Shown here: positions 1-56,366 of the stretch, piece after piece
Numbering within the stretch: position 1 is the first letter of the stretch
How the letters are laid out: the number at the start of each line of letters is the position of its first letter
Assembly: GCA_018780145.1 (NCBI GenBank)
Contig: JADMKA010000028.1
Span: 1-56,366 of the forward strand
Length of the DNA: 56,366 nt
Reading direction: 5' to 3'
Origin: Vitreoscilla sp.
GTDB taxonomy: Bacteria; Pseudomonadota; Gammaproteobacteria; Burkholderiales; Burkholderiaceae_C
Notes under the pieces: model-generated
The model's database searches: none
What the model saw: the letters and a program-made list of their open reading frames with translations, nothing else
Told to the model about the DNA's origin: nothing
Made by a program: the position numbers and the translations under genes

Positions 1-2
1 CT

Positions 3-2192
3 GCCAAATGGATTGCCGAGCATGGCTCGCTGGACGGCGTGATCGCCGCCGCCGACGGCATCAAGGGCGTGGCCGGCGAGAACCTGCGCAAGGCGCTGGA
101 CTGGCTGCCCCAGGGCCGCCGCCTGGTGACGGTGGTGACCGACTGCGACCTGTCGGCCCACATCGCCGGCTGGCCAGCGGTGGAGGCGCTGGCGCTGCAA
201 CCGGTCAACCAAGAGGGCCTGCTGGACTTCTACCAGCGTTACGGCTTCAAAGCCTGGCGCAAGGAACTGGAGACCGACCTGGGCGTGGGCGCCAGCGTGC
301 CCGTGGCGGCGCCCGGCCTGTTCGATGCGGACCCCGCCAACCCGGGCACCAGCGCCGAGCCCGCCACGCCCGACAACAGTGTGCTGCCCCGCAACTACGA
401 GACGATTCTGGACGCCGACCGCCTGGCCGTCTGGCTCGACCGCCTGAAGGCCGCGCCGCTGGCCGCCCTCGACACCGAGACCGACAGCCTCGACCCGATG
501 CGTGCGCGCATCGTGGGCATCAGCTTTGCGGTGCAGCCGGGTGAAGCGGCCTACGTGCCGCTGGCGCACGACTATGCCGGCGCGCCCGACCAGCTGCCGC
601 TGGACGCGGTGCTGGCCACGCTGCGCCCCTGGCTGGAAGATGCCGGCGCGCCCAAGGTCGGCCAGAACATCAAGTACGACACCCATGTGCTGGCCAACCA
701 TGGCATCGGCGTGCGCGGCTGGCAGCACGACACGCTGCTGGAAAGTTATGTCTGGGAGGCCCACCTGCCGCACAGCCTGGAAAAGCTGGCCGATCGCCAC
801 CTGGGCCGCAAGGGCCTGAGCTACGAAGACCTGTGCGGCAAGGGCGTCAACCAGATTCCATTCAGCCAGGTCGACATCGAGCGCGCCACCACCTACAGCG
901 GTGAAGACAGCGAGATGACGCTGCAGGTGCACCAGCTGCTGTTTCCGAAGCTCGCCGCCGTGCCCGGCCTGCTGCATGTCTACCGCGACATCGAGATGCC
1001 GGTGAGCATGCTGCTGCAGCGCATCGAGCGCCATGGCGTGCTGATCGACAGCGCCGTGCTGGCCCAGCAGAGCCAGCAGCTGGCCGAGCGCATGGTGCAG
1101 CTGGAGCAGCAGGCCTATGACATTGCAGGCCAGCCCTTCAACCTGGGCAGCCCCAAGCAGATCGGCGAGATCCTGTTCACCAAGCTGGGCCTGCCGGTCA
1201 AGAAGAAGACCGCCAGCGGCGCGCCCAGCACCGACGAGGAAGTGCTGCAGGAGCTGGCCGCCGACTACCCGCTGCCCGCGCGCATCCTGGAGCACAGAAG
1301 CCTGGCCAAACTCAAAGGCACCTACACCGACAAGCTGCCGCTGATGGTGAACCCCGCCACCGGCCGGGTGCACACCAACTACGCGCAGGCGGTGGCGGTG
1401 ACGGGCCGGCTGAGCAGCAATGACCCCAACCTGCAGAACATCCCCATCCGCACCGCGGAAGGCCGGCGTGTGCGCGAGGCCTTCATCGCGCCGCCGGGCC
1501 ATGTCATCGTGTCGGCCGACTACAGCCAGATCGAGCTGCGCATCATGGCCCACATCAGCGGCGACCCCGGGCTCACGCGGGCCTTCGCCGAGGGCCTGGA
1601 CGTGCACAAGGCCACCGCCGCCGAAGTGTTCAACACCACGGTCGACGCGGTGACGCCCGAGCAGCGGCGTTATGCCAAGACCATCAACTTCGGCCTGATC
1701 TACGGCATGGGCGCCTTCGGCCTGGCGCAGGCGCTGGGCATCGACCAGAAGATGGCCAAGGACTTCATCGAGCGCTACTTCGCGCGTTTTGCCGGCGTCA
1801 AGCGCTACATGGACGAGACCAAGGCCGGCGCGGCCGACAAGGGTTATGTCGAAACCTTGTTCGGCCGCCGCATCGAGCTGCCCGAGATCCGCGGCGGCAG
1901 CGGCCCGCGCCGCGCGGGCGCCGAGCGGCAGGCCATCAACGCGCCGATGCAGGGCACGGCGGCCGACCTGATCAAGCTGGCGATGATCGCGGTGCAGGGC
2001 GCGCTGGACACTGCCGGCAAGCACACGGCGATCGTGATGCAGGTGCACGACGAACTGGTGTTCGAGGTGCCCGAGGCCGAGCTGTCCTGGGTGCGCGAGC
2101 AGGTGCCCGCGCTGATGGCCGGCGTGGCGCAGTGGAGCGTGCCGCTGTTGGCCGAGGTGGGCGTGGGGCCCAACTGGGAACAAGCCCATTGA
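3..2192 (+). CDS. polA: DNA polymerase I, 5'-truncated by window edge
   Basis: Repair and Okazaki-fragment-processing DNA polymerase. The reading frame is open to the left edge, so the start and about 200 residues of the 5' nuclease domain lie outside the window; about 729 residues are visible. The visible part begins in the helix-hairpin-helix end of the 5'-3' exonuclease domain. A 3'-5' exonuclease domain follows with its DTETDSLDP motif intact, so proofreading is probably retained. The polymerase domain has motif A (DYSQIELRI), motif B (RRYAKTINFGLIYG) and motif C (QVHDELVFE). The gene ends 66 bp before ppk on the same strand. Family assignment is secure. Confidence 0.97.
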   Translation, partial: AKWIAEHGSLDGVIAAADGIKGVAGENLRKALDWLPQGRRLVTVVTDCDLSAHIAGWPAVEALALQPVNQEGLLDFYQRYGFKAWRKELETDLGVGASVPVAAPGLFDADPANPGTSAEPATPDNSVLPRNYETILDADRLAVWLDRLKAAPLAALDTETDSLDPMRARIVGISFAVQPGEAAYVPLAHDYAGAPDQLPLDAVLATLRPWLEDAGAPKVGQNIKYDTHVLANHGIGVRGWQHDTLLESYVWEAHLPHSLEKLADRHLGRKGLSYEDLCGKGVNQIPFSQVDIERATTYSGEDSEMTLQVHQLLFPKLAAVPGLLHVYRDIEMPVSMLLQRIERHGVLIDSAVLAQQSQQLAERMVQLEQQAYDIAGQPFNLGSPKQIGEILFTKLGLPVKKKTASGAPSTDEEVLQELAADYPLPARILEHRSLAKLKGTYTDKLPLMVNPATGRVHTNYAQAVAVTGRLSSNDPNLQNIPIRTAEGRRVREAFIAPPGHVIVSADYSQIELRIMAHISGDPGLTRAFAEGLDVHKATAAEVFNTTVDAVTPEQRRYAKTINFGLIYGMGAFGLAQALGIDQKMAKDFIERYFARFAGVKRYMDETKAGAADKGYVETLFGRRIELPEIRGGSGPRRAGAERQAINAPMQGTAADLIKLAMIAVQGALDTAGKHTAIVMQVHDELVFEVPEAELSWVREQVPALMAGVAQWSVPLLAEVGVGPNWEQAH

Positions 2193-2202
2193 CTTTGCGC
2201 AT

Positions 2203-2224
2203 GTGACAGCCCGGGCGCTGTCAC
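2203..2224. terminator. 8-bp palindrome after polA, overlapping the ppk Pho box
   Basis: Perfect inverted repeat with arms gtgacagc and gctgtcac around a 6-base ccgggc centre, starting 10 bp after the polA stop. It has no T tract, so it is a weak terminator candidate. Its right arm contains the first CTGTCAC unit of the Pho-box-like element, so it could instead be part of an operator. Confidence 0.35.
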
Positions 2225-2235
2225 GGAACTGTCGC
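2218..2235 (+). promoter_or_regulatory. Pho-box-like PhoB site upstream of ppk
   Basis: Two direct 7-bp units, CTGTCAC and CTGTCGC, are separated by 4 bp (GGAA). This is the 11-bp repeat geometry of the PhoB box (CTGTCAT-N4-CTGTCAT). The next unit in register, GCTTCAT at 2240-2246, is a weak third match. The site lies 24-41 bp upstream of the ppk start. PhoB control of ppk is known in other bacteria; here it is inferred from the motif. Confidence 0.6.
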
Positions 2236-2258
2236 GCAAGCTTCATAGACTGTCGGCA

Positions 2259-4349
2259 ATGACCGACACGTCCCTTTTGCCCAGTGGTTTGACGCCTTTG
2301 CTCAACCGAGAGCGCGCCATCCTGGAGTTCAACCGCCGTGTGCTGGCCCAGGCCCGGCGGGCCGACGTACCCCTGCTTGAGCGGCTGCGCTACATCACCA
2401 TCGTCTCGTCGAACATGGACGAGTTTTTCGAGGTGCGCTTCGCCGACGCCATCGGCGCGATGCGCGAGGCCACCGACGACGACGACCCGCAGCGCGACGA
2501 ACTGCGCCGAGTGGCGGCCGAGGCCCATGCGCTGATCGACGCGATGTACACGGTGTTCAATGACGAGGTGATGCCGGCCTTGCAGCGCCAGGGCATCGTC
2601 GTCATCAACCACGCCGAGCGCAGCGACGCGCAGCGGGCCTGGGTGGCCGGCTTCTTCGCGCGCGAGGTGCAGCCGCTGCTGCTGCCGGTGGGGCTGGACC
2701 CGGCGCACCCCTTCCCGCTGGTGGCCAACAAAAGCCTCAACTTCATCGTCAAGCTGGGCGGTCAGGACGCCTTCGGGCGCGAGAACTCGATCGCCATCGT
2801 CAAGGTGCCGCGCGCGCTGCCGCGGGTGATCCAGATGCCGGCGTCGGTGTGCGACAACGGCACGCAAGCCTTCGTGCTGCTGACCAGCGTGATCCGCGCC
2901 CACCTGCAAGAGCTGTTTGGCGGCCGGCCGGTCGAATCGTTTTCGCAGTTCCGCGTCACCCGCGATTCCGACCTGGAAGTCGACGATGAAGATGTCGGCA
3001 ACCTGCGCCAGGCTCTGCGCGCCGGCCTGACCACGCGGCACTTCGGCCAGGCCATCCGGCTGGAGGTGGTCGCCAGCTGCCCCGAGCCGCTGTGGCGTTT
3101 TCTGCTCGACCAGTTCAGCCTGCCCGAGGCGGCGCTGTACCTCGTCAACGGGCCGGTCAACCTGGTGCGGCTGGCCCAGTTGATCGACCAGGCTGACGCG
3201 CCGGCGCTGCGTTTTGCGCCGCTGCAACCCAGCTGGCCGGAGGCCGACCTGCCGCGTGGCAGCTCGATCCTGGCGCGGCTGCGCCAGGGCGACGTGCTGC
3301 TGCACCACCCGTTCCAGAGCTTCGACCCGGTGGTCGAGTTCCTGCGCGAGGCGGTGTTCGACCCGGCCGTGTTGGTGATCAAGCAGACCATCTACCGCAC
3401 CGGCAGCAAGTCGGTGCTGATGGAATTGCTGCTCGAAGCGGCGCGCCGCGGCAAGGATGTGACGGTGGTGGTCGAGCTGAAGGCGCGCTTCGACGAAGAG
3501 GCCAACATCAACTGGGCCGAGCGGCTGGAGGCGGTGGGTGCCCAGGTGGTCTACGGCATCGTCGGGCTGAAGACCCATGCCAAGCTGCTGCTGGTAACCC
3601 GGCGCGAGACCAACCCGCGCGGCCAGGTCACGCTGCGCCGCTACGTTCACCTGTCGACCGGCAACTACAACCCCAAGACCGCACGGCTCTACACCGATGT
3701 CGGCTACCTGACGGCCGACCCCGGCATCGCGGCCGACGCCGACGCCGTGTTCCAGCAGATCGCCAGCCTGACACGGGTCAAGCCGCCGCGCCACCTGCTC
3801 ACCGCGCCGTTCGTGCTGCACCGCCGGTTGATGAAGCATCTGGCCGAGGTCGCCGAGGCGGCGCGAAACGGCCAGCCCGCCCGGGTGGTCGCCAAGTTCA
3901 ACGCGCTGACCGACGCGCCGTTGATCCACGCGCTCATCGACGCGGGCCAGGCCGGCGCCAAGATCGACCTGATCGTGCGCGGCGCCTGCATGCTGCCGCC
4001 TGGCGTGCCGGGCCGCACGGACAACATCCGCGTGCGCTCAGTGGTCGGCCGCTTTCTGGAGCACTCGCGCATCCTCTACTTCCGCTGGGGTGCGGGCGAG
4101 GACGACGAGGCCCTGTACCTGTCGAGCGCCGACTGGATGGGCCGCAACATGTTCCGCCGCATCGAGCTGGCCTGGCCGGTGCGCGACGCCAGGCTGCGCC
4201 AGCGTGTGATCGACGAGTGCCTGGTGCCCTACCTGCACGACGCCCGCGACGCCTGGGACCTGCAGCCCGATGGAAGCTACCGTCGCGCCGGCAGTGACGG
4301 CGTCAGCGCCCAACAGGCCCTGATGGGCCGCTTCGCCCCCCGGGCCTGA
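2259..4349 (+). CDS. ppk: Polyphosphate kinase 1
   Basis: Reversibly polymerises the gamma phosphate of ATP into inorganic polyphosphate. At 696 residues it has the normal PPK1 length. The N-terminal part carries the conserved NMDEFFEVRF segment. The catalytic core has the KTHAK motif with the autophosphorylated histidine at about residue 440, followed by the HLSTGNYNPKTARLYTD block; the second conserved histidine is in LEHSRILYF near the C terminus. The start is the ATG directly downstream of the Pho-box-like element. sixA follows after 5 bp, so the two are probably cotranscribed. Confidence 0.96.
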   Translation: MTDTSLLPSGLTPLLNRERAILEFNRRVLAQARRADVPLLERLRYITIVSSNMDEFFEVRFADAIGAMREATDDDDPQRDELRRVAAEAHALIDAMYTVFNDEVMPALQRQGIVVINHAERSDAQRAWVAGFFAREVQPLLLPVGLDPAHPFPLVANKSLNFIVKLGGQDAFGRENSIAIVKVPRALPRVIQMPASVCDNGTQAFVLLTSVIRAHLQELFGGRPVESFSQFRVTRDSDLEVDDEDVGNLRQALRAGLTTRHFGQAIRLEVVASCPEPLWRFLLDQFSLPEAALYLVNGPVNLVRLAQLIDQADAPALRFAPLQPSWPEADLPRGSSILARLRQGDVLLHHPFQSFDPVVEFLREAVFDPAVLVIKQTIYRTGSKSVLMELLLEAARRGKDVTVVVELKARFDEEANINWAERLEAVGAQVVYGIVGLKTHAKLLLVTRRETNPRGQVTLRRYVHLSTGNYNPKTARLYTDVGYLTADPGIAADADAVFQQIASLTRVKPPRHLLTAPFVLHRRLMKHLAEVAEAARNGQPARVVAKFNALTDAPLIHALIDAGQAGAKIDLIVRGACMLPPGVPGRTDNIRVRSVVGRFLEHSRILYFRWGAGEDDEALYLSSADWMGRNMFRRIELAWPVRDARLRQRVIDECLVPYLHDARDAWDLQPDGSYRRAGSDGVSAQQALMGRFAPRA

Positions 4350-4354
4350 CCCGC

Positions 4355-4843
4355 ATGGACCTGATTCTCTGGCGCCACGCCGAAGCCGAGGAACTGGCCG
4401 AGGGCGTCGACGACCCGACCCGCGGCCTCACCTCCAAGGGCGAGCGCCACGCCAAGCGCGTGGCGGACTGGCTCAACCAGGTGCTGCCCCACTCGACCAA
4501 GGTGCTCAGCAGCCCGGCCCTGCGGGCCCGCCAGACGGCCGAGGCGCTGGACCGCAAGTTCAAGATCTCCGAGGCGCTGGCGCCCGAGGGCACGGTGGAC
4601 GGCCTGCTGGCGGCCGTGCGCTGGCCCGACGCGCGAGAGCCGGTGCTGGTGGTCGGCCACCAGCCGACCCTGGGCCTGGCGGCGGCCTACCTGATGACCG
4701 GCCCGCGCCTGGACGGCATGGGCGCCGAGGCGATGCTGCCCTGGTCGATCCGCAAGGGTGGGGTCTGGTGGTTGCGCCATCGCCCGCGAGAGACGCGCGG
4801 CGAGGTGGTGCTGGTCGCGGTGCGCTCCCCCGAACTGGTCTGA
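4355..4843 (+). CDS. sixA: SixA-type phosphohistidine phosphatase
   Basis: Small histidine-phosphatase-superfamily protein (162 residues), expected to remove phosphate from phosphohistidine, classically on histidine phosphotransfer (HPt) domains or PTS proteins. The RHAEA motif places the nucleophilic histidine at residue 8 beside Arg7. Further active-site residues are Arg57 in the LRARQTAE segment and His102 in VVGHQPTLG. There is no signal peptide, so it is cytoplasmic. It follows ppk by 5 bp; pairing of a SixA-like gene with ppk recurs in betaproteobacteria (recalled). Its true substrate is not shown by the sequence. Confidence 0.88.
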   Translation: MDLILWRHAEAEELAEGVDDPTRGLTSKGERHAKRVADWLNQVLPHSTKVLSSPALRARQTAEALDRKFKISEALAPEGTVDGLLAAVRWPDAREPVLVVGHQPTLGLAAAYLMTGPRLDGMGAEAMLPWSIRKGGVWWLRHRPRETRGEVVLVAVRSPELV

Positions 4844-4849
4844 CAAACA

Positions 4850-4864
4850 GCACCTGAACGGTGC
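4850..4864 (+). promoter_or_regulatory. NtrC-type enhancer site upstream of amt
   Basis: GCACC-TGAAC-GGTGC is an exact GCACC-N5-GGTGC dyad, the core of the NtrC (NR-I) binding consensus. It is centred about 114 bp upstream of the start point expected from the sigma-54 promoter at 4946-4961, a normal enhancer distance. It begins 6 bp after the sixA stop codon. Confidence 0.65.
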
Positions 4865-4934
4865 CTCAACGATCGATCATGAGGCGCAATGCCTCACATC
4901 GGGGCGTTGTTGGGGTGAATCGACCGGGCGCGAA

Positions 4935-4972
4935 CGCACCAATGTAGGCATGCGACTTGCTGCCTTGGTGCG
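4935..4972. repeat. Inverted repeat bracketing the sigma-54 promoter
   Basis: Arms cgcaccaa (4935-4942) and ttggtgcg (4965-4972) are perfect 8-bp reverse complements, 22 bp apart, enclosing the -24/-12 element. Each arm resembles an NtrC half-site (GCACCAA). A protein dimer bound to both arms would cover the promoter. Function is inferred. Confidence 0.4.
4946..4961 (+). promoter_or_regulatory. Sigma-54 (-24/-12) promoter of amt
   Basis: AGGCATGCGACTTGCT matches the RpoN consensus TGGCAC-N5-TTGCW, with GG at 4947-4948 and GC at 4959-4960 exactly 10 bp apart. Transcription would start near 4971, giving a leader of about 60 bases before the amt ATG at 5033. Together with the upstream NtrC-type dyad this predicts nitrogen-limitation control. 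Confidence 0.68.
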
Positions 4973-5032
4973 CTTTCACGCGCCAAGCCGGTGCTCGCCC
5001 GGTGCGCAGACCCTCGTCAGGAGACATTCCCC

Positions 5033-6235
5033 ATGGATCAGGTCAAGCAGGGCACCGACGCCCTGTTCATCTTGCTGGGCGCCATCATGGTCCTGGCCAT
5101 GCACGCCGGTTTCGCCTTTCTCGAACTCGGCACGGTTCGCAAAAAGAACCAGGTCAATGCGCTGGTCAAGATCCTGGTCGATTTCGCGGTCAGCACGGTG
5201 GCGTACTTCTTCGTGGGCTACGCCGTGGCCTATGGCGTGACCTTCTTCACCGGGGCCGAGGCGCTGGCGGCCCGAAACGGCTACGAGCTGGTCAAGTTCT
5301 TCTTCCTGCTCACCTTTGCCGCGGCCATCCCGGCCATCGTCTCGGGTGGTATCGCCGAACGGGCCCGCTTCGGCCCGCAACTGATGGCGACGGCGGTCAT
5401 CGTCGGCCTGATCTACCCGGTGTTCGAAGGCGCGGTCTGGGGCGGCCGCTTCGGCTTCCAGGCGGCGCTGAAATCGCTGACCGGCGCCGAGTTCCACGAT
5501 TTCGCCGGCAGCGTGGTGGTGCACGCCGTGGGCGGGTGGATCGGGCTGGCCGCCGTGCTGCTGCTGGGAGCGCGCGCCAACCGCTACCGCAAGGACGGCG
5601 CCATGAGCGCCCACCCGCCCTCCAGCATCCCCTTCCTGGCGCTGGGCTCCTGGGTGCTGGCGGTGGGCTGGTTCGGCTTCAATGTGATGAGCGCGCAGAC
5701 CATCGACAAGATCTCCGGCCTCGTGGCGGTGAACTCGCTGATGGCCATGGTCGGCGGCACGCTGGTCGCCGTCTGGCTGGGCAGGAACGACCCGGGCTTT
5801 GCCTACAACGGCCCGCTGGCCGGTCTGGTGGCCGTGTGCGCCGGCTCGGACGTGATGCACCCGATGGGCGCGCTGGTGGTCGGGGGCGTGGCCGGTGCCA
5901 TCTTCGTGGCGCTGTTCACCTGGACGCAGAACCGCTGGAAGATCGACGACGTGCTGGGTGTCTGGCCGCTGCACGGCCTGTGCGGCGCGTGGGGCGGCGT
6001 GGCCTGCGGCCTGTTCGGCCAACCGCTGCTGGGTGGCCTGGGCGGCGTGAGCGTGTGGGCCCAGGTGCTCGGCACGCTGGCCGGCGTGGCGTGGGCGCTG
6101 CTGAGTGGCTTTGCAGTCTACGGAGCGATCAAGGGCCTGACCGGGTTGCGCCTGTCGGCCGAGGAGGAGTTCGACGGCGCCGACCTGTCGATCCACCGCA
6201 TCGGCGCCACGCCCGAGCGCGAGTCGAACTGGTAG
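5033..6235 (+). CDS. amt: Amt family ammonium transporter
   Basis: Inner-membrane ammonium channel of 400 residues with about 11 hydrophobic segments. The chosen ATG is preceded by an aggag Shine-Dalgarno sequence; a longer in-frame extension to 4991 lacks one. Amt signatures include the FHDFAGSVVVH segment, which holds the conserved aspartate and the first pore histidine, and the WPLHGLCGAWGG segment with the second pore histidine. No glnK follows, which is unusual for amt genes in this group. The NtrC/sigma-54 elements upstream support a role under nitrogen limitation. Confidence 0.95.
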   Translation: MDQVKQGTDALFILLGAIMVLAMHAGFAFLELGTVRKKNQVNALVKILVDFAVSTVAYFFVGYAVAYGVTFFTGAEALAARNGYELVKFFFLLTFAAAIPAIVSGGIAERARFGPQLMATAVIVGLIYPVFEGAVWGGRFGFQAALKSLTGAEFHDFAGSVVVHAVGGWIGLAAVLLLGARANRYRKDGAMSAHPPSSIPFLALGSWVLAVGWFGFNVMSAQTIDKISGLVAVNSLMAMVGGTLVAVWLGRNDPGFAYNGPLAGLVAVCAGSDVMHPMGALVVGGVAGAIFVALFTWTQNRWKIDDVLGVWPLHGLCGAWGGVACGLFGQPLLGGLGGVSVWAQVLGTLAGVAWALLSGFAVYGAIKGLTGLRLSAEEEFDGADLSIHRIGATPERESNW

Positions 6236-6284
6236 GTCAACCGGCCGGCCTGAGTTGGGGCACCCGGTGCCGGCCTACCGGCCC

Positions 6285-6301
6285 CACCCGCCGAGCGGGT
6301 G
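6285..6301. terminator. Hairpin between convergent amt and AlkD-like genes
   Basis: Arms cacccgc and gcgggtg form a 7-bp stem with a cga loop between two convergent stop codons. No T tract is present, so it could only be a weak bidirectional terminator. Confidence 0.35.
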
Positions 6302-6302
6302 C

Positions 6303-7442
6303 TCAGCCGGCTTGGGAGCGGCCCGGCGCTGGGCTGAGCTCGAAGCCGCCCTCGGCGACGCTGACGCCGTTCACCCGCAGGCTGACCGGGTGCCAGCCGG
6401 GGTGGTAGCGGCGCGTCGTGATGGGGCGCAGGCTGTGCCGCTTCACCAGCGTGCGCGTCTCGCCCGCGGCGAGCTCGAGGTTCCAGCCCTTGAACACCTT
6501 GGGTGAACGCTCGCCGCGCGCACCCACGTGTTGCACCGCGTAGTCCACCACCAGGGTCTGGGCCGTGCGCGCCGTCGACCGCAGGGTGACCTGCAGGGTG
6601 ACCTCGCCGCCGACCGCCACCGTGCCCGGTGCCATGGACAGTGCGGCCTCACCGCGGAAGCGCCGGCCCAGGCCCCAGGCAGACAGCACGCGCGGGTCAC
6701 CGGCCTTGATCAGCGTGCGGCTGGCGTGGCGCAGCAGCTGGCGCCGAGGTGCGGGCGCACCCGGCAGGTGGTCGGCCAGCCAGTCGGCAAGCAGCGCAGG
6801 GTGGTCCTTGCCGATGTCGTTCAGGTGATTGGCCACGCTGCGGCGCACGGCGTCGTCCGGGTCGTCCTGCAGGCGCAGCAGAACGGGAAACGCGGGCGAC
6901 GGGTCGCGCACCAGCGCCTGCAGGCGCAGGCCCCAGGGCAGGCGGGGCCGGCTGCCCTCGCTGGCCAGGCGGCGCACCGTCGGGATCGGGTCCTCGGCCC
7001 AGCGACCCAGCACCGGCCAGACCTCGGCCGGGTGATCGCGCAGCAGCGGCCGGATGGCGAACTCGGCGCTGAAGCGTTGGGTGAGCGCATGCAGGCATTG
7101 CAGGCCACGGTGCAACTCCCTGGGCTGGTCGGCGACACAGCGTGCGACCCACTCGCCCAGGGACCAGACGACCCAGCCGGTCAGGCCCTCCGATTCGGGT
7201 TCGCCGGGCGGTGCCAGCGCGGCCTCCACCATCTGGGCGGCCTGCCCGAAGTCGCCCGGCAGGCAGGCCTGCAAGGCCGTCGCGATCTGCATCGCACGCG
7301 CCTTCATCTCCAGGGCCTCCAGGCCACTGCCGGCCAGGTGCTCGAAGCGGGCGGCGTCGAAGCCGGGCCAGGCGCGGCGCAGGTGGCGGGCGGCGTGGGC
7401 CACCGTGCCCGCATGGATCAGGTTCTTGAAGGCTTCGGGCAT
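6303..7442 (-). CDS. AlkD-like HEAT-repeat DNA alkylation repair protein
   Basis: 379-residue protein resembling the AlkC/AlkD-type DNA alkylation repair family, which uses alpha-helical HEAT repeats to bind DNA and excise alkylated bases. The middle part holds HEAT-like helices, including the DDPDDAVRRSVANHLNDIGKD repeat near residues 185-205. The C-terminal 100 residues look like a beta-sandwich (TVAVGGEVTLQVTLRSTA), as in other large members. I chose the ATG at 7442 because the reading frame further upstream lies inside the hairpin element at 7458-7618. No glycosylase activity can be proven from sequence. Confidence 0.75.
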   Translation of the reverse strand: MPEAFKNLIHAGTVAHAARHLRRAWPGFDAARFEHLAGSGLEALEMKARAMQIATALQACLPGDFGQAAQMVEAALAPPGEPESEGLTGWVVWSLGEWVARCVADQPRELHRGLQCLHALTQRFSAEFAIRPLLRDHPAEVWPVLGRWAEDPIPTVRRLASEGSRPRLPWGLRLQALVRDPSPAFPVLLRLQDDPDDAVRRSVANHLNDIGKDHPALLADWLADHLPGAPAPRRQLLRHASRTLIKAGDPRVLSAWGLGRRFRGEAALSMAPGTVAVGGEVTLQVTLRSTARTAQTLVVDYAVQHVGARGERSPKVFKGWNLELAAGETRTLVKRHSLRPITTRRYHPGWHPVSLRVNGVSVAEGGFELSPAPGRSQAG

Positions 7443-7457
7443 GGCGTGCAAGCATAG

Positions 7458-7618
7458 GGCAACGCTGAACAAGTCCCTCGCGGCGTGCAGCACCTTGCTT
7501 TGGGCGCCCTGCGGCGTTGCAAATCCTCGCCATAGCGGGGCTATGGCTGTGGTTTGCGCCTTGCAGTGCATCCCAAATCAAGGCACTGCCCATCCGCGAG
7601 GACTTATTCAGCGTTGCC
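7458..7618. mobile_element. 161-bp MITE-like hairpin element flanked by ATAG
   Basis: The whole element is one long imperfect inverted repeat centred at 7538. The ends ggcaacgctgaacaagtcc and its partner ggcaacgctgaataagtcc (reverse strand) match at 18 of 19 positions. The centre is gccatag-cgggg-ctatggc, a perfect 7-bp stem. The same 4-bp ATAG lies at 7454-7457 and 7619-7622, consistent with a target-site duplication. It encodes no credible protein. Similar ends occur in IS-derived repeats of Burkholderiales (recalled, family not assigned). It lies 15 bp upstream of the AlkD-like start codon. Confidence 0.7.
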
Positions 7619-7720
7619 ATAGTGAAAACGATAGGCCCCGCTAAGTGATTTCCACAGGGCCAGCCATCGGGGCGGGCGCCAGCATCGCAGCATTCCTCAT
7701 CACCCTTTCAGGAGTCGCGC

Positions 7721-8689
7721 ATGATCACTCGCCGCCATCTCGTTGCCAGCGCTGCCTTGCTGGCCGCCTCGTTCGGCGCGCAGGCCCAGGGCTACCCCAA
7801 CAAGCCGATCCGGCTGATCGTGCCTTTCGCACCTGGGGGGACCACCGACATCATCGCCCGCGTGATGGCCGACAAGCTCGGTGCGACGCTGGGCCAGACG
7901 GTGGTGGTCGAGAACAAGAGCGGCGCCGGCGGTGTGCTGGGGGCCACCGAGATCTCCAAGGCGGCGCCCGATGGCTACACGCTGGGCATGGCCACGGTGT
8001 CGACCACCGCGGCCAACCCCGCCATCAACCCGCAGGTGAGCTACGACCCGTTGACCGGCTTCACGGCCGTCACCAACATCGCGGCGACTCCCAACGTGAT
8101 CGCGGTGCACCCGTCGTTCCCGGCCAAGGACTACAAGGCCTTCCTCGCCGAGATCCAGTCCCGGCCCGGCAAGTACAGCTTCGCCAGCTCCGGCACCGGC
8201 GGCATCGGCCACCTGCAGATGGAGCTCTACAAGAGCCTGACCAGGACCTTCATCACCCACATTCCCTACCGCGGCGCCGGCCCGGCGTTGAACGACGTGG
8301 TGGCCGGCCAGGTGCCCATCATCTTCGACAACCTGCCCTCGGCGCTGCCCTTCATCAAGGACGGCCGGCTGATCCCCATCGTCGTCGCCGCACCGCAGCG
8401 CCTGGCCGCTCTGCCCAATGTGCCGACCTTCGCCGAGATCGGCCTGTCGCCGGTGAACCGCATGGCCTACTACGGCATCCACGGCCCGGCCAACATCCCC
8501 AAGGACGTGGTCGACAAGATCCACGCCGCAGTGAAAAAGACTGTCGAGATGCCCGACGTCAAGAAGCGCATCGAGGACACCGGCTCGATCATCATCGCCA
8601 ACACGCCCGCCGAGTTCGCCAAGCAGATCCAGGACGAGCTGGTGACCTACAAGAAGGTCGTGATGCTCCAGCGCCTGAAGCTGGATTGA
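7721..8689 (+). CDS. Bug/TctC-family substrate-binding receptor
   Basis: Periplasmic solute-binding protein of 322 residues from the tripartite tricarboxylate transporter receptor family, abundant in Burkholderiales. A Sec signal peptide (cleavage after AQA, about residue 23) precedes the mature [19 protein letters not shown] start, which is the family hallmark. Other signatures are SYDPLTGF, the [16 protein letters not shown] loop and [14 protein letters not shown] caggag sequence precedes the ATG. No TctA/TctB membrane genes are nearby, so this is an orphan receptor. The ligand (a carboxylate or small aromatic acid) cannot be told from sequence. Confidence 0.93.
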
Positions 8690-8694
8690 CTCGC

Positions 8695-9078
8695 ATGGTG
8701 GCGCGCATCGTCCGCCTGGGAACCGAGCGCGTGCCTGGCGAGGGCACGCGCATCGGCACCGTGCGGCGCCCGCCGCGCGGCGTGCCCAAGGCCGAGTTCG
8801 CCTCGCGCAACTTCTACGATGTCTGGTACCCCGAGCTGGCGCCGAGCGCCGAGACGATGAAGCTCGGTCAGGGCGCCGAGACCCCGGCTCAATGGGCGGC
8901 CTTCACGCAGAAGTACCGCCGCGAGATGGCCGAGCCGGCGGTATCACGGACGCTGGATCTGCTGGCCGCGCTGTCGCACCACGCCGATTTCTCGGTAGGT
9001 TGTTATTGCGAGCACGAGGCGAGCTGCCATCGGTCGATCCTGCGGATGCTGCTGTCCGAACGCGGGGCATCCATGTAG
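8695..9078 (+). CDS. DUF488 family protein
   Basis: 127-residue cytoplasmic protein with the DUF488 pattern: an N-terminal beta strand (ARIVRLGTERV), a basic segment RRPPRGVPKAEF, the WYPELAPSAETMKLG segment where the family has a conserved Leu-Ala-Pro-Ser, and the C-terminal VGCYCEHEASCHRSIL with clustered cysteines and a histidine. The start is the ATG 6 bp after the Bug-receptor stop, so the two may be cotranscribed. The biochemical role of DUF488 proteins is not established. Confidence 0.82.
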   Translation: MVARIVRLGTERVPGEGTRIGTVRRPPRGVPKAEFASRNFYDVWYPELAPSAETMKLGQGAETPAQWAAFTQKYRREMAEPAVSRTLDLLAALSHHADFSVGCYCEHEASCHRSILRMLLSERGASM

Positions 9079-9111
9079 ACACAGCTGCGTCATGCAGCCC
9101 GGGCACGCTTC

Positions 9112-9128
9112 GGGTCTTTCCAAGACCC
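9112..9128 (+). terminator. Small hairpin between DUF488 gene and nuclease gene
   Basis: Arms gggtctt and aagaccc form a perfect 7-bp stem with a tcc loop, 34 bp after the DUF488 stop and 15 bp before the nuclease start. There is no T run after it; it could be a weak terminator or a leader hairpin. Confidence 0.3.
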
Positions 9129-9142
9129 ACGAGGCGACCGCC

Positions 9143-11974
9143 ATGTTCACGTTCAAGCCCCTTCCGCTTTGCGCCGCCCTGCTGGCGGCCGGCATCGCGC
9201 TGCCGGCCCTGGCCTCCACCTCGGGGGTCGTCATCAGCCAAGCCTATGGCGGCGGTGGCAACACGGGCGCCACGTTGAAGAACGACTTCATCGAGCTGTT
9301 CAACGCCGGCACCGCACCGGTTTCGCTGGCCGGCTGGTCGGTCCAGTACAACTCCACCACCGGCACCGGCACCTGGCAGAAGACCGATCTCTCGGCCGTC
9401 GTGCTGCAGCCGCGCCAGTACTACCTGGTGCAAGAAGCCGCGGGCACGGGCGGCAGCCAGGACCTGCCCACGCCGGACGCCATCGGCAGCATCTTCATGA
9501 GCGCCACCGGCGGCAAGGTTGCACTGGTCAGCAGCAGCACCGCGCTGGTCGGCGACAAGCCGGTCTCGGCCAGCATCGTGGATCTGCTGGGCTACGGCAG
9601 CGCCAACTTCTACGAGGGCTCGGGCGCCGCGCCGGCGCCCTCCAACACCACCGGCGACCTGCGTGCCGACGCCGGCTGCACCGACACCGACCAGAACATC
9701 GCCGACTTCGCCACCGGCACGCCGGTGCCGCGCAACACCGCGTCACCGCTGGGCACCTGCACGGTGGCCGGCCCGACGGTCCGCAGCATCCCGGAGATCC
9801 AGGGCACGGGCGCCGCGAGCCCCTTCGTCGGCGACAGCGTGAAGACCACCGGCATCGTCACCCGTGTCAACAACAACGGCTACTACCTTCAGGACGAGGC
9901 CGGTGACGGCAACCCGGCCACCTCCGACGGCATCTTCGTCTTCACCGGCAGCGCGCCCAGCGTGGCCGCCGGCCAGAAGATCGAACTGGTCGGCGTCGTG
10001 ACCGAGTTCAACACCGGCGCCGCCAGCAACGCCGACACCGCCGCCCACACGGTGACCGAGCTGACAGGTACCAGCGGCGTCACCGTGCTCGGCAGCGGCT
10101 TCTCGGTGGCGCCCGCCGTGATCGAGTTCCCGGAGTTCGCCAACGACGACCTGGAGCGCGTCGAAGGCATGCTGGTCACGATCAACGGCCCGCTGACCGC
10201 GTCGCAGAACTACTTCCAGGGCCGCTATGGCCAGGTCACGCTGTCGGCCGGCGGCCGCATGGAAACGCCGACCAACCGTCACCGCCCTGGCACGCCCGAA
10301 GCCCTGGCGCTGGCCGACGCCAACGCGCGCAGCCGCATCATCCTGGACGATGGCACCAGCGCGCAGAACCCCAACCCCACGCCCTACATCGGCGAAGACA
10401 ACACGCTGCGTGCCGGCGACACCGTCGAGACCGTCACCGGCGTCGTCGACTACGGCCTGGCCACCAGCAGCAACACCGGCTTCGGCGACTACAAGCTGCA
10501 GCCCACCGCGCCGGTGGCCTTCACGCGTGCCAACCCGCGCACGCCGGCCCCGGCGCCGGTGCCGGGCAACCTCAAGATCGGCAGCTTCAACGTCCTGAAC
10601 TACTTCACCACCTTCACCGACGGCACCACCGCCGACGGCCAATCCGGCCAGGGCTGCCTGCTCGATGGCGTGAGCCTGCCCTCGAACTGCCGCGGTGCCA
10701 GCAACCTGGCCGAGTTCGAGCGCCAGCGTGCCAAGATCGTCCAGGCCCTGGCGGCCATCGATGCCGACGCGCTGGGCCTGATGGAGATGCACAACAACGG
10801 CAGCGTGGCGGTGCAGAACCTGGTCGATGCGCTGAACGCGCAAGTGGGTGCCGGCACCTATGCCGCGGTGGCTGACCCGCTGGCCGGCACCGGCAGCGAC
10901 GCCATCAAGGTGGCGATGATCTACCAGCCGACGCGCCTGGTGGCCGTGGGCGACCCGCAGAGCGACACCGACCCGGTCAACAACCGCCCGACGCTGGCAC
11001 AGACCTTCGCCACCGCCAATGGCGAGCGGCTCACGCTGGTGGTCAACCACTTCAAGTCCAAGGGCAGCTGCCCGGCGGAGAGCGATCCGGATTACGCCGG
11101 CAACTTCGACGCCGGTGACGGCCAGGGTTGCTGGAACGCCCGCCGCGTGGCCCAGGCCCAGCGCCTGGCCAGCTGGGCCGCCAGCCTGTCTGCAGGTGCC
11201 GGCACCTCGGATGCTCTGCTGCTGGGCGACCTGAACGCCTACGCGAAGGAAGACCCGGTCGACCATCTGCTGGCCTCGGGCTATGTGGACCAGATCGGCC
11301 GCTTCAACGCCTTCGGCTACTCGTACGTGTTCGACGGCGCTGCCGGGCGCCTGGACCACGGCCTGGCCAGCCCGTCGCTGTCCGCCAAGGTGACCGACGC
11401 TTTCCAGTGGCGCATCAACGCCGACGAGCCCTCGGTGATCGACTACAACACCGAGTTCAAGCAGCCGCTGTGCCCCACCTGCGGGCCGGACTACTACAGC
11501 GCCACCGCCTACCGCTCGTCCGACCACGACCCGCTGGTGATGGGCCTGTACATCGTCAAGACGATCCAGGGCACCGCGGGCAAGGACCAGCTGGTCGGCA
11601 GCGCCGGCGACGACCTGATCATCGGCGGGGCGAGCGCCGACAAGCTCAGCGGCGGCGCCGGCGACGACGTGTTCGCCTACCTGGGCCTGAGCGATGCCAA
11701 GGACACGATCCTCGATTTCGCCCCCGGCGAAGACCGCATCGACCTTCGTGGCGTGCTGGCCGGCATCGGCTATGCCGGCACCGACCCGGTGGCCGATGGG
11801 GTGGTGCGCCTGCGCGACAGTGCCAAGGGGCTGAAGCTGCAGATCGACACCGACGGTTCGGTGGGCGCCGGCAAGCCCAAGGATCTGGTGGTGCTGAAGG
11901 GCCTCACCGCGGCCGACATCCTGCCGGCGCGCGACCTGGTGTTCTTCGATCCGGTCTTCGGCGCGCGCCGCTGA
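9143..11974 (+). CDS. ExeM/NucH-type extracellular endonuclease with RTX-like tail
   Basis: Secreted nuclease of 943 residues. A Sec signal peptide (cleavage after ALA, about residue 24) is followed by a lamin-tail-type domain (SGVVISQAYGGGGNTG), then an OB-fold region near residues 215-330. An endonuclease/exonuclease/phosphatase domain runs from about 475 to 800, with GSFNVLNYF, GLMEMHNNG, VVNHFKSKG, LLLGDLNAYAKED and SSDHDPLVMG holding the metal and catalytic residues. The C terminus has RTX-like GGAGDD repeats near residues 820-845 and a DLRGVL-containing segment typical of type I secretion targets. ATG 9143 is chosen because it starts the signal peptide. The stop is 2 bp from the converging epimerase stop. 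Confidence 0.9.
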   Translation: MFTFKPLPLCAALLAAGIALPALASTSGVVISQAYGGGGNTGATLKNDFIELFNAGTAPVSLAGWSVQYNSTTGTGTWQKTDLSAVVLQPRQYYLVQEAAGTGGSQDLPTPDAIGSIFMSATGGKVALVSSSTALVGDKPVSASIVDLLGYGSANFYEGSGAAPAPSNTTGDLRADAGCTDTDQNIADFATGTPVPRNTASPLGTCTVAGPTVRSIPEIQGTGAASPFVGDSVKTTGIVTRVNNNGYYLQDEAGDGNPATSDGIFVFTGSAPSVAAGQKIELVGVVTEFNTGAASNADTAAHTVTELTGTSGVTVLGSGFSVAPAVIEFPEFANDDLERVEGMLVTINGPLTASQNYFQGRYGQVTLSAGGRMETPTNRHRPGTPEALALADANARSRIILDDGTSAQNPNPTPYIGEDNTLRAGDTVETVTGVVDYGLATSSNTGFGDYKLQPTAPVAFTRANPRTPAPAPVPGNLKIGSFNVLNYFTTFTDGTTADGQSGQGCLLDGVSLPSNCRGASNLAEFERQRAKIVQALAAIDADALGLMEMHNNGSVAVQNLVDALNAQVGAGTYAAVADPLAGTGSDAIKVAMIYQPTRLVAVGDPQSDTDPVNNRPTLAQTFATANGERLTLVVNHFKSKGSCPAESDPDYAGNFDAGDGQGCWNARRVAQAQRLASWAASLSAGAGTSDALLLGDLNAYAKEDPVDHLLASGYVDQIGRFNAFGYSYVFDGAAGRLDHGLASPSLSAKVTDAFQWRINADEPSVIDYNTEFKQPLCPTCGPDYYSATAYRSSDHDPLVMGLYIVKTIQGTAGKDQLVGSAGDDLIIGGASADKLSGGAGDDVFAYLGLSDAKDTILDFAPGEDRIDLRGVLAGIGYAGTDPVADGVVRLRDSAKGLKLQIDTDGSVGAGKPKDLVVLKGLTAADILPARDLVFFDPVFGARR

Positions 11975-11976
11975 GT

Positions 11977-12966
11977 TCAGGCCCCAGGGGGCTGCGGCTC
12001 CCAGGCCTCGATCCAGCGCGCGAAGCGGCCGAGGCCCAGGTCAAGCGGGGTGTGGGCCCAGTCGCCGATGCGCTCGCGCAGCCGGCTGTCGTCCGCACAG
12101 GTGACCGGCACGTCGCCAGGCTGCATGGGCCCGAACTCGATGTGCGCCTTCAGGCCGAGAGCGGCCTCCAGCATGTGCACGAAATCGACCACCTTCACCG
12201 GCACGTGGTGGCCCAGGTTGAAGACGGCCGATTCGCGCGCCACCTCGGCCGGTGCCGGGGCCTGCATCAGGCCGCCGATGGCATCGACGATGTCGTCGAT
12301 GTAGGTGAAGTCGCGCAGCAGCTGCCCCTCGGCGAACAGCGTGATCGGCTGGCCCGCGCGGATGCGGCGCGAGAACGAGAAGTAGGCCATGTCCGGCCGG
12401 CCCCAGGGCCCGTAGACGGTGAAGAAGCGCAGGCCGGTGGAGCGCAGGCCGTGGATGCTGGCGTAGGTGTGGGCGATCAGCTCGTTGGCGATCTTGGTCG
12501 CGGCGTAGAGCGAGGCCGGGCGATCCACGCGGTCCGTCTCGCGAAAGGGCGCATCGGTGCGGTTGCCGTAGACGCTGGAGGAGCTGGCATACAGCAGGTG
12601 GCCGACCCCGGCCTCGCGGCAGGCCTCGACGACGTTGGCAAAACCCACCAGGTTGGACTGGATGTAGTCCGCCGGGGCCTGGATCGAGTGGCGCACGCCG
12701 GCCTGCGCGGCCAGATGCAACACGGTGTCGAACCCGCCACCGGTCATCAGCGCCCGGGTCGCGGCGGCATCGCACAGATCCAGCAGCTGGCAGGGCACGT
12801 CCAGGGGCTGCAGCAGCGCGGCCACGCGGTCGTGCTTGAGCTGCACCTCGTAGTAGCTGTTGAAGTTGTCGACGCCGGTCACGTGGTGGCCCTGGCGCGC
12901 CAGGGCCGCGGCCGCATGGGCGCCGATGAATCCGGCGGCGCCGGTGACGAGGATGTGCTGGGGCAT
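11977..12966 (-). CDS. UDP-glucuronate 4-epimerase-like NAD-dependent epimerase
   Basis: Extended short-chain dehydrogenase of 329 residues, closest in pattern to UDP-glucuronate 4-epimerases, which make UDP-galacturonate for surface polysaccharide. The Rossmann motif is GAAGFIG (residues 9-15). The DNFNSYYEVQLKHDR segment after strand 2 is typical of GlcA epimerases. The catalytic residues are ASSSSVYG (about 128-134) and Tyr154/Lys158 in YAATK. The substrate-binding FFTVYGPWGRPDMA and the RDFTYIDDIV segment are present. It is divergent from the glycosylation operon at 13050, separated by 83 bp. Substrate is inferred from family. Confidence 0.88.
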   Translation of the reverse strand: MPQHILVTGAAGFIGAHAAAALARQGHHVTGVDNFNSYYEVQLKHDRVAALLQPLDVPCQLLDLCDAAATRALMTGGGFDTVLHLAAQAGVRHSIQAPADYIQSNLVGFANVVEACREAGVGHLLYASSSSVYGNRTDAPFRETDRVDRPASLYAATKIANELIAHTYASIHGLRSTGLRFFTVYGPWGRPDMAYFSFSRRIRAGQPITLFAEGQLLRDFTYIDDIVDAIGGLMQAPAPAEVARESAVFNLGHHVPVKVVDFVHMLEAALGLKAHIEFGPMQPGDVPVTCADDSRLRERIGDWAHTPLDLGLGRFARWIEAWEPQPPGA

Positions 12967-13004
12967 GGGCCGGGAATCATAGCCCTGCGGCCCACGGGCC
13001 CCGG

Positions 13005-13021
13005 GGTAGCCGGCTGCTACC
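13005..13021. promoter_or_regulatory. Dyad in the divergent epimerase/glycosylation promoter region
   Basis: Arms ggtagc and gctacc around cggct sit in the 83-bp gap between divergent genes. A TACCAT hexamer (13018-13023) within it could be a -10 box for the rightward operon, 27 bp before its ATG. No convincing -35 box is visible. Confidence 0.3.
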
Positions 13022-13049
13022 ATCGCCGGCCACTGTTTCCCAGCCCACC

Positions 13050-14003
13050 ATGCCCCCGTTGCCCGATGCCGCGCGCCGCCGCTGGACGCGCCTGCTGCTC
13101 GCCAGCGCCTTGGGGCTCGGCCTGCTCGCCTGGCTGCTGCGCCAGGTCGACACGGCGCCCCTGCTCGCCGCCTTCTCGGCCACGCCACCCTGGTTGTGGG
13201 GCCTGGCGGTGGCCGGCCTGTGGGCCAGCTACGCCCTGCGGGCCGAGCGGCTGCGGCGTGAATGGGCCGCCTGGTTTGCCGCCGATGCGGCGCGCGGCAG
13301 GGCGCCAGGGTTCGTCGATTGCCTGGGCCTGTTCCTGACCCACAACGCCGCCATCGTGGTGCTGCCGCTGCGGGCTGGCGAGGCCGGCTACCCCTGGCTG
13401 ATGCAGCGCCGCTTCGGGGTGCCGCTGGCCGATTCGTTGCGCAGCCTGCTGTGGCTGCGGCTGCAGGATGCGGCGGTGCTGGCCACGCTGGCGGCGCTGT
13501 GGCTGCCGCCGTTCACGCCGGCCGCCCGCGCCGGCTGGGCCGCCGCGTTGGTGACAGCTTGGCTCGTTGCTGCGCTGCTCGGCCCTCGAGTGATGTCGAT
13601 GGCGGTGGCCCGGTGGCCAGCGGCCGGCCGCTTCCAGGCCGCCTGGCTGACCCACCGCAACGACCGAGTCGGCTGGGGCCTGTGCGCCGCCAACTGGGGG
13701 GTCAAGCTGGCCGTGCTGGCGCTGTTGCTGCAGGCGCTGGCGCCGCTGGATCTGGCCGCCGGCCTGCGCGGCGCGCTGGGCGGCGAGCTGGCCTCGGTGC
13801 TGCCTCTGCAGGGCCCGGCGGGCCTGGGCACCTACGAGGCCGGGGTCTGGGCGGCCACGCGGGTGGATGGCGGTGCCACGGCGCAGGTGGCGGCCGGTGC
13901 GCTGGCCCTGCACGCCTTCAGCCTGGCGGTGGCCCTGCTGTCGGCTGCGATGATCCTGCCCTGGGCCCGCCGGCCCGATGCAATGCTGGAGAAGACACGA
14001 TGA
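13050..14003 (+). CDS. LPG-synthase/flippase-like membrane protein (UPF0104 family)
   Basis: Polytopic inner-membrane protein of 317 residues resembling the flippase domain of lysylphosphatidylglycerol synthase, found in many operons for polyprenyl-linked sugar transfer. About seven to eight hydrophobic segments are visible, with the family motif region GPAGLGTYEAGVWAA near residue 257. There is no cytoplasmic aminoacyl-transferase domain, so it is not a full MprF. It overlaps the next gene by ATGA. Context (GT2 and GT39 downstream) suggests a role in moving or presenting lipid-linked sugars, an inference. Confidence 0.8.
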   Translation: MPPLPDAARRRWTRLLLASALGLGLLAWLLRQVDTAPLLAAFSATPPWLWGLAVAGLWASYALRAERLRREWAAWFAADAARGRAPGFVDCLGLFLTHNAAIVVLPLRAGEAGYPWLMQRRFGVPLADSLRSLLWLRLQDAAVLATLAALWLPPFTPAARAGWAAALVTAWLVAALLGPRVMSMAVARWPAAGRFQAAWLTHRNDRVGWGLCAANWGVKLAVLALLLQALAPLDLAAGLRGALGGELASVLPLQGPAGLGTYEAGVWAATRVDGGATAQVAAGALALHAFSLAVALLSAAMILPWARRPDAMLEKTR

Positions 14004-15034
14004 ACATGCTGGCCGAGATCGAAGCCGCCCGGCCCCTGGCCCTGATCGGCCTGCCGCCGCACCGCCTGTCGGTGGTGGTGCCGATGTACAACGAGATCGA
14101 CAACGCGCAGCCGCTGATCGACGCGGTGCATGGTGCGCTGGCCGCCTACCCGCACCCCTGGGAGCTGATCGTCGTCGACGACGGCAGCCGCGATGGCACC
14201 GGTGCCGCGCTGCAGGCGCACGCCGCCACGGTGGGCCCGCACATCCGCGTGTTGCGCCTGCTGCGCAACTTCAGGCAGACGGCGGCCATGCAGGCCGGCA
14301 TCGACGCGGCGCGCGGCGACGTCATCGTCACCATGGACGGCGACCTGCAGAACGACCCGAGGGACATCCCGCTGCTGGTCCACAAGCTGCTCAACGAGCC
14401 CTACGACCTGGTGGCCGGCTGGCGCAAGAACCGGCAGGACGGTTTCGCGTTGCGCAAGTTCCCGTCGATGCTGGCCAACCGCCTGATCCGCCGCATCACC
14501 AGCCTGCGCTTCCAGGACCTGGGCTGCAGCCTGAAGGCCTTCCGCGCGCCGGTGCTGCGCCAGGTGCGGCTGTACGGAGAGATGCACCGCTTCATCCCGG
14601 CGTGGATGGCCACGGTGACCTCGCCGGACCGCATGGCCGAGGTGGCGGTGAGCCACCACGCGCGCACCGCGGGCGAATCCAAGTACGGCATCTCGCGCAC
14701 CTTCCGCGTGCTGGTGGACTTGCTCGCGGTGTACTTCTTCCTCAACTTCGGCTCTCGCCCGGGGCACTTCTTCGGCGCACTCGGCCTGGCCGTGGGCGCC
14801 GCCGGCACGGCCATCCTCGGCTACCTGGGCGTGCTGAAACTGCTGGGCGAATCGGTCGGCGGGCGGCCGCTGCTGTCGCTCGGCTTCTTCTGCGTCATCG
14901 GCGGGCTGCAGTTCCTGTGCACCGGGGTGCTGGCCGAGCTGCTGATCCGCATCTACTACGACGGCACCCACGCCCAGCAGTACCACACGATGCCGAACGC
15001 CCAGGTCGGCGACAACGATGCGTGGCATGTCTAG
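14000..15034 (+). CDS. ArnC-like polyprenyl-phosphate glycosyltransferase (GT2)
   Basis: 344-residue GT-A glycosyltransferase that should transfer a nucleotide sugar to undecaprenyl phosphate on the cytoplasmic face. The fold start is LSVVVPMYNE, the nucleotide-binding part VVDDGSRDGT, and the DxD is Asp113-Gly-Asp115 in TMDGDLQND. The QTAAMQAGID and GCSLKAFR segments are typical of ArnC/DPM1-like enzymes. Two C-terminal transmembrane helices follow (about residues 230-320). The start overlaps the upstream stop as ATGA, and the 3' end overlaps the GT39 gene, so the three genes are translationally coupled. The sugar is unknown. Confidence 0.9.
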   Translation: MNMLAEIEAARPLALIGLPPHRLSVVVPMYNEIDNAQPLIDAVHGALAAYPHPWELIVVDDGSRDGTGAALQAHAATVGPHIRVLRLLRNFRQTAAMQAGIDAARGDVIVTMDGDLQNDPRDIPLLVHKLLNEPYDLVAGWRKNRQDGFALRKFPSMLANRLIRRITSLRFQDLGCSLKAFRAPVLRQVRLYGEMHRFIPAWMATVTSPDRMAEVAVSHHARTAGESKYGISRTFRVLVDLLAVYFFLNFGSRPGHFFGALGLAVGAAGTAILGYLGVLKLLGESVGGRPLLSLGFFCVIGGLQFLCTGVLAELLIRIYYDGTHAQQYHTMPNAQVGDNDAWHV

Positions 15035-16607
15035 ACAGGCCCCCCGGTTCCCGTGGCCGCTGGCCCTGGCGCTGCTGGCGCTGGTGCTGTTCCAGCTCGG
15101 CGCGGTGCCGCTGTTCGATGTCGACGAGGGCGCCTTCAGCGAGGCCACGCGCGAGATGCTGGCCAGCGGCGACTGGGGCCACACCACGCTGAACGGCGAG
15201 GACCGTTTCGACAAGCCCATCCTCGTCTACTGGCTGCAGGCCGCCAGCGTCGCGGTGCTGGGCCTTCACGAGTTCGCGCTGCGCCTGCCCTCGGCGTTGT
15301 GCGCCTGGGGCTGGGCGCTGGCGGTGTGGGCTTTCGCCCGGCCGCGCCTGGGCGAGCGGGTGGCCACCTCGGCCGCGTTGATGATGGCCACCAGCCTGGG
15401 CGTGCTGGCCATCGGGCGTGCCGCCACGGCCGACGCCTTGCTCAACTTGCTGCTGGTGCTGGCGGCCTTCGACGCCTGGCGCTGGCTGGAGTCGGAACAG
15501 AAGGCACCGCTGCGCCGCGCCTTTGCCTGGATGGGCCTGGGCCTGCTCGCCAAGGGCCCGGTGGCGGTGCTGGTGCCGGTGGCGGCGGCCGGCGTCTGGC
15601 TGCTGGCCACGTTCGACTGGCGCTACATCGTGCGCCGTGTCCGACAAGCGGTGAGCGACTGGCGCGCCTGGGCGCTGCTGATCGGCATCGCCGCGCCCTG
15701 GTACGCCTACGCGCTGCACCGCCACGGGCAGGCCTTCGTCGACGGCTTCTTCGTGCGCCACAACCTGTCGCGCTACACCGGCACGATGGAGCAGCACGGC
15801 GGTGGCTGGGCCTACTACCTCGTGGTCATGCCCTTGCTGCTGCTGCCGTGGGCGCCGCTGCTGGCGGCGGTGGCGCGCCGTGCGGTCGAGCATTGGCAGC
15901 GGCCGCTGGGCCGCTTCCTGCTGGGTTGGGGCGTGTTCGTCATCGTGTTCTTTTCACTCTCGGGCACCAAGCTGCCGCACTATGTGCTGTACGGCGCAAC
16001 GCCGCTGGTGCTCCTGATGGCCGTGGAGGCCGAGCGCATGGGTGCGGCGATGCGCTGGGCGCTGGCCATCGCCTGCCTGGCGTTGCTGGCCCTGGTGGCC
16101 TTGCCGGCCCTCACCGTGCCGATGTGGGTGGATCAGGTCCGCCACCCGATGTACCGGGCGCTGCTGGCCGGTGCCGAACCGCCTGTGGTGCTGGCCGTTG
16201 CTGCTGTGGTGGTGGCGGTGGCGGTGGCTGTGCTGGCGCGCGCCACCGGGCCGTGGCGCGAGCGCCTGCCCGGCGCCGGCAGCGCGCTGCTGTCGGGCGG
16301 CATGGTGGCGCTCGTCGTGCTCGGCTTCGGCCTGCCCTGGTGGGGCACGCTGCTGCAAGGGCCGGTGCGCGACGCGGCGGTCTTCGCCCGCAGCCGCACC
16401 GAGCCGGCGGTGCAGTGGCAACTGCACCAACCCAGCTTCGCCGTCTACCGTGGGCAGCCCACGCCGCGCCGCGCGCCGCTGCCGGGCGAGCTGGCGCTGA
16501 TCCGTGTGGACCACCTGAAGAAGCTGCCGGCCGATGCCGGCCCCTGGGAGACGGTGTTCGAGCAGCGCGGCATCGCGCTGGTGCTCTGGCACGCCCCGGC
16601 TAAGTAA
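15018..16607 (+). CDS. ArnT-like membrane glycosyltransferase (GT39/GT83)
   Basis: Integral membrane transferase of 529 residues with about 11-12 transmembrane helices, of the type that moves a sugar from polyprenyl phosphate to lipid A or protein in the periplasm. The first periplasmic loop has the catalytic acid cluster FDVDEGAFSEATREM (Asp34, Asp36, Glu37), and DRFDKPILVYWLQA follows as in ArnT relatives. The ATG at 15018 overlaps the GT2 gene by 17 bp; ATG 15027 is an alternative start. It ends the three-gene operon. Acceptor and sugar cannot be read from the sequence. Confidence 0.88.
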   Translation: MRGMSRQAPRFPWPLALALLALVLFQLGAVPLFDVDEGAFSEATREMLASGDWGHTTLNGEDRFDKPILVYWLQAASVAVLGLHEFALRLPSALCAWGWALAVWAFARPRLGERVATSAALMMATSLGVLAIGRAATADALLNLLLVLAAFDAWRWLESEQKAPLRRAFAWMGLGLLAKGPVAVLVPVAAAGVWLLATFDWRYIVRRVRQAVSDWRAWALLIGIAAPWYAYALHRHGQAFVDGFFVRHNLSRYTGTMEQHGGGWAYYLVVMPLLLLPWAPLLAAVARRAVEHWQRPLGRFLLGWGVFVIVFFSLSGTKLPHYVLYGATPLVLLMAVEAERMGAAMRWALAIACLALLALVALPALTVPMWVDQVRHPMYRALLAGAEPPVVLAVAAVVVAVAVAVLARATGPWRERLPGAGSALLSGGMVALVVLGFGLPWWGTLLQGPVRDAAVFARSRTEPAVQWQLHQPSFAVYRGQPTPRRAPLPGELALIRVDHLKKLPADAGPWETVFEQRGIALVLWHAPAK

Positions 16608-16673
16608 TTCCACGCCGTTGCGGGGCGCCTGGGTGGCTAGAGTCGGCTCCATATTCGAACCGGAGACCCCACC

Positions 16674-17666
16674 ATGAACCGATTGCACCTCACCCGCCGC
16701 CAGTGGCTCGAAGGCGGCGCCGCGCTCGGCGCCGGCGCGCTGTTGCCGGGGCTGGCCAGCGCCCAGGCGACATGGCCCAGCAAGGCCGTCCGCTTCGTCG
16801 TGCCGTTCGCACCGGGCGGCAGCTCGGAGATCGTGGCCCGTGCGGCGGCCGCCGAGCTCACCAAGTCGCTCGGCCAGAGCGTCTACGTGGACAACAAGCC
16901 CGGTGCTGCCGGCAACGTGGCAATGGGCGAGGTGGCGCGGGCCGAGGATCAGCACACGCTGATCCTCGGCCACATCGGCACGCTGGCGGTGAACCCGTAC
17001 ATCTTCGACAAGCTGCCCTACGATCCGAACAAGGATTTCAAGCCGATCTCGCTGCTGGCCAAGGTGCCCAGCCTGTACCTGGTGCGGCCCGATCTGCCGG
17101 TGAAGAACCTGAAGGAGTTCATCGCGCTGGCCAAGAGCAAGCCCGGCCAGCTGAACTACGGTTCGGCCGGCAACGGCAGCGCCGGCCACCTGGCGATGGA
17201 GTACCTGAAGATGGTCAGCGAGACCTTCATCTTGCACGTGCCTTACCGCGGCACCGGCCCGCAACTGACCGACCTGCTGGCCGGCCGTCTCGACGCCGCC
17301 TCGGTAGGTGCACCGGCGGTGATGCAGTTCATCAAGGCCGGCAAGCTGCGCTGCATCGCCACCGGCACCACGCAGCGCATCCCGCAACTGCCCGATGTGC
17401 CCACCGTGGCCGAGCAGGGCTACCCGGGCTTCGAGATGACCCAGTGGTACGGCCTGATGGCGCCCGCGAACCTGGCACCGGCCGCCACCGACAAGCTCGC
17501 CGCTGCGGCGGCCAAGGCCATGCACGAGAAGGAGGCGCTGGACCGCCTGGCCAACGACGCCGCCATCGCGGTGGGCGGCACGCCGGCCGAGTTCGCCGCC
17601 TACATTGCCGCCGAGCAGAAACGCTGGAAGCCGGTGATCGCGCGGGCCAAGATCAAGCCGGACTGA
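16674..17666 (+). CDS. Bug/TctC-family substrate-binding receptor with Tat-type signal
   Basis: Second orphan tripartite tricarboxylate transporter receptor, 330 residues. The N terminus has a twin-arginine pattern, TRRQWLEGG with Arg8-Arg9, before a hydrophobic stretch and an ASAQA cleavage site near residue 31, so export may be folded by Tat. The mature start WPSKAVRFVVPFAPGGSSEIVAR, the YGSAGNGSAGHLAME loop and HVPYRGTGPQLTD are family signatures. A cggag sequence precedes the ATG. No TctAB partner is adjacent. Its 3' end overlaps the converging sulfotransferase gene by 14 bp. Confidence 0.92.
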   Translation: MNRLHLTRRQWLEGGAALGAGALLPGLASAQATWPSKAVRFVVPFAPGGSSEIVARAAAAELTKSLGQSVYVDNKPGAAGNVAMGEVARAEDQHTLILGHIGTLAVNPYIFDKLPYDPNKDFKPISLLAKVPSLYLVRPDLPVKNLKEFIALAKSKPGQLNYGSAGNGSAGHLAMEYLKMVSETFILHVPYRGTGPQLTDLLAGRLDAASVGAPAVMQFIKAGKLRCIATGTTQRIPQLPDVPTVAEQGYPGFEMTQWYGLMAPANLAPAATDKLAAAAAKAMHEKEALDRLANDAAIAVGGTPAEFAAYIAAEQKRWKPVIARAKIKPD

Positions 17667-18639
17667 CGCCGGCCGCCGGCCGGGCCTGCGACAGCCCGGC
17701 CAGCAGTTGCAGCGTGAAGCCCGCGTCCAGGTCCTCCAGCGCGCAAGCGGGCTCGTGGGCCGGCATGGCGGTGTCGAACAGCACCCCGAACTCCGAGGCC
17801 AGGCGCTGGTTGCTGGCCTCGAACTCCAGCAGCAGCCGGCGGCGTTCCTCGCTGCCGAGCAGGTGCTTGATGGGCGGCAGGCCGGCCTGGGCCAGGGCCC
17901 GCGTCGCGCGCAGCAGCGGGATCAGCTCGTAGTTGACCCGCAGGCGGTTCATGCGGTTGAGCAGCAGCGCCAGGCGCATGTCCGGCGACGGGTTCGCCCG
18001 CTGGTCCGGCAGCCCCAGATCCGGCAGGCCCAGCGCCCCTTCGAAGCTGGCCACCAGGCCGGCGCTGCGCACCGCGTGGTCGAAGTCGAACGCCTGCACC
18101 CGGGCCGGCAAGGCGGCCCAGCGTGACAGCAGGGCGTGGTAGTCGAGCCGCGCGCGCGTGGCCGGTGCCCGCGCGAAAGTCAGGATGGGCCGCGACTCGC
18201 GCCGCGCCCCCTCGCGCACGAACTGGTTGAACAAGGCCTCCACGAACAGATCCTGCCGGCGCAGAAAGCACAGCACCTCGATGTCGAAGGTCTCGGCCAG
18301 CGGGGCGAAGAAACGGCTGATGCGTTCGTCCGGCTCCGACAGGCCCTCCTCGCTGATCAGCAGGGTCTGGGCTCCACTGGCCTCGAACTCCGCCAGCAGG
18401 TCGCCGCGTTCGCGGGCCTGCAGCGCGGGGTCGCTCGAGATCGCCGCATGGAACACCGAGCAGTGCTTGGGCAGCTCCGGCCATGGCGGGCGCTGCGTGC
18501 TCGGGTACAACACGCCTCGCTCCAGCAGCGCCGGGCGGGCGGCTTCGAGAGCTGCCTGCAGCGCGCTGGTGCCGGTCTTGTGGGTGCCGATGTGCAGGAT
18601 CAGGCGGGGGCGGGTGGTGGGCAGGGGTGGCAGGTGCAT
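17653..18639 (-). CDS. Sulfotransferase-like protein
   Basis: 328-residue protein with a PAPS-binding 5' loop HIGTHKTGT (about residues 16-24) following a beta strand, which is the sulfotransferase signature. The second PAPS-contacting part is probably VLCFLRRQDLFVEALFNQFVRE, like the Arg/Ser region of that fold. There is no signal peptide, so it is cytoplasmic. The start codon is 8 bp after the stop of the GlfT2-like gene, so the two are probably cotranscribed and this enzyme may sulfate the same glycan (inference). The sulfate acceptor is unknown. Confidence 0.72.
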   Translation of the reverse strand: MHLPPLPTTRPRLILHIGTHKTGTSALQAALEAARPALLERGVLYPSTQRPPWPELPKHCSVFHAAISSDPALQARERGDLLAEFEASGAQTLLISEEGLSEPDERISRFFAPLAETFDIEVLCFLRRQDLFVEALFNQFVREGARRESRPILTFARAPATRARLDYHALLSRWAALPARVQAFDFDHAVRSAGLVASFEGALGLPDLGLPDQRANPSPDMRLALLLNRMNRLRVNYELIPLLRATRALAQAGLPPIKHLLGSEERRRLLLEFEASNQRLASEFGVLFDTAMPAHEPACALEDLDAGFTLQLLAGLSQARPAAGVSPA

Positions 18640-18647
18640 GGAGGTTC

Positions 18648-20891
18648 TCACAGGCGATAACGGCGCCCTTCGGCGCGGCCGAACTGGGTGTAGTGGGTCG
18701 CCGCGTCGACGCCGGTACGGGCCACGTCGGCATTCAGCGCCAGGTACTGGGCGGGGTCGAAGTCGGCGGGCAAGAGCCCCCGGGCGGACGGCAGGCGCTT
18801 CAGCGAGGCACCGGTGTGGCGCAGCAGGCCGCGCCACCAGTGCGCCCAGGATGCGCCAGGCCGAGGGTGCGGCGGCCGGCGCTGCAAGGTCTCGCCACGG
18901 CGCAGGCGCGCCAGCAGCGACAGCTCTCGTTCCAGACGCTCGCGCAGTTCGCGGATGGGCACCGCGTGGGGCCGGGCCGCCTCGGCCGACAGCGAACCGG
19001 CATCGCGGGCGGGCGGACGATCGGCGGGTCTTTCGAACCCGCCCTCGTAGAGCAGGCGGGTGTGGTGCTCGTGACGCGCCGCGACCTCGGCCCAGAAGGC
19101 CGGTTGCCCGCTCGCGGCCAGCCGCTCGTGCCAGCGTGCCTGCAGCGCGCTGAACCCGGCCACCAGGCGCCGCAGCGCATTCACATAACGCTCCATCAAG
19201 GCGAGCCGTTCGGCGGGATCCACCGGCGCCAGCTCGCGGTAGGTGCCAGCGCCCGGGTTGACGAGCACGACGCTGCGGTGGGCGCTGGCGGCCGCCTGGT
19301 GGCCGGGGTAGAGGAAGGGCAGCATCAGCACACCGCTGCTGGCCGCCTCGCGCTCCATGCGCTCGCGGTCGGCCTGCGGCAGGGCTGCCATGCGCGGCGC
19401 ATTGCAGCCTGGCAGGGCGGCCAGGTAGTGGCGCTCGAAGCCGGGGGTCAGCACGGCGCTGTCGGCGTCGAGCAGGGTGTCCAGCACCCGCAGGTACAGG
19501 GACATGCCTTCCAGGTCGTCGATCGAACCGTGTTCGCTCATCCGCTGCTCGAACCAGCGTGACAGCTCGGCGGCGCCACTGTCCGAGTGCGTCAGGTTGA
19601 TGACGACGGCATGCAGGATGGCCATGTACTCCTGGCCATAGGAGTGGCCCGGTTCGTGCCAGGCGGCGAGGTTGGGGTTGGTGATCACCGGCACGCCCAG
19701 CGCCTGCGCGCGCAGCGAATACTCGATGTCGTCGCCGCGCAGGAAGAAGGCAGCCGGCAGGCCGATGCGCCGCAACGTGGCCAGCGACAGGCCGAAGAAG
19801 ATGAAGGTGGCGTACTCGCAGGGGTTCAGCGGGCCGAAGTCATCCAGGTGCTCGAAACCCTCCAGCGACAGGCCGTGTTTCAGCAGGTGCGGGAACAGGT
19901 TGCGCCGGCGGCCGAACTCGCCATGGGCCTGAAAGTTCAGGCGGCCCCAGAAGCCCCCGTCCTCCCAGACCTGCGTCGGCCGGCTCTTCATGAGCACCGG
20001 CAGGCTGCTCACATGCTCCTGCGCGCGGTAGGTGCAGGCGGCGACGTAGCGGGCCAGCGATTCCATCGACAGCAGCAGGTCGTCGTCGAGGATCAGCACC
20101 TCGTCGGGGGCGGTGTCGGGGGCGGCGTCGCAGTGCGTCAGGAAGTGGTGGATCAGGTGGCTGGCGTTGCCGCCGCCACCCAGGTTGGGGCCGGCCATGA
20201 CGCGCAGGTTCAGCCCCAGGCGGGCCGCGTCGGCCCACGAGGCCTCGGCGCCCGGGCTCGCGTCCAGGACCCAGAACTCGGTGCGGGCCAGGCACTCGGC
20301 ATGGTGCGGGTCAGTCTGCGCGCTGCCGGCGAAACCCGCCAGCAGCGCCTGCAGATCCCCGGTGCGGCCGAAGGTGCGCATCAGCACCGCCAGCCCCGTC
20401 CGCTCGCGAGGCCGGTCGCGCGTGCACCACGCCGCTTCGTGGACGCAGGCACCGTCGATCGCGTCGACGTGCCAGAACAGGCGGCTGTTCTCGGGCAGCG
20501 CCGACAGCGAGCCCAACATCAGCGTGGTGCGCGCGCGTCGGGGGGAGTCGATGTGCATCTCGCGCAGCACCTCGGCGGCACGGCCGCGGCTGGCACGCAT
20601 CACGCGCACCCGCAGGCTGCCCTCGGCCTCGACCACCAGCGCCAGCTCGCGCGCATGGCTCAGGCGGGCCCAGGGCTCCACATAAAAGCTGTTGCGCAGG
20701 GTGCCGCTGCCCAGCCAGTCGTCGGCGCGCAGGCGCACACCGCTGTCGCCCGCGTTCCAGGCCGTGCCCTCGCTGGCGGCCAGGTACAACATCGGGCTGC
20801 CGATCGCCGAGCGGTCGATGCCCTGCAGGCGGAACAGTTGGGCGCCGGCATGGCGGTGCCAGGGCGGGAGGGGGCTGAGAAGGCGTGTCAC
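18648..20891 (-). CDS. GlfT2-like galactofuranosyltransferase (GT2)
   Basis: 747-residue enzyme with the layout of mycobacterial GlfT2: an N-terminal beta-sandwich (to about residue 160), a GT-A domain and a helical C-terminal part. The metal-binding triad is Asp269-Asp270-Asp271 in LILDDDLLL. The putative catalytic Asp387-Asp388 is in RGDDIEYSLR, and Trp411-His412 is in WHEPG. As recalled, M. tuberculosis GlfT2 has DDD256-258, D372 and H396; the Asp-to-His spacing of 24 is identical here. The far C terminus has an FDPAQYLALNADV...HYTQFGRAEGR module seen in other glycan proteins. The start used is GTG. It is divergent from the LuxR-type gene, and glf lies 2.6 kb away. Confidence 0.8.
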   Translation of the reverse strand: MTRLLSPLPPWHRHAGAQLFRLQGIDRSAIGSPMLYLAASEGTAWNAGDSGVRLRADDWLGSGTLRNSFYVEPWARLSHARELALVVEAEGSLRVRVMRASRGRAAEVLREMHIDSPRRARTTLMLGSLSALPENSRLFWHVDAIDGACVHEAAWCTRDRPRERTGLAVLMRTFGRTGDLQALLAGFAGSAQTDPHHAECLARTEFWVLDASPGAEASWADAARLGLNLRVMAGPNLGGGGNASHLIHHFLTHCDAAPDTAPDEVLILDDDLLLSMESLARYVAACTYRAQEHVSSLPVLMKSRPTQVWEDGGFWGRLNFQAHGEFGRRRNLFPHLLKHGLSLEGFEHLDDFGPLNPCEYATFIFFGLSLATLRRIGLPAAFFLRGDDIEYSLRAQALGVPVITNPNLAAWHEPGHSYGQEYMAILHAVVINLTHSDSGAAELSRWFEQRMSEHGSIDDLEGMSLYLRVLDTLLDADSAVLTPGFERHYLAALPGCNAPRMAALPQADRERMEREAASSGVLMLPFLYPGHQAAASAHRSVVLVNPGAGTYRELAPVDPAERLALMERYVNALRRLVAGFSALQARWHERLAASGQPAFWAEVAARHEHHTRLLYEGGFERPADRPPARDAGSLSAEAARPHAVPIRELRERLERELSLLARLRRGETLQRRPPHPRPGASWAHWWRGLLRHTGASLKRLPSARGLLPADFDPAQYLALNADVARTGVDAATHYTQFGRAEGRRYRL

Positions 20892-20892
20892 G

Positions 20893-20920
20893 CCGTCATC
20901 TTCGCGTGTGCCGATGACGG
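20893..20920. promoter_or_regulatory. Dyad immediately upstream of the GlfT2-like start
   Basis: Perfect 8-bp arms ccgtcatc (20893-20900) and gatgacgg (20913-20920), 12 bp apart, 1 bp upstream of the GTG start of the leftward gene. It could be an operator or an mRNA hairpin covering the ribosome-binding region. The regulator is unknown. Confidence 0.35.
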
Positions 20921-21025
20921 TTTCGCGTCAGGCATGCATCCATCGGGCCATGGGTTGACACATCCCCGTCACGACGCCTTCATCCAGCCGGCCTAGGCTC
21001 GGCGACTGCGTTTCGAACCCGCCCC

Positions 21026-21799
21026 ATGAACCCCACTTTGTCCGACGCGCCCGAAGCGGGCGACGCCTTCCTGCGCGGTGTCGAGGCCGCGCATGCGATC
21101 GCGTCGCCTCAGCAACTGTTCATCTGGTTGCGACTGCACCTGCACCGCTTCATCCCCCACGACCTCGCGCTGTGCTGGGCCGACGCCGGCCGCGAGCCCG
21201 GTGGCGCCGGAGTGCGGGTGCTCAATTGCGTGCCCTTGCCGGATGCCCTGACCAGCGGCCTGGCCGACCCCACGGCGCGTCTCTGGCACGTGCTGGCGGA
21301 GCGTTGGGCGCAGGGTGGGGAGCGGGCCCGATGGCTTGCGCTGGACGGGTTGGGCGACGACCTGCCCGCACACCTGGGGCGCGCCGGCTTCTCCCAGGTG
21401 CTGGTGCACGCCGTGCGACTCGGGCAGCGCCAACGGGCCGACCTGTTGATCGCCTTTCTCCGGCAGAGCCCGGGCGATCCGTCGGTGGCCAACCAGGCGC
21501 TGACCGCCCTGGAACTGTGGATGCCCTATCTGCACTTCGCGTTCGTGCGTGCCGAGGAGGCCGTGCTGCGCCGGCCGGCCAGCCGCACGCACGATGGCAC
21601 GGCCAGGGTGCTCACGGCACGCGAACTTCAGGTGCTGACAGCGGTGCGCGATGCGAAGGCCAATGCGCAGATCGGCCTGCTGCTGGGCATCAGCCCGCTG
21701 ACGGTGAAGAACCACCTGCGCAGCATCCAGAAGAAGTTGGGCGCGCACAACCGCGCGCACGCCGTGGCCGAGGCCATGTCGCGCCGGCTGATCTCGTGA
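21026..21799 (+). CDS. LuxR-type regulator, EpsA-like
   Basis: 257-residue transcription factor with a C-terminal LuxR/GerE helix-turn-helix from about residue 195: LTARELQVLTAVRDAKANAQ, then LLGISPLTVKNHLRSIQKKLG. The N-terminal domain (LRGVEAAHAIASPQQLFIWL...FIPHD) resembles the sensor half of EpsA-type regulators of exopolysaccharide loci rather than a receiver or an acyl-homoserine-lactone domain; no phosphorylatable Asp block is present. It lies between the divergent GlfT2-like gene and the rightward exported-protein gene, so it is the natural candidate regulator for the Galf/TPS region (inference). Confidence 0.82.
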   Translation: MNPTLSDAPEAGDAFLRGVEAAHAIASPQQLFIWLRLHLHRFIPHDLALCWADAGREPGGAGVRVLNCVPLPDALTSGLADPTARLWHVLAERWAQGGERARWLALDGLGDDLPAHLGRAGFSQVLVHAVRLGQRQRADLLIAFLRQSPGDPSVANQALTALELWMPYLHFAFVRAEEAVLRRPASRTHDGTARVLTARELQVLTAVRDAKANAQIGLLLGISPLTVKNHLRSIQKKLGAHNRAHAVAEAMSRRLIS

Positions 21800-21841
21800 C
21801 GGTGGCGTGACGGGTGCTGGGCCGTTTGCCGGGTATCGGGT

Positions 21842-21858
21842 GTGTGGCGCACCCACAC
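21842..21858. promoter_or_regulatory. Dyad upstream of the cysteine-rich exported protein gene
   Basis: Arms gtgtgg and ccacac around cgcac, about 85 bp before the ATG at 21941. A possible binding site for the neighbouring LuxR-type protein. No Pho box was found in this gap, and I could not define -35/-10 boxes with confidence. Confidence 0.3.
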
Positions 21859-21940
21859 GCATGTCACCCCGGTTCGCGATAGTCCCGCCAGTTCCGCCCC
21901 CGGCGCAACTGACCAACACAACCACACCTCCGGAGTCCGC

Positions 21941-23407
21941 ATGAAAGTTCGCTATATCGCTCTCGCCGCGCTGGCCGCCGCCGCCGGCAGCGCCCACGCG
22001 CTCACCCCCGCCCAGATCGACGCCGCCCGCACGGCCGGCACGCTCAAGGAGGTCTATGTCGCCGGTGCGTCCGCCCAGCGCCTGTTCCTCGGCGCCTGGT
22101 TCCAGCAGCAGTGCAAGCCCACCACCTTCGACGTGTTCTTCAACGGCACCGGCCCGGCCCCGGTCGGCACCAGCCACCGCGCCTACTCGTGCGAGCTGAA
22201 GAAGACCGTCGGCAACTGGCCTACCGGCACCAAGGTGCTGTTCGTCAAGCGTGACGCGGGCGGTTCGACGCAAGGCGTGAACCCGATCGCTTCCGGCACC
22301 GCCCAGGACCAGATGGTCGTGGACGGCACCTGCACCGCCACCGGCAACCCGACCCCCGCCACCGACATCCTGGTGCCCAGCTTCGCCTGCGCCGGTGTCG
22401 CTCCCCGCCTGGCCGATGCCGGCGTCTCCGACGTCGAGCCCGCGCTGTTCCAGAAGCCCGTGAACCTGCTGGCCCCGAACGTGGCCGTGGACACCAAGAG
22501 CCTCGACTCGAAGGCCTTCAACCAGACCATCATGGGCGTGGCGGTCAACAAGAAGCTGTACCGCGCGCTGCAGGAAGCCCAAGGCAAGATCCCGGCCGGC
22601 GGTGCGCTGGACGACGATCCGGCCAAGCAGCCGACGCTGGACCGCGCCTTCGTGGCCTCGGCCATGTCGGGCCTGGCTTCTGGCAGCACGGCCGCCAAGC
22701 TGGGCTGGAACCTCGTGGTGCCCACCAGCGTCGACGCCGGCGTGCTGAGCAAGCAGGTCAACGTCTGCCGCCGCAACATCGGCTCGGGCACCCAGGCCAG
22801 CTTCAACGTCGAGTTCCTGAACGCCGGCTGCGGTACCGGTACCGCAGTCCACACCCCGGTCGGCCAGACGGTCGGTGCCAACAACAGCACGGTGCTGGCT
22901 TCGCCGGCGCTGGCCGAAAACGGCACCCTGGCCTGGAACCTCGGCTCGGGCGCCGGCAACGTCGAGACCTGCCTGGGCACCACCGTCGAGAACCTGGGCG
23001 GCACCGCCTACGCGATCGGCGTGCTGAGCCGCGAGAACACCCCGTTGCCCACCGGCACCGGCGTGGACAAGGGCTACCGTTTCGTGAAGCTGGACAACCA
23101 GTCTCCGGCGCGTGACAACGCCAAGGTCGGCAACTACACCTTCGTGTACGCCGCCACCATGCAGTGGAACAAGACCACGCTGACCGACCTGGACGTGAAG
23201 CAGTTCCTGATCAACCTGCGCGCCAACGGCGGCAAGGCCACCTCGCTGAACATCGCCGACGTCGACACCCAGCAAGGCGTGCTCGCCCTGCCGTCGACCT
23301 ACGCCGGTGCCTACGAGGACCTGACCGACCCGGTGACCCTGAAGTTCGCCTCGCGCATGGACCGCAACACCGCGGCCTCCTGCTCGCCGATCCGCATCGT
23401 CAAGTAA
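21941..23407 (+). CDS. Exported cysteine-rich protein, substrate-binding-protein-like
   Basis: 488-residue secreted or periplasmic protein of uncertain family. A clear signal peptide MKVRYIALAALAAAAGSAHA ends near residue 20, and a ccggag sequence precedes the ATG. The mature start KEVYVAGASAQRLFLGAWFQ resembles the first strand and loop of PstS/PBP-like ligand-binding proteins, so a periplasmic-binding fold is suspected. Eight cysteines are spread along the chain, suggesting disulfides and an extracytoplasmic life. It is separated from the downstream glf-TPS operon by a tandem hairpin region. A phosphate- or glycan-binding role is conjecture. Confidence 0.65.
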   Translation: MKVRYIALAALAAAAGSAHALTPAQIDAARTAGTLKEVYVAGASAQRLFLGAWFQQQCKPTTFDVFFNGTGPAPVGTSHRAYSCELKKTVGNWPTGTKVLFVKRDAGGSTQGVNPIASGTAQDQMVVDGTCTATGNPTPATDILVPSFACAGVAPRLADAGVSDVEPALFQKPVNLLAPNVAVDTKSLDSKAFNQTIMGVAVNKKLYRALQEAQGKIPAGGALDDDPAKQPTLDRAFVASAMSGLASGSTAAKLGWNLVVPTSVDAGVLSKQVNVCRRNIGSGTQASFNVEFLNAGCGTGTAVHTPVGQTVGANNSTVLASPALAENGTLAWNLGSGAGNVETCLGTTVENLGGTAYAIGVLSRENTPLPTGTGVDKGYRFVKLDNQSPARDNAKVGNYTFVYAATMQWNKTTLTDLDVKQFLINLRANGGKATSLNIADVDTQQGVLALPSTYAGAYEDLTDPVTLKFASRMDRNTAASCSPIRIVK

Positions 23408-23424
23408 TCCAGCACGTCGTTGGG

Positions 23425-23448
23425 GCAAGCCGGCCCGTGCCGGCTTGC
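23425..23448 (+). terminator. First of two hairpins after the exported protein gene
   Basis: Perfect 9-bp stem gcaagccgg / ccggcttgc with a cccgtg loop, 17 bp after the stop codon. Very stable but not followed by Ts; it probably acts together with the next hairpin. Confidence 0.5.
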
Positions 23449-23455
23449 ACATCGA

Positions 23456-23496
23456 GGGCAGGCGCGGCCACCGGCCGTGCCTGCCCTGTTCCGTTT
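23456..23496 (+). terminator. Strong hairpin with T-rich tail before glf
   Basis: A 14-bp stem, 23456-23469 paired with 23473-23486, with one G-T wobble and a 3-base acc loop, followed by tgttccgttt. This is a good intrinsic terminator for the exported-protein gene. As glf starts 18 bp further on with no obvious own promoter, it may act as an attenuator setting the ratio between that gene and the operon. Confidence 0.65.
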
Positions 23497-23514
23497 CAGT
23501 GAGCCCACTTGTCC

Positions 23515-24675
23515 ATGAGCCAGAAGATCCTGATCGTCGGCGCCGGCCTGTACGGCGCGGTCTGTGCCCGCGAACTGCACGACGCCGGACACCGGGTGCA
23601 GGTGATCGAACAGCGGGCCCAGCCCGGCGGCAACTGCGCCACCCGCTTCGTGCCCGAGGCCGATTGCCATGAGCACCTGCACGGCGCGCACATCTTCCAC
23701 ACCGACAGCGAGCGCATCTGGGACTACGTGAACCGGTTCGCGCGCTTCAACAGCTACGTCAACCGCGTCAAGGTCCGGCGAGGCGATGCGCTCTACAGCT
23801 TCCCGATCAACCTGTTCACCCTGCACCAGGTGTTCGGCGCCCGCACACCCGCGGAGGCGCGCGCCGCGGTGGCGCGCGAGCGCGTCGAGATCGCCGCGCC
23901 CGCGAACCTGGAGGAGCACTGCCTGGCCACGGTCGGACCGACGCTCTACCAGCTGTTCATCGAGGGCTACACCACCAAGCAATGGCGCCGCCACCCGCGC
24001 GAACTGCCGGCCGAGATCATCCAGCGCATCCCAGTGCGCTTCGACTTCAACGACAACTACTTCAACGACCGCTTCCAGGGCATCCCGATCGGCGGCTACA
24101 GCGCGATGTTCGACCGCCTGCTGGCGGGTGTGTCGGTCGAGTTCGGGGTCGATTTCCTGCGCGACGCCGATCACTGGCTCACGCGCTTCGACCACGTGAT
24201 CTACACCGGCCCGATCGACGCCTTCTTCTGGCATTGCCACGGCCCGCTCGAATACCGCTCGCTGCGCTTCGAGCGCGAGCTGCTGCCGATGGCCGATTTC
24301 CAGGGCAACGCGGTCGTCAACTACGCCGATGCCGACGTGCCCTACACCCGCATCATCGAGCACCGCCACTTCGACCCGCCGGGTGCGGCGCGCAGCGCGG
24401 CGGCCACCCACACCCTGATCACCCGCGAGTACCCGGCCGACCACACGCCGGGCAGCGAGCCCTACTACCCGGTGGGCACGGCCGCCAACCGGGCCCGCTT
24501 CGATCGCTACCGCCGCCTCGCCGACGAACTGGGCGGCCAGGTTCACTTCGGGGGCCGGCTGGCCGAGTACCGCTACTACGACATGCACCAGGTGATCGGC
24601 GCCGCCCTGGCCCATGTGCGCCGGCACCTCGGCCGCGAGCGTCACGGGGTTGTCACCGAACCCGGCCTGGCATGA
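23515..24675 (+). CDS. glf: UDP-galactopyranose mutase
   Basis: FAD enzyme that interconverts UDP-galactopyranose and UDP-galactofuranose, the donor for galactofuranosyltransferases. The 386-residue protein begins with the FAD-binding ILIVGAGLYGAVCARELHDAG and GGNC motifs. It has the family blocks LHGAHIFHT, YSFPINLFTLHQVFG and the mobile-loop region EGYTTKQWRRHP, then IPIGGYSAMFDRLL near the flavin. ATG 23515 is preferred; TTG 23509 is in frame but has no better ribosome site. The stop overlaps the tpsB start as ATGA, so the mutase is translationally coupled to the secretion transporter. Confidence 0.95.
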   Translation: MSQKILIVGAGLYGAVCARELHDAGHRVQVIEQRAQPGGNCATRFVPEADCHEHLHGAHIFHTDSERIWDYVNRFARFNSYVNRVKVRRGDALYSFPINLFTLHQVFGARTPAEARAAVARERVEIAAPANLEEHCLATVGPTLYQLFIEGYTTKQWRRHPRELPAEIIQRIPVRFDFNDNYFNDRFQGIPIGGYSAMFDRLLAGVSVEFGVDFLRDADHWLTRFDHVIYTGPIDAFFWHCHGPLEYRSLRFERELLPMADFQGNAVVNYADADVPYTRIIEHRHFDPPGAARSAAATHTLITREYPADHTPGSEPYYPVGTAANRARFDRYRRLADELGGQVHFGGRLAEYRYYDMHQVIGAALAHVRRHLGRERHGVVTEPGLA

Positions 24676-26354
24676 GCCGTTCGGCCCATGCGTTGCCGGG
24701 GCCGGCGTCACCCCGGCTGGCGAACATCGTCGCCGTGAGATCTGCTTTCGTCACCGCCGTGTTGATGCTGCTGCTGGCCGTCGCCGCTCCGTGCCGCGCG
24801 CAGGCCGAGGCCGCGCCTTTCGACCTGCTGGAGATCGAGGTCGAAGGCAACAGCGTGCTCGGGGCGCCGGCCATCGAGGCCGCGATCGAGCCCCATCTGG
24901 GCCCGGGCAAGGGCATGGCCGGCGTCGAGGCGGCGCGTTCGTCACTCGAGGCGGCCTACCAGAAGGCCGGCTACCTGACGGTGCTGGTGGATGTGCCCGA
25001 GCAGCGCATCGCGGCCGGCGTGGTGCGCCTGGTCGTCATCGAGGGCCGGGTGGGCGGGCTGTACGTGACCGGTTCGCGCTACCACGACCAGGGTTTCATC
25101 CGCGGCCGCGTGAGCGAGCTGGCCGCGGGCTCGGTGCCGGATTTCAACCGGGTTCAGGCCCAGCTCGCCAGCGTCAACCGCACGGAGGACCGCCGCGTGC
25201 AGCCGGTGCTCAAGCCCGGCCGCCTGCCTGGAACGGTGGATGTGGACCTGCAGGTGGCCGACAGCCTGCCGCTGTCGGGCACGCTGGAGATGAACAACCA
25301 GCACGCCTTCGGCACCGACGCGCTGCGCGCCTCCGCCTCGTTGCGCTACGACAACCTGTTCCAGCTCGACCACACGCTGTCGCTGACCCTGCTGACCGCG
25401 CCGATGCAGCCCGAGCAGTCGCGCGTGCTGGTGGCCAACTACAGCATCCCCGAAGGCGAGGCCGACAACTGGACGCTGTCGCTGACCTACTCCGACAGCG
25501 ACGTCGAGACCCTGGGCGGCACCCAGGTGCTGGGCAACGGCACCACGCTGGGACTGCGGCGGGCCATCGCCATCGGCCGGCGCGGCGTGACCAGCGGTGC
25601 CCTGACGGTGGGCGCCGACCTGAAGCTGCTGAAGGAGCGCACGGTCTTTGGTGCCGGCGAGATCTCGACGCCGTTGCGCTACCTGCCGTTCCAGCTGGGC
25701 TACAACGACCAGTGGAGCGAAGGGGCCTTGCGCCTGCAGTGGAACGGCTCGCTCACCGCCGCGATGAAGGCGCTGCTCCAGCGCGACGTGGCGTGCCCGC
25801 TGGCCAATGGCGACAGCGCGCCGCAGGATCAGTTCAGCTGCAAGCGCCAGGGAGGCGACGGCAGTTTCCTGGTCGGCCGGTTCGACCTGCGTGCCAGCCA
25901 CGGCCTGGACCTCGGTGCCGGTCCCGGCAGTGTGTCGGCTCGCCTGGGTGGCCAGGTGGCGGCCAGGCCCCTGGTCAGCCCTGAGCAGTATTCGATCGGC
26001 GGCGCCGAGACGGTGCGCGGCTACTTCGAGAGCGCCGCCAGCGGCGACCATGCGCTGCTGGGCTCGCTGGAGTGGCGAACGTTCAACCTCGCGTCGGCCC
26101 TCGGCCCGGCCTGGCGTGACGCCACCCCGCTGCTGTTCGTCGACGCCGGCCGCGTCTGGACGCTGGAGCCGGCTGCCGGGCAGAGCCCGCGGCTGTCGCT
26201 GGCCGGCGCGGGCGTCGGCCTGCGGGTGGCCGGCGGCGAGGCCGGTGCCGGCAGCGCGGAAGCTGCCATCGACTTTGCGTGGCCTCTGCGTGCCACCGCC
26301 AACACCGCCTTGGGCGACGTGCGTGTGCACGCCCGCCTGTCCGCCCGCTTCTGA
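24672..26354 (+). CDS. TpsB/ShlB-family two-partner secretion transporter
   Basis: Outer-membrane transporter of 560 residues for the TpsA exoprotein. The start overlaps glf as ATGA. An N-terminal signal region (about residues 20-45, ending PCRAQA) is followed by two POTRA domains: about 50-125 (DLLEIEVEGNSVLG through VVIEG) and about 126-205 (VGGLYVTGSRYHDQ through LQVAD). A 16-stranded beta barrel follows. The barrel-lid loop L6 motif VRGY is at about residues 448-451 in GGAETVRGYFES, and the chain ends in phenylalanine (LSARF), as outer-membrane barrels do. tpsA starts 14 bp downstream. Confidence 0.95.
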   Translation: MSRSAHALPGPASPRLANIVAVRSAFVTAVLMLLLAVAAPCRAQAEAAPFDLLEIEVEGNSVLGAPAIEAAIEPHLGPGKGMAGVEAARSSLEAAYQKAGYLTVLVDVPEQRIAAGVVRLVVIEGRVGGLYVTGSRYHDQGFIRGRVSELAAGSVPDFNRVQAQLASVNRTEDRRVQPVLKPGRLPGTVDVDLQVADSLPLSGTLEMNNQHAFGTDALRASASLRYDNLFQLDHTLSLTLLTAPMQPEQSRVLVANYSIPEGEADNWTLSLTYSDSDVETLGGTQVLGNGTTLGLRRAIAIGRRGVTSGALTVGADLKLLKERTVFGAGEISTPLRYLPFQLGYNDQWSEGALRLQWNGSLTAAMKALLQRDVACPLANGDSAPQDQFSCKRQGGDGSFLVGRFDLRASHGLDLGAGPGSVSARLGGQVAARPLVSPEQYSIGGAETVRGYFESAASGDHALLGSLEWRTFNLASALGPAWRDATPLLFVDAGRVWTLEPAAGQSPRLSLAGAGVGLRVAGGEAGAGSAEAAIDFAWPLRATANTALGDVRVHARLSARF

Positions 26355-26368
26355 ACCGAGCACCTGCC

Positions 26369-29300
26369 ATGCGCCCCGCCTCCGCCCGCCCCGCCCGCAG
26401 CCTCGCCACTCGCCTGACGCCGTTGATGGCCGCCCTGGCGGCCGCCTGGCCGCTGCTCGTCGCCGCGCAGCAGCGGCCTGCGGCAAACACCGTGCCGGTG
26501 CCGAGCGCCAGCTGGCGCGTGCAAGGCAGCGGCGCCGCCGCGCCGGTGAACCGGGCCAACTCCCACGGCGGTGTCGACCAGACCATCACGCAGGACAGCC
26601 AGAAAGCCATCTACCAGTGGCAGCGCTTCGACATCGGCGCCAACAGCAGCGTCAACTTCGACATGAAGCTGGCCAACGCCAGCGCGCTGAACCGCGTGCT
26701 GGGCTCGACGGCACCCTCGCAGATCTTCGGCAAGCTGAGCGCCACCAATGGTGGTGAGATCTACCTGATCAACGCCAACGGCATCCTGTTCGGCCGCGGT
26801 GCGCAGGTGAACACCGGTTCGTTGATCGCCTCGGCGCTGAACATCAGCGATGCCGAGTTCAACTCCGGCCTCACCAACAACCTGCTGTTCGACAAGACCA
26901 CGCCGGCCTTCCGCTACGACGGCACGCCAGAGAACTTCATCGACGCGAAGAACTTCGTCCGCGTCGAGGACGGTGCGCAGATCACCACCGCGAACGGCGG
27001 CCGGGTCTTCCTGTTCGCCAAGCGGGTGGAGAACGGCGGCCAGATCAGCACGCCGGGCGGGCAGACGATGCTGGCCGGTGGCGGTGCGATCTACCTGCAG
27101 TCGCCCGACGACCAGATCGCCCTGTACGCCTCGGAGTCCAACCCGTCCGTGCCCACGCTGCGTGGCCTGCTGGTCGAGGTGGGTGGCGGGCCGGGCCTGG
27201 CGCCCGAGGGGGCGCATGGCAGTGCCGCCAACCTGGCCACCGGCGTCATCAGCACGCCGCGCGGCAATGCCACGCTGGTGGGCATGGCCGTGAACCAGAT
27301 GGGGCGCGTCAGCGCCACCACCTCGGTCACCGAGAACGGCTCGATCATCCTGCGCGCGCAGGGCGCGGCACAGTCGTCGAACGAGGGCGTGCGAGCCACC
27401 CGGGCCGGCGCGCTGGTGCTCGGCGCCGGTAGCCAGACCACCATCGCGGCGGACGATGGCCGCAGCCAGAACGACGGCCAACCGCTGACCAGCGACGGCA
27501 ACGCCACCTTCGTCAACCCGCGCATCGATCTGGCGGGGCAGAGCGTGTTGCTGGACCGTGGTGCACAGGTCGTGGCCCCGGGCGCGACTGTCGACGTGCG
27601 GGCCGAGCGCACGCCCAGCTACGCCGCCTACGACCAGCGGGCCTTCACCGCCGATGGCGCCGGCGACGCACGCATCGTGCTGGCCGACGGGGCGCTGATC
27701 GACGTCTCCGGCCTCACCACGGCTACCGACAGCGTGTCGCGTTATTTCGTCACCACCGAACTGCTGGGCAGCAACGACCTGAAGGACGCACCGCTGCAGA
27801 AGGACGGGCTGCTCTTCCGCAGCAAGGCGACGATCGACGTGCGCGAGGACTCGGCGATCCTCGGCAGCCTGGAGAGCTACCGCGAGGGCATCCAGCAATC
27901 GATCGAGGAGCGGCTGTCGGCCGGCGGCGAGGTCCGGCTGACGGCCGGGCGCGGTGTGCTGACCCACGCGAACTCGCGCATCGACGTCTCCGGCGGGCAG
28001 GTGAACCTGACGGCGGCCGATGTGCGCGAGACCCAACTGATCGGCGCCAACGGCCAGGTCGTCGACCTGAACGACGCACCGGCCGACCAGGTCTACAGCA
28101 GCGCCCTGAACCTGCAGCGTGGCAGCGCGGCAGGCTACGACCGCTGGGGCGTGAAGGTCAACTTCGGCGCCCTGACACCCACCCACCATGAAGAGGGTTA
28201 TGTCGAGGGCCGCGCGGCCGGCTCGGTGCGCATCGTCGCGCCCCGGGTGGTACTCGAAGGTGTGCTCGACGCCCAGGTGGTGAACGGCACGCGGCAGCAG
28301 CAGGGGCAGGACACGCTGGCCCCGCGCGGCAGCTTCAGCGTGGGTGCGGTCAGCCAGAACGGGCAGGACTTCAACAGCGCGACCTACGGTGCGAACGCGG
28401 TGCTGGATTCGTTCAACCTCAGCACCCTCGGCCCGCAAGATACCGAAGCCGTCTGGGACGATCCGCTGACCTCGGTCCTGCCGGCGGTGTCGGGCATGAA
28501 GCGCGACCTGCTGCTTCGGTCCGGCTTCGGCCAAGTGGCGGTCGTCGCAGACGGCAACGTGTCGGTGCTGGGTCAATCGGCCTCGGCCACCCTCGATCTC
28601 GGCGACCAGGCCACGCTGCGCCTGCTGTCGCTCAACGGCGATGTCACGCTGGGCGGGGCCACCACCAGCGCGGCGGGCCGGGTCGAGCTCATCAGCAAGG
28701 CAGGCGACGTGTCGCTCGCCGCCGGTTCCAGCGTGGACCTGGCGGGCCGGTTCATCAATGCCTTCCAGGACGGCCCCTCGGCCGCCAACGCCATCACCGG
28801 TGGCAGCTTCTCCGCCAGCGGCAACACGGGTGTGAACCTGTCTGCCGGTACGCGGGTGGATGTCTCGGGCGGTGCGCTGGTCGACGCCACGGGCAAGACC
28901 ACGGGCGGCAACGCCGGGGCCATCAGCCTGGCCCATACGGCCTTGTTGCCGGGCGACGCACCGGGCCTCACGATGGACGGGCAACTGCGCGGCGCCTCGC
29001 TGGCCACCGGCGGCAGCCTGACCCTCACCGCCCCGGTGGTGCAGATTGGCGGCAGCGCGGTCGAAGCCGGCGTGCTGACCCTCGACCCCACTCAGTTCAC
29101 GGCAGGGGGCTTCTCGTCCTACAGCGTGGACGGCCGGCGCGAATTGAGCGTGGCCGCCGACACGGCGCTGACACTGCGTCGCGACGAATTCCAGATCGAT
29201 CCGCGTGCGGCCGTGCTGGCCCCCAGCGGCACGCCGCTCGCCGGTCTGCTGAGCGCCGGCCCGGCGCCCGGCGTGGCCCCGGCGCCGATGCAACTCAGCC

Positions 29301-32300
29301 TGCGTTCGTCGGGCACCGACGCCGAAACCGGCTCGCTGACGGTGGGCACCGGTGCCCGCATCGAGACCCCGGCGTTGTCCAGCGTCACCCTGTCGGCCGC
29401 CAACCGCCTGCTGGTGGACGGTGAGGTTCACGCGGCCGGCGGCAACATCGCGCTGGCCATCGACGCCCGCCAACAGGCCGTGCCGGGCGTTGCCACCGGG
29501 ACCACGCTCTGGGTGGGCGAGCATGCGCGGCTCGATGTCTCGGGACAGGTGATCCTGGCGCCGGCCACCAACGGCTTGCGCCAGGGCAGCGTGCTGGCCG
29601 GCGGCCGCATCACGCTGGCCGCCAAGGGCGGCAGCGGCACCGAGCCGGTGCTGGTCCTCCAGCAAGGCGCGCAGCTCGACGCGGCCGGCGCCAGCGCCGT
29701 GCTCGACCGCGCCGTGCTGACCGATGGCGGCATCCGCTGGCAGCGCGGCGAGGTGGCCAGCAACGGCGGCAGCGTGGCCATCGAGGCCAACCGCGCGCTG
29801 GTGACCGAGGGCCGCATCGACCTGCACGCCGGCGGCGCAGGGGCCAGCGGCGGCAGCCTGGCCGTCACGCTGACGGCCAGCGGCACCGCCCTGGGCCCCG
29901 ACGCGCCTGAAAACCAGCTGCGCGAGCTGCGTGTGGCCGCCGGCCCCACCACCCGGACCGCCGGCATCGCGCTGGGGGACACCGCAGCCATCGACGGCCT
30001 CACCGCCATCGCCTCGGTCTCCACCGCGTTGGTGAAGGACTCCGGCGCCGCGAACCTGACGCTGGAGGCGCGCGACGCGGTGCGTTTCCTCGAGGGCGCG
30101 GATCTGGCACTGGACGGCACCCTCACCCTGGCCTCGCGTTCGCTGGCGGTGCAGCCCGATCAGGCCGTGCAGGTCGCGGCGGGCCAGGTGGTGCTGCGCG
30201 GTGTGCGGGTCGACAGCGGCACCCAGGTGCCGGTGCCGGTGGCCCGCGAAGGCAGCGCGACGCTCGAACTGCAGTCGCGCGGTGGCATGCTAGTGACAGG
30301 TGACTGGGTGACCACCGGCATCGACCAGCTGACCCTGAAGGCCCGGGGCGACCTGATGCTGCAGGGCGCCAGCAGCACGGTCTTCAGCGGCAGCCTGGCC
30401 ACCGCGGGCGACCTGGCGATCGAGGCCCGCCAGGTCTACCCCGGCACCCAGACGCATTTCGAGATCGACGCCACCGGGCGGGACGTGAGCATCTCGCGCC
30501 CCGACGGCATCGGCACCGCCGAATCGCCGCTCAGCGCGGGCGGCCAGCTGGTGGTCGACGCGGCCACCATCACCCAGGGCGGCACGGTGCGGGCGCCGCA
30601 GGGCCGCATCGAACTGCGCGGCAACGAGTCGGTGACGCTCGGCGCCGGCAGCCAGACCTCGGTCTCCGCCGCCGGGCTGGTGCTGCCCTATGGCAGCAGT
30701 GCCGGCGGCCGTTGGCTCGCCCCCGATCGCAGCGTGATCACCGCCACGCCGGGCAAGCGGGTGGATCTGCTGGCCCCCGAAGTGGCCGTGAGCGCGGGTG
30801 CCAGCGTCGACCTGGGTGGCGGTGGCGATCTGGTCGCCTACGAGTTCGTGCCGGGCCGAGGCGGCAGCACCGACGTGTTCGCCGGCGGCAACGGCGCCTA
30901 TGCGCTGGTGCCCGGCGTGCACACCGCCGCCAGCTACGACCCCACGCTGGCCGGCGCCGCCGCGCTGGGCCGGCAGATCGAGATCGGCGCCGGCGCGCCG
31001 CTGCCGGCCGGCACCTACACCCTGCTGCCGGCACGTTATGCCCTGCAGCCCGGTGCCTACCTGGTCGAGCCGGTCAAGGCGAGCACCCCGTTGGCAATCG
31101 GCACCGTGGTCGCCCAGGCCGATGGCTCGGCCTGGATCGGGGCGCGCCTGCGCACCGAAGGCACGGGCGCGGTCGACGCCTTCCCGAGTACCTGGCGCCT
31201 CAGCAGCGCCGAGGTGGCGCGCCAGCGCACCGAGATCCGTGCCACGTCCGCCAACGCCGAGTTCGCCGCCCGCGCGGCGGCGCAGGGCGTGGTGGCCCCC
31301 GAGCGGCCCGCCGATGCAGGCACCTTCAGCCTGGACACCGTCAACGCCCGCTTGGAGGGCCAGATCACCCTGGCTGGCGCCACCGGCCAAGTGGCTGGCC
31401 GCGGCGGGCGTGCCGAGTTCGTGGCGGGGCAGATCGTGGTCGGCGACGCTGCGGCCGACGGCGCGCTGCGCATCGGCGTGGCCACCCTGAACGGCCTCGG
31501 CGCCCAGACGGTGGTGCTGGGCGCACGCAGCGGCGTCGACGGCGGCACCGAGCTCGACGTCGGCGCACGGACGGTGACCCTGGCCGGGGGCGAGCAGGCG
31601 CTGTCGGTGCCGGACCTGGTGGTGGCGGCGACCGAGGAGATCCGCGTCGAGGCGAGCAGCACCGTCGTGGCCGCGCCGGTATCCGGCACCGCCCCGGCGC
31701 CCATCGCCTATGCCCTCGCCGGCGACGGCGCTGCCCTGCGCGTGTCGAACCAGGGCGGTGCCACGCTGTCTCGCAGCCAGGCCGACGGCGCGGCCGGCGT
31801 GCTGCAGGTGGGCGAGGGCAGCCGCCTGGACGCCGGTGCCGGCAGCCTGTTGCTCGATGCCACGCGGGACACGCGGATCGCCGCGTCGGCCACGCTGCAC
31901 GCAGACGAGCTGACCCTCGGCGCGCGGGCCATCACCATCGGCGGGCCGTTGGCCGGCCCCGGTGTGCTGGCCCTCACGCCGCGCCTGCTCGATCAAGTCA
32001 GCCAGGCCGGGCAGCTGACCCTGCACGCTTACCAGCAGATCAACCTGAAGGACGGCGCGGTGCTGGGCGAGGACGAGCGCGGCACGCCGACTCTCGATCG
32101 GCTCGTGCTCGACACGCCCAACCTGCGCGTGGCCGAAGCCGCCCAGGCGGGCGCCCGCATCACCGCCGGCGAGATCACCTTGACGGACAGCGGCGACACG
32201 GCCTCCGCCGTGGCCACGGCGGGTGCCGGGCACCTGACGCTGAGCGCCAGCACCGCCGCCGGCGGCAGCGGCGACATCCGCCTGGCCGACGGCAGCCTGG

Positions 32301-35300
32301 CCGTCAACGGTGCCGCCAGCCTGGTGCTGAACGCCGACCACGCGCTCGCGCTGGCCGGCCGCGACGGCCGCCTGGTGACCGCCGGCGATCTGCACGTCAG
32401 TGCGCGCGGCATCGTCGCCGAGGCGACAGCGGCAGGCCAGGTGATCCAGGCCGATGGCAAGTTGACCACCACGTCACCGGCGGGCTCGGTCGCGCCCGCT
32501 TCGGCCTTGGGCGGCTCGCTGACCTTGCAGGCCGCGAGCCTGGAGCACGGCGGTCGCGTCGTGCTGCCGTCCGGCGAGATGTTGGTCGACACCGTCGGCG
32601 CGCTGACCCTGCGCGAGGGCAGCCGCATCGATGTGGCCGGCAGCGAGGCCACCATCGGCGACGCGGTCGTCGCGCTGCCCGGCGGGCGGGTTTCGTTGGG
32701 TACCGCCGAGGGCGACCTGGCCATGCACGGCGGCGTGATCAATGTCTCTGGCGCCGGCACGGCCGCGGGCGGGCGCCTGCTGCTGGCCGCTCCGCAAGGG
32801 CTGGTGGAGGTGCGCGGCCAGTTGCGCGGCACCAGCGGCGGGGCGGATGGCGCCGAGCTGACGATCGACAGCGGCGAGCGCATCGACGTCGCGGCCCTGG
32901 CCCGCCGCATGGGCGAGGCCGACCCGGCCAGCTTTGCCGGTGCCATCTCGCTGCGCCAGCGCAGCGGCGATCTCGAGCTGGGCGCGCTGACCACGCTGAG
33001 CGCGCACGACATCGCGCTGAGCGCCGATGCCGGCGCGGTGACCGTGCGCGGCACGCTGGATGCGCGAGGCGCCGATGGCGGCCGCATCGAGCTGAGCGCG
33101 CACGACGGGTTGACGCTGGCCCCGGGCAGCGTGCTGAATGCCAGCGCCACGGCCGATGACGGCGAGGGCGGCCGGATCGCGTTGGCCTCCGCTGCGGGCA
33201 CGCTGCGCCTGCAGGACGGTGCTCGCATTGAGCTGGCGGGGGGCGCCCTGGGCGAGTCGGGCCGCCTGCTGCTGCAGGCTAGGCGCCTGGGTGTGAGCGA
33301 TGCCGTGCCCTCGGGCACCGGCGTCGACATCGCCCCGCTGCAGGCCGAGATCAACGGCGCCGGCCGCATCGACGTGGAGGCGGTGAAGGTCTACGAGGGT
33401 GTCTCCCGCGTGACCGACTTCGCCTTCCCGGTGCAGGACGGCACGCTGCTGGCCAGCACGCTGGCAGCCGATGGCCGGGCCTTTGCCGGCACGCTGGGTG
33501 GCAAGGCCGACCTGATCGCGGCACGCCTGGCCGATGGCGACAGCGCGCTCGAAAGCCTGCTCAGGATCCACGCCGGCGCCGAGATCCGCAGCGACGGCGA
33601 CCTGTCCGTCGAGCTCCTCGGCGGGGCCTGGAGCCTGGCCTCCGAGAGCACCGAGATCACGCAGCGTGGCGGCAACGCCAGCCACGTGGGCGACAGCACG
33701 GTGACGCTGCGTGCCGCCGGCGATCTGGCGGTGCGCTCGTCGATCGACGCCGGGTCTCACTTCGGTGTCGACAGCGCGGCGGGTGGCTCGCTGCGCTTCG
33801 TGGCGGGCGGGGATCTGCGCATCGGCAAGGAGAACGCCGGGCGCCCGGCGGACCTGAAGATCGTCACCAGCACCGGCGACATCGTGATGCAGGCCGGTGG
33901 CGACGTGAACCTGGTAACCGGGCGTGCGCGGGCCTACTCCACGGGCCGGCTCAGCGACGACCCGGCGGCCATCGCCGCACGCCAGACCCTGCTGCGGGCC
34001 GACGTGTTCCGCGTCGGCGCGGGCGACATCCGGGTCGAGGCCGGCGAGTCGGTGCGCTCGCGTGCCGTCACGCTCAGCGACAACAGCCACTACGCCGACG
34101 CGGGCCTGCTGGCCGCCCACCCGAGCGCCTGGGCGCGCAGCGGATCGTTCGCCGGCCTGGCCTACTGGACCTCGCAGCCCGATGCCTCGGGCGCCGGCCT
34201 GCAACATGGCGTGGCCTCGTTCGGTGGTGGCCGTGTCGAGGTGACGGCCGGCATCGACATCGACCAGATGGTCGCGGCGAGCCCGAGCAGCGGCTTCATC
34301 GACGGCGACGGCGCCCACCGCTACGGCGGCGGCAGCGTGCGCTTCGACGCCGGCCGCGACGTGGTCGGCGGGCTGGCCCAGGCCGGCGGCCGCGACCTGC
34401 AGGTGCAGGCCGGGCGCGACATCGCGCTGCCCGCCGATCCGGACGCCGACGGTTCGCCCAGCGCGCTGATCCTGGCGAACGAGAACACGGCCGTGCGCGT
34501 CGGTTCCCGGCGCGACCTTCAACTTGGGGCACTGCAGAGCAGCCACGCGCTGAACGGCAGCTGGATCAGCGGCCTGGAGGCGGACGCCTCGGCGCGTGTC
34601 GTTGCCAGCGCCGGCGACCTGGGCTACCAGTCGGTCGCCGAACCGCTGGCGTCGGACAACGCCAGCAACGCGGTGCTGGGCGTGCTGCCCACGCAGGTCA
34701 CGCTGGCCGCGCCGCAGGGCTCGATCGCCATCGGCCGGGCGCCTGGCGGCCCGATGCCGATGATCCAGCAGGCCCAGGGCGCCGAGACCGGGCTGGATCT
34801 GCTGGCCCAGAATCACGTCGAGGTGGCCGCCAGCCTGCAGGTCAACGCCAGCTGGACCCAGGGCGTGGCCTACCACGACGCCAGCGGCCAGGACACCGAC
34901 AGCCTCACCGGTGAAGGCCTGCCCGGCAGCGCCTGGCTGGCGCTGGCCTACAACGACCTGTCGCGCGGTGACGGTGCCGGCCTGGATCGCAGCGACCGCC
35001 ACACCGTGCGCGTGGTGGCCGCCGAAGGCGACCTGACGGTGAGCGGCGCAATCCGCTCGGCGCGGCCCGTGGCGCTCACCGCTGGGCGCGACATCGCCTT
35101 CACCGGCAACAATGTCAACTCCGGGCTGGAGATCCAGCACCAGGCCGTGCGGCTGGATGCCGGCGCTCCGGCGGCCGTGCCCAGCGAACTGAGTGTGCTG
35201 CAGGCCGGGCGCGACATCGTGCTCGGCAACGCCCGCATCCGGCAGGCCGGCCCGGGTGACCTGCTGCTGCTGGCCGGTCGCGACATCGACCTCGGCCGGG

Positions 35301-36736
35301 GCCAGGGCTTGCAGGCCGTGGGCAACGTCGACAACTCGACCCGCCTGCCCGCGCAGAGTGCCCAGCTGAGCCTGGTGGCCGGGCTGCGCGCCGATGGCGC
35401 CGACCTGGCGGACGCCACCCGGCGTGGTTTCGCGGCCATCGGCGCCGCGGCCTTGCGTGACCGTGCCGGCGACGTGTACGCGTTGCTGAACGGGCAGGGG
35501 GGCACGCTGGGCAGCGCGGAGGCCCTCGCCTTCGATGCCGCCGATCTCGACAGCCGCCTGGCCCAGGTCCGCACCCTGCTCGGAGAGGCGGTCTATGACG
35601 CCTCGTTGGTGAGTTATGTCCGAAGCCTGCCGGGCCATGCGGGTGACAGCGATGCGGCGGCACGGCAGGCCTTCGACAGCCTGTCTGCGGTGAAGCGCGA
35701 CGCGGCGCCGGGTGCCTTGCTGGCCGAGGCCTTCGGGCACCTGCCGCAAGCCGAGCGCCTGCCGTTCATTGCCCAGGTCGCCACCCGCGATGCGGCCGAG
35801 ACGGCGAAGGGGCTGCTGGCGTTCATGCAGTCCCACGAGGGGCGTGCGCTGAGCCTGGCCGATGCGCTGGCCGCCTTCGAGGCCCTGCCGGTCGAGCGAC
35901 AGATGCTGAGGCTGAGCGAGGTGCTGGTCGACGAGGTCCGCCAGCATGGCCGGGCGGCCGTCGGCGCGCGGCTGGCCGACGACAAGGAGGCGGCCTACGA
36001 CCGCGGCTACGCGGCCATCGACACGCTGTTCCCGCTGGACCGCCCGTCGGGCGACATCAACCTGCCGTCGACCCAGGTGCGCACCTTGCAGGGCTCGGGC
36101 ATCACGCTGCTGGCCCCGGGTGGCGGCATCAACGCCGGCGAAACCGGCGGCACCAGCACCAACGCCAGCTCGCTGGGCGTGGTCACGGTGGCCGGTGGCG
36201 GCATCGCGGGCGTCGCCCGCGACGACATCCTGGTCAACCAGTCACGCATCTTCACGCTGGCGCAGGGCGACATCCTGCTGTGGTCCTCGCTGGGCGACGT
36301 GGACGCCGGCCGTGGCGCCAAGACGGTGGTCGGCGCGCCGCCGCCGGTGTTCCGGCTCGACGCCAACGGCCGCATCGTGGTCGACACCAGTGGCTCGTTC
36401 AGCGGCAGTGGCATCGCCGCTTTGAGCGCCGACAGCGCGCTGGATCTCTACGCGCCCGCCGGGGCCATCGACGCCGGCGAGGCCGGCATCCGCGCGCTGG
36501 GCACCGTGACGCTGGGCGCCGACGTGATCCGTGGTGCCGACGACATCCGTGGCGGCAGTGTGCAGGGCGCGCCCCCCGCCGCCCCCACCGTGGGCCTCAC
36601 GGCGGGCCTGGCCAGCGCCGCCGACGCCGCCAACACGGCCCAGCGCGGCAGCGGTGATGACGAGGAGGAGCAGCGCCGCAAGCGCCGCGCCCGCCGCAGC
36701 CTGCTGCTGGAGTTCCTCGGCTTCGGCCGCGGCTGA
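26369..36736 (+). CDS. TpsA: giant filamentous-haemagglutinin-like exoprotein with DUF3739-like end
   Basis: Predicted surface or secreted beta-helical exoprotein of 3,455 residues, partner of the upstream TpsB. A signal peptide ends near residue 34 (LLVAAQQ). The TPS recognition domain covers about residues 60-330, with NSHGGVDQTI, the WQRFDIG segment and NANGILFG at 135-142 (the NPNGI-type motif). Thousands of residues of degenerate beta-helix repeats follow. Near 3010-3230 is a helical, non-repetitive block (for example QAERLPFIAQVATRDAAET). A DUF3739-like module follows at about 3230-3345, with GGGIAGVARDDILVNQSRIF and LLWSSLGDVDAGRGAKT. The C terminus ends in the basic tail RRKRRARRSLLLEFLGFGRG. 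I find no cysteine in the whole chain. Confidence 0.93.
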   Translation: MRPASARPARSLATRLTPLMAALAAAWPLLVAAQQRPAANTVPVPSASWRVQGSGAAAPVNRANSHGGVDQTITQDSQKAIYQWQRFDIGANSSVNFDMKLANASALNRVLGSTAPSQIFGKLSATNGGEIYLINANGILFGRGAQVNTGSLIASALNISDAEFNSGLTNNLLFDKTTPAFRYDGTPENFIDAKNFVRVEDGAQITTANGGRVFLFAKRVENGGQISTPGGQTMLAGGGAIYLQSPDDQIALYASESNPSVPTLRGLLVEVGGGPGLAPEGAHGSAANLATGVISTPRGNATLVGMAVNQMGRVSATTSVTENGSIILRAQGAAQSSNEGVRATRAGALVLGAGSQTTIAADDGRSQNDGQPLTSDGNATFVNPRIDLAGQSVLLDRGAQVVAPGATVDVRAERTPSYAAYDQRAFTADGAGDARIVLADGALIDVSGLTTATDSVSRYFVTTELLGSNDLKDAPLQKDGLLFRSKATIDVREDSAILGSLESYREGIQQSIEERLSAGGEVRLTAGRGVLTHANSRIDVSGGQVNLTAADVRETQLIGANGQVVDLNDAPADQVYSSALNLQRGSAAGYDRWGVKVNFGALTPTHHEEGYVEGRAAGSVRIVAPRVVLEGVLDAQVVNGTRQQQGQDTLAPRGSFSVGAVSQNGQDFNSATYGANAVLDSFNLSTLGPQDTEAVWDDPLTSVLPAVSGMKRDLLLRSGFGQVAVVADGNVSVLGQSASATLDLGDQATLRLLSLNGDVTLGGATTSAAGRVELISKAGDVSLAAGSSVDLAGRFINAFQDGPSAANAITGGSFSASGNTGVNLSAGTRVDVSGGALVDATGKTTGGNAGAISLAHTALLPGDAPGLTMDGQLRGASLATGGSLTLTAPVVQIGGSAVEAGVLTLDPTQFTAGGFSSYSVDGRRELSVAADTALTLRRDEFQIDPRAAVLAPSGTPLAGLLSAGPAPGVAPAPMQLSLRSSGTDAETGSLTVGTGARIETPALSSVTLSAANRLLVDGEVHAAGGNIALAIDARQQAVPGVATGTTLWVGEHARLDVSGQVILAPATNGLRQGSVLAGGRITLAAKGGSGTEPVLVLQQGAQLDAAGASAVLDRAVLTDGGIRWQRGEVASNGGSVAIEANRALVTEGRIDLHAGGAGASGGSLAVTLTASGTALGPDAPENQLRELRVAAGPTTRTAGIALGDTAAIDGLTAIASVSTALVKDSGAANLTLEARDAVRFLEGADLALDGTLTLASRSLAVQPDQAVQVAAGQVVLRGVRVDSGTQVPVPVAREGSATLELQSRGGMLVTGDWVTTGIDQLTLKARGDLMLQGASSTVFSGSLATAGDLAIEARQVYPGTQTHFEIDATGRDVSISRPDGIGTAESPLSAGGQLVVDAATITQGGTVRAPQGRIELRGNESVTLGAGSQTSVSAAGLVLPYGSSAGGRWLAPDRSVITATPGKRVDLLAPEVAVSAGASVDLGGGGDLVAYEFVPGRGGSTDVFAGGNGAYALVPGVHTAASYDPTLAGAAALGRQIEIGAGAPLPAGTYTLLPARYALQPGAYLVEPVKASTPLAIGTVVAQADGSAWIGARLRTEGTGAVDAFPSTWRLSSAEVARQRTEIRATSANAEFAARAAAQGVVAPERPADAGTFSLDTVNARLEGQITLAGATGQVAGRGGRAEFVAGQIVVGDAAADGALRIGVATLNGLGAQTVVLGARSGVDGGTELDVGARTVTLAGGEQALSVPDLVVAATEEIRVEASSTVVAAPVSGTAPAPIAYALAGDGAALRVSNQGGATLSRSQADGAAGVLQVGEGSRLDAGAGSLLLDATRDTRIAASATLHADELTLGARAITIGGPLAGPGVLALTPRLLDQVSQAGQLTLHAYQQINLKDGAVLGEDERGTPTLDRLVLDTPNLRVAEAAQAGARITAGEITLTDSGDTASAVATAGAGHLTLSASTAAGGSGDIRLADGSLAVNGAASLVLNADHALALAGRDGRLVTAGDLHVSARGIVAEATAAGQVIQADGKLTTTSPAGSVAPASALGGSLTLQAASLEHGGRVVLPSGEMLVDTVGALTLREGSRIDVAGSEATIGDAVVALPGGRVSLGTAEGDLAMHGGVINVSGAGTAAGGRLLLAAPQGLVEVRGQLRGTSGGADGAELTIDSGERIDVAALARRMGEADPASFAGAISLRQRSGDLELGALTTLSAHDIALSADAGAVTVRGTLDARGADGGRIELSAHDGLTLAPGSVLNASATADDGEGGRIALASAAGTLRLQDGARIELAGGALGESGRLLLQARRLGVSDAVPSGTGVDIAPLQAEINGAGRIDVEAVKVYEGVSRVTDFAFPVQDGTLLASTLAADGRAFAGTLGGKADLIAARLADGDSALESLLRIHAGAEIRSDGDLSVELLGGAWSLASESTEITQRGGNASHVGDSTVTLRAAGDLAVRSSIDAGSHFGVDSAAGGSLRFVAGGDLRIGKENAGRPADLKIVTSTGDIVMQAGGDVNLVTGRARAYSTGRLSDDPAAIAARQTLLRADVFRVGAGDIRVEAGESVRSRAVTLSDNSHYADAGLLAAHPSAWARSGSFAGLAYWTSQPDASGAGLQHGVASFGGGRVEVTAGIDIDQMVAASPSSGFIDGDGAHRYGGGSVRFDAGRDVVGGLAQAGGRDLQVQAGRDIALPADPDADGSPSALILANENTAVRVGSRRDLQLGALQSSHALNGSWISGLEADASARVVASAGDLGYQSVAEPLASDNASNAVLGVLPTQVTLAAPQGSIAIGRAPGGPMPMIQQAQGAETGLDLLAQNHVEVAASLQVNASWTQGVAYHDASGQDTDSLTGEGLPGSAWLALAYNDLSRGDGAGLDRSDRHTVRVVAAEGDLTVSGAIRSARPVALTAGRDIAFTGNNVNSGLEIQHQAVRLDAGAPAAVPSELSVLQAGRDIVLGNARIRQAGPGDLLLLAGRDIDLGRGQGLQAVGNVDNSTRLPAQSAQLSLVAGLRADGADLADATRRGFAAIGAAALRDRAGDVYALLNGQGGTLGSAEALAFDAADLDSRLAQVRTLLGEAVYDASLVSYVRSLPGHAGDSDAAARQAFDSLSAVKRDAAPGALLAEAFGHLPQAERLPFIAQVATRDAAETAKGLLAFMQSHEGRALSLADALAAFEALPVERQMLRLSEVLVDEVRQHGRAAVGARLADDKEAAYDRGYAAIDTLFPLDRPSGDINLPSTQVRTLQGSGITLLAPGGGINAGETGGTSTNASSLGVVTVAGGGIAGVARDDILVNQSRIFTLAQGDILLWSSLGDVDAGRGAKTVVGAPPPVFRLDANGRIVVDTSGSFSGSGIAALSADSALDLYAPAGAIDAGEAGIRALGTVTLGADVIRGADDIRGGSVQGAPPAAPTVGLTAGLASAADAANTAQRGSGDDEEEQRRKRRARRSLLLEFLGFGRG

Positions 36737-36771
36737 CCTGACCAATGAACGTTCCTGACGAGACCTCCACC

Positions 36772-38451
36772 ATGATCCGCAAACTGCTCCTCGTTCTGGC
36801 CCTCGCGGCCGGCTTCAGCGCCCCGGCGCACGCCTGGTGGAACGACGACTGGACCACTCGCACCCGTGTCGTCATCGACACCACCGACAAGGGCCTGGCG
36901 TTGCCCTCGGCGCAGACCGATGTGGTGGTGCCGCTGCGCCTGCACTCGGGCAACTTCGACTTCGGCGTGGCCCAGGCGGATGGCAACGACCTGCGCGTGG
37001 TGGCCGGCGACGACAAGACCCCGCTGCCGTTCGAGGTCGAGCGCTTCGACCCGATCAACGAACTCGCGGTGCTGTGGGTGCGCCTGCCCGCGGTGGCGCA
37101 GGGCAGTGACGCAAACGTGGTCCATGTCTACGCCGGCAACGACAAGGCCGTGGCCGAGGGACGCGCGCCGGTGTTCGCCGCCCCGCATGCGTTGGTGCTG
37201 CATTTCGGTGAGGCCGAGGGGCCCGCCGTGGATGCGGCCGGTGGGCTGGCCAGCGCGGCACCGGTGGTGCGCGAGGCCAACGGTCTGCTCGGCGGGGCCG
37301 CCAAGTTGTCAGGCACGGCCCTGGAGTGGCCGGTGAGCCCCAAGCTGGCGCTGGCGCCGAGCGGTGCGTTGACGATCGCGATGTGGTTGCGGCCGGAGGC
37401 GCCTGCCGAATCGTCGACCCTGTTGTCGCTGGGGCCGCTGAAGCTGATGCGCGTGCTCGACCAGGTCGAGGCGCGCATCGACAGCGAGAAGATCGCCGCC
37501 GCCGCATTGCCAGGCTCGACCTGGTCGCATGTGGCGCTCACCGTGGTGGGCGGGAAGGCGGTGCTCTACATCAACGGCAAGCCGGCCGGCCAGGCCGATG
37601 TGCTGCTGCCCAACGCCAGCGCGCCGCTGCTGTTGGGGGCCGGGTACAAGGGCCTGATCGACGAACTGCAGGTTCTTGCCAGCGCGCGCGATGAGGGTTG
37701 GGTGAAGCTGGCCGCCGCGGTGCAGGGCATGGACGCCAGCGCGGTGAAGAGCCAGAAGGAAAGCCAGGGCGGCGAATCCGGCGGCGAGCCGGGCTACATG
37801 GGCATCCTGCTGAAAAACCTGACCACCGACGCGTGGGTGGTGATCGTGATCCTGATGGTGATGTTCGTCATCGCCGTCTGGGTGATGGTGACCAAGGCGC
37901 AGATGGTGATCCGCATCGGCGACGCCAACGACCGTTTCCTGGAGCGCTTCCGCGAGGACCTCTCGGGCGCCGGCCTGAAGGACGCCGGCGACCTGTCGCG
38001 CTCGACGCTGTACCAGCTCCACCGGATGGGCGAGGCCGAGATCGACAAGCGCCGCGCGCGGGGCGTGACCCGGTTGTCCGGGGCCTCGCTGGACGCCATC
38101 AAGGCCACGCTCGACGCGGTGCAGGTGCGCGAGAACCACAAGCTGAACGCCCGCATGGTGCTGCTGACCATCGCCATTGCCGGCGGGCCGTTCCTGGGGC
38201 TGCTGGGCACCGTGGTCGGCGTGATGATCACCTTCGCGGCCATCGCCGCGGCCGGCGATGTCAACGTCAACGCCATCGCCCCCGGCATCGCCGCCGCCCT
38301 GCTGGCCACGGTGGCCGGCCTGGGCGTCGCGATCCCGGCGCTGTTTGGCTACAACTACCTGGCCTCGCGCATCAAGAACATCTCGGCGGACATGCAGATC
38401 TTCGTCGACGAGTTCGTCACCCGCGCGGCCGAGCTGCACGGCCAGCAGTAG
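36772..38451 (+). CDS. DUF2341-LamG-ExbB fusion: proton-channel subunit with periplasmic sensor or binding head
   Basis: 559-residue membrane protein. A signal peptide (MIRKLLLVLALAAGFSAPAHA) leads to WWNDDWTTRTRVVIDTT, the DUF2341 hallmark, then a LamG/concanavalin-like domain at about residues 130-290 (ALTIAMWLRPEA, WSHVALTVVGGKAVLYINGK). The first ExbB helix lies near 350-372. The MotA/TolQ/ExbB core has GPFLGLLGTVVGVMITF near 470 and a third helix near 505-533. It thus joins a carbohydrate-binding-like periplasmic head to a proton-channel subunit. ATG 36772 is chosen because it starts the signal peptide; ATG 36745 is an alternative start. It follows tpsA by 35 bp. Confidence 0.92.
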   Translation: MIRKLLLVLALAAGFSAPAHAWWNDDWTTRTRVVIDTTDKGLALPSAQTDVVVPLRLHSGNFDFGVAQADGNDLRVVAGDDKTPLPFEVERFDPINELAVLWVRLPAVAQGSDANVVHVYAGNDKAVAEGRAPVFAAPHALVLHFGEAEGPAVDAAGGLASAAPVVREANGLLGGAAKLSGTALEWPVSPKLALAPSGALTIAMWLRPEAPAESSTLLSLGPLKLMRVLDQVEARIDSEKIAAAALPGSTWSHVALTVVGGKAVLYINGKPAGQADVLLPNASAPLLLGAGYKGLIDELQVLASARDEGWVKLAAAVQGMDASAVKSQKESQGGESGGEPGYMGILLKNLTTDAWVVIVILMVMFVIAVWVMVTKAQMVIRIGDANDRFLERFREDLSGAGLKDAGDLSRSTLYQLHRMGEAEIDKRRARGVTRLSGASLDAIKATLDAVQVRENHKLNARMVLLTIAIAGGPFLGLLGTVVGVMITFAAIAAAGDVNVNAIAPGIAAALLATVAGLGVAIPALFGYNYLASRIKNISADMQIFVDEFVTRAAELHGQQ

Positions 38452-38467
38452 GAACCGGGCCCGCGCC

Positions 38468-38881
38468 ATGTCCGCCGACATCAAGGACGACAACCAGCCG
38501 TACGACGACATCAACATCACGCCGATGCTGGATCTCGCCTACGTGCTGCTGGTGACCTTCATCATCCTGACCACCGCTTCGGTGCAGGGTGTGAAGGTGA
38601 ACTCGCCGCGCACGCTGGCCGCCAACCAGCTGGCCAAGCCGCAGACGCGGGCCATCACCATCACCTCGGACGGCGCGATGTTCCTCGACGCCTACCCTGT
38701 GACGCTGGAGGAGTTGTCGCAGCGCCTGGCCACCTACAAGGCCGCCAACCCGGCCTTGCCGGTGGTGCTGAAGGCGGATGCCCGCACGCAGTACCAGAGG
38801 GTCACCGAGGTGCTGGAGGTGGCCAAGAAGCTGGACATCACCGAGTTGGGCCTGGTCACCCAGCGGGTCGTGGCGGAGTAG
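38468..38881 (+). CDS. exbD: ExbD-family proton-channel subunit (first copy)
   Basis: 137-residue inner-membrane protein with one transmembrane helix and a periplasmic domain, partner of ExbB. The proton-carrying aspartate is Asp22 in NITPMLDLAYVLLVTF. The periplasmic part has AITITSDGAMFLDAYPVTLEEL and ends ELGLVTQRVVAE. It starts 16 bp after the ExbB-fusion gene and is followed by a second exbD after 4 bp. Confidence 0.93.
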   Translation: MSADIKDDNQPYDDINITPMLDLAYVLLVTFIILTTASVQGVKVNSPRTLAANQLAKPQTRAITITSDGAMFLDAYPVTLEELSQRLATYKAANPALPVVLKADARTQYQRVTEVLEVAKKLDITELGLVTQRVVAE

Positions 38882-38885
38882 GCCC

Positions 38886-39287
38886 ATGCAAGTCCAGAAC
38901 GACACCAAGCCCTACGACACGATCAACGTGACGCCCATGCTCGACCTGGCCTATGTGCTGCTGGTGGTCTTCATCCTGATGACCACCGCCTCGGTACAGG
39001 GCCTGTCGATCAGCCTGCCCAAGCCGTCGAACAAGCCGTCCACCGAACGGCACGAGCTGCTGATCGTGCAGGTCGCCGCCAGCGGCGCGCTGCTGCTCAA
39101 CGGGGCGGCCCTGTCCATCGCCGAGATCGAGCAGCGCCTCACGCAGGCCAAGGCGGCCGACCCGAAGATGACCGTGGCCATCAAGGGCGACCCCACGGCG
39201 GCCTATGAGCAGGTGGTGCAGGTCATCGACCTGTGCAACCGCCTGGCCGTCGACATGGCGCTGGTCACCTCGCGCATCGGCACCTGA
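38886..39287 (+). CDS. exbD: ExbD-family proton-channel subunit (second copy)
   Basis: 133-residue paralogue of the preceding gene. The membrane motif NVTPMLDLAYVLLVVF, with Asp20, is almost the same, but the periplasmic domain differs (LLIVQVAASGALLLNGAALS), so the two ExbDs are not interchangeable copies. It suggests a heteromeric ExbD pair in one complex. The gap to the TonB-like gene is 23 bp. Confidence 0.93.
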   Translation: MQVQNDTKPYDTINVTPMLDLAYVLLVVFILMTTASVQGLSISLPKPSNKPSTERHELLIVQVAASGALLLNGAALSIAEIEQRLTQAKAADPKMTVAIKGDPTAAYEQVVQVIDLCNRLAVDMALVTSRIGT

Positions 39288-39310
39288 GCCGGCACCTGAA
39301 CGGAGCACCC

Positions 39311-40024
39311 ATGCACCACACCACCGCCCTGATCGCCCGCCGCCACGCCGTGAGGTCGCATGCTGCCGGCCGCGCCCTGCCGGTGCTCGTGCAACGCATG
39401 GCCATCGGGCTGGTCGGCGCGCTGCTGGTCGCCGCGGCCGCCTGGGCGCTGAGCCGGCTCAGCCACGACGCGCCGGTGCCGAAACGGCAGGTCGCGCGCA
39501 TCTCGGTGTTGCCGGACACGCCCCCCCCGCCGCCCCCACCACCGCCCAAGGAGCAGAAGGCCGAGGCCAGCAAGGAGGCGCGCCCGCAGCCCAAGGCCGA
39601 GCCGACACCGCAGCCGCCAGCGGCCAACGAGCCGATCAAGATGGAGGGCGCGGCCGGCGACGGGCCCAGTGCCTTCGCCGCAGGCGCCGTCACCAACGAC
39701 TACCGCGGCGGCCCGACCACCGGCGGGGCGGCATCTGCGGCTGCCGTCGGCGACCGTGCTGCCGAGCGCCTGTATGCCGGCACGGTGCGGCAGATCCTGC
39801 GCGACGAGATCGAGCGCCAGCTGAGCCCGGAGGCCGGCGAGCTGAGCGCCAGCTTCGCGCTGTGGATCGCCGGCGACGGCCGCATTTCGCGCTGGGAGGC
39901 CGAGGCCGCCGCCCCGGCCCTGAAGACCGCGCTGGACCGCAGCGCCGACACGCTGCGGCTCCCCGCGCCGCCCGCCTTCGCCCAGCCGATGCGCTTCAAG
40001 CTCACCGTGCGCGCCGGCGGCTGA
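39311..40024 (+). CDS. TonB-like energy transducer
   Basis: 237-residue bitopic protein with TonB architecture: a short cytoplasmic N terminus, one helix at about residues 30-49, a run of nine prolines (71-79) followed by Lys/Pro/Glu-rich linker, and a compact C-terminal domain (AERLYAGTVRQILRDEIERQ through RFKLTVRAGG). The helix lacks a mid-membrane histidine of the classical TonB SxxxH type. A cggag sequence precedes the ATG. It should transmit proton-motive energy from the ExbBD proteins to an outer-membrane partner; the TpsB barrel or the downstream porin-like protein are candidates (inference). Confidence 0.82.
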   Translation: MHHTTALIARRHAVRSHAAGRALPVLVQRMAIGLVGALLVAAAAWALSRLSHDAPVPKRQVARISVLPDTPPPPPPPPPKEQKAEASKEARPQPKAEPTPQPPAANEPIKMEGAAGDGPSAFAAGAVTNDYRGGPTTGGAASAAAVGDRAAERLYAGTVRQILRDEIERQLSPEAGELSASFALWIAGDGRISRWEAEAAAPALKTALDRSADTLRLPAPPAFAQPMRFKLTVRAGG

Positions 40025-40058
40025 GCCCCCTGACAACCTGTCCCTTTCCGGAGTTCCC

Positions 40059-41753
40059 ATGATCCCGCCCCAGACCGCGCGCCACCGACGCCTCCCGGCA
40101 CTGGCCGCACTGAGCCTCGCCCTGTTGGCCATGCCGATGGCTGCACGGGCCCAGGCCACCGCGACCGAGCAGGCCGCCTTGTCCGAATTGCGCGCCACCA
40201 CCCTGGCGCTGATCGACGCGCTGGTCGAGCAGGGCCTGCTCACCCGGGCCAAGGCCGACGAACTGGTGCGCCGCGCGCGCACCAGCGGCGAGCAAGCCGC
40301 CGCGGCGCCGGTACCCGGCTCCGGCTGGGGCGCGCCGAAGCCGGTGGTGCGTGTGCCCTACCTCAGCGAGACCACGCGGGCGCAGCTGAAGGAGGACATC
40401 CGCAACGACGTGCTGGCCACCGCCCGCGACGAGGGCTGGGCCGACGCCCGCAAGCTGCCCTCCTGGCTGCGCGCCGTCACCCTCGAAGGCGATGTGCGCG
40501 TGCGCACCCAGAGCGAGTTCTGGGACGAGGACAACCTGGGCGCCGAGATCTTCCGCGCGCAGACCGACTCGCCAGCCTGGGCGCCCGACCTGCTGAACAC
40601 CCAGCACGACCGCAACCGCATGACCCTGCGCGCCCGCCTGGGGCTGACGGCCAAGGCCAGCGACAGCCTCAGTGGCGGCCTGCGCCTGGTCACCGGCAGC
40701 ACCAGCGGCAGCCCCACCTCCACCTCGGCCACCGCCGGCAACGGCGCGAACCGCGTCAGCATCGGCCTGGACCGGGCGTACCTGCGCTGGGAACCGCAGC
40801 ACGGGGCGCGCGTCGAAGGGGGCCGCATGGCCGTGCCGTTCGATGGCACCGACCTGCTGTGGCCCGACGATCTCTCGCTGGACGGCCTGGCCGGCCGCGG
40901 TGAACTCGACATCGCCAGCGGCCTGTACGGCTTCGCCGCCGCGGGCGCCTTCCCGCTCGAGGAGTTTGCCAACAGCTCGCGCGACAAGTGGCTGTTCGGC
41001 GGGCAGATGGGCCTGGACTGGGCCTTCGGCAGCGCCTGGCAACTGCGTGCCTCGGTGGGTGTCTACCGCTTCCGCAACGTCGAGGGCACCCGCGAGAGCG
41101 AACTGCCGCCCACCGGGGCACTGGCCGGCGTCCTCCCCTACCAGACCAGCGCGTACCCGGCGGCCATCCGGCAGAAGGGCAACACGCTGATCAACCTGAA
41201 CGCGCCCTTGTCCACCGCCGCGCCGGTGTGGGGGCTGGCCTCGCGCTTCCAGCCGGTGGATCTCACGCTGGGCCTGGTCTCGCGCCACTACAGCCCGTAC
41301 GAGGTGGCGCTGGCGCTCGACGTGGTGAAGAACACCGGCTTCGACGCCGCCGAAATCGCCCGCCGGGCCGGCACCACCGCCGTGGCGGACCTGCGCGACA
41401 AGACGCTGGGCTACCAGGCGCGGCTGCAGTTCGGCAAGCCCAGGCTCGCAGAGCGGGGCGATTGGCAGACCTTCGTCGCCTTCCGCCACTTCGAGCGCGA
41501 TGCCTGGGTGGATGCCTACACCGACACCACCTGGCACCTGGGCGGCACCAACTACAAGGGCTTCAGCCTGGGCGGGCAGTACGCCTTCGACACCAAGGCC
41601 TCGCTGGGCCTGCGCTTCACGAGTACCCGCAACCTGGACGACGGCGTGCGCTTCCTGGCCATCCCGGGTGACGAGAGCTCGATCAGCGGCAACCTGAGCA
41701 GCGCACCGCTGAAGATCGATGTGCTGCAGCTCGAAGCCAACCTGCGCTTCTAG
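40059..41753 (+). CDS. Putative porin-like outer-membrane beta-barrel protein
   Basis: 564-residue protein with a signal peptide (cleavage after ARAQA, about residue 31), a predicted coiled-coil segment at about 35-80 (ATEQAALSELRATTLALIDAL...AKADELVRRAR), then an amphipathic beta-rich region (ARLGLTAKASDSLSGGLRLVTG and similar strands) ending in LQLEANLRF with a terminal Phe. This suits a putative-porin family (Porin_5-like, tentative). An N-terminal coiled coil before a barrel recalls OprP-like or SLH-less porins, but no SLH motif is seen. It carries no TonB box that I can identify. Confidence 0.78.
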   Translation: MIPPQTARHRRLPALAALSLALLAMPMAARAQATATEQAALSELRATTLALIDALVEQGLLTRAKADELVRRARTSGEQAAAAPVPGSGWGAPKPVVRVPYLSETTRAQLKEDIRNDVLATARDEGWADARKLPSWLRAVTLEGDVRVRTQSEFWDEDNLGAEIFRAQTDSPAWAPDLLNTQHDRNRMTLRARLGLTAKASDSLSGGLRLVTGSTSGSPTSTSATAGNGANRVSIGLDRAYLRWEPQHGARVEGGRMAVPFDGTDLLWPDDLSLDGLAGRGELDIASGLYGFAAAGAFPLEEFANSSRDKWLFGGQMGLDWAFGSAWQLRASVGVYRFRNVEGTRESELPPTGALAGVLPYQTSAYPAAIRQKGNTLINLNAPLSTAAPVWGLASRFQPVDLTLGLVSRHYSPYEVALALDVVKNTGFDAAEIARRAGTTAVADLRDKTLGYQARLQFGKPRLAERGDWQTFVAFRHFERDAWVDAYTDTTWHLGGTNYKGFSLGGQYAFDTKASLGLRFTSTRNLDDGVRFLAIPGDESSISGNLSSAPLKIDVLQLEANLRF

Positions 41754-41781
41754 GGCCTGTCCACGCTATGGGAGTCCGACG

Positions 41782-42429
41782 ATGAACCGAACGCTTCGTA
41801 CCGCGGCCCTGCTGGCGGGCCTGTGCGCCACCGGCCTGGCCGGGGCTCAGGACGCCGGCGACAAGCGCGTGGCCCAGGCCCGCGAGGCGGCGCGCCGTGC
41901 CCAGGCCGCGCTGCAACAGGCCCAGCAGGAGCGCGACCAACTGCGCCAGCAGCAGGCCACTGCCACGGCCGAGAAGGAGCAGATCGGCCAACGCCTGACC
42001 CAGGCCGAAGCCCGGGCGCGGGCGGCCACCACGGGCCAGGCGCAGCTGCGTGAGTCGCTGGCTGCGGCGCAGGCGGAACTGGCCCGCGCCCGCGCCGAAC
42101 TGGCCACCGAGCGCCAGGCCCGCGAACAGGCCGAGCAACAGGCCGGCCAGGCCCGCGAGCAGGGGGCGCAGGCACTGTCTGCACAGCGCCAGGTCACCGC
42201 CTCGGTGGTCGCGTTGCTGGAGCGCAGCGTGCAGGCGCTCGCCAAGGCCGAACAGGCCAACCGCAGCTTGCATGGCCTGGGCCTGCAGGCGGTTCAGGCC
42301 TACACCGAGCGCACACCCGAGGCGATGCGTTCACGCAGCGACCCGTTCCTGGCGCTCGGTGCGGTGCGCCTGGAGGACGAGGCAGAGGCCTTGCGCAAGG
42401 AACTGGACGCCCAGCGGGTCGCCCCATGA
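41782..42429 (+). CDS. Periplasmic coiled-coil protein, last gene of the TPS operon
   Basis: 215-residue exported protein. A signal peptide (MNRTLRTAALLAGLCATGLAGA) is followed by about 120 residues of Gln/Ala/Arg/Glu-rich heptads (for example AREAARRAQAALQQAQQERDQL), which should form one long coiled coil, and a C-terminal helical segment with RSDPFLALGAVRLEDEAE. It starts 28 bp after the porin-like gene, preceded by a ggag sequence. It could be a periplasmic scaffold or spacer for the secretion/TonB machinery; no enzymatic motif is seen. Confidence 0.75.
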   Translation: MNRTLRTAALLAGLCATGLAGAQDAGDKRVAQAREAARRAQAALQQAQQERDQLRQQQATATAEKEQIGQRLTQAEARARAATTGQAQLRESLAAAQAELARARAELATERQAREQAEQQAGQAREQGAQALSAQRQVTASVVALLERSVQALAKAEQANRSLHGLGLQAVQAYTERTPEAMRSRSDPFLALGAVRLEDEAEALRKELDAQRVAP

Positions 42430-42556
42430 CCTGAAGCTCGAGCGCGCCTCGGCGTCGTGTGAATTCGTGTCATCTGGTGGTTATGCTGTCCAACGTACAG
42501 ACAGTGCCGTCTCCGGCGGGTAAACAGGTGGGTTCATCCAACCCGAAGGAACTGCC
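42430..42556 (+). other. Gap after the TPS operon; possible promoter only
   Basis: No T-tailed terminator hairpin is visible after the last operon gene. A TATGCT hexamer at 42482-42487 (in tggttatgctg) could be an extended -10 box for the small open frame at 42557. With that frame and the ribE promoter this fills the 345-bp stretch before 42775. Confidence 0.25.
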
Positions 42557-42721
42557 TTGGCCAACAACATTGCCGCCCACCGCCACCGTACCCGCCTGCA
42601 TGTCCTGAGGGACCGGCTTGAACGCGCGCTGCGCGACGAAAAGCGCGGCCTGGCCGGGGCCGCCGAACGGGTCAAGGCCCACAGCACCAAGCGGGCCGAG
42701 TACCGCGCCGCCCACCCCTGA
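42557..42721 (+). CDS. Possible 54-residue basic helical protein (TTG start)
   Basis: TTG start preceded by a good aagga ribosome site 6 bp upstream. The 54 residues (MANNIAAHRHRTRL, then VLRDRLERALRDEKRG, ending KRAEYRAAHP) are basic, helical and lack hydrophobic segments, a coding-like composition rather than random. No family is recognised. Its TTG start and short length keep confidence low. Confidence 0.4.
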   Translation: MANNIAAHRHRTRLHVLRDRLERALRDEKRGLAGAAERVKAHSTKRAEYRAAHP

Positions 42722-42739
42722 AGGCAAGGCAGCCCGGGC

Positions 42740-42745
42740 CATAAT
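42740..42745 (+). promoter_or_regulatory. Possible -10 box of the riboflavin synthase gene
   Basis: CATAAT lies 30 bp before the ATG and matches the sigma-70 -10 consensus at five of six bases. No good -35 box is 17 bp upstream. No FMN riboswitch is present. Confidence 0.3.
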
Positions 42746-42774
42746 CCGGCGCTCGTTCAACTTCCTGGCCGACC

Positions 42775-43485
42775 ATGTTCACCGGCATCGTTCAAGGCGT
42801 GGCGCAGGTCGCCGCCATCACCGACCGGCCGGGCCTGCGCAGCTTCCGGCTGCGGTTCCCGCCTGGGTTCGCTGATGGCCTGGAGATCGGTGCCAGCGTG
42901 TCCTGCGATGGCGTGTGCCTCACGGTGACCGCGCTGCACGGCGGCGACACGGCGGATTTCGACGTGATGCAACAAAGCCTCTCGTTGACCACGCTCGGTG
43001 CGTTGGCGGAAGGCGGCCGCCTGAACGTGGAGCGTGCCGCCAGGGACGGCGCGGAGATCGGCGGCCATCCGCTGTCCGGCCACGTGGACGTGACCGGCAC
43101 GCTGGCCGACATTCGCCAGCCGGAGAACAACCACGTGCTGCGCATTGCGCTGCCACCGCGCTGGATGCGCTATGTCTTTGCCAAGGGCTACATCGCCATC
43201 AATGGCGCCAGCCTCACGGTGGCCGAGGCCGACCGCCAGCAGGGCTGGTTCGAGGTCTGGTTGATCCCCGAGACCCTGCGCATGACGACCTTTGGCGACA
43301 AGCAGCCGGGCGATGCCGTGAACATCGAGATCGAGCGCTCGACCCAGGTCTTCGTGGACACCGTGCGCGACACGCTCGAGGAGCGCCTGGGCCCGCTGCT
43401 GCCTGCCCTGGAGGCGCTGCTGCGCGAGCGCGGCGTCTCGACCGATGAACTGGCGCGGCCGCCGCTGGCGCCTCCGTCGACCTAG
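42775..43485 (+). CDS. ribE: Riboflavin synthase alpha subunit
   Basis: Dismutates two 6,7-dimethyl-8-ribityllumazine molecules to riboflavin. At 236 residues it shows the two-fold lumazine-binding barrel repeat: the first half begins MFTGIVQGVAQV and has CDGVCLTV near residue 45, the second begins near 100 (HPLSGHVDVTGTL) and has AINGASLTVAEAD. The RMTTFGDKQPGDAVNIEI segment follows, with a helical C-terminal extension somewhat longer than in E. coli RibE. It is a lone gene without other rib genes nearby. The last 4 bp overlap the stop of the converging chemotaxis receptor gene. Confidence 0.9.
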   Translation: MFTGIVQGVAQVAAITDRPGLRSFRLRFPPGFADGLEIGASVSCDGVCLTVTALHGGDTADFDVMQQSLSLTTLGALAEGGRLNVERAARDGAEIGGHPLSGHVDVTGTLADIRQPENNHVLRIALPPRWMRYVFAKGYIAINGASLTVAEADRQQGWFEVWLIPETLRMTTFGDKQPGDAVNIEIERSTQVFVDTVRDTLEERLGPLLPALEALLRERGVSTDELARPPLAPPST

Positions 43486-45008
43486 TCGACCTGAAATGCG
43501 CTGACGACCTGGACCAGGTTGGTGGCCTGGGTTCGAAGGCTCTCGGCGGCAGCGCTGGTCTGCTCCACCAGGGCGGCGTTCTGTTGCGTGCCCTGGTCCA
43601 TGCGGGACACGGCCTCGCCCACCTGGCTGACGCCGGCACTCTGCTCGCCGCTGGCCTGGCTGATCTCGTTGATGATGTCCGAGACCCGGCGTATTGCGCC
43701 GACCACCTCGGTCATCGTGCTGCCGGCCTGGTCGACCAGGTGGGTGCCTTGTTCGACCCGGTCCACGCTGGCGCTGATCAGCGACTTGATCTCGCGTGCG
43801 GCCTCGCCGCTGCGTTGAGCGAGTGATCGCACCTCGCCGGCCACCACCGCGAAGCCGCGCCCTTGTTCCCCGGCCCGGGCGGCTTCCACCGCCGCGTTCA
43901 GCGCCAGGATGTTGGTCTGGAAGGCAATGCCGTCGATCACGCCGATGATGTCGACGACCCGCTTGGACGACTCGTTGATGCCCTTCATGGTCTCGACGAC
44001 CTGGTTCACCACCTCGCCGCCCGTCACCGCGATGCTGCTGGCCTGGCTGGCCAGCGTACTGGCCTGGCGCGCGTTGTCGGCGTTCTGGCGCACCGTGGTG
44101 TCCAGCTCTTCCATCGACGACGCTGTCTCCTGCAGGGCCGAGGCCTGCTCCTCGGTACGGCTGGCGAGGTCGCTGTTGCCTTGAGCGATCTGCGCGCTGG
44201 CGGTGGCCACGTTCTCGGCGCGGCTGCGCACGTCACTGACCAACCGGCGCAACTGCCCTTGCATGTCGGCCAGGGCTCGCATCAGCTGAGCTGTTTCGTC
44301 GCGGCCAACGACGAGGATCTCGCGGTTCAGGTGTCCCTGGGCCACCGACTGGGCCACGGCGATGGCATGCCGGAGCGGTTTCACCACGGCGCGGCTGAGC
44401 AACACGCCCAGTGCCAGGCCGCAACCCGTGGCCAGCAGCATCCCGAACAACGCGATGCGGGTGGCGCGGTGACCGTCATCGGCTGCCGCGGCAACCTCGG
44501 CCGCGCTGTTCTCGGCAATCGCCTGGGCGAGCTTGTCCAGCAGGCTCGCGGGCTCACGGTCCATGCCCTTGACGGCGGCGTCACCGGCCGCCGAGTCGGC
44601 GCTGGCGGCCTGGAAGGCCTCGAGGCCCTTTCGGTAGCCGGCGGACATGGTGCGGTGAGCGGTGATGAACTGATCCGCCAGCGCGCGCGCAGCGGGGTCG
44701 GCCAAAGCGTCGCGCAGCGAGGTCGCGCCTTCGGCCACGGACTTTTCCTGCTTCTGGAACGCGGCCCAGTACTTGTCCATCTGCGCGGCGTCCTTGCCGC
44801 GCAGCAGCACGTTCTTCCACTCCTGGACCTGGGTCTTGAACTGGCCCTGGAGATGGTGGACCTGGCGCTCCTGCGCCACCAGCGCCTGCACGTCGTACTC
44901 GAAATGGGTGAGCGAGCGGCCCATCTGCCACAGGCCGATGCCGGCGCTGAACGCGACCAACAACACCGCCAGCGCGAACAGCAGCGGGACTTTGCGATTC
45001 AGATTCAT
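43482..45008 (-). CDS. Methyl-accepting chemotaxis protein
   Basis: 508-residue receptor. Residues 8-28 form the first membrane helix, and a helical periplasmic sensor of about 155 residues follows without a Cache or PAS pattern (probably four-helix bundle). The second helix is near 190-210, with HAMP after it (RAVVKPLRHAIAVAQ). The cytoplasmic signalling tip reads IIGVIDGIAFQTNILALNAAVEAARAGEQGRGFAVVAGEVR, the CheA/CheW-binding hairpin. The C terminus has no CheR pentapeptide. ATG 45008 is chosen because it starts the first helix. No chemotaxis genes flank it, so it is an orphan receptor; the ligand is unknown. Confidence 0.96.
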   Translation of the reverse strand: MNLNRKVPLLFALAVLLVAFSAGIGLWQMGRSLTHFEYDVQALVAQERQVHHLQGQFKTQVQEWKNVLLRGKDAAQMDKYWAAFQKQEKSVAEGATSLRDALADPAARALADQFITAHRTMSAGYRKGLEAFQAASADSAAGDAAVKGMDREPASLLDKLAQAIAENSAAEVAAAADDGHRATRIALFGMLLATGCGLALGVLLSRAVVKPLRHAIAVAQSVAQGHLNREILVVGRDETAQLMRALADMQGQLRRLVSDVRSRAENVATASAQIAQGNSDLASRTEEQASALQETASSMEELDTTVRQNADNARQASTLASQASSIAVTGGEVVNQVVETMKGINESSKRVVDIIGVIDGIAFQTNILALNAAVEAARAGEQGRGFAVVAGEVRSLAQRSGEAAREIKSLISASVDRVEQGTHLVDQAGSTMTEVVGAIRRVSDIINEISQASGEQSAGVSQVGEAVSRMDQGTQQNAALVEQTSAAAESLRTQATNLVQVVSAFQVD

Positions 45009-45243
45009 GGAAAGCCTCAGGGTTTGACACGGCGCCATGGGGGCCGCGGTGTGGGTGGCGCAGCCTTTGGCGTGCCGTGGTTTCCATCTTAAGAACCGTG
45101 GCAGCCGGCAATCGCCGGATTCGCGCTGCTTTGCGCGTCTTCTTCCAGAGAAAAATGGCCGCTGAGGCTCACCCATCCGGGGGAATGACGTCCCGCGGGG
45201 TGCTGGCTACGCTGGCGCCCTTTCGGATGACGGTTCCCCCACG

Positions 45244-46134
45244 ATGACCCCGCCCCTGCTTCGACTCCACCCGCCGCGCCGTGCCCTGGTGGTTGCCCTG
45301 GCCGCCTGGCCCTGCCTGGGCAGGGCCGCGGCGCAGCCGGCCGGCTCGCGCGAGGCGCCGCCGGCCCTGCTGCTGGCCCGTGAAGCCGGTGCCCGCCCGG
45401 ATCCGGCGGGCTACCTCGTCAGCGAGAAGTACGACGGTGTGCGCGCCCTGTGGGATGGGCACCGGTTGCGGTTCCGGGGCGGTGCCACCGTGGCCGCACC
45501 CGGCTGGTTCCTGGCCGGCCTGCCGGCGGGCCAGGCACTGGACGGCGAGCTGTGGCTGGACCGGGGCCGCTTCGACGCACTCTCGTCCCTGGTGCGACGC
45601 GAGCGCCCGGACGACGCCGCCTGGCGCAGCGTGCGCTACATGGTGTTCGAACTGCCCGGCGGCCTGGGCACCTTTGCGCAGCGCAGCGAGCGGTTGCGCA
45701 CGCTGGCGCTGTCGCTGAGTGCGCGCACCTGGGAGCCGGCCGCGCAGCAGACATTGGTTGGCACCGATGCCTTGCGCGACCGGCTGGCCGAGGTGCTGGC
45801 CGCACAAGGCGAGGGGCTGATGCTGCACTGGGCCGCCTCGCCCTACGTCACCGGCCGCAGCGAGTGGCTGCTGAAGCTCAAGCCGGTGCAGGACGCCGAG
45901 GCCGTGGTCGTCGGGCACAGCCCGGGCAAGGGACAGTTCGCCGGGCAGGTGGGGGCGCTGCAGGTGCGCGACGACAACGGCCGCACCTTTCTCGTCGGCA
46001 GCGGCCTGACCGATGCCCAGCGCGCCAGCCCGCCGCCGCTGGGCAGCGTGGTCACCTACACCTGGCGCGGCGAGACGGCCAACGGCCTGCCGCGCTTCCC
46101 GACCCTGTTGCGGCTGCGCGCCCCCGGGCTGTGA
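45244..46134 (+). CDS. Lig E-type exported ATP-dependent DNA ligase
   Basis: Minimal ATP-dependent ligase of 296 residues. An N-terminal signal region (PRRALVVALAAWPCLGRAAAQ, about residues 11-31) predicts export, as in Lig E enzymes. The nucleotidyltransferase motif I is KYDG with adenylated Lys62 in VSEKYDGVRALWDG. Motif III-like DGELWLDRGRF and motif V-like GLMLHW / WLLKLKP follow. The C-terminal OB fold (VVVGHSPGKGQFAGQVGALQV) completes the enzyme. No additional DNA-binding domain is present. It is 25 bp upstream of exonuclease I, suggesting cotranscription and a DNA-uptake or repair link. Confidence 0.88.
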   Translation: MTPPLLRLHPPRRALVVALAAWPCLGRAAAQPAGSREAPPALLLAREAGARPDPAGYLVSEKYDGVRALWDGHRLRFRGGATVAAPGWFLAGLPAGQALDGELWLDRGRFDALSSLVRRERPDDAAWRSVRYMVFELPGGLGTFAQRSERLRTLALSLSARTWEPAAQQTLVGTDALRDRLAEVLAAQGEGLMLHWAASPYVTGRSEWLLKLKPVQDAEAVVVGHSPGKGQFAGQVGALQVRDDNGRTFLVGSGLTDAQRASPPPLGSVVTYTWRGETANGLPRFPTLLRLRAPGL

Positions 46135-46159
46135 GCGTCGCCCGGGTTATCGTGGCGCC

Positions 46160-47593
46160 ATGACCGCCTTCAGCTTCTTCTGGCACGACTACGAAACCTT
46201 CGGCCGGGTGCCGCGCCGCGACCGCCCGGCACAGTTCGCCGGTGTCCGCACCGATGCCGAGCTGAACGAAATCGGTGCGCCGCTGATGCACTTCTGCCAG
46301 CCGGCGCCGGACTACCTGCCCGACCCTGAGAGTTGCCTGCTGACCGGCATCCTGCCGCAGCAGTGCCTGGCCGATGGTGTGCCCGAACCCGAGTTCGCAC
46401 AGGCCATCGAGGCGGCGCTGGCGCTGCCCGGCACCGTGGGCGTCGGCTACAACTCGATCCGCTTCGACGACGAGGTCACGCGCCACCTGTTCTGGCGCAA
46501 CCTGATCGACCCATACGCCCGCGAGTACAAGAACGACTGTGGCCGCTGGGACCTGCTGGACACCGTCCGCTGCATGTACGCCCTGCGCCCCGATGGCCTG
46601 GCGTGGCCGCGCCACGACGACGGCCGGCCATCCTTCAAGCTGGAGCACCTGACGGCCGCCAATGGCCTGGCCCACGAGGCGGCGCACGATGCCCTGTCGG
46701 ATGTGCGCGCCACCATCGCGCTGGCCCGCCTGGTGCGGCAGCACCAGCCCCGGCTGTGGGAGTTCTGCCTCAAGCTGCGCCAGAAGCAGGTGGTGTGGAA
46801 CGAGATCGGCATCGGCCAGCCCTTCCTGCACGTCTCGGGCATGTACTCGCCCGAGCGCGGGTGCCTGGCCGTGGTGTGGCCCCTGGCGCCACACCCCACC
46901 AACAAGAACGAGCTGATCGTCTGGGACCTGGCCGAGGACCCGGCCGAACTGTTCACCTTGAACGCGGCGGCCATCCGCCAGCGCATGTTCACCCGCACCG
47001 ACGAGTTGCCCGAGGGCGTGACGCGCCTGCCGCTCAAGACCATCCACATCAACAAGTCGCCGGTGGTGATCGGCAAGCTGAAAACGCTGACTCCGGCGTT
47101 GGCGGAGCGCTGGGGGATCGACCTGCCGGCCGCCGAGCGCCACGCCCAGGCCTGCGCCCAGGGCGGTGCGCGCATGGCCGGCATCTGGCCGGATGTCTTC
47201 GCGCGCCCGGCGCCAGAGCATGCGCCGGATGTGGACGAAGACCTGTACGGCGGCTTCATCGGCCCGACCGACCGCCAGCGGCTGGACCGCCTGCGCCGGC
47301 TGCCGCCAACCGACGCGGCCTGGTCTCGCGCCAGCTTCGACGACCGCCGGCTGGACGAACTGGTCTTCCGCTACCGCGCCCGCGCCCACCCCGAGGCGCT
47401 CGATGCCGAGGCCCAGGCCCGGTGGGCCCGGCACCGTGCCGGCCGCCTGCACCATGGCGACGGTGGCGCGCAGACGCTGGTGCAGTTCTTCGAGCGGCTC
47501 GACAGCCTGGCCGAAGACGCCGACGAACGCGGCCAGGCCTTGCTGGGCGCGCTGTACGACTACGCCGGGCAGATCGCCCCGCCGCCACCCTGA
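46160..47593 (+). CDS. sbcB: Exodeoxyribonuclease I
   Basis: Processive 3'-5' single-strand DNA exonuclease of 477 residues, the usual ExoI length. The DEDDh exonuclease core has FFWHDYETFGRVP with Asp10 and Glu12, GYNSIRFDDEVTRH, and HDALSDVRATIALA with the catalytic His/Asp. The SH3-like middle (KLRQKQVVWNEIGIGQPFLHV) and helical C terminus (RLDELVFRYRARAHPEAL) match the family. The start ATG follows the Lig E gene by 25 bp. It also acts in mismatch repair and as an antirecombinase. The name is secure. Confidence 0.96.
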   Translation: MTAFSFFWHDYETFGRVPRRDRPAQFAGVRTDAELNEIGAPLMHFCQPAPDYLPDPESCLLTGILPQQCLADGVPEPEFAQAIEAALALPGTVGVGYNSIRFDDEVTRHLFWRNLIDPYAREYKNDCGRWDLLDTVRCMYALRPDGLAWPRHDDGRPSFKLEHLTAANGLAHEAAHDALSDVRATIALARLVRQHQPRLWEFCLKLRQKQVVWNEIGIGQPFLHVSGMYSPERGCLAVVWPLAPHPTNKNELIVWDLAEDPAELFTLNAAAIRQRMFTRTDELPEGVTRLPLKTIHINKSPVVIGKLKTLTPALAERWGIDLPAAERHAQACAQGGARMAGIWPDVFARPAPEHAPDVDEDLYGGFIGPTDRQRLDRLRRLPPTDAAWSRASFDDRRLDELVFRYRARAHPEALDAEAQARWARHRAGRLHHGDGGAQTLVQFFERLDSLAEDADERGQALLGALYDYAGQIAPPPP

Positions 47594-47732
47594 CACCCGT
47601 GCTGACAGATGTTGATGTTGTTGCCGATCTTGGGGAGTGCACGGCGGCCCGACCTGGCATAGCCTGCGCGGGCGCAGTGCCGACCGGGCATTGCCGCCTG
47701 TCCCCGTACATACCATGCTAGAGGAGACCAGT

Positions 47733-48848
47733 GTGCCTACATCCATGCGCTCATCAACCCCATCATCCCGCGGCGTCCTGGGCCGGTGGCTGGCCGCCGC
47801 CGCGCTGGCTGCCGCCAGCCTGAGCAGCCTGGCCGACCCTGTCGGCCTGTCGCAGGACACCCATGCCTACGCCTACCGCAGCGGCCCCAGTGCGGCGGTC
47901 AGGCAGCCGGGCGTGGTCGCCAGCCACGATGTCCGGATCGAGGGCGCCGACTGGCTGCGCCTGCAGTTCGACGGCGTGCAACTGCCGCGCAACGCCCAGC
48001 TGCGCATCACCTCGTTGCAGGATGGTGCCCAACAGCACCTGAACGCCAAGACCCTGGCCCAGTGGCAGAACACCTCGGCCTACTTCAACGGGTCGGCGGT
48101 GCGTGTCGAGCTGCTCGCCACCCGAGCCGGGCAGACGGGCCAGTTCGGCATCGCCAAGGTACTGGCCGGCAAGCCGCAGGAACTGCCGGAGAGCCAGTGC
48201 GGCCCCACCGACGACCGCGTGGCTTCCAACGTGCCAGAGCGGGCGCGCCTGCTCGATGTGGGCTGCACGGCCAACCTGATGACCAAGGGCTGCTTCATCA
48301 CGGCAGGCCACTGCCTGTCCTCGCCGTCGCTGGTCGACGTGGTCGAGTTCAATGTGCCGCTCTCCAACGCGAACGGCAGCCTGAACCACCCCCCACCCAA
48401 GGACCAGTACGTGCCCACGGCCAACCGCCAGTTCAGCAACGGCGGCATCGGCAAGGACTGGGGGGTGTTCACCGTCGCCCCCAACACCGAGACCGGCCTG
48501 ACGCCGCTGCAGGCCCAGGGCGCCGGGCTGAAGCTGTCCAAGACCGTGCCAGCGGTGGGCGACGAGGTTCGCGTACACGGCTACGGCGTGGACTCGGGCA
48601 CGGCCAACCAGACCCAGCAGTTGTCGGTGGGCCCGGTGGACTCCGTCAACGTCGCCTCGACGATCCTGCGCTACCGCGCGGACACCGAAGGCGGCAACAG
48701 CGGCTCGGCGGTGCTGGCCGGCGGCCGGGTGGTGGCGATCCACACCCATGGCGGCTGCACCCAGGGCGGGGGCGCCAACCAGGGCACCCTGTACACCAAC
48801 ACGGCGTTCAAGAAGGCCTTCAGGAACGTTTGTAGCCTGGTGCAATGA
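47733..48848 (+). CDS. Secreted trypsin-like serine protease
   Basis: 371-residue exported protease. The GTG at 47733 is chosen because a gaggag ribosome site lies 6 bp upstream; the in-frame ATG 47745 is an alternative start. The signal segment (GRWLAAAALAAASLSSLADP) ends near residue 35. The N-terminal 140 residues are a beta-rich pro- or accessory domain without recognised family. The catalytic triad is His193 in ITAGHCL, Asp242 in GKDWGVFT and Ser323 in GGNSGSAV, in the order and spacing of chymotrypsin-type enzymes. Cysteines flank the His and Ser regions and may form disulfides. A strong terminator hairpin follows. Confidence 0.9.
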   Translation: MPTSMRSSTPSSRGVLGRWLAAAALAAASLSSLADPVGLSQDTHAYAYRSGPSAAVRQPGVVASHDVRIEGADWLRLQFDGVQLPRNAQLRITSLQDGAQQHLNAKTLAQWQNTSAYFNGSAVRVELLATRAGQTGQFGIAKVLAGKPQELPESQCGPTDDRVASNVPERARLLDVGCTANLMTKGCFITAGHCLSSPSLVDVVEFNVPLSNANGSLNHPPPKDQYVPTANRQFSNGGIGKDWGVFTVAPNTETGLTPLQAQGAGLKLSKTVPAVGDEVRVHGYGVDSGTANQTQQLSVGPVDSVNVASTILRYRADTEGGNSGSAVLAGGRVVAIHTHGGCTQGGGANQGTLYTNTAFKKAFRNVCSLVQ

Positions 48849-48882
48849 GCTGAGGCAGGGCCCCGCGAGGCCTGTTCGAGCC

Positions 48883-48913
48883 GGGGCCCCCTCATGGGGC
48901 CCCTCGTCCTTTC
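48883..48913 (+). terminator. Intrinsic terminator after the serine protease gene
   Basis: Perfect 8-bp stem ggggcccc / ggggcccc (48883-48890 and 48896-48903) with a ctcat loop, then tcgtccttt. It follows the stop by 34 bp and separates the protease from the phasin-like gene. Confidence 0.6.
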
Positions 48914-48980
48914 CGGGCAAGCCCTGAGCCCCGGAGCCGCGTCTGGGCGTAAGGTAGCGGTCCCAACCGAGGAGACCCCC

Positions 48981-49682
48981 ATGCTCAAATCCGGCATCGA
49001 CCAGGACGCGCTGATCGAGATGTTCGCCAACGCCAGCGCCAAGCAGTCGGCTCAGCTTCGCACGGCTGTCGGCGAGGCCACGCTGAAGGCCTTACAGGGC
49101 CGCGAGATGAGCCTGAAGAACATCCGTGGGGTGATCAAGGCCGTCACCCAGGCCGCCAGCGCGGGCGCGATGCAGAACGTGACGCCCAAGGTGGATGTCG
49201 AAGCCATGCTGGACGGCGCGCTGGCCGGCATGGACGACGCGCTGCTGAAGGCGGTCGACGCCAACCGGGTGGCGCTGGAGCGCCTGACCGGGCAGGGCGT
49301 GGATCTGCAAGAAAAGCAGCTGAAGAAGGCGATGGACGACCTGCAGAAGCTCGAGGACACCATGTTCGACACCGTGCGCAAGGCGTCCAGCGGCGCGGGT
49401 GCCGGCCTGTCCGGGCCCTGGGCCGAGGTGCTGGGCAAGATGGAGAAATCCGGCTCGCTCACCGGCGCGCAGGCCACCGCCACCTTCGAGCAGATGACCA
49501 ACCAGATGCAGACGGCTATCCGTGACACCCGTGCCGCCAGCCTCAAGGCAGCACAGACGCTGGCGCAAAGTTATGCCGCGCTGGTCAGCGGGGTGCTGAT
49601 CGGCATGTCCGACGCGCTGCGCACCGGCGGCGCCGAGGGCGCCGCGGCCAAGCCGGCCGCCAAGTCGAGTTCGCGCAAGTAG
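48981..49682 (+). CDS. Phasin-like helical protein (DUF6781-like)
   Basis: 233-residue, all-helical cytoplasmic protein rich in Ala, Lys, Gln and Met with no signal peptide. A gaggag sequence precedes the ATG. Long amphipathic helices (for example ALLKAVDANRVALERLTGQG, then LQEKQLKKAMDDLQKLEDTMF) and an Ala/Lys/Ser-rich tail (AKPAAKSSSRK) are phasin-like. I recall a Burkholderiales family, DUF6781, with this pattern (tentative). Phasins coat polyhydroxyalkanoate granules; here that role is only a guess. Confidence 0.6.
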   Translation: MLKSGIDQDALIEMFANASAKQSAQLRTAVGEATLKALQGREMSLKNIRGVIKAVTQAASAGAMQNVTPKVDVEAMLDGALAGMDDALLKAVDANRVALERLTGQGVDLQEKQLKKAMDDLQKLEDTMFDTVRKASSGAGAGLSGPWAEVLGKMEKSGSLTGAQATATFEQMTNQMQTAIRDTRAASLKAAQTLAQSYAALVSGVLIGMSDALRTGGAEGAAAKPAAKSSSRK

Positions 49683-49712
49683 GCGCAGGCGTCAGCCAGC
49701 CGCCGGCGCACC

Positions 49713-49734
49713 GGCCCGCCTACACTGGCGGGCC
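49713..49734. terminator. Hairpin between phasin-like and FabH-like genes
   Basis: Perfect 8-bp stem ggcccgcc / ggcgggcc with loop tacact, 30 bp after the stop. No T tail. The tacact loop could also be a -10 box for the next gene, 26 bp before its ATG. Confidence 0.4.
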
Positions 49735-49759
49735 GCTCCTCCCTGGAAGTTACGCCACC

Positions 49760-50881
49760 ATGACCCGAGTCGTCATCAGCGGCACCGGCCTGTACAGGCC
49801 GCCGCACGTCATCACCAACGCCGAGCTGGTCGAGGCCTTCAACGCCTACGTCGGGCTGCAGAACGAGAAGAACGCCGCGGCCATCGCGGCCGGCACCCTG
49901 CCGGCCCTGGTGCCCTCCAGCGTCGAGTTCATCGAGAAGGCCTCCGGCATCCAGCAGCGCTACGTGCTCGACAAGGCCGGTGTGCTGGACCCGACCCGCA
50001 TGTACCCACGTTTCCAGGAGCGGCCCGACGACCAGATCTCGCTGATGGCCGAGATCGCCGCCGACGCGGCGAACCAGGCCCTGGCTGCCGCCGGCAAGAC
50101 CGGCGCGCAGGTCGACGCGGTGCTGTGTGCCTCGGCCAACATGCAGCGTGCCTACCCGGCGATGGCGGTCGAGATCCAGCAGGCCATCGGCGCGGGTGGC
50201 TACGGGTTCGACATGAACGTGGCCTGCTCGTCGGCCACCTTCGCCATCGAACAGGCGGCCAATGCGGTGCGCGCGGGCACCGCGACCTGCGTGCTGGTGG
50301 TCAACCCCGAGATCACCTCGGCCCACCTGGAGTGGCGCGACCGCGATTGCCACTTCATCTTCGGCGACGTGTGCACCGCGGTGATCGTCGAGAAGGCCGA
50401 GACGGCCACCAGTCCCGACCAGTGGGAGATCCTGGGCACCCGGCTGGCCACCCAGTTCTCCAACCACATCCGCAACAACTTCGGCTTCATGAACCGGGCA
50501 GAGGACAGCGACCCGCTGGCCCGCGACAAGACCTTCCGCCAGGAGGGCCGCAAGGTGTTCAAGGAGGTCGTGCCGCTGGCCGCCGCCCACATCGAAGGGC
50601 ATCTGGCCCAGCTCGGTCTCGAGCCGACGAACATTCGGCGCTTCTGGCTGCACCAGGCCAACCTGGGCATGAACCAGTTCGTCATCCGCAAGCTCGTCGG
50701 CCAGGAGGTCGGCGGCGATCTCGCGCCGCTGATCCTGGACGAGTACGCCAACACCGCGTCGGCGGGCTCGATCGTCGCGTTCCACCACCACCACACCGAC
50801 ATGGCTGTCGGTGATCTGGGCGTGATCTGTTCCTTCGGTGCCGGCTACTCGGTCGGCAGTGTCGTGGTTCGCAAGCTGTGA
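49760..50881 (+). CDS. FabH-like beta-ketoacyl-ACP synthase III
   Basis: 373-residue thiolase-fold ketosynthase that condenses an acyl-CoA or acyl-ACP with malonyl-ACP, or acts on related substrates. The catalytic triad is Cys156 in NVACSSATFA, His298 in LHQANLGMN and Asn331 in NTASAGS, the FabH-type Cys-His-Asn set. It is about 50 residues longer than E. coli FabH; no extra domain is recognisable and the extra length is spread through loops. No other fab genes are near, so it may serve a specialised acyl chain. The last bases overlap the GTG of the coiled-coil gene (GTGA), so coupling is possible. Confidence 0.9.
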   Translation: MTRVVISGTGLYRPPHVITNAELVEAFNAYVGLQNEKNAAAIAAGTLPALVPSSVEFIEKASGIQQRYVLDKAGVLDPTRMYPRFQERPDDQISLMAEIAADAANQALAAAGKTGAQVDAVLCASANMQRAYPAMAVEIQQAIGAGGYGFDMNVACSSATFAIEQAANAVRAGTATCVLVVNPEITSAHLEWRDRDCHFIFGDVCTAVIVEKAETATSPDQWEILGTRLATQFSNHIRNNFGFMNRAEDSDPLARDKTFRQEGRKVFKEVVPLAAAHIEGHLAQLGLEPTNIRRFWLHQANLGMNQFVIRKLVGQEVGGDLAPLILDEYANTASAGSIVAFHHHHTDMAVGDLGVICSFGAGYSVGSVVVRKL

Positions 50882-50889
50882 GGCCGTCG

Positions 50890-51591
50890 ATGGGGCGCGT
50901 GGTGGTGGCGTGGCGCGGCACCGGTCTGGCGCTGTGCGCGCTGCTGATGGCCACGCAAGGCGGCGCGCAGGGAACCGGGGCGGCGGCCAAGTCGCTCACC
51001 GGTCAGGCGCCCGGCAAGGGGGCTCTGATGAGCCGGGAGGAGTTGCGGATCTGCCTGAAGGACCAGGCTGGCCAGAAGTCGCGCGGCGAGGAGTTGGAAA
51101 GGCGGCGCGCCGAGGTGGCCGCCGAGGCCGATGCGGCGCGCCGCCTGAAGGACGAGGCACAGGCCGAGCGCGACGCCTACCAGGCCAAGGCCAACCAGGC
51201 GCAGGTCTTCAAGGACAAGGCCAAGGCCCACGGCGAGCGGGTCGAGGTCTACAACAAGCGGGTTGCCGAGTTCCAGGCGTCGCCCCCGGTGGGTGCCGGC
51301 GCCGAGCGGGAGCGTGGCCAGCTGGAAGGCGAGGGCGAGGCCCTGGCCAAGGCCGATGCCGCGCTGAAGGCCGAGGGCGCGCAACTGACTGCCCAGCTGG
51401 AGCAGGGCCGCACGGCGGTGAACCAGCGCATCCAGGCGCAGCAGACAGCCGCCGCCGCGGCCACCGAGCGCAGCAAGGCCTTCGACGCCGAGGTGGCCGC
51501 CTTCAACAGCCAGGTCGATGATTGGCGCAAGCGGTGCGGCGACCGGCCGTTCCGCGAGGCGGACGAGAAGGCGGTGCGCGCCGGCCTTTGA
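50890..51591 (+). CDS. Periplasmic coiled-coil protein, paralogue A
   Basis: Exported helical protein of 233 residues. A signal-like segment (GTGLALCALLMATQGGAQG) ends near residue 28. A conserved MSREELRICLKDQ block follows, then about 150 residues of charged heptads (AEAERDAYQAKANQ and similar), and a C-terminal CGDRPFREADEKAVRAG. The same start and end blocks occur in the gene at 53346, so the two are paralogues. ATG 50890 is chosen; GTG 50878, overlapping the ketosynthase stop, is an alternative. Two conserved cysteines at the ends of the coil may form disulfides. The family is not recognised. Confidence 0.7.
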   Translation: MGRVVVAWRGTGLALCALLMATQGGAQGTGAAAKSLTGQAPGKGALMSREELRICLKDQAGQKSRGEELERRRAEVAAEADAARRLKDEAQAERDAYQAKANQAQVFKDKAKAHGERVEVYNKRVAEFQASPPVGAGAERERGQLEGEGEALAKADAALKAEGAQLTAQLEQGRTAVNQRIQAQQTAAAAATERSKAFDAEVAAFNSQVDDWRKRCGDRPFREADEKAVRAGL

Positions 51592-51601
51592 CCTTCTTGA
51601 G

Positions 51602-52339
51602 TCAGAGCGTCATGCGTCGGGCGCGCAGGCGCTCGTAGGCGGGCCGGCAGGCCTCGGCGACGGCCAGAGCGGCCCCCTGCAGCGCGGGGTGCCGAGGGTG
51701 CCAGGGCTCGAAGCCGGTGGAGCGCCACACGGCGTCGTACCAGTAGGGTGCCCAGATGCCGTCGCTGGCACGACGGCCCGCGGGCCAGGCCAGCATGCGC
51801 TCGGTGAAGGCCAGGCCCAGCGCTGCACAGAGTGCCCGCAGGTGGCCGCCAGGATCGCGCAGGAAGTCGTCCGCATCGATCACCGGCGGTGCAGCGCCGT
51901 CGGCGCAGAGATCGTCGTATAGGGCCACCTGCTGCAGAAGGCCGATGTCGGGCGGCGCCACCGTGGCGCGCGACTTCAGGTAGGACTCGACCACCTCAGC
52001 CGGGTCGCGGATCAGGAACACATTGGCCAGCCCGTGCACCCAGGCCGTGTCCTGGCCCGGCAGCAGGTGGTGGGTCATGTGCTTCTGGTACCAGATCGGC
52101 CTGCCGCCCGGCACCGGGCCGCTGGCCATGGCCTGCGCCACGCGCGCTGGGTCGGTGTCGCCCGCCGCGATGATCTCGTCGCGGCCCGGGTGGTCCAGCC
52201 CGGTGGCGGCCAGGTAGGCGGCGTACAGCGGCTCGTCGCTCACCGCGCAGTCGCCGCGGTTCTCCCACGAGCGCATCATGGCGGTGGAGATGTTGCGCGG
52301 GCCGCTCCACATCGCCACCCGCAGCGGGCCCGCCGTCAT
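51602..52339 (-). CDS. Sulfotransferase-like P-loop protein
   Basis: 245-residue protein with a sulfotransferase/P-loop start, MWSGPRNISTAMMRSWENRG (residues 10-29), and a later FLIRDPAEVVESYLKSR segment like the PAPS 3'-phosphate-binding region. No signal peptide. Its start overlaps the stop of the aminotransferase gene as ATGA, so the two are coupled. In plants a P-loop protein of this kind is fused to a branched-chain-aminotransferase-like domain (recalled, Arabidopsis At3g05190 type). Substrate unknown. Confidence 0.75.
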   Translation of the reverse strand: MTAGPLRVAMWSGPRNISTAMMRSWENRGDCAVSDEPLYAAYLAATGLDHPGRDEIIAAGDTDPARVAQAMASGPVPGGRPIWYQKHMTHHLLPGQDTAWVHGLANVFLIRDPAEVVESYLKSRATVAPPDIGLLQQVALYDDLCADGAAPPVIDADDFLRDPGGHLRALCAALGLAFTERMLAWPAGRRASDGIWAPYWYDAVWRSTGFEPWHPRHPALQGAALAVAEACRPAYERLRARRMTL

Positions 52340-53259
52340 GTCGAGCGCCCCGCAATGTCGCGCTGAACCAGCGCCCGGTACAGGCCTTGCAGGCGGGTGA
52401 CCATCGGGCCGGGCAGGCCGCCGTCGAAGAAGCGGCCATCCACCGAGCGCACCGGCACCACGCCGGCGAAGGTGCCGGTGCAGAACGCCTCGTCGGCGCC
52501 GTAGACCTGGGTCAGGCTGAAGTTCTTCTCGAACACCGGGATGCCCGCTTCGCGGCAGACCTGGATCACGTTCGAGCGGGTGATGCCGCCCAGGCAGTAG
52601 TCGCCGGAGGAGGTCCAGACCTCACCCTTCCTGACGATGAAGAAATGGGTCGAGTTGCAGGTGGCGACGAAGCCGTGCGGATCCAGCATCAGCGCTTCGT
52701 CGGCCCCGGCCTCGGTGGCCTGGATGCAGGCGGTGATGCAGTTGAGCTTGCTGTGGCTGTTCAGCTTGGGGTCCTGCACATCCGGAAAACCGCGCCGCAC
52801 GTGAACCGTGAACAGGCCGAGGCCCGCCGACAGCGTCTCGGGCTTGGCGAGCTTCCACTCGGGCAGGATCACGACCGTGGCCGGGCCGACGGTGACACGC
52901 GGGTCCTGGTAGGGCGTGCGCTTGACACCCCGGGTGACCATCAGGCGGATGTGCACGCCATCGTCCATGCCGTTGGCGGCCAGCGTGTCGTAGATCGCCT
53001 GCGCCAGTTCGGCCCGGGTGAGGCCGATCTTCAACGCGATGGCCTTGGCCCCTTCGTAGAGGCGGTCCAGGTGGGCGTCGAGGAAGACCGGATGGCCGCC
53101 GACCACGCGCAGGCCCTCCCACACGCCGTCGCCGAGCACGAAGCCGCTGTCGAATACCGACACCGTGGCGTCAACCCGGGCCTTCAGCGCGCCGTTGATC
53201 CAGATCCGGATGTCGGCGTTGCGCGGGTCGTCGTGGAAGTCATGGATGCTTTGTGACAT
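52336..53259 (-). CDS. Class IV PLP aminotransferase (BCAT/D-amino acid transaminase-like)
   Basis: 307-residue fold-type IV aminotransferase. The PLP lysine is Lys171 in NSHSKLNCI. The phosphate- and substrate-binding segments are DGVWEGLRVV near residue 45, LDRLYEGAKA and the C-terminal GGITRSNVIQVCREAGIPVFE and FCTGTFAGVVPV. It could transaminate branched-chain amino acids, D-amino acids or aminodeoxychorismate; it resembles the proteins annotated as BCAT-like rather than E. coli IlvE. ATG 53259 is chosen because it begins the protein just upstream of the first strand. It is coupled to the sulfotransferase-like gene. Confidence 0.88.
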   Translation of the reverse strand: MSQSIHDFHDDPRNADIRIWINGALKARVDATVSVFDSGFVLGDGVWEGLRVVGGHPVFLDAHLDRLYEGAKAIALKIGLTRAELAQAIYDTLAANGMDDGVHIRLMVTRGVKRTPYQDPRVTVGPATVVILPEWKLAKPETLSAGLGLFTVHVRRGFPDVQDPKLNSHSKLNCITACIQATEAGADEALMLDPHGFVATCNSTHFFIVRKGEVWTSSGDYCLGGITRSNVIQVCREAGIPVFEKNFSLTQVYGADEAFCTGTFAGVVPVRSVDGRFFDGGLPGPMVTRLQGLYRALVQRDIAGRST

Positions 53260-53345
53260 GGCGGCAAGTCTATGGCGGCGTTTGGAACCGGTGGCATGAT
53301 GCCGGCTTTCCGGGCCTGCCAGCCCGCCACAGACTGAGGTTTTCC

Positions 53346-54029
53346 ATGATCCGACTCCTCCCCATTGCAATGGCTGCCTGCCTGCTGGGCGCGGCCGCAC
53401 CGGCCGCGTTGGCACAAGGTGACACCAAGACGCTCGGCGGCAAGACCGCCTCGAGCGGCAAGGTCATGACACGCGAGGAACTGCGCGCTTGCATGAAGCA
53501 GCAGGCCGATCTGACCGCGCGCAAGGGCGGGCTGGAGAAGCGCCAGGCGTCGATACAGGACGAGCGTGGCCAGATCCAGAAGGACACTGATGCCATCAAG
53601 GCCGAGCAGGAGGCACTGTCCTCTCGCAAGGCGCAGGTCGACGACCTGAACAAGCGAATGGAGGCCCACGCCGAGCGCGTCAAGGATCTGAACCAGCGCA
53701 GCGCCGATTTCGAGCAGGCAGGCCGCAGCGGGCCCAATGCCGAGCGTGAGCGCCGCAAGATGGACAAGGAACGCCAGGACATCGAGAAGGCCGAGGCCGT
53801 GTTGAAGGCCGACCGCGAGAAACTGGTGGGCGGTACCAACGACGCGGTCTCCAAGCTGAACGCACGCGTCGAGGCGCAGCAGCAGGTGGCCAGCGACTGG
53901 AACAGCCGCAGCAAGAAGCTTGACCAGGAACTCCAGGCCTACGAGGCCGACCGCTCGGATTGGGTCATCGGGTGCGGCGACCGCCGCTACCGCGAGGACG
54001 ACGAGAAAGCCATCCTGGCCGGCAAGTAG
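53346..54029 (+). CDS. Periplasmic coiled-coil protein, paralogue B
   Basis: 227-residue exported helical protein. The signal peptide MIRLLPIAMAACLLGAAAPA, ending near AQG (residue 24), precedes MTREELRACMKQQADL, about 150 residues of heptads (RGQIQKDTDAIKAEQEALSS) and CGDRRYREDDEKAILAG at the end. The block arrangement matches paralogue A at 50890 with two cysteines in equivalent places. It is divergent from the aminotransferase gene with an 86-bp gap and is followed after 16 bp by the epimerase gene. Function is not known. Confidence 0.75.
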   Translation: MIRLLPIAMAACLLGAAAPAALAQGDTKTLGGKTASSGKVMTREELRACMKQQADLTARKGGLEKRQASIQDERGQIQKDTDAIKAEQEALSSRKAQVDDLNKRMEAHAERVKDLNQRSADFEQAGRSGPNAERERRKMDKERQDIEKAEAVLKADREKLVGGTNDAVSKLNARVEAQQQVASDWNSRSKKLDQELQAYEADRSDWVIGCGDRRYREDDEKAILAGK

Positions 54030-54045
54030 GCCACGGTGGGCGCCG

Positions 54046-55059
54046 ATGAAGCTGCTCGTCATCGGCGGTACCCGCTTCCTCGGCCGCCACTTGGTGCGGG
54101 CGGCGCTGGAGAGCGGGCACCAGGTGACGCTGTTCAACCGCGGGCAGTCCGCGGCCGGCGTGCCTGCGGGTGTCGAACAGCGGGTCGGTGATCGCCGCGC
54201 CAACTTGAGCGCCCTGGCCACGGGCCGTTGGGATGCCGTGGTCGACACCTGTGGCTACCTGCCCGGTGAGGTGGCGGCCATGGCCAGCTGCCTGCGCGGG
54301 CGGGTCGGCTGCTATGCCTTCGTCTCCAGCATTTCGGTCTTCGCCGACTTCAGCCAGCCGAACGCCGAGCATGCGGCGCTCGGCCGGATCGACGACCCCG
54401 AGACCACCGTGGTCGATGGCCGTACCTACGGTCCCCTGAAGGCCCTGTGCGAAGAGGCGTTGCAGGCCCGTCTCGGCGATGGGGCGCTGGTGGTCCGGCC
54501 CGGGCTGATCGTCGGCCCGCATGACCCGACCGGCCGCTTCACCTGGTGGCTGGCTCGCCTGGCGCGCGCCGCATCGGGCGAGCGCCTGCTGGCGCCGGGC
54601 GCGCCGGACGATCCGGTCCAGTTCATCGACGCGCGCGATCTCGCCGCCTTCATCCTGCGGCTGGTGGAGGGCGGTCAGTCCGGCCTGTTCAACGCTACCT
54701 CGCCGCGCGGGCTGTGGACCATGGGCGAGGTGCTGCGCACCTGCGCGGCGGCGGCGGGCACGCAGCCTCGGTGGGACTGGGCACCTTCCGCCTGGTTGCT
54801 GGAGCAGGGGGTGGGCCCCTGGATGGAGCTGCCGCTGTGGCTGCCCGCCGAGGGCGAGCACGCCGCCTTCATGCGCGTGGAGACCACGCGCGCCGAACAA
54901 GCGGGCCTGAGACTGCGCGCTCTTGCCGACACCGCCGCGGACACGCTGGCCTGGTGGCAGGCCCTGCCCCCCGAGGCGCGGGCCTTCCCACAGACCGGCC
55001 TGGCACCGGAGCGCGAAGCCGCGCTCCTGGCCCGGCTCGCAGCGGGCGTCAGACCGTGA
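54046..55059 (+). CDS. NAD-dependent epimerase/dehydratase
   Basis: 337-residue extended-SDR-like protein with the Rossmann motif GGTRFLG at residues 7-13 and an acidic/basic strand end LFNRGQS. The active-site region is [10 protein letters not shown] with [11 protein letters not shown] in place of the usual YxxxK (Tyr-x3-Lys is conserved as YGPLK), then [15 protein letters not shown]. The family includes CSP41/mRNA-binding and sugar-epimerase-like enzymes, so the substrate is uncertain. It lacks a signal peptide. The end overlaps the converging acnB by 11 bp. Confidence 0.8.
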
Positions 55060-56366
55060 CGGCCTTGGCCACGTCTGCGTACTCTTCGATCTGGTCGAAG
55101 TTCATGTACTTGTAGATCTTGCTGCCGTCGGCGTTGATCACGCCCATGTCCGCGTGGTACTCCGCCACCGTGGGGATGCGGCCCAGCTTGGAGGCAATCG
55201 CGGCCAGCTCCGCCGAAGCGAGGTACACGTTGGTGTTCTTGCCCAGGCGGTTGGGGAAGTTGCGGGTGCTGGTGGAGACCACGGTCGCGCCCTCGCGCAC
55301 CTGCGCCTGATTGCCCATGCACAGTGAGCAGCCCGGCATCTCGGTGCGTGCACCGGCGGTACCGAAGACACCGTAGTGACCCTCCTTGGTCAACTCGGCG
55401 GCGTCCATCTTGGTCGGCGGGGCGACCCACAGCTTGACGGGGATGTCGCGCTTGCCTTCGAGCAGCTTGCTGGCGGCACGGAAGTGGCCGATGTTGGTCA
55501 TGCACGAACCGATGAAGACCTCGTCGATCTTCGTGCCGGCGACTTCACCCAGCAGCCTGGCGTCGTCCGGGTCGTTCGGGCAGCACAGCACTGGCTCCTT
55601 CAGATCGGCCAGGTCGATCTCGATCACGGCGGCGTACTCGGCGTCGGCATCGGCGCGCAGCAGCTGCGGGTTGGCGATCCAGGCTTCCATCGCCTGGATG
55701 CGGCGCTCCAGCGTGCGCTTGTCGGCATACCCATCGGCGATCATGTTCTTCATCAACACGATGTTGCTGGTCATGTACTCGATGATCGGCTCCTTGTTCA
55801 GGTGCACCGTGCAGCCCGAGGCAGAGCGCTCGGCCGAGGCGTCGCTCAGCTCGAAGGCCTGTTCCACCTTCAGGTCGGGCAGGCCCTCGATCTCCAGGAT
55901 GCGGCCCGAGAAGATGTTCTTCTTGCCGGCCTTGGCGACTGTCAGCAAGCCGGCCTTGATGGCGTACAGCGGGATGGCGTGCACCAGGTCGCGCAGCGTG
56001 ATGCCGGGCTCCATCTTGCCCTTGAAGCGGACCAGCACCGACTCGGGCATGTCCAGCGGCATCACGCCGGTGGCCGCACCGAAGGCAACCAGGCCGGAGC
56101 CGGCCGGGAAGCTGATGCCGATCGGGAAGCGGGTGTGCGAGTCGCCGCCGGTGCCCACGGTGTCGGGCAGCAGCAGGCGGTTCAGCCAGCTGTGGATCAC
56201 GCCGTCGCCCGGGCGAAGCGCCACGCCACCGCGGTTGCTGATGAAGGCCGGCAGCTCGCGGTGGGTCTTCACGTCGACCGGCTTCGGGTAGGCGGCGGTG
56301 TGGCAGAAGCTCTGCATCACCAGATCGGCGCTGAAGCCCAGGCAGGCCAGGTCCTTCAGCTCGTCG
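55049..56366 (-). CDS. acnB: Aconitate hydratase B, C-terminal half (5' end off window)
   Basis: TCA-cycle aconitase, interconverting citrate and isocitrate with a 4Fe-4S cluster. About 438 C-terminal residues are visible; the frame stays open to the right edge and reads [16 protein letters not shown] before [15 protein letters not shown], so the start lies outside the window. The cluster cysteines are in SCMTNIGHF and [11 protein letters not shown]. Blocks [19 protein letters not shown] and [15 protein letters not shown] are typical AcnB. Family assignment is secure. Confidence 0.97.

Follow-up and report, generated by a model that had tools for sequence, protein, structure and literature searches.

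A two-partner secretion locus of Vitreoscilla sp. with its own ExbB-ExbD-TonB motor, porin and PstS-like protein: a possible powered system for nutrient capture

Two-partner secretion (TPS) is described as independent of outside energy, and a review of the field reports its export reconstituted without any external source (PMC5422565). Here we find that one class of TpsA exoproteins, carrying a C-terminal DUF3739 domain, almost always comes with a private proton-driven motor and a porin, and that many loci with such a motor-linked TpsA also carry a phosphate-type binding protein. This gene set suggests a powered machine for nutrient capture. What is newly described is the end of the DUF3739-type TpsA, a linker followed by a strand motif; a related locus of Pseudomonas aeruginosa, pdt, was already known, and for that unexplained locus, induced by phosphate (Pi) starvation, the present analysis offers a concrete candidate function.

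The locus and its motor

The window, that is, the whole stretch of 56,366 nucleotides analysed here, carries nine genes from glf to a coiled-coil protein on the forward strand, all with ATG starts and with gaps of -4, 14, 8, 16, 4, 23, 34 and 28 bp in order, the first value being an overlap of glf with tpsB by 4 bp (Table 1). The operon is real and its gene order is not due to chance. An earlier note on this DNA had proposed a tightly spaced operon of nine genes on one strand, which the ORF coordinates and Pfam matches bear out. Its extent needed correction, since the conserved set in many relatives begins one gene earlier, with the PstS-like gene, and since glf stands outside that set. Both parts of a type Vb system are predicted: a TpsB with POTRA domain and a barrel of the ShlB/FhaC type, and, next to it, a TpsA with an N-terminal TPS domain.

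Table 1. Features of the locus, with positions in the window
Feature	Position	Strand	Evidence
LuxR-type regulator gene	21026-21799	+	GerE 2.6e-15
PstS-like binding protein, predicted signal peptide (by eye)	21941-23407	+	translation; family profile
two strong RNA hairpins between PstS-like gene and glf	23425-23487	+	second terminator-like, 23455-23487
glf, UDP-galactopyranose mutase	23515-24675	+	TIGR00031 E 7.1e-100; Pfam GLF 2.4e-71
tpsB, two-partner secretion transporter	24672-26354	+	POTRA_2 2.9e-15; ShlB 2.5e-27
tpsA, 3455-aa exoprotein	26369-36736	+	TPS 1.4e-21, residues 58-258; DUF3739 6e-28, residues 3300-3402
tpsA, DUF3739 domain	36266-36574	+	predicted beta-solenoid (AlphaFold, last 310 residues)
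TpsA C-terminal strand motif RRSLLLEFLGFG, terminating poorly ordered linker	36692-36727	+	motif comparison and model
exbB with N-terminal DUF2341 and LamG (ConA-like)	36745-38451	+	DUF2341 1.7e-8; Laminin_G_3 1.1e-11; MotA_ExbB 1.8e-26; alignment
exbD, first copy	38468-38881	+	ExbD 8.8e-24
exbD, second copy	38886-39287	+	ExbD 1.5e-24
tonB-like	39311-40024	+	transmembrane helix (by eye); proline-rich stretch; C-terminal domain of TonB/TolA type
Porin_5 gene, barrel with N-terminal helices (16 strands in the model)	40059-41753	+	Pfam Porin_5 1.8e-142
coiled-coil protein, predicted exported	41782-42429	+	Pfam: no family near cut-off

The ExbB and the two ExbD subunits fall in the MotA/TolQ/ExbB and ExbD/TolR families of Pfam. 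As the ExbB stays below both equivalog cut-offs (122.6 against 221 bits for tolQ, 73.1 against 206.2 for exbB), it belongs to a separate branch. A survey of MotAB and ExbBD proteins places DUF2341, a domain of unknown function, on generic ion transporters; its ExbB-type subunits resemble ours in this extra domain, and in the passages concerned it draws no tie to two-partner secretion (PMC12505986).

The TonB-like protein, taken as a single sequence, matches Pfam TonB_2 with an E value of 0.036, under the cut-off. A profile of 68 relatives gave 24 matches in the PDB, 10 of which are C-terminal domains of TonB, HasB and TolA aligned on the same columns (E 0.005 to 0.8), and the three that scored highest are unrelated proteins matched in the N-terminal proline-rich part. 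In a weak sense, the protein thus looks like a TonB, with a putative N-terminal transmembrane helix, a proline-rich stretch and a TonB-type C-terminal domain. It also displays a weak similarity to GltJ (E 0.0024) which, together with the joining of an ExbB/TolQ-family motor to a giant adhesin-like protein, could point to a machine for force-bearing adhesion or surface movement, the motor tensioning or moving a filament of 3455 residues as gliding systems built from related motors do. We hold this to be very improbable: the GltJ match spans residues 30-151, mostly proline-rich and of low complexity, and neither the PstS-like gene nor the porin would be accounted for.

Near-obligate co-occurrence with one class of TpsA

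A search of the gene order across genomes had been proposed by the earlier note as a check. It was run on three samples, and co-occurrence of the TPS and motor parts proved near-obligate. Among 200 genomes, a DUF3739-type TpsA scoring over the cut-off and a DUF2341-ExbB were both present in 22, with the ExbB alone in 1, DUF3739 alone in 1 and neither in 176; among 274 genomes the corresponding counts were 16, 1, 2 and 255, and among 249 genomes both were found in 6, either alone in 0 and neither in 243. Joint presence among genomes with either part is thus 22/24, 16/19 and 6/6, the Fisher values for this co-occurrence ignoring kinship of the genomes, and in all five genomes with one part only it lies at a contig end or on a contig of 3.5 kb. 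TPS domains as such are more widespread: in a same set of 70 genomes they occur in 34 and the motor in 10, being missing from 24 of the 34, so that the motor is tied to the DUF3739-type class of TpsA. One genome (G421) has a DUF3739 match below threshold and no motor.

Gene order tells the same story. In 64 of the 65 named loci that extend 4 kb or more downstream, the succession is exbB-exbD-tonB-porin, and a match to the coiled-coil profile, loose as profiles of coiled coils are, in 64 of the 65 with room for it. A TPS gene is present in 75/80 named loci (a long opposite-strand ORF at L085 was left uncounted) and in 48 of the 49 for which more than 9 kb of sequence was available on both sides. 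Of the 23 genomes in the order sample that have a motor, 22 give a Porin_5 match at E<1e-100. Environmental type strains with the system include Roseateles saccharophilus DSM 654 (L052) and Aquabacterium commune DSM 11901 (L111). Two exbD copies are seen in half of the loci (49/98, a collection which, like the set of 77 TpsA used below for the motif, contains at least one duplicate pair, L081 and L130 being the same contig). The proposal that the TPS pair and ExbBD-TonB form one conserved system is supported by order and by co-occurrence alike.

To be sure, conserved neighbourhood might be all there is, the motor serving the cell's TonB-dependent transporters at large and being simply co-regulated with the TPS pair. 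Three genomes have a second motor copy without an adjoining porin, situated in an apparent type II secretion (T2SS) cluster or beside apparent V-type ATPase genes, and the genome of the window encodes other ExbB/TolQ homologues, all of which would fit. A co-occurrence that is near-perfect at the level of genomes, with a single class of TpsA whose tail is specific to that class, makes this reading improbable. The motor at L115 is a second copy, and the tpsB and PstS-like gene close to it belong to the adjacent main system, L116. A further candidate, L122, was considered as an orphan motor and rejected, as its TPS genes sit some 6-12 kb downstream of it and no other motor was found in its genome.

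The TpsA tail and the porin

The TpsA of the window ends in a flexible linker and a short strand motif, about PSFLTVEVLGFG, some 12 residues long. In the set from which the motif was derived, 74/77 TpsA outscore the best of 4111 background ORFs, an in-sample comparison with stop-to-stop frames of which many are not genes; out of sample, the score exceeds 8 in seven of eight TpsA and 20 in six. The motif is absent from the 16 ends of non-DUF3739 TpsA inspected (0/16), and at the level of sequence its specificity for the DUF3739 class is shown. AlphaFold predicts the solenoid well within the last 310 residues and gives the last 50 a mean pLDDT of about 49-63 per block of ten; the C-terminal model found no Foldseek match at E<=0.001. 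A comparison of TonB C-terminal domains between second-copy and other motors, in search of candidate tail-binding residues, yielded nothing clear.

Tails of known TpsA proteins offer a parallel. In HMW1 a disulfide loop retains the C-terminus in the periplasm, HMW1 and HxuA are both anchored, and the tethering of CdrA is regulated, as reviewed (PMC5422565). In our relatives, the tails contain 54 cysteines among 1952 residues and the bodies 50 among 200395; at least two are present in 27/77 tails, the pair being absent from the other 50 and from the TpsA of the window; ends of non-DUF3739 TpsA often contain cysteines too. Neither a motor nor a conserved strand motif like the present one is known for HMW1. 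The motor could govern retention and release alone, TonB holding or pulling the tail so that the adhesin is tethered or freed on a signal, with no uptake at all and with the PstS-like and porin genes serving neighbouring envelope functions. The class-restricted linker and tail, the anchored precedents just cited and the genome in which a single motor serves three DUF3739 TpsA all agree with it; the near-constant porin and the PstS-like gene before tpsB would then be left without explanation, and we judge this account somewhat unlikely. On the side of the transporter, motor-linked TpsB proteins appear by eye to be without the classical Q/E/R-rich N-terminal helix. Loss of this plug helix was considered as a mark of motor linkage and discarded, since some unlinked TpsB of the order (e.g. 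L161, L164, L171) are without the helix too.

The porin is modelled as a 16-strand barrel with N-terminal helices (AlphaFold, pLDDT 87.9). As neither the model nor Pfam reveals a plug domain, it differs from the usual TonB-dependent transporters. Its best structural match in the PDB is OmpM1 of Veillonella (E 1.3e-15), followed by AlgE and general porins, and OmpM1 is also its best profile match (E 4.8e-5). Likeness to this outer-membrane attachment porin is one of structure and profile; an SLH domain is listed for OmpM1, whereas Pfam finds none in the porin of the window. Because a motif near VRVPYVPE is conserved in a part of the porin that is poorly ordered in the model, the porin may itself be the target of TonB.

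The motor would in that case energise the porin, TonB binding the conserved N-terminal Porin_5 segment and opening the barrel, with TpsA as a receptor delivering the ligand as HxuA does to HxuC. The precedent is the HxuABC system of Haemophilus influenzae, where an anchored TpsA is combined with a TonB-driven outer-membrane step for nutrient acquisition; HxuC, however, is an operon-encoded TonB-dependent transporter and the barrel of the window a plug-less porin, and HxuABC as described there comes with no mention of a private motor or PstS-like protein (PMC5422565). The porin's place beside tonB in 64/65 loci and the position of its motif in a low-confidence part of the model argue for this possibility. 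Against it stand the porin-type barrel closest to OmpM1, the strict motif pattern, found in 55/87 porin ORFs and absent from 32/87, some of them truncated, and the TpsA tail, for which it offers no role. We find it unlikely.

The PstS-like gene and a proposed mechanism

In many relatives the conserved set includes the PstS-like gene. It precedes tpsB in 17 of 18 relatives, and among the first 24 tpsB the available upstream sequence contains it in only 9 cases; four loci from Burkholderia, Paraburkholderia and Dyella (L101, L107, L112, L113) have none in about 8 kb upstream of tpsB. Compared with the PDB, the family profile retrieves 10 chains at E<=1 (best 5.8e-5), eight of them bearing the name of a phosphate- or ABC substrate-binding protein, and PBP_like_2 is matched by 9 of 25 members (best 3.3e-9), the protein of the window having no Pfam match itself, PBP_like_2 included. 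At family level, a type II binding-protein fold with a PstS signature is predicted: S-G-T and S-D columns are conserved in the alignment, and we take these to be the ligand residues of PstS.

In P. aeruginosa, the published map of the pdt operon (PMC4971064) and related descriptions give pdtA, pdtB, exbB2, exbD2, tonB4 and PA0696, a 'putative outer membrane porin', under Pi-starvation control (PUMA3/VreI and the PhoB regulon). The earlier note had pointed to this related set and to the lack of a described mechanism; the set is borne out by the published gene names, and its motor is called uncharacterised in the literature consulted. Like the window, the locus has a TPS pair, ExbB, ExbD, TonB, a putative porin and a further small protein, there within one regulon, and, by gene names only, the exbB-to-porin part of the order pdtB-exbB2-exbD2-tonB4-PA0696-PA0697 seems to be the same. 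However, pdtA (phdA) has its own promoter and pdtB adjoins exbB2, whereas in the window tpsA is located between tpsB and exbB; there is one ExbD instead of two; the Hxc T2SS and VreAIR lie alongside; and the pdt descriptions consulted name no PstS-like gene there. In zebrafish, with VreI overproduced, transposon insertions in tpsA, tpsB, the homologue of tonB or PA0696 left virulence at the wild-type level, according to the report (PMC2729926).

The account that we tentatively prefer, with somewhat less than an even chance of being right as a whole, is that of an anchored TpsA whose tail is pulled by the motor in order to capture a phosphate-containing ligand. Its parts would be TpsB, the DUF3739-type TpsA, the DUF2341-LamG-ExbB, one or two ExbD, the TonB-like protein, Porin_5 and the coiled-coil protein, joined in many members by the PstS-like protein. 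TpsA would take the usual export route through TpsB and then be retained, its C-terminal linker and strand motif probably staying in the periplasm, because of their disorder and conservation and of the cysteine pair in some relatives (not in the window), as in anchored HMW1 and HxuA. We infer that the TonB-like protein, driven by ExbB-ExbD, pairs a strand with the tail motif and, gripping it in this way, draws it inward; the proton motive force would thereby act on the anchored TpsA and its exit complex. The ligand, captured at the surface, would enter through the porin and be handed to the PstS-like protein. The earlier note had offered two roles, energised release, gating or display of TpsA and uptake through the barrel. 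Action of the motor on TpsA itself is favoured because the tail is conserved; uptake, with a phosphate-containing ligand, is favoured by the PstS-like gene and by the control through Pi starvation that is published for the relative in P. aeruginosa. The tail could instead bind TpsB, the porin or the lectin-like domain of ExbB. Also counting against our account are the porin's own motif, the many tails that lack a cysteine pair, TPS export reconstituted without external energy, the unaltered virulence of the P. aeruginosa mutants, the loci in which no PstS-like gene was found, the negative Pho box search, the second motor copies that have no porin beside them and the sub-threshold DUF3739 match of G421. 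It is also conceivable, though rather unlikely, that the tail is a TonB box and that the TpsB barrel with its anchored TpsA forms a two-chain TonB-dependent transporter, TpsA supplying both the plug and the TonB handle and the proton motive force reaching the giant filament to drive ligand capture or import. If the motor does act on the tail, a secreted adhesin can be put under active pull, be gated or serve as a receptor, and TonB boxes would occur beyond classical transporters.

As for glf, it is a local insertion outside the conserved set. It occurs in 7 of 40 genomes checked (drawn from the 80 named loci), beside a TPS gene in none of the seven, and among the loci compared only the window has it in place. 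In Ideonella alba (L207) it is on the same contig as the system, about 262 kb distant, and the PstS-like gene directly precedes tpsB with no glf between; in G704, G705, G710 and G717 it is on a different contig from exbB and the TPS genes, and in G699 and G706, whose tpsA is cut by a contig end, the roughly 9-10 kb of available sequence beside it contain neither a TPS nor a PstS-like gene. Galactofuranose was for this reason rejected as a component of the system, and the suggestion that Glf points to a galactofuranose-modified glycan or exoprotein finds no support.

Regulation was considered upstream. A search with an E. coli-type pattern found no Pho box in the window, and a Pfam scan of eight upstream ORFs no sigma factor or anti-sigma family. 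The gap between the PstS-like gene and glf (23408-23514) has an RNA fold z of -5.84, and its terminator-like match has a 15-bp stem, such matches numbering 7 in the region against 5.3 expected. A homologue of the LuxR-type gene, 42% identical, occupies the same upstream place in Ideonella alba.

A motor tied to one class of TpsA proteins

The class-specific, motor-equipped two-partner secretion (TPS) system is real and conserved, and the finding is better than the earlier note had it. That note linked TPS with an ExbBD-TonB motor (a DUF2341-ExbB protein, ExbD and a TonB-like protein), and co-occurrence across genomes upholds this. In the order sample, where the same 200 genomes were searched with the ExbB protein and with the TpsA domain DUF3739, each is present in 23 genomes, 22 of them in common; the exceptions are a motor on a 3.5-kb contig of a genome 84 per cent complete (G052) and a DUF3739 domain 398 bases off a contig end (G135). 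Across the 274 genomes of the class sample, DUF3739 reaches its cut-off in 18 and a full-length ExbB profile matches 17, with 16 shared, and the exceptions (G300, G398, G303) each lie 0.6 kb or less from a contig end. A further genome, G421, lacks the motor and matches DUF3739 below threshold. The phylum sample (249) has identical sets of six. Because the samples have a few genomes in common and relatives do not count as independent, Fisher values are a guide only. TPS domains are present in 34 of 70 genomes and the motor in ten, all within the 34; the motor therefore belongs with one TpsA class, not with TPS in general. Of the 23 motor genomes in the order sample, 22 have a Porin_5 match at E <1e-100, as does G082, with a fragment at a contig start; five other genomes have weak matches only.

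A search for conserved gene order, as the earlier note proposed, covered the best 80 of 566 relatives, from a scan with the window ExbB. Of the 65 loci that extend 4 kb or more downstream, 64 show the arrangement exbB-exbD-tonB-porin on a single strand, L104 being the exception. Median smallest possible gaps run from 2 to 27 bases; taking the nearest start codon makes these lower bounds. A coiled-coil match, by a loose profile, comes next in 64 of these 65. TPS genes lie within the examined stretch in 75 of the 80 loci, and in 48 of the 49 where that stretch exceeds 9 kb to either side. Their placement varies: tpsB-tpsA, tpsA-tpsB or tpsB alone before exbB, or both downstream. There are two ExbD genes in 49 of 98 loci and one in the remaining 49.

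Several side features were seen in these loci. Three carry second motor copies without a porin (Table); by eye and mutual similarity, one is amid a type II secretion-like cluster and two adjoin V-type ATPase subunit-like genes. Exopolysaccharide-type genes recur 3' of the coiled-coil gene (e.g. L074, L088, L089, L093, L105, L114), and downstream ORF families named from single representatives (CAAX-protease-related, export protein, EpsL, EpsD) occur in 14, 12, 8 and 7 loci.

Checking of coordinates bore out all nine genes, and the gaps between them, in the window, which is contig C235 in a genome of 5.57 Mb. Seven have a clear Pfam assignment; the TonB-like protein alone scores below the Pfam cut-off and the coiled-coil protein has no Pfam family match. 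Against the PDB, a profile built from 68 sequences of the TonB-like protein places the C-terminal domains of TonB, HasB and TolA at the same columns in 10 of 24 hits, weak matches (E 0.005 to 0.8), and its top-scoring matches are unrelated proteins in the N-terminal proline-rich part. ExbB begins with what by eye is a signal peptide, and DUF2341 and a ConA-like LamG domain precede its channel part; its closest named relatives, among the best 80 of 566, are two Ideonella species (64 per cent).

Coordinates of features in the window and in homologous loci (L-numbers)
Feature	Sequence	Position	Strand	Remark
Gene for LTD and endonuclease/phosphatase-family protein	window	9092-11974		RTX repeats; resembles extracellular nuclease
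PstS-like gene	window	21941-23407	+	before glf
Two strong hairpins	window	23408-23514		between PstS-like gene and glf; fold z -5.84; second terminator-like
Nine-gene operon	window	23515-42429	+	glf to coiled coil
Predicted helical bundle of TpsA	window	35804-36028		residues about 3146-3220, directly before DUF3739
TpsA tail motif	window			RRSLLLEFLGFG-RG
Second motor copy	L115	12050-14894		no porin
Second motor copy	L117	8197-11096		no porin
Second motor copy	L119	9018-12142		no porin
~270-aa protein beside PstS-like gene	L115	3905-4729		signal-peptide look
~270-aa protein beside PstS-like gene	L122	15473-16270		signal-peptide look
ORFs upstream of Paraburkholderia tpsB	L112	34-1326, 5865-6881		signalling-domain protein, ECF sigma factor, GspK look (by eye)

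The C-terminal tail of TpsA

Alignment of the ends of 77 TpsA proteins reveals, after DUF3739, a linker rich in A, S, G and T (44-63 residues, 5th to 95th percentile, measurable in 61). The linker leads into a short strand motif, whose usual form is close to P-S-[FIL]-L-T-V-E-V-L-G-F-G, 1 to 45 residues from the end (same percentiles). A 12-column matrix built from the same proteins, hence in-sample, places 74 of the 77 above 12.4, the best score of 4111 other ORFs; L076, L079 and L104 fall below it, and the site that the matrix selects in L104 is not the motif recognised visually. Among eight TpsA outside the sample, taken from five genomes, seven exceed 8 (a score also passed by 11 of the 4111 background ORFs) and six exceed 20; in the eighth a degenerate version can be made out by eye. 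Twenty plus-strand TPS proteins without DUF3739 served as a control; four are cut off, and none of the 16 that end within their stretch scores above 0.6.

Modelled with AlphaFold from 69 sequences, the last 310 residues comprise the helical bundle, a beta-solenoid (DUF3739) predicted with confidence, and ~50 final residues, motif included, whose pLDDT is 49-63 in each block of ten. Within the limits of a monomer model, the tail would be a free peptide. The tail is roughly a hundredfold richer in cysteine than the body (54/1952 versus 50/200395 residues); 27 of the 77 tails have two or more, and the window tail none. The pair is reminiscent of HMW1 and HxuA, in which, according to a review, a C-terminal disulfide loop keeps the protein anchored with its C-terminus in the periplasm (PMC5422565). 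The TpsA of L138, L141, L143 and L136 share by eye a mutually similar extra segment after the motif, near N-P-D-S...V-x-G-A-G.

A PstS-like gene in, galactofuranose out

The earlier note had glf, and with it galactofuranose, as a component. This did not survive: glf is present in 7 of 40 system-bearing genomes (40 of 80 named loci checked, from the best 80 of 566 relatives), with no TPS gene found beside it in any of the seven, and has no homologue in the other loci examined. It is a local insertion, and was rejected as a member.

The tenth part of the set is the PstS-like gene. In Ideonella alba its homologue ends directly before tpsB. Twenty further stretches comprise 18 with tpsB, one with tpsA and the PstS-like gene and no tpsB in view, and one without a TPS gene; in 17 of the 18 the PstS-like gene precedes tpsB on the same strand within ~0.4 kb, and in the other only 1.0 kb of contig precedes tpsB. 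In the earlier locus set it accompanies 9 of 24 tpsB genes. It was not found in the examined stretches of the Burkholderia, Paraburkholderia and Dyella loci (L101, L107, L112, L113), where tpsB adjoins exbB. A 25-sequence profile matches ten PDB chains at E<=1 (best 5.8e-5), eight being named phosphate- or ABC substrate-binding proteins and a ninth, Sll0540, presumably PstS-like. PBP_like_2 is matched by 9 of the 25 members (best 3.3e-9) and not by the window protein. The conserved columns S-G-A-S-A, S-D and G-S-G-T we take to be the phosphate-binding positions of PstS. In two loci a small protein of ~270 residues adjoins this gene. In the window, the hairpins between the PstS-like gene and glf may split or attenuate the transcript.

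Modelled from 65 sequences (pLDDT 87.9), the porin forms a barrel of 16 strands that carries three helices at its N-terminus, with no plug seen; the poorly ordered segment between helices two and three has a conserved VRVPYVPE-like motif, found by strict pattern in 55 of 87 porins. Among solved structures it is most like OmpM1, a porin that serves in outer-membrane attachment.

Proposed mechanism and the phosphate link

TonB acts by pulling on a short strand that an outer-membrane protein presents at its periplasmic end. The simplest reading of the near-obligate gene set would be that a TonB-type domain meets the free, conserved, strand-like peptide of exported TpsA, since both occur in it; the short tail opens a direct test of the motor's action. 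A review describes TPS export as independent of external energy and TpsA proteins as able to remain anchored through the C-terminus (PMC5422565). On this reading, the porin and PstS-like protein point to the import of a ligand.

Published regulation of the Pseudomonas aeruginosa relative points to phosphate: PdtA, PA0696 and PA0698 are reported among the proteins most enriched under Pi limitation (PMC9769906), and PhoB and VreI are required for pdtA expression (PMC7035377). Against the proposed mechanism, no Pho box was found in the window, and P. aeruginosa strains mutated in tpsA, tpsB, the tonB homologue or PA0696 are reported to have matched the wild type in virulence for zebrafish (PMC2729926). 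The nuclease-like gene of the window is possibly a phosphate-scavenging neighbour.

The TPS-ExbBD-PA0696 association was noted in 2009 in a handful of genomes (PMC2729926), and, in line with the earlier note, a 2020 paper calls the motor of the P. aeruginosa set uncharacterised (PMC7035377). In the open literature searched, no paper mentions DUF3739, and among the papers listed there is no report of the tail motif, the near-obligate co-occurrence or the PstS-like partner. Relative to the earlier note, galactofuranose is out, the PstS-like protein is in and the TpsA tail is added. An operon map of the P. aeruginosa relative is published (PMC4971064); by eye, the ORFs upstream of Paraburkholderia tpsB in L112 are reminiscent of published P. 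aeruginosa and B. vietnamiensis loci.
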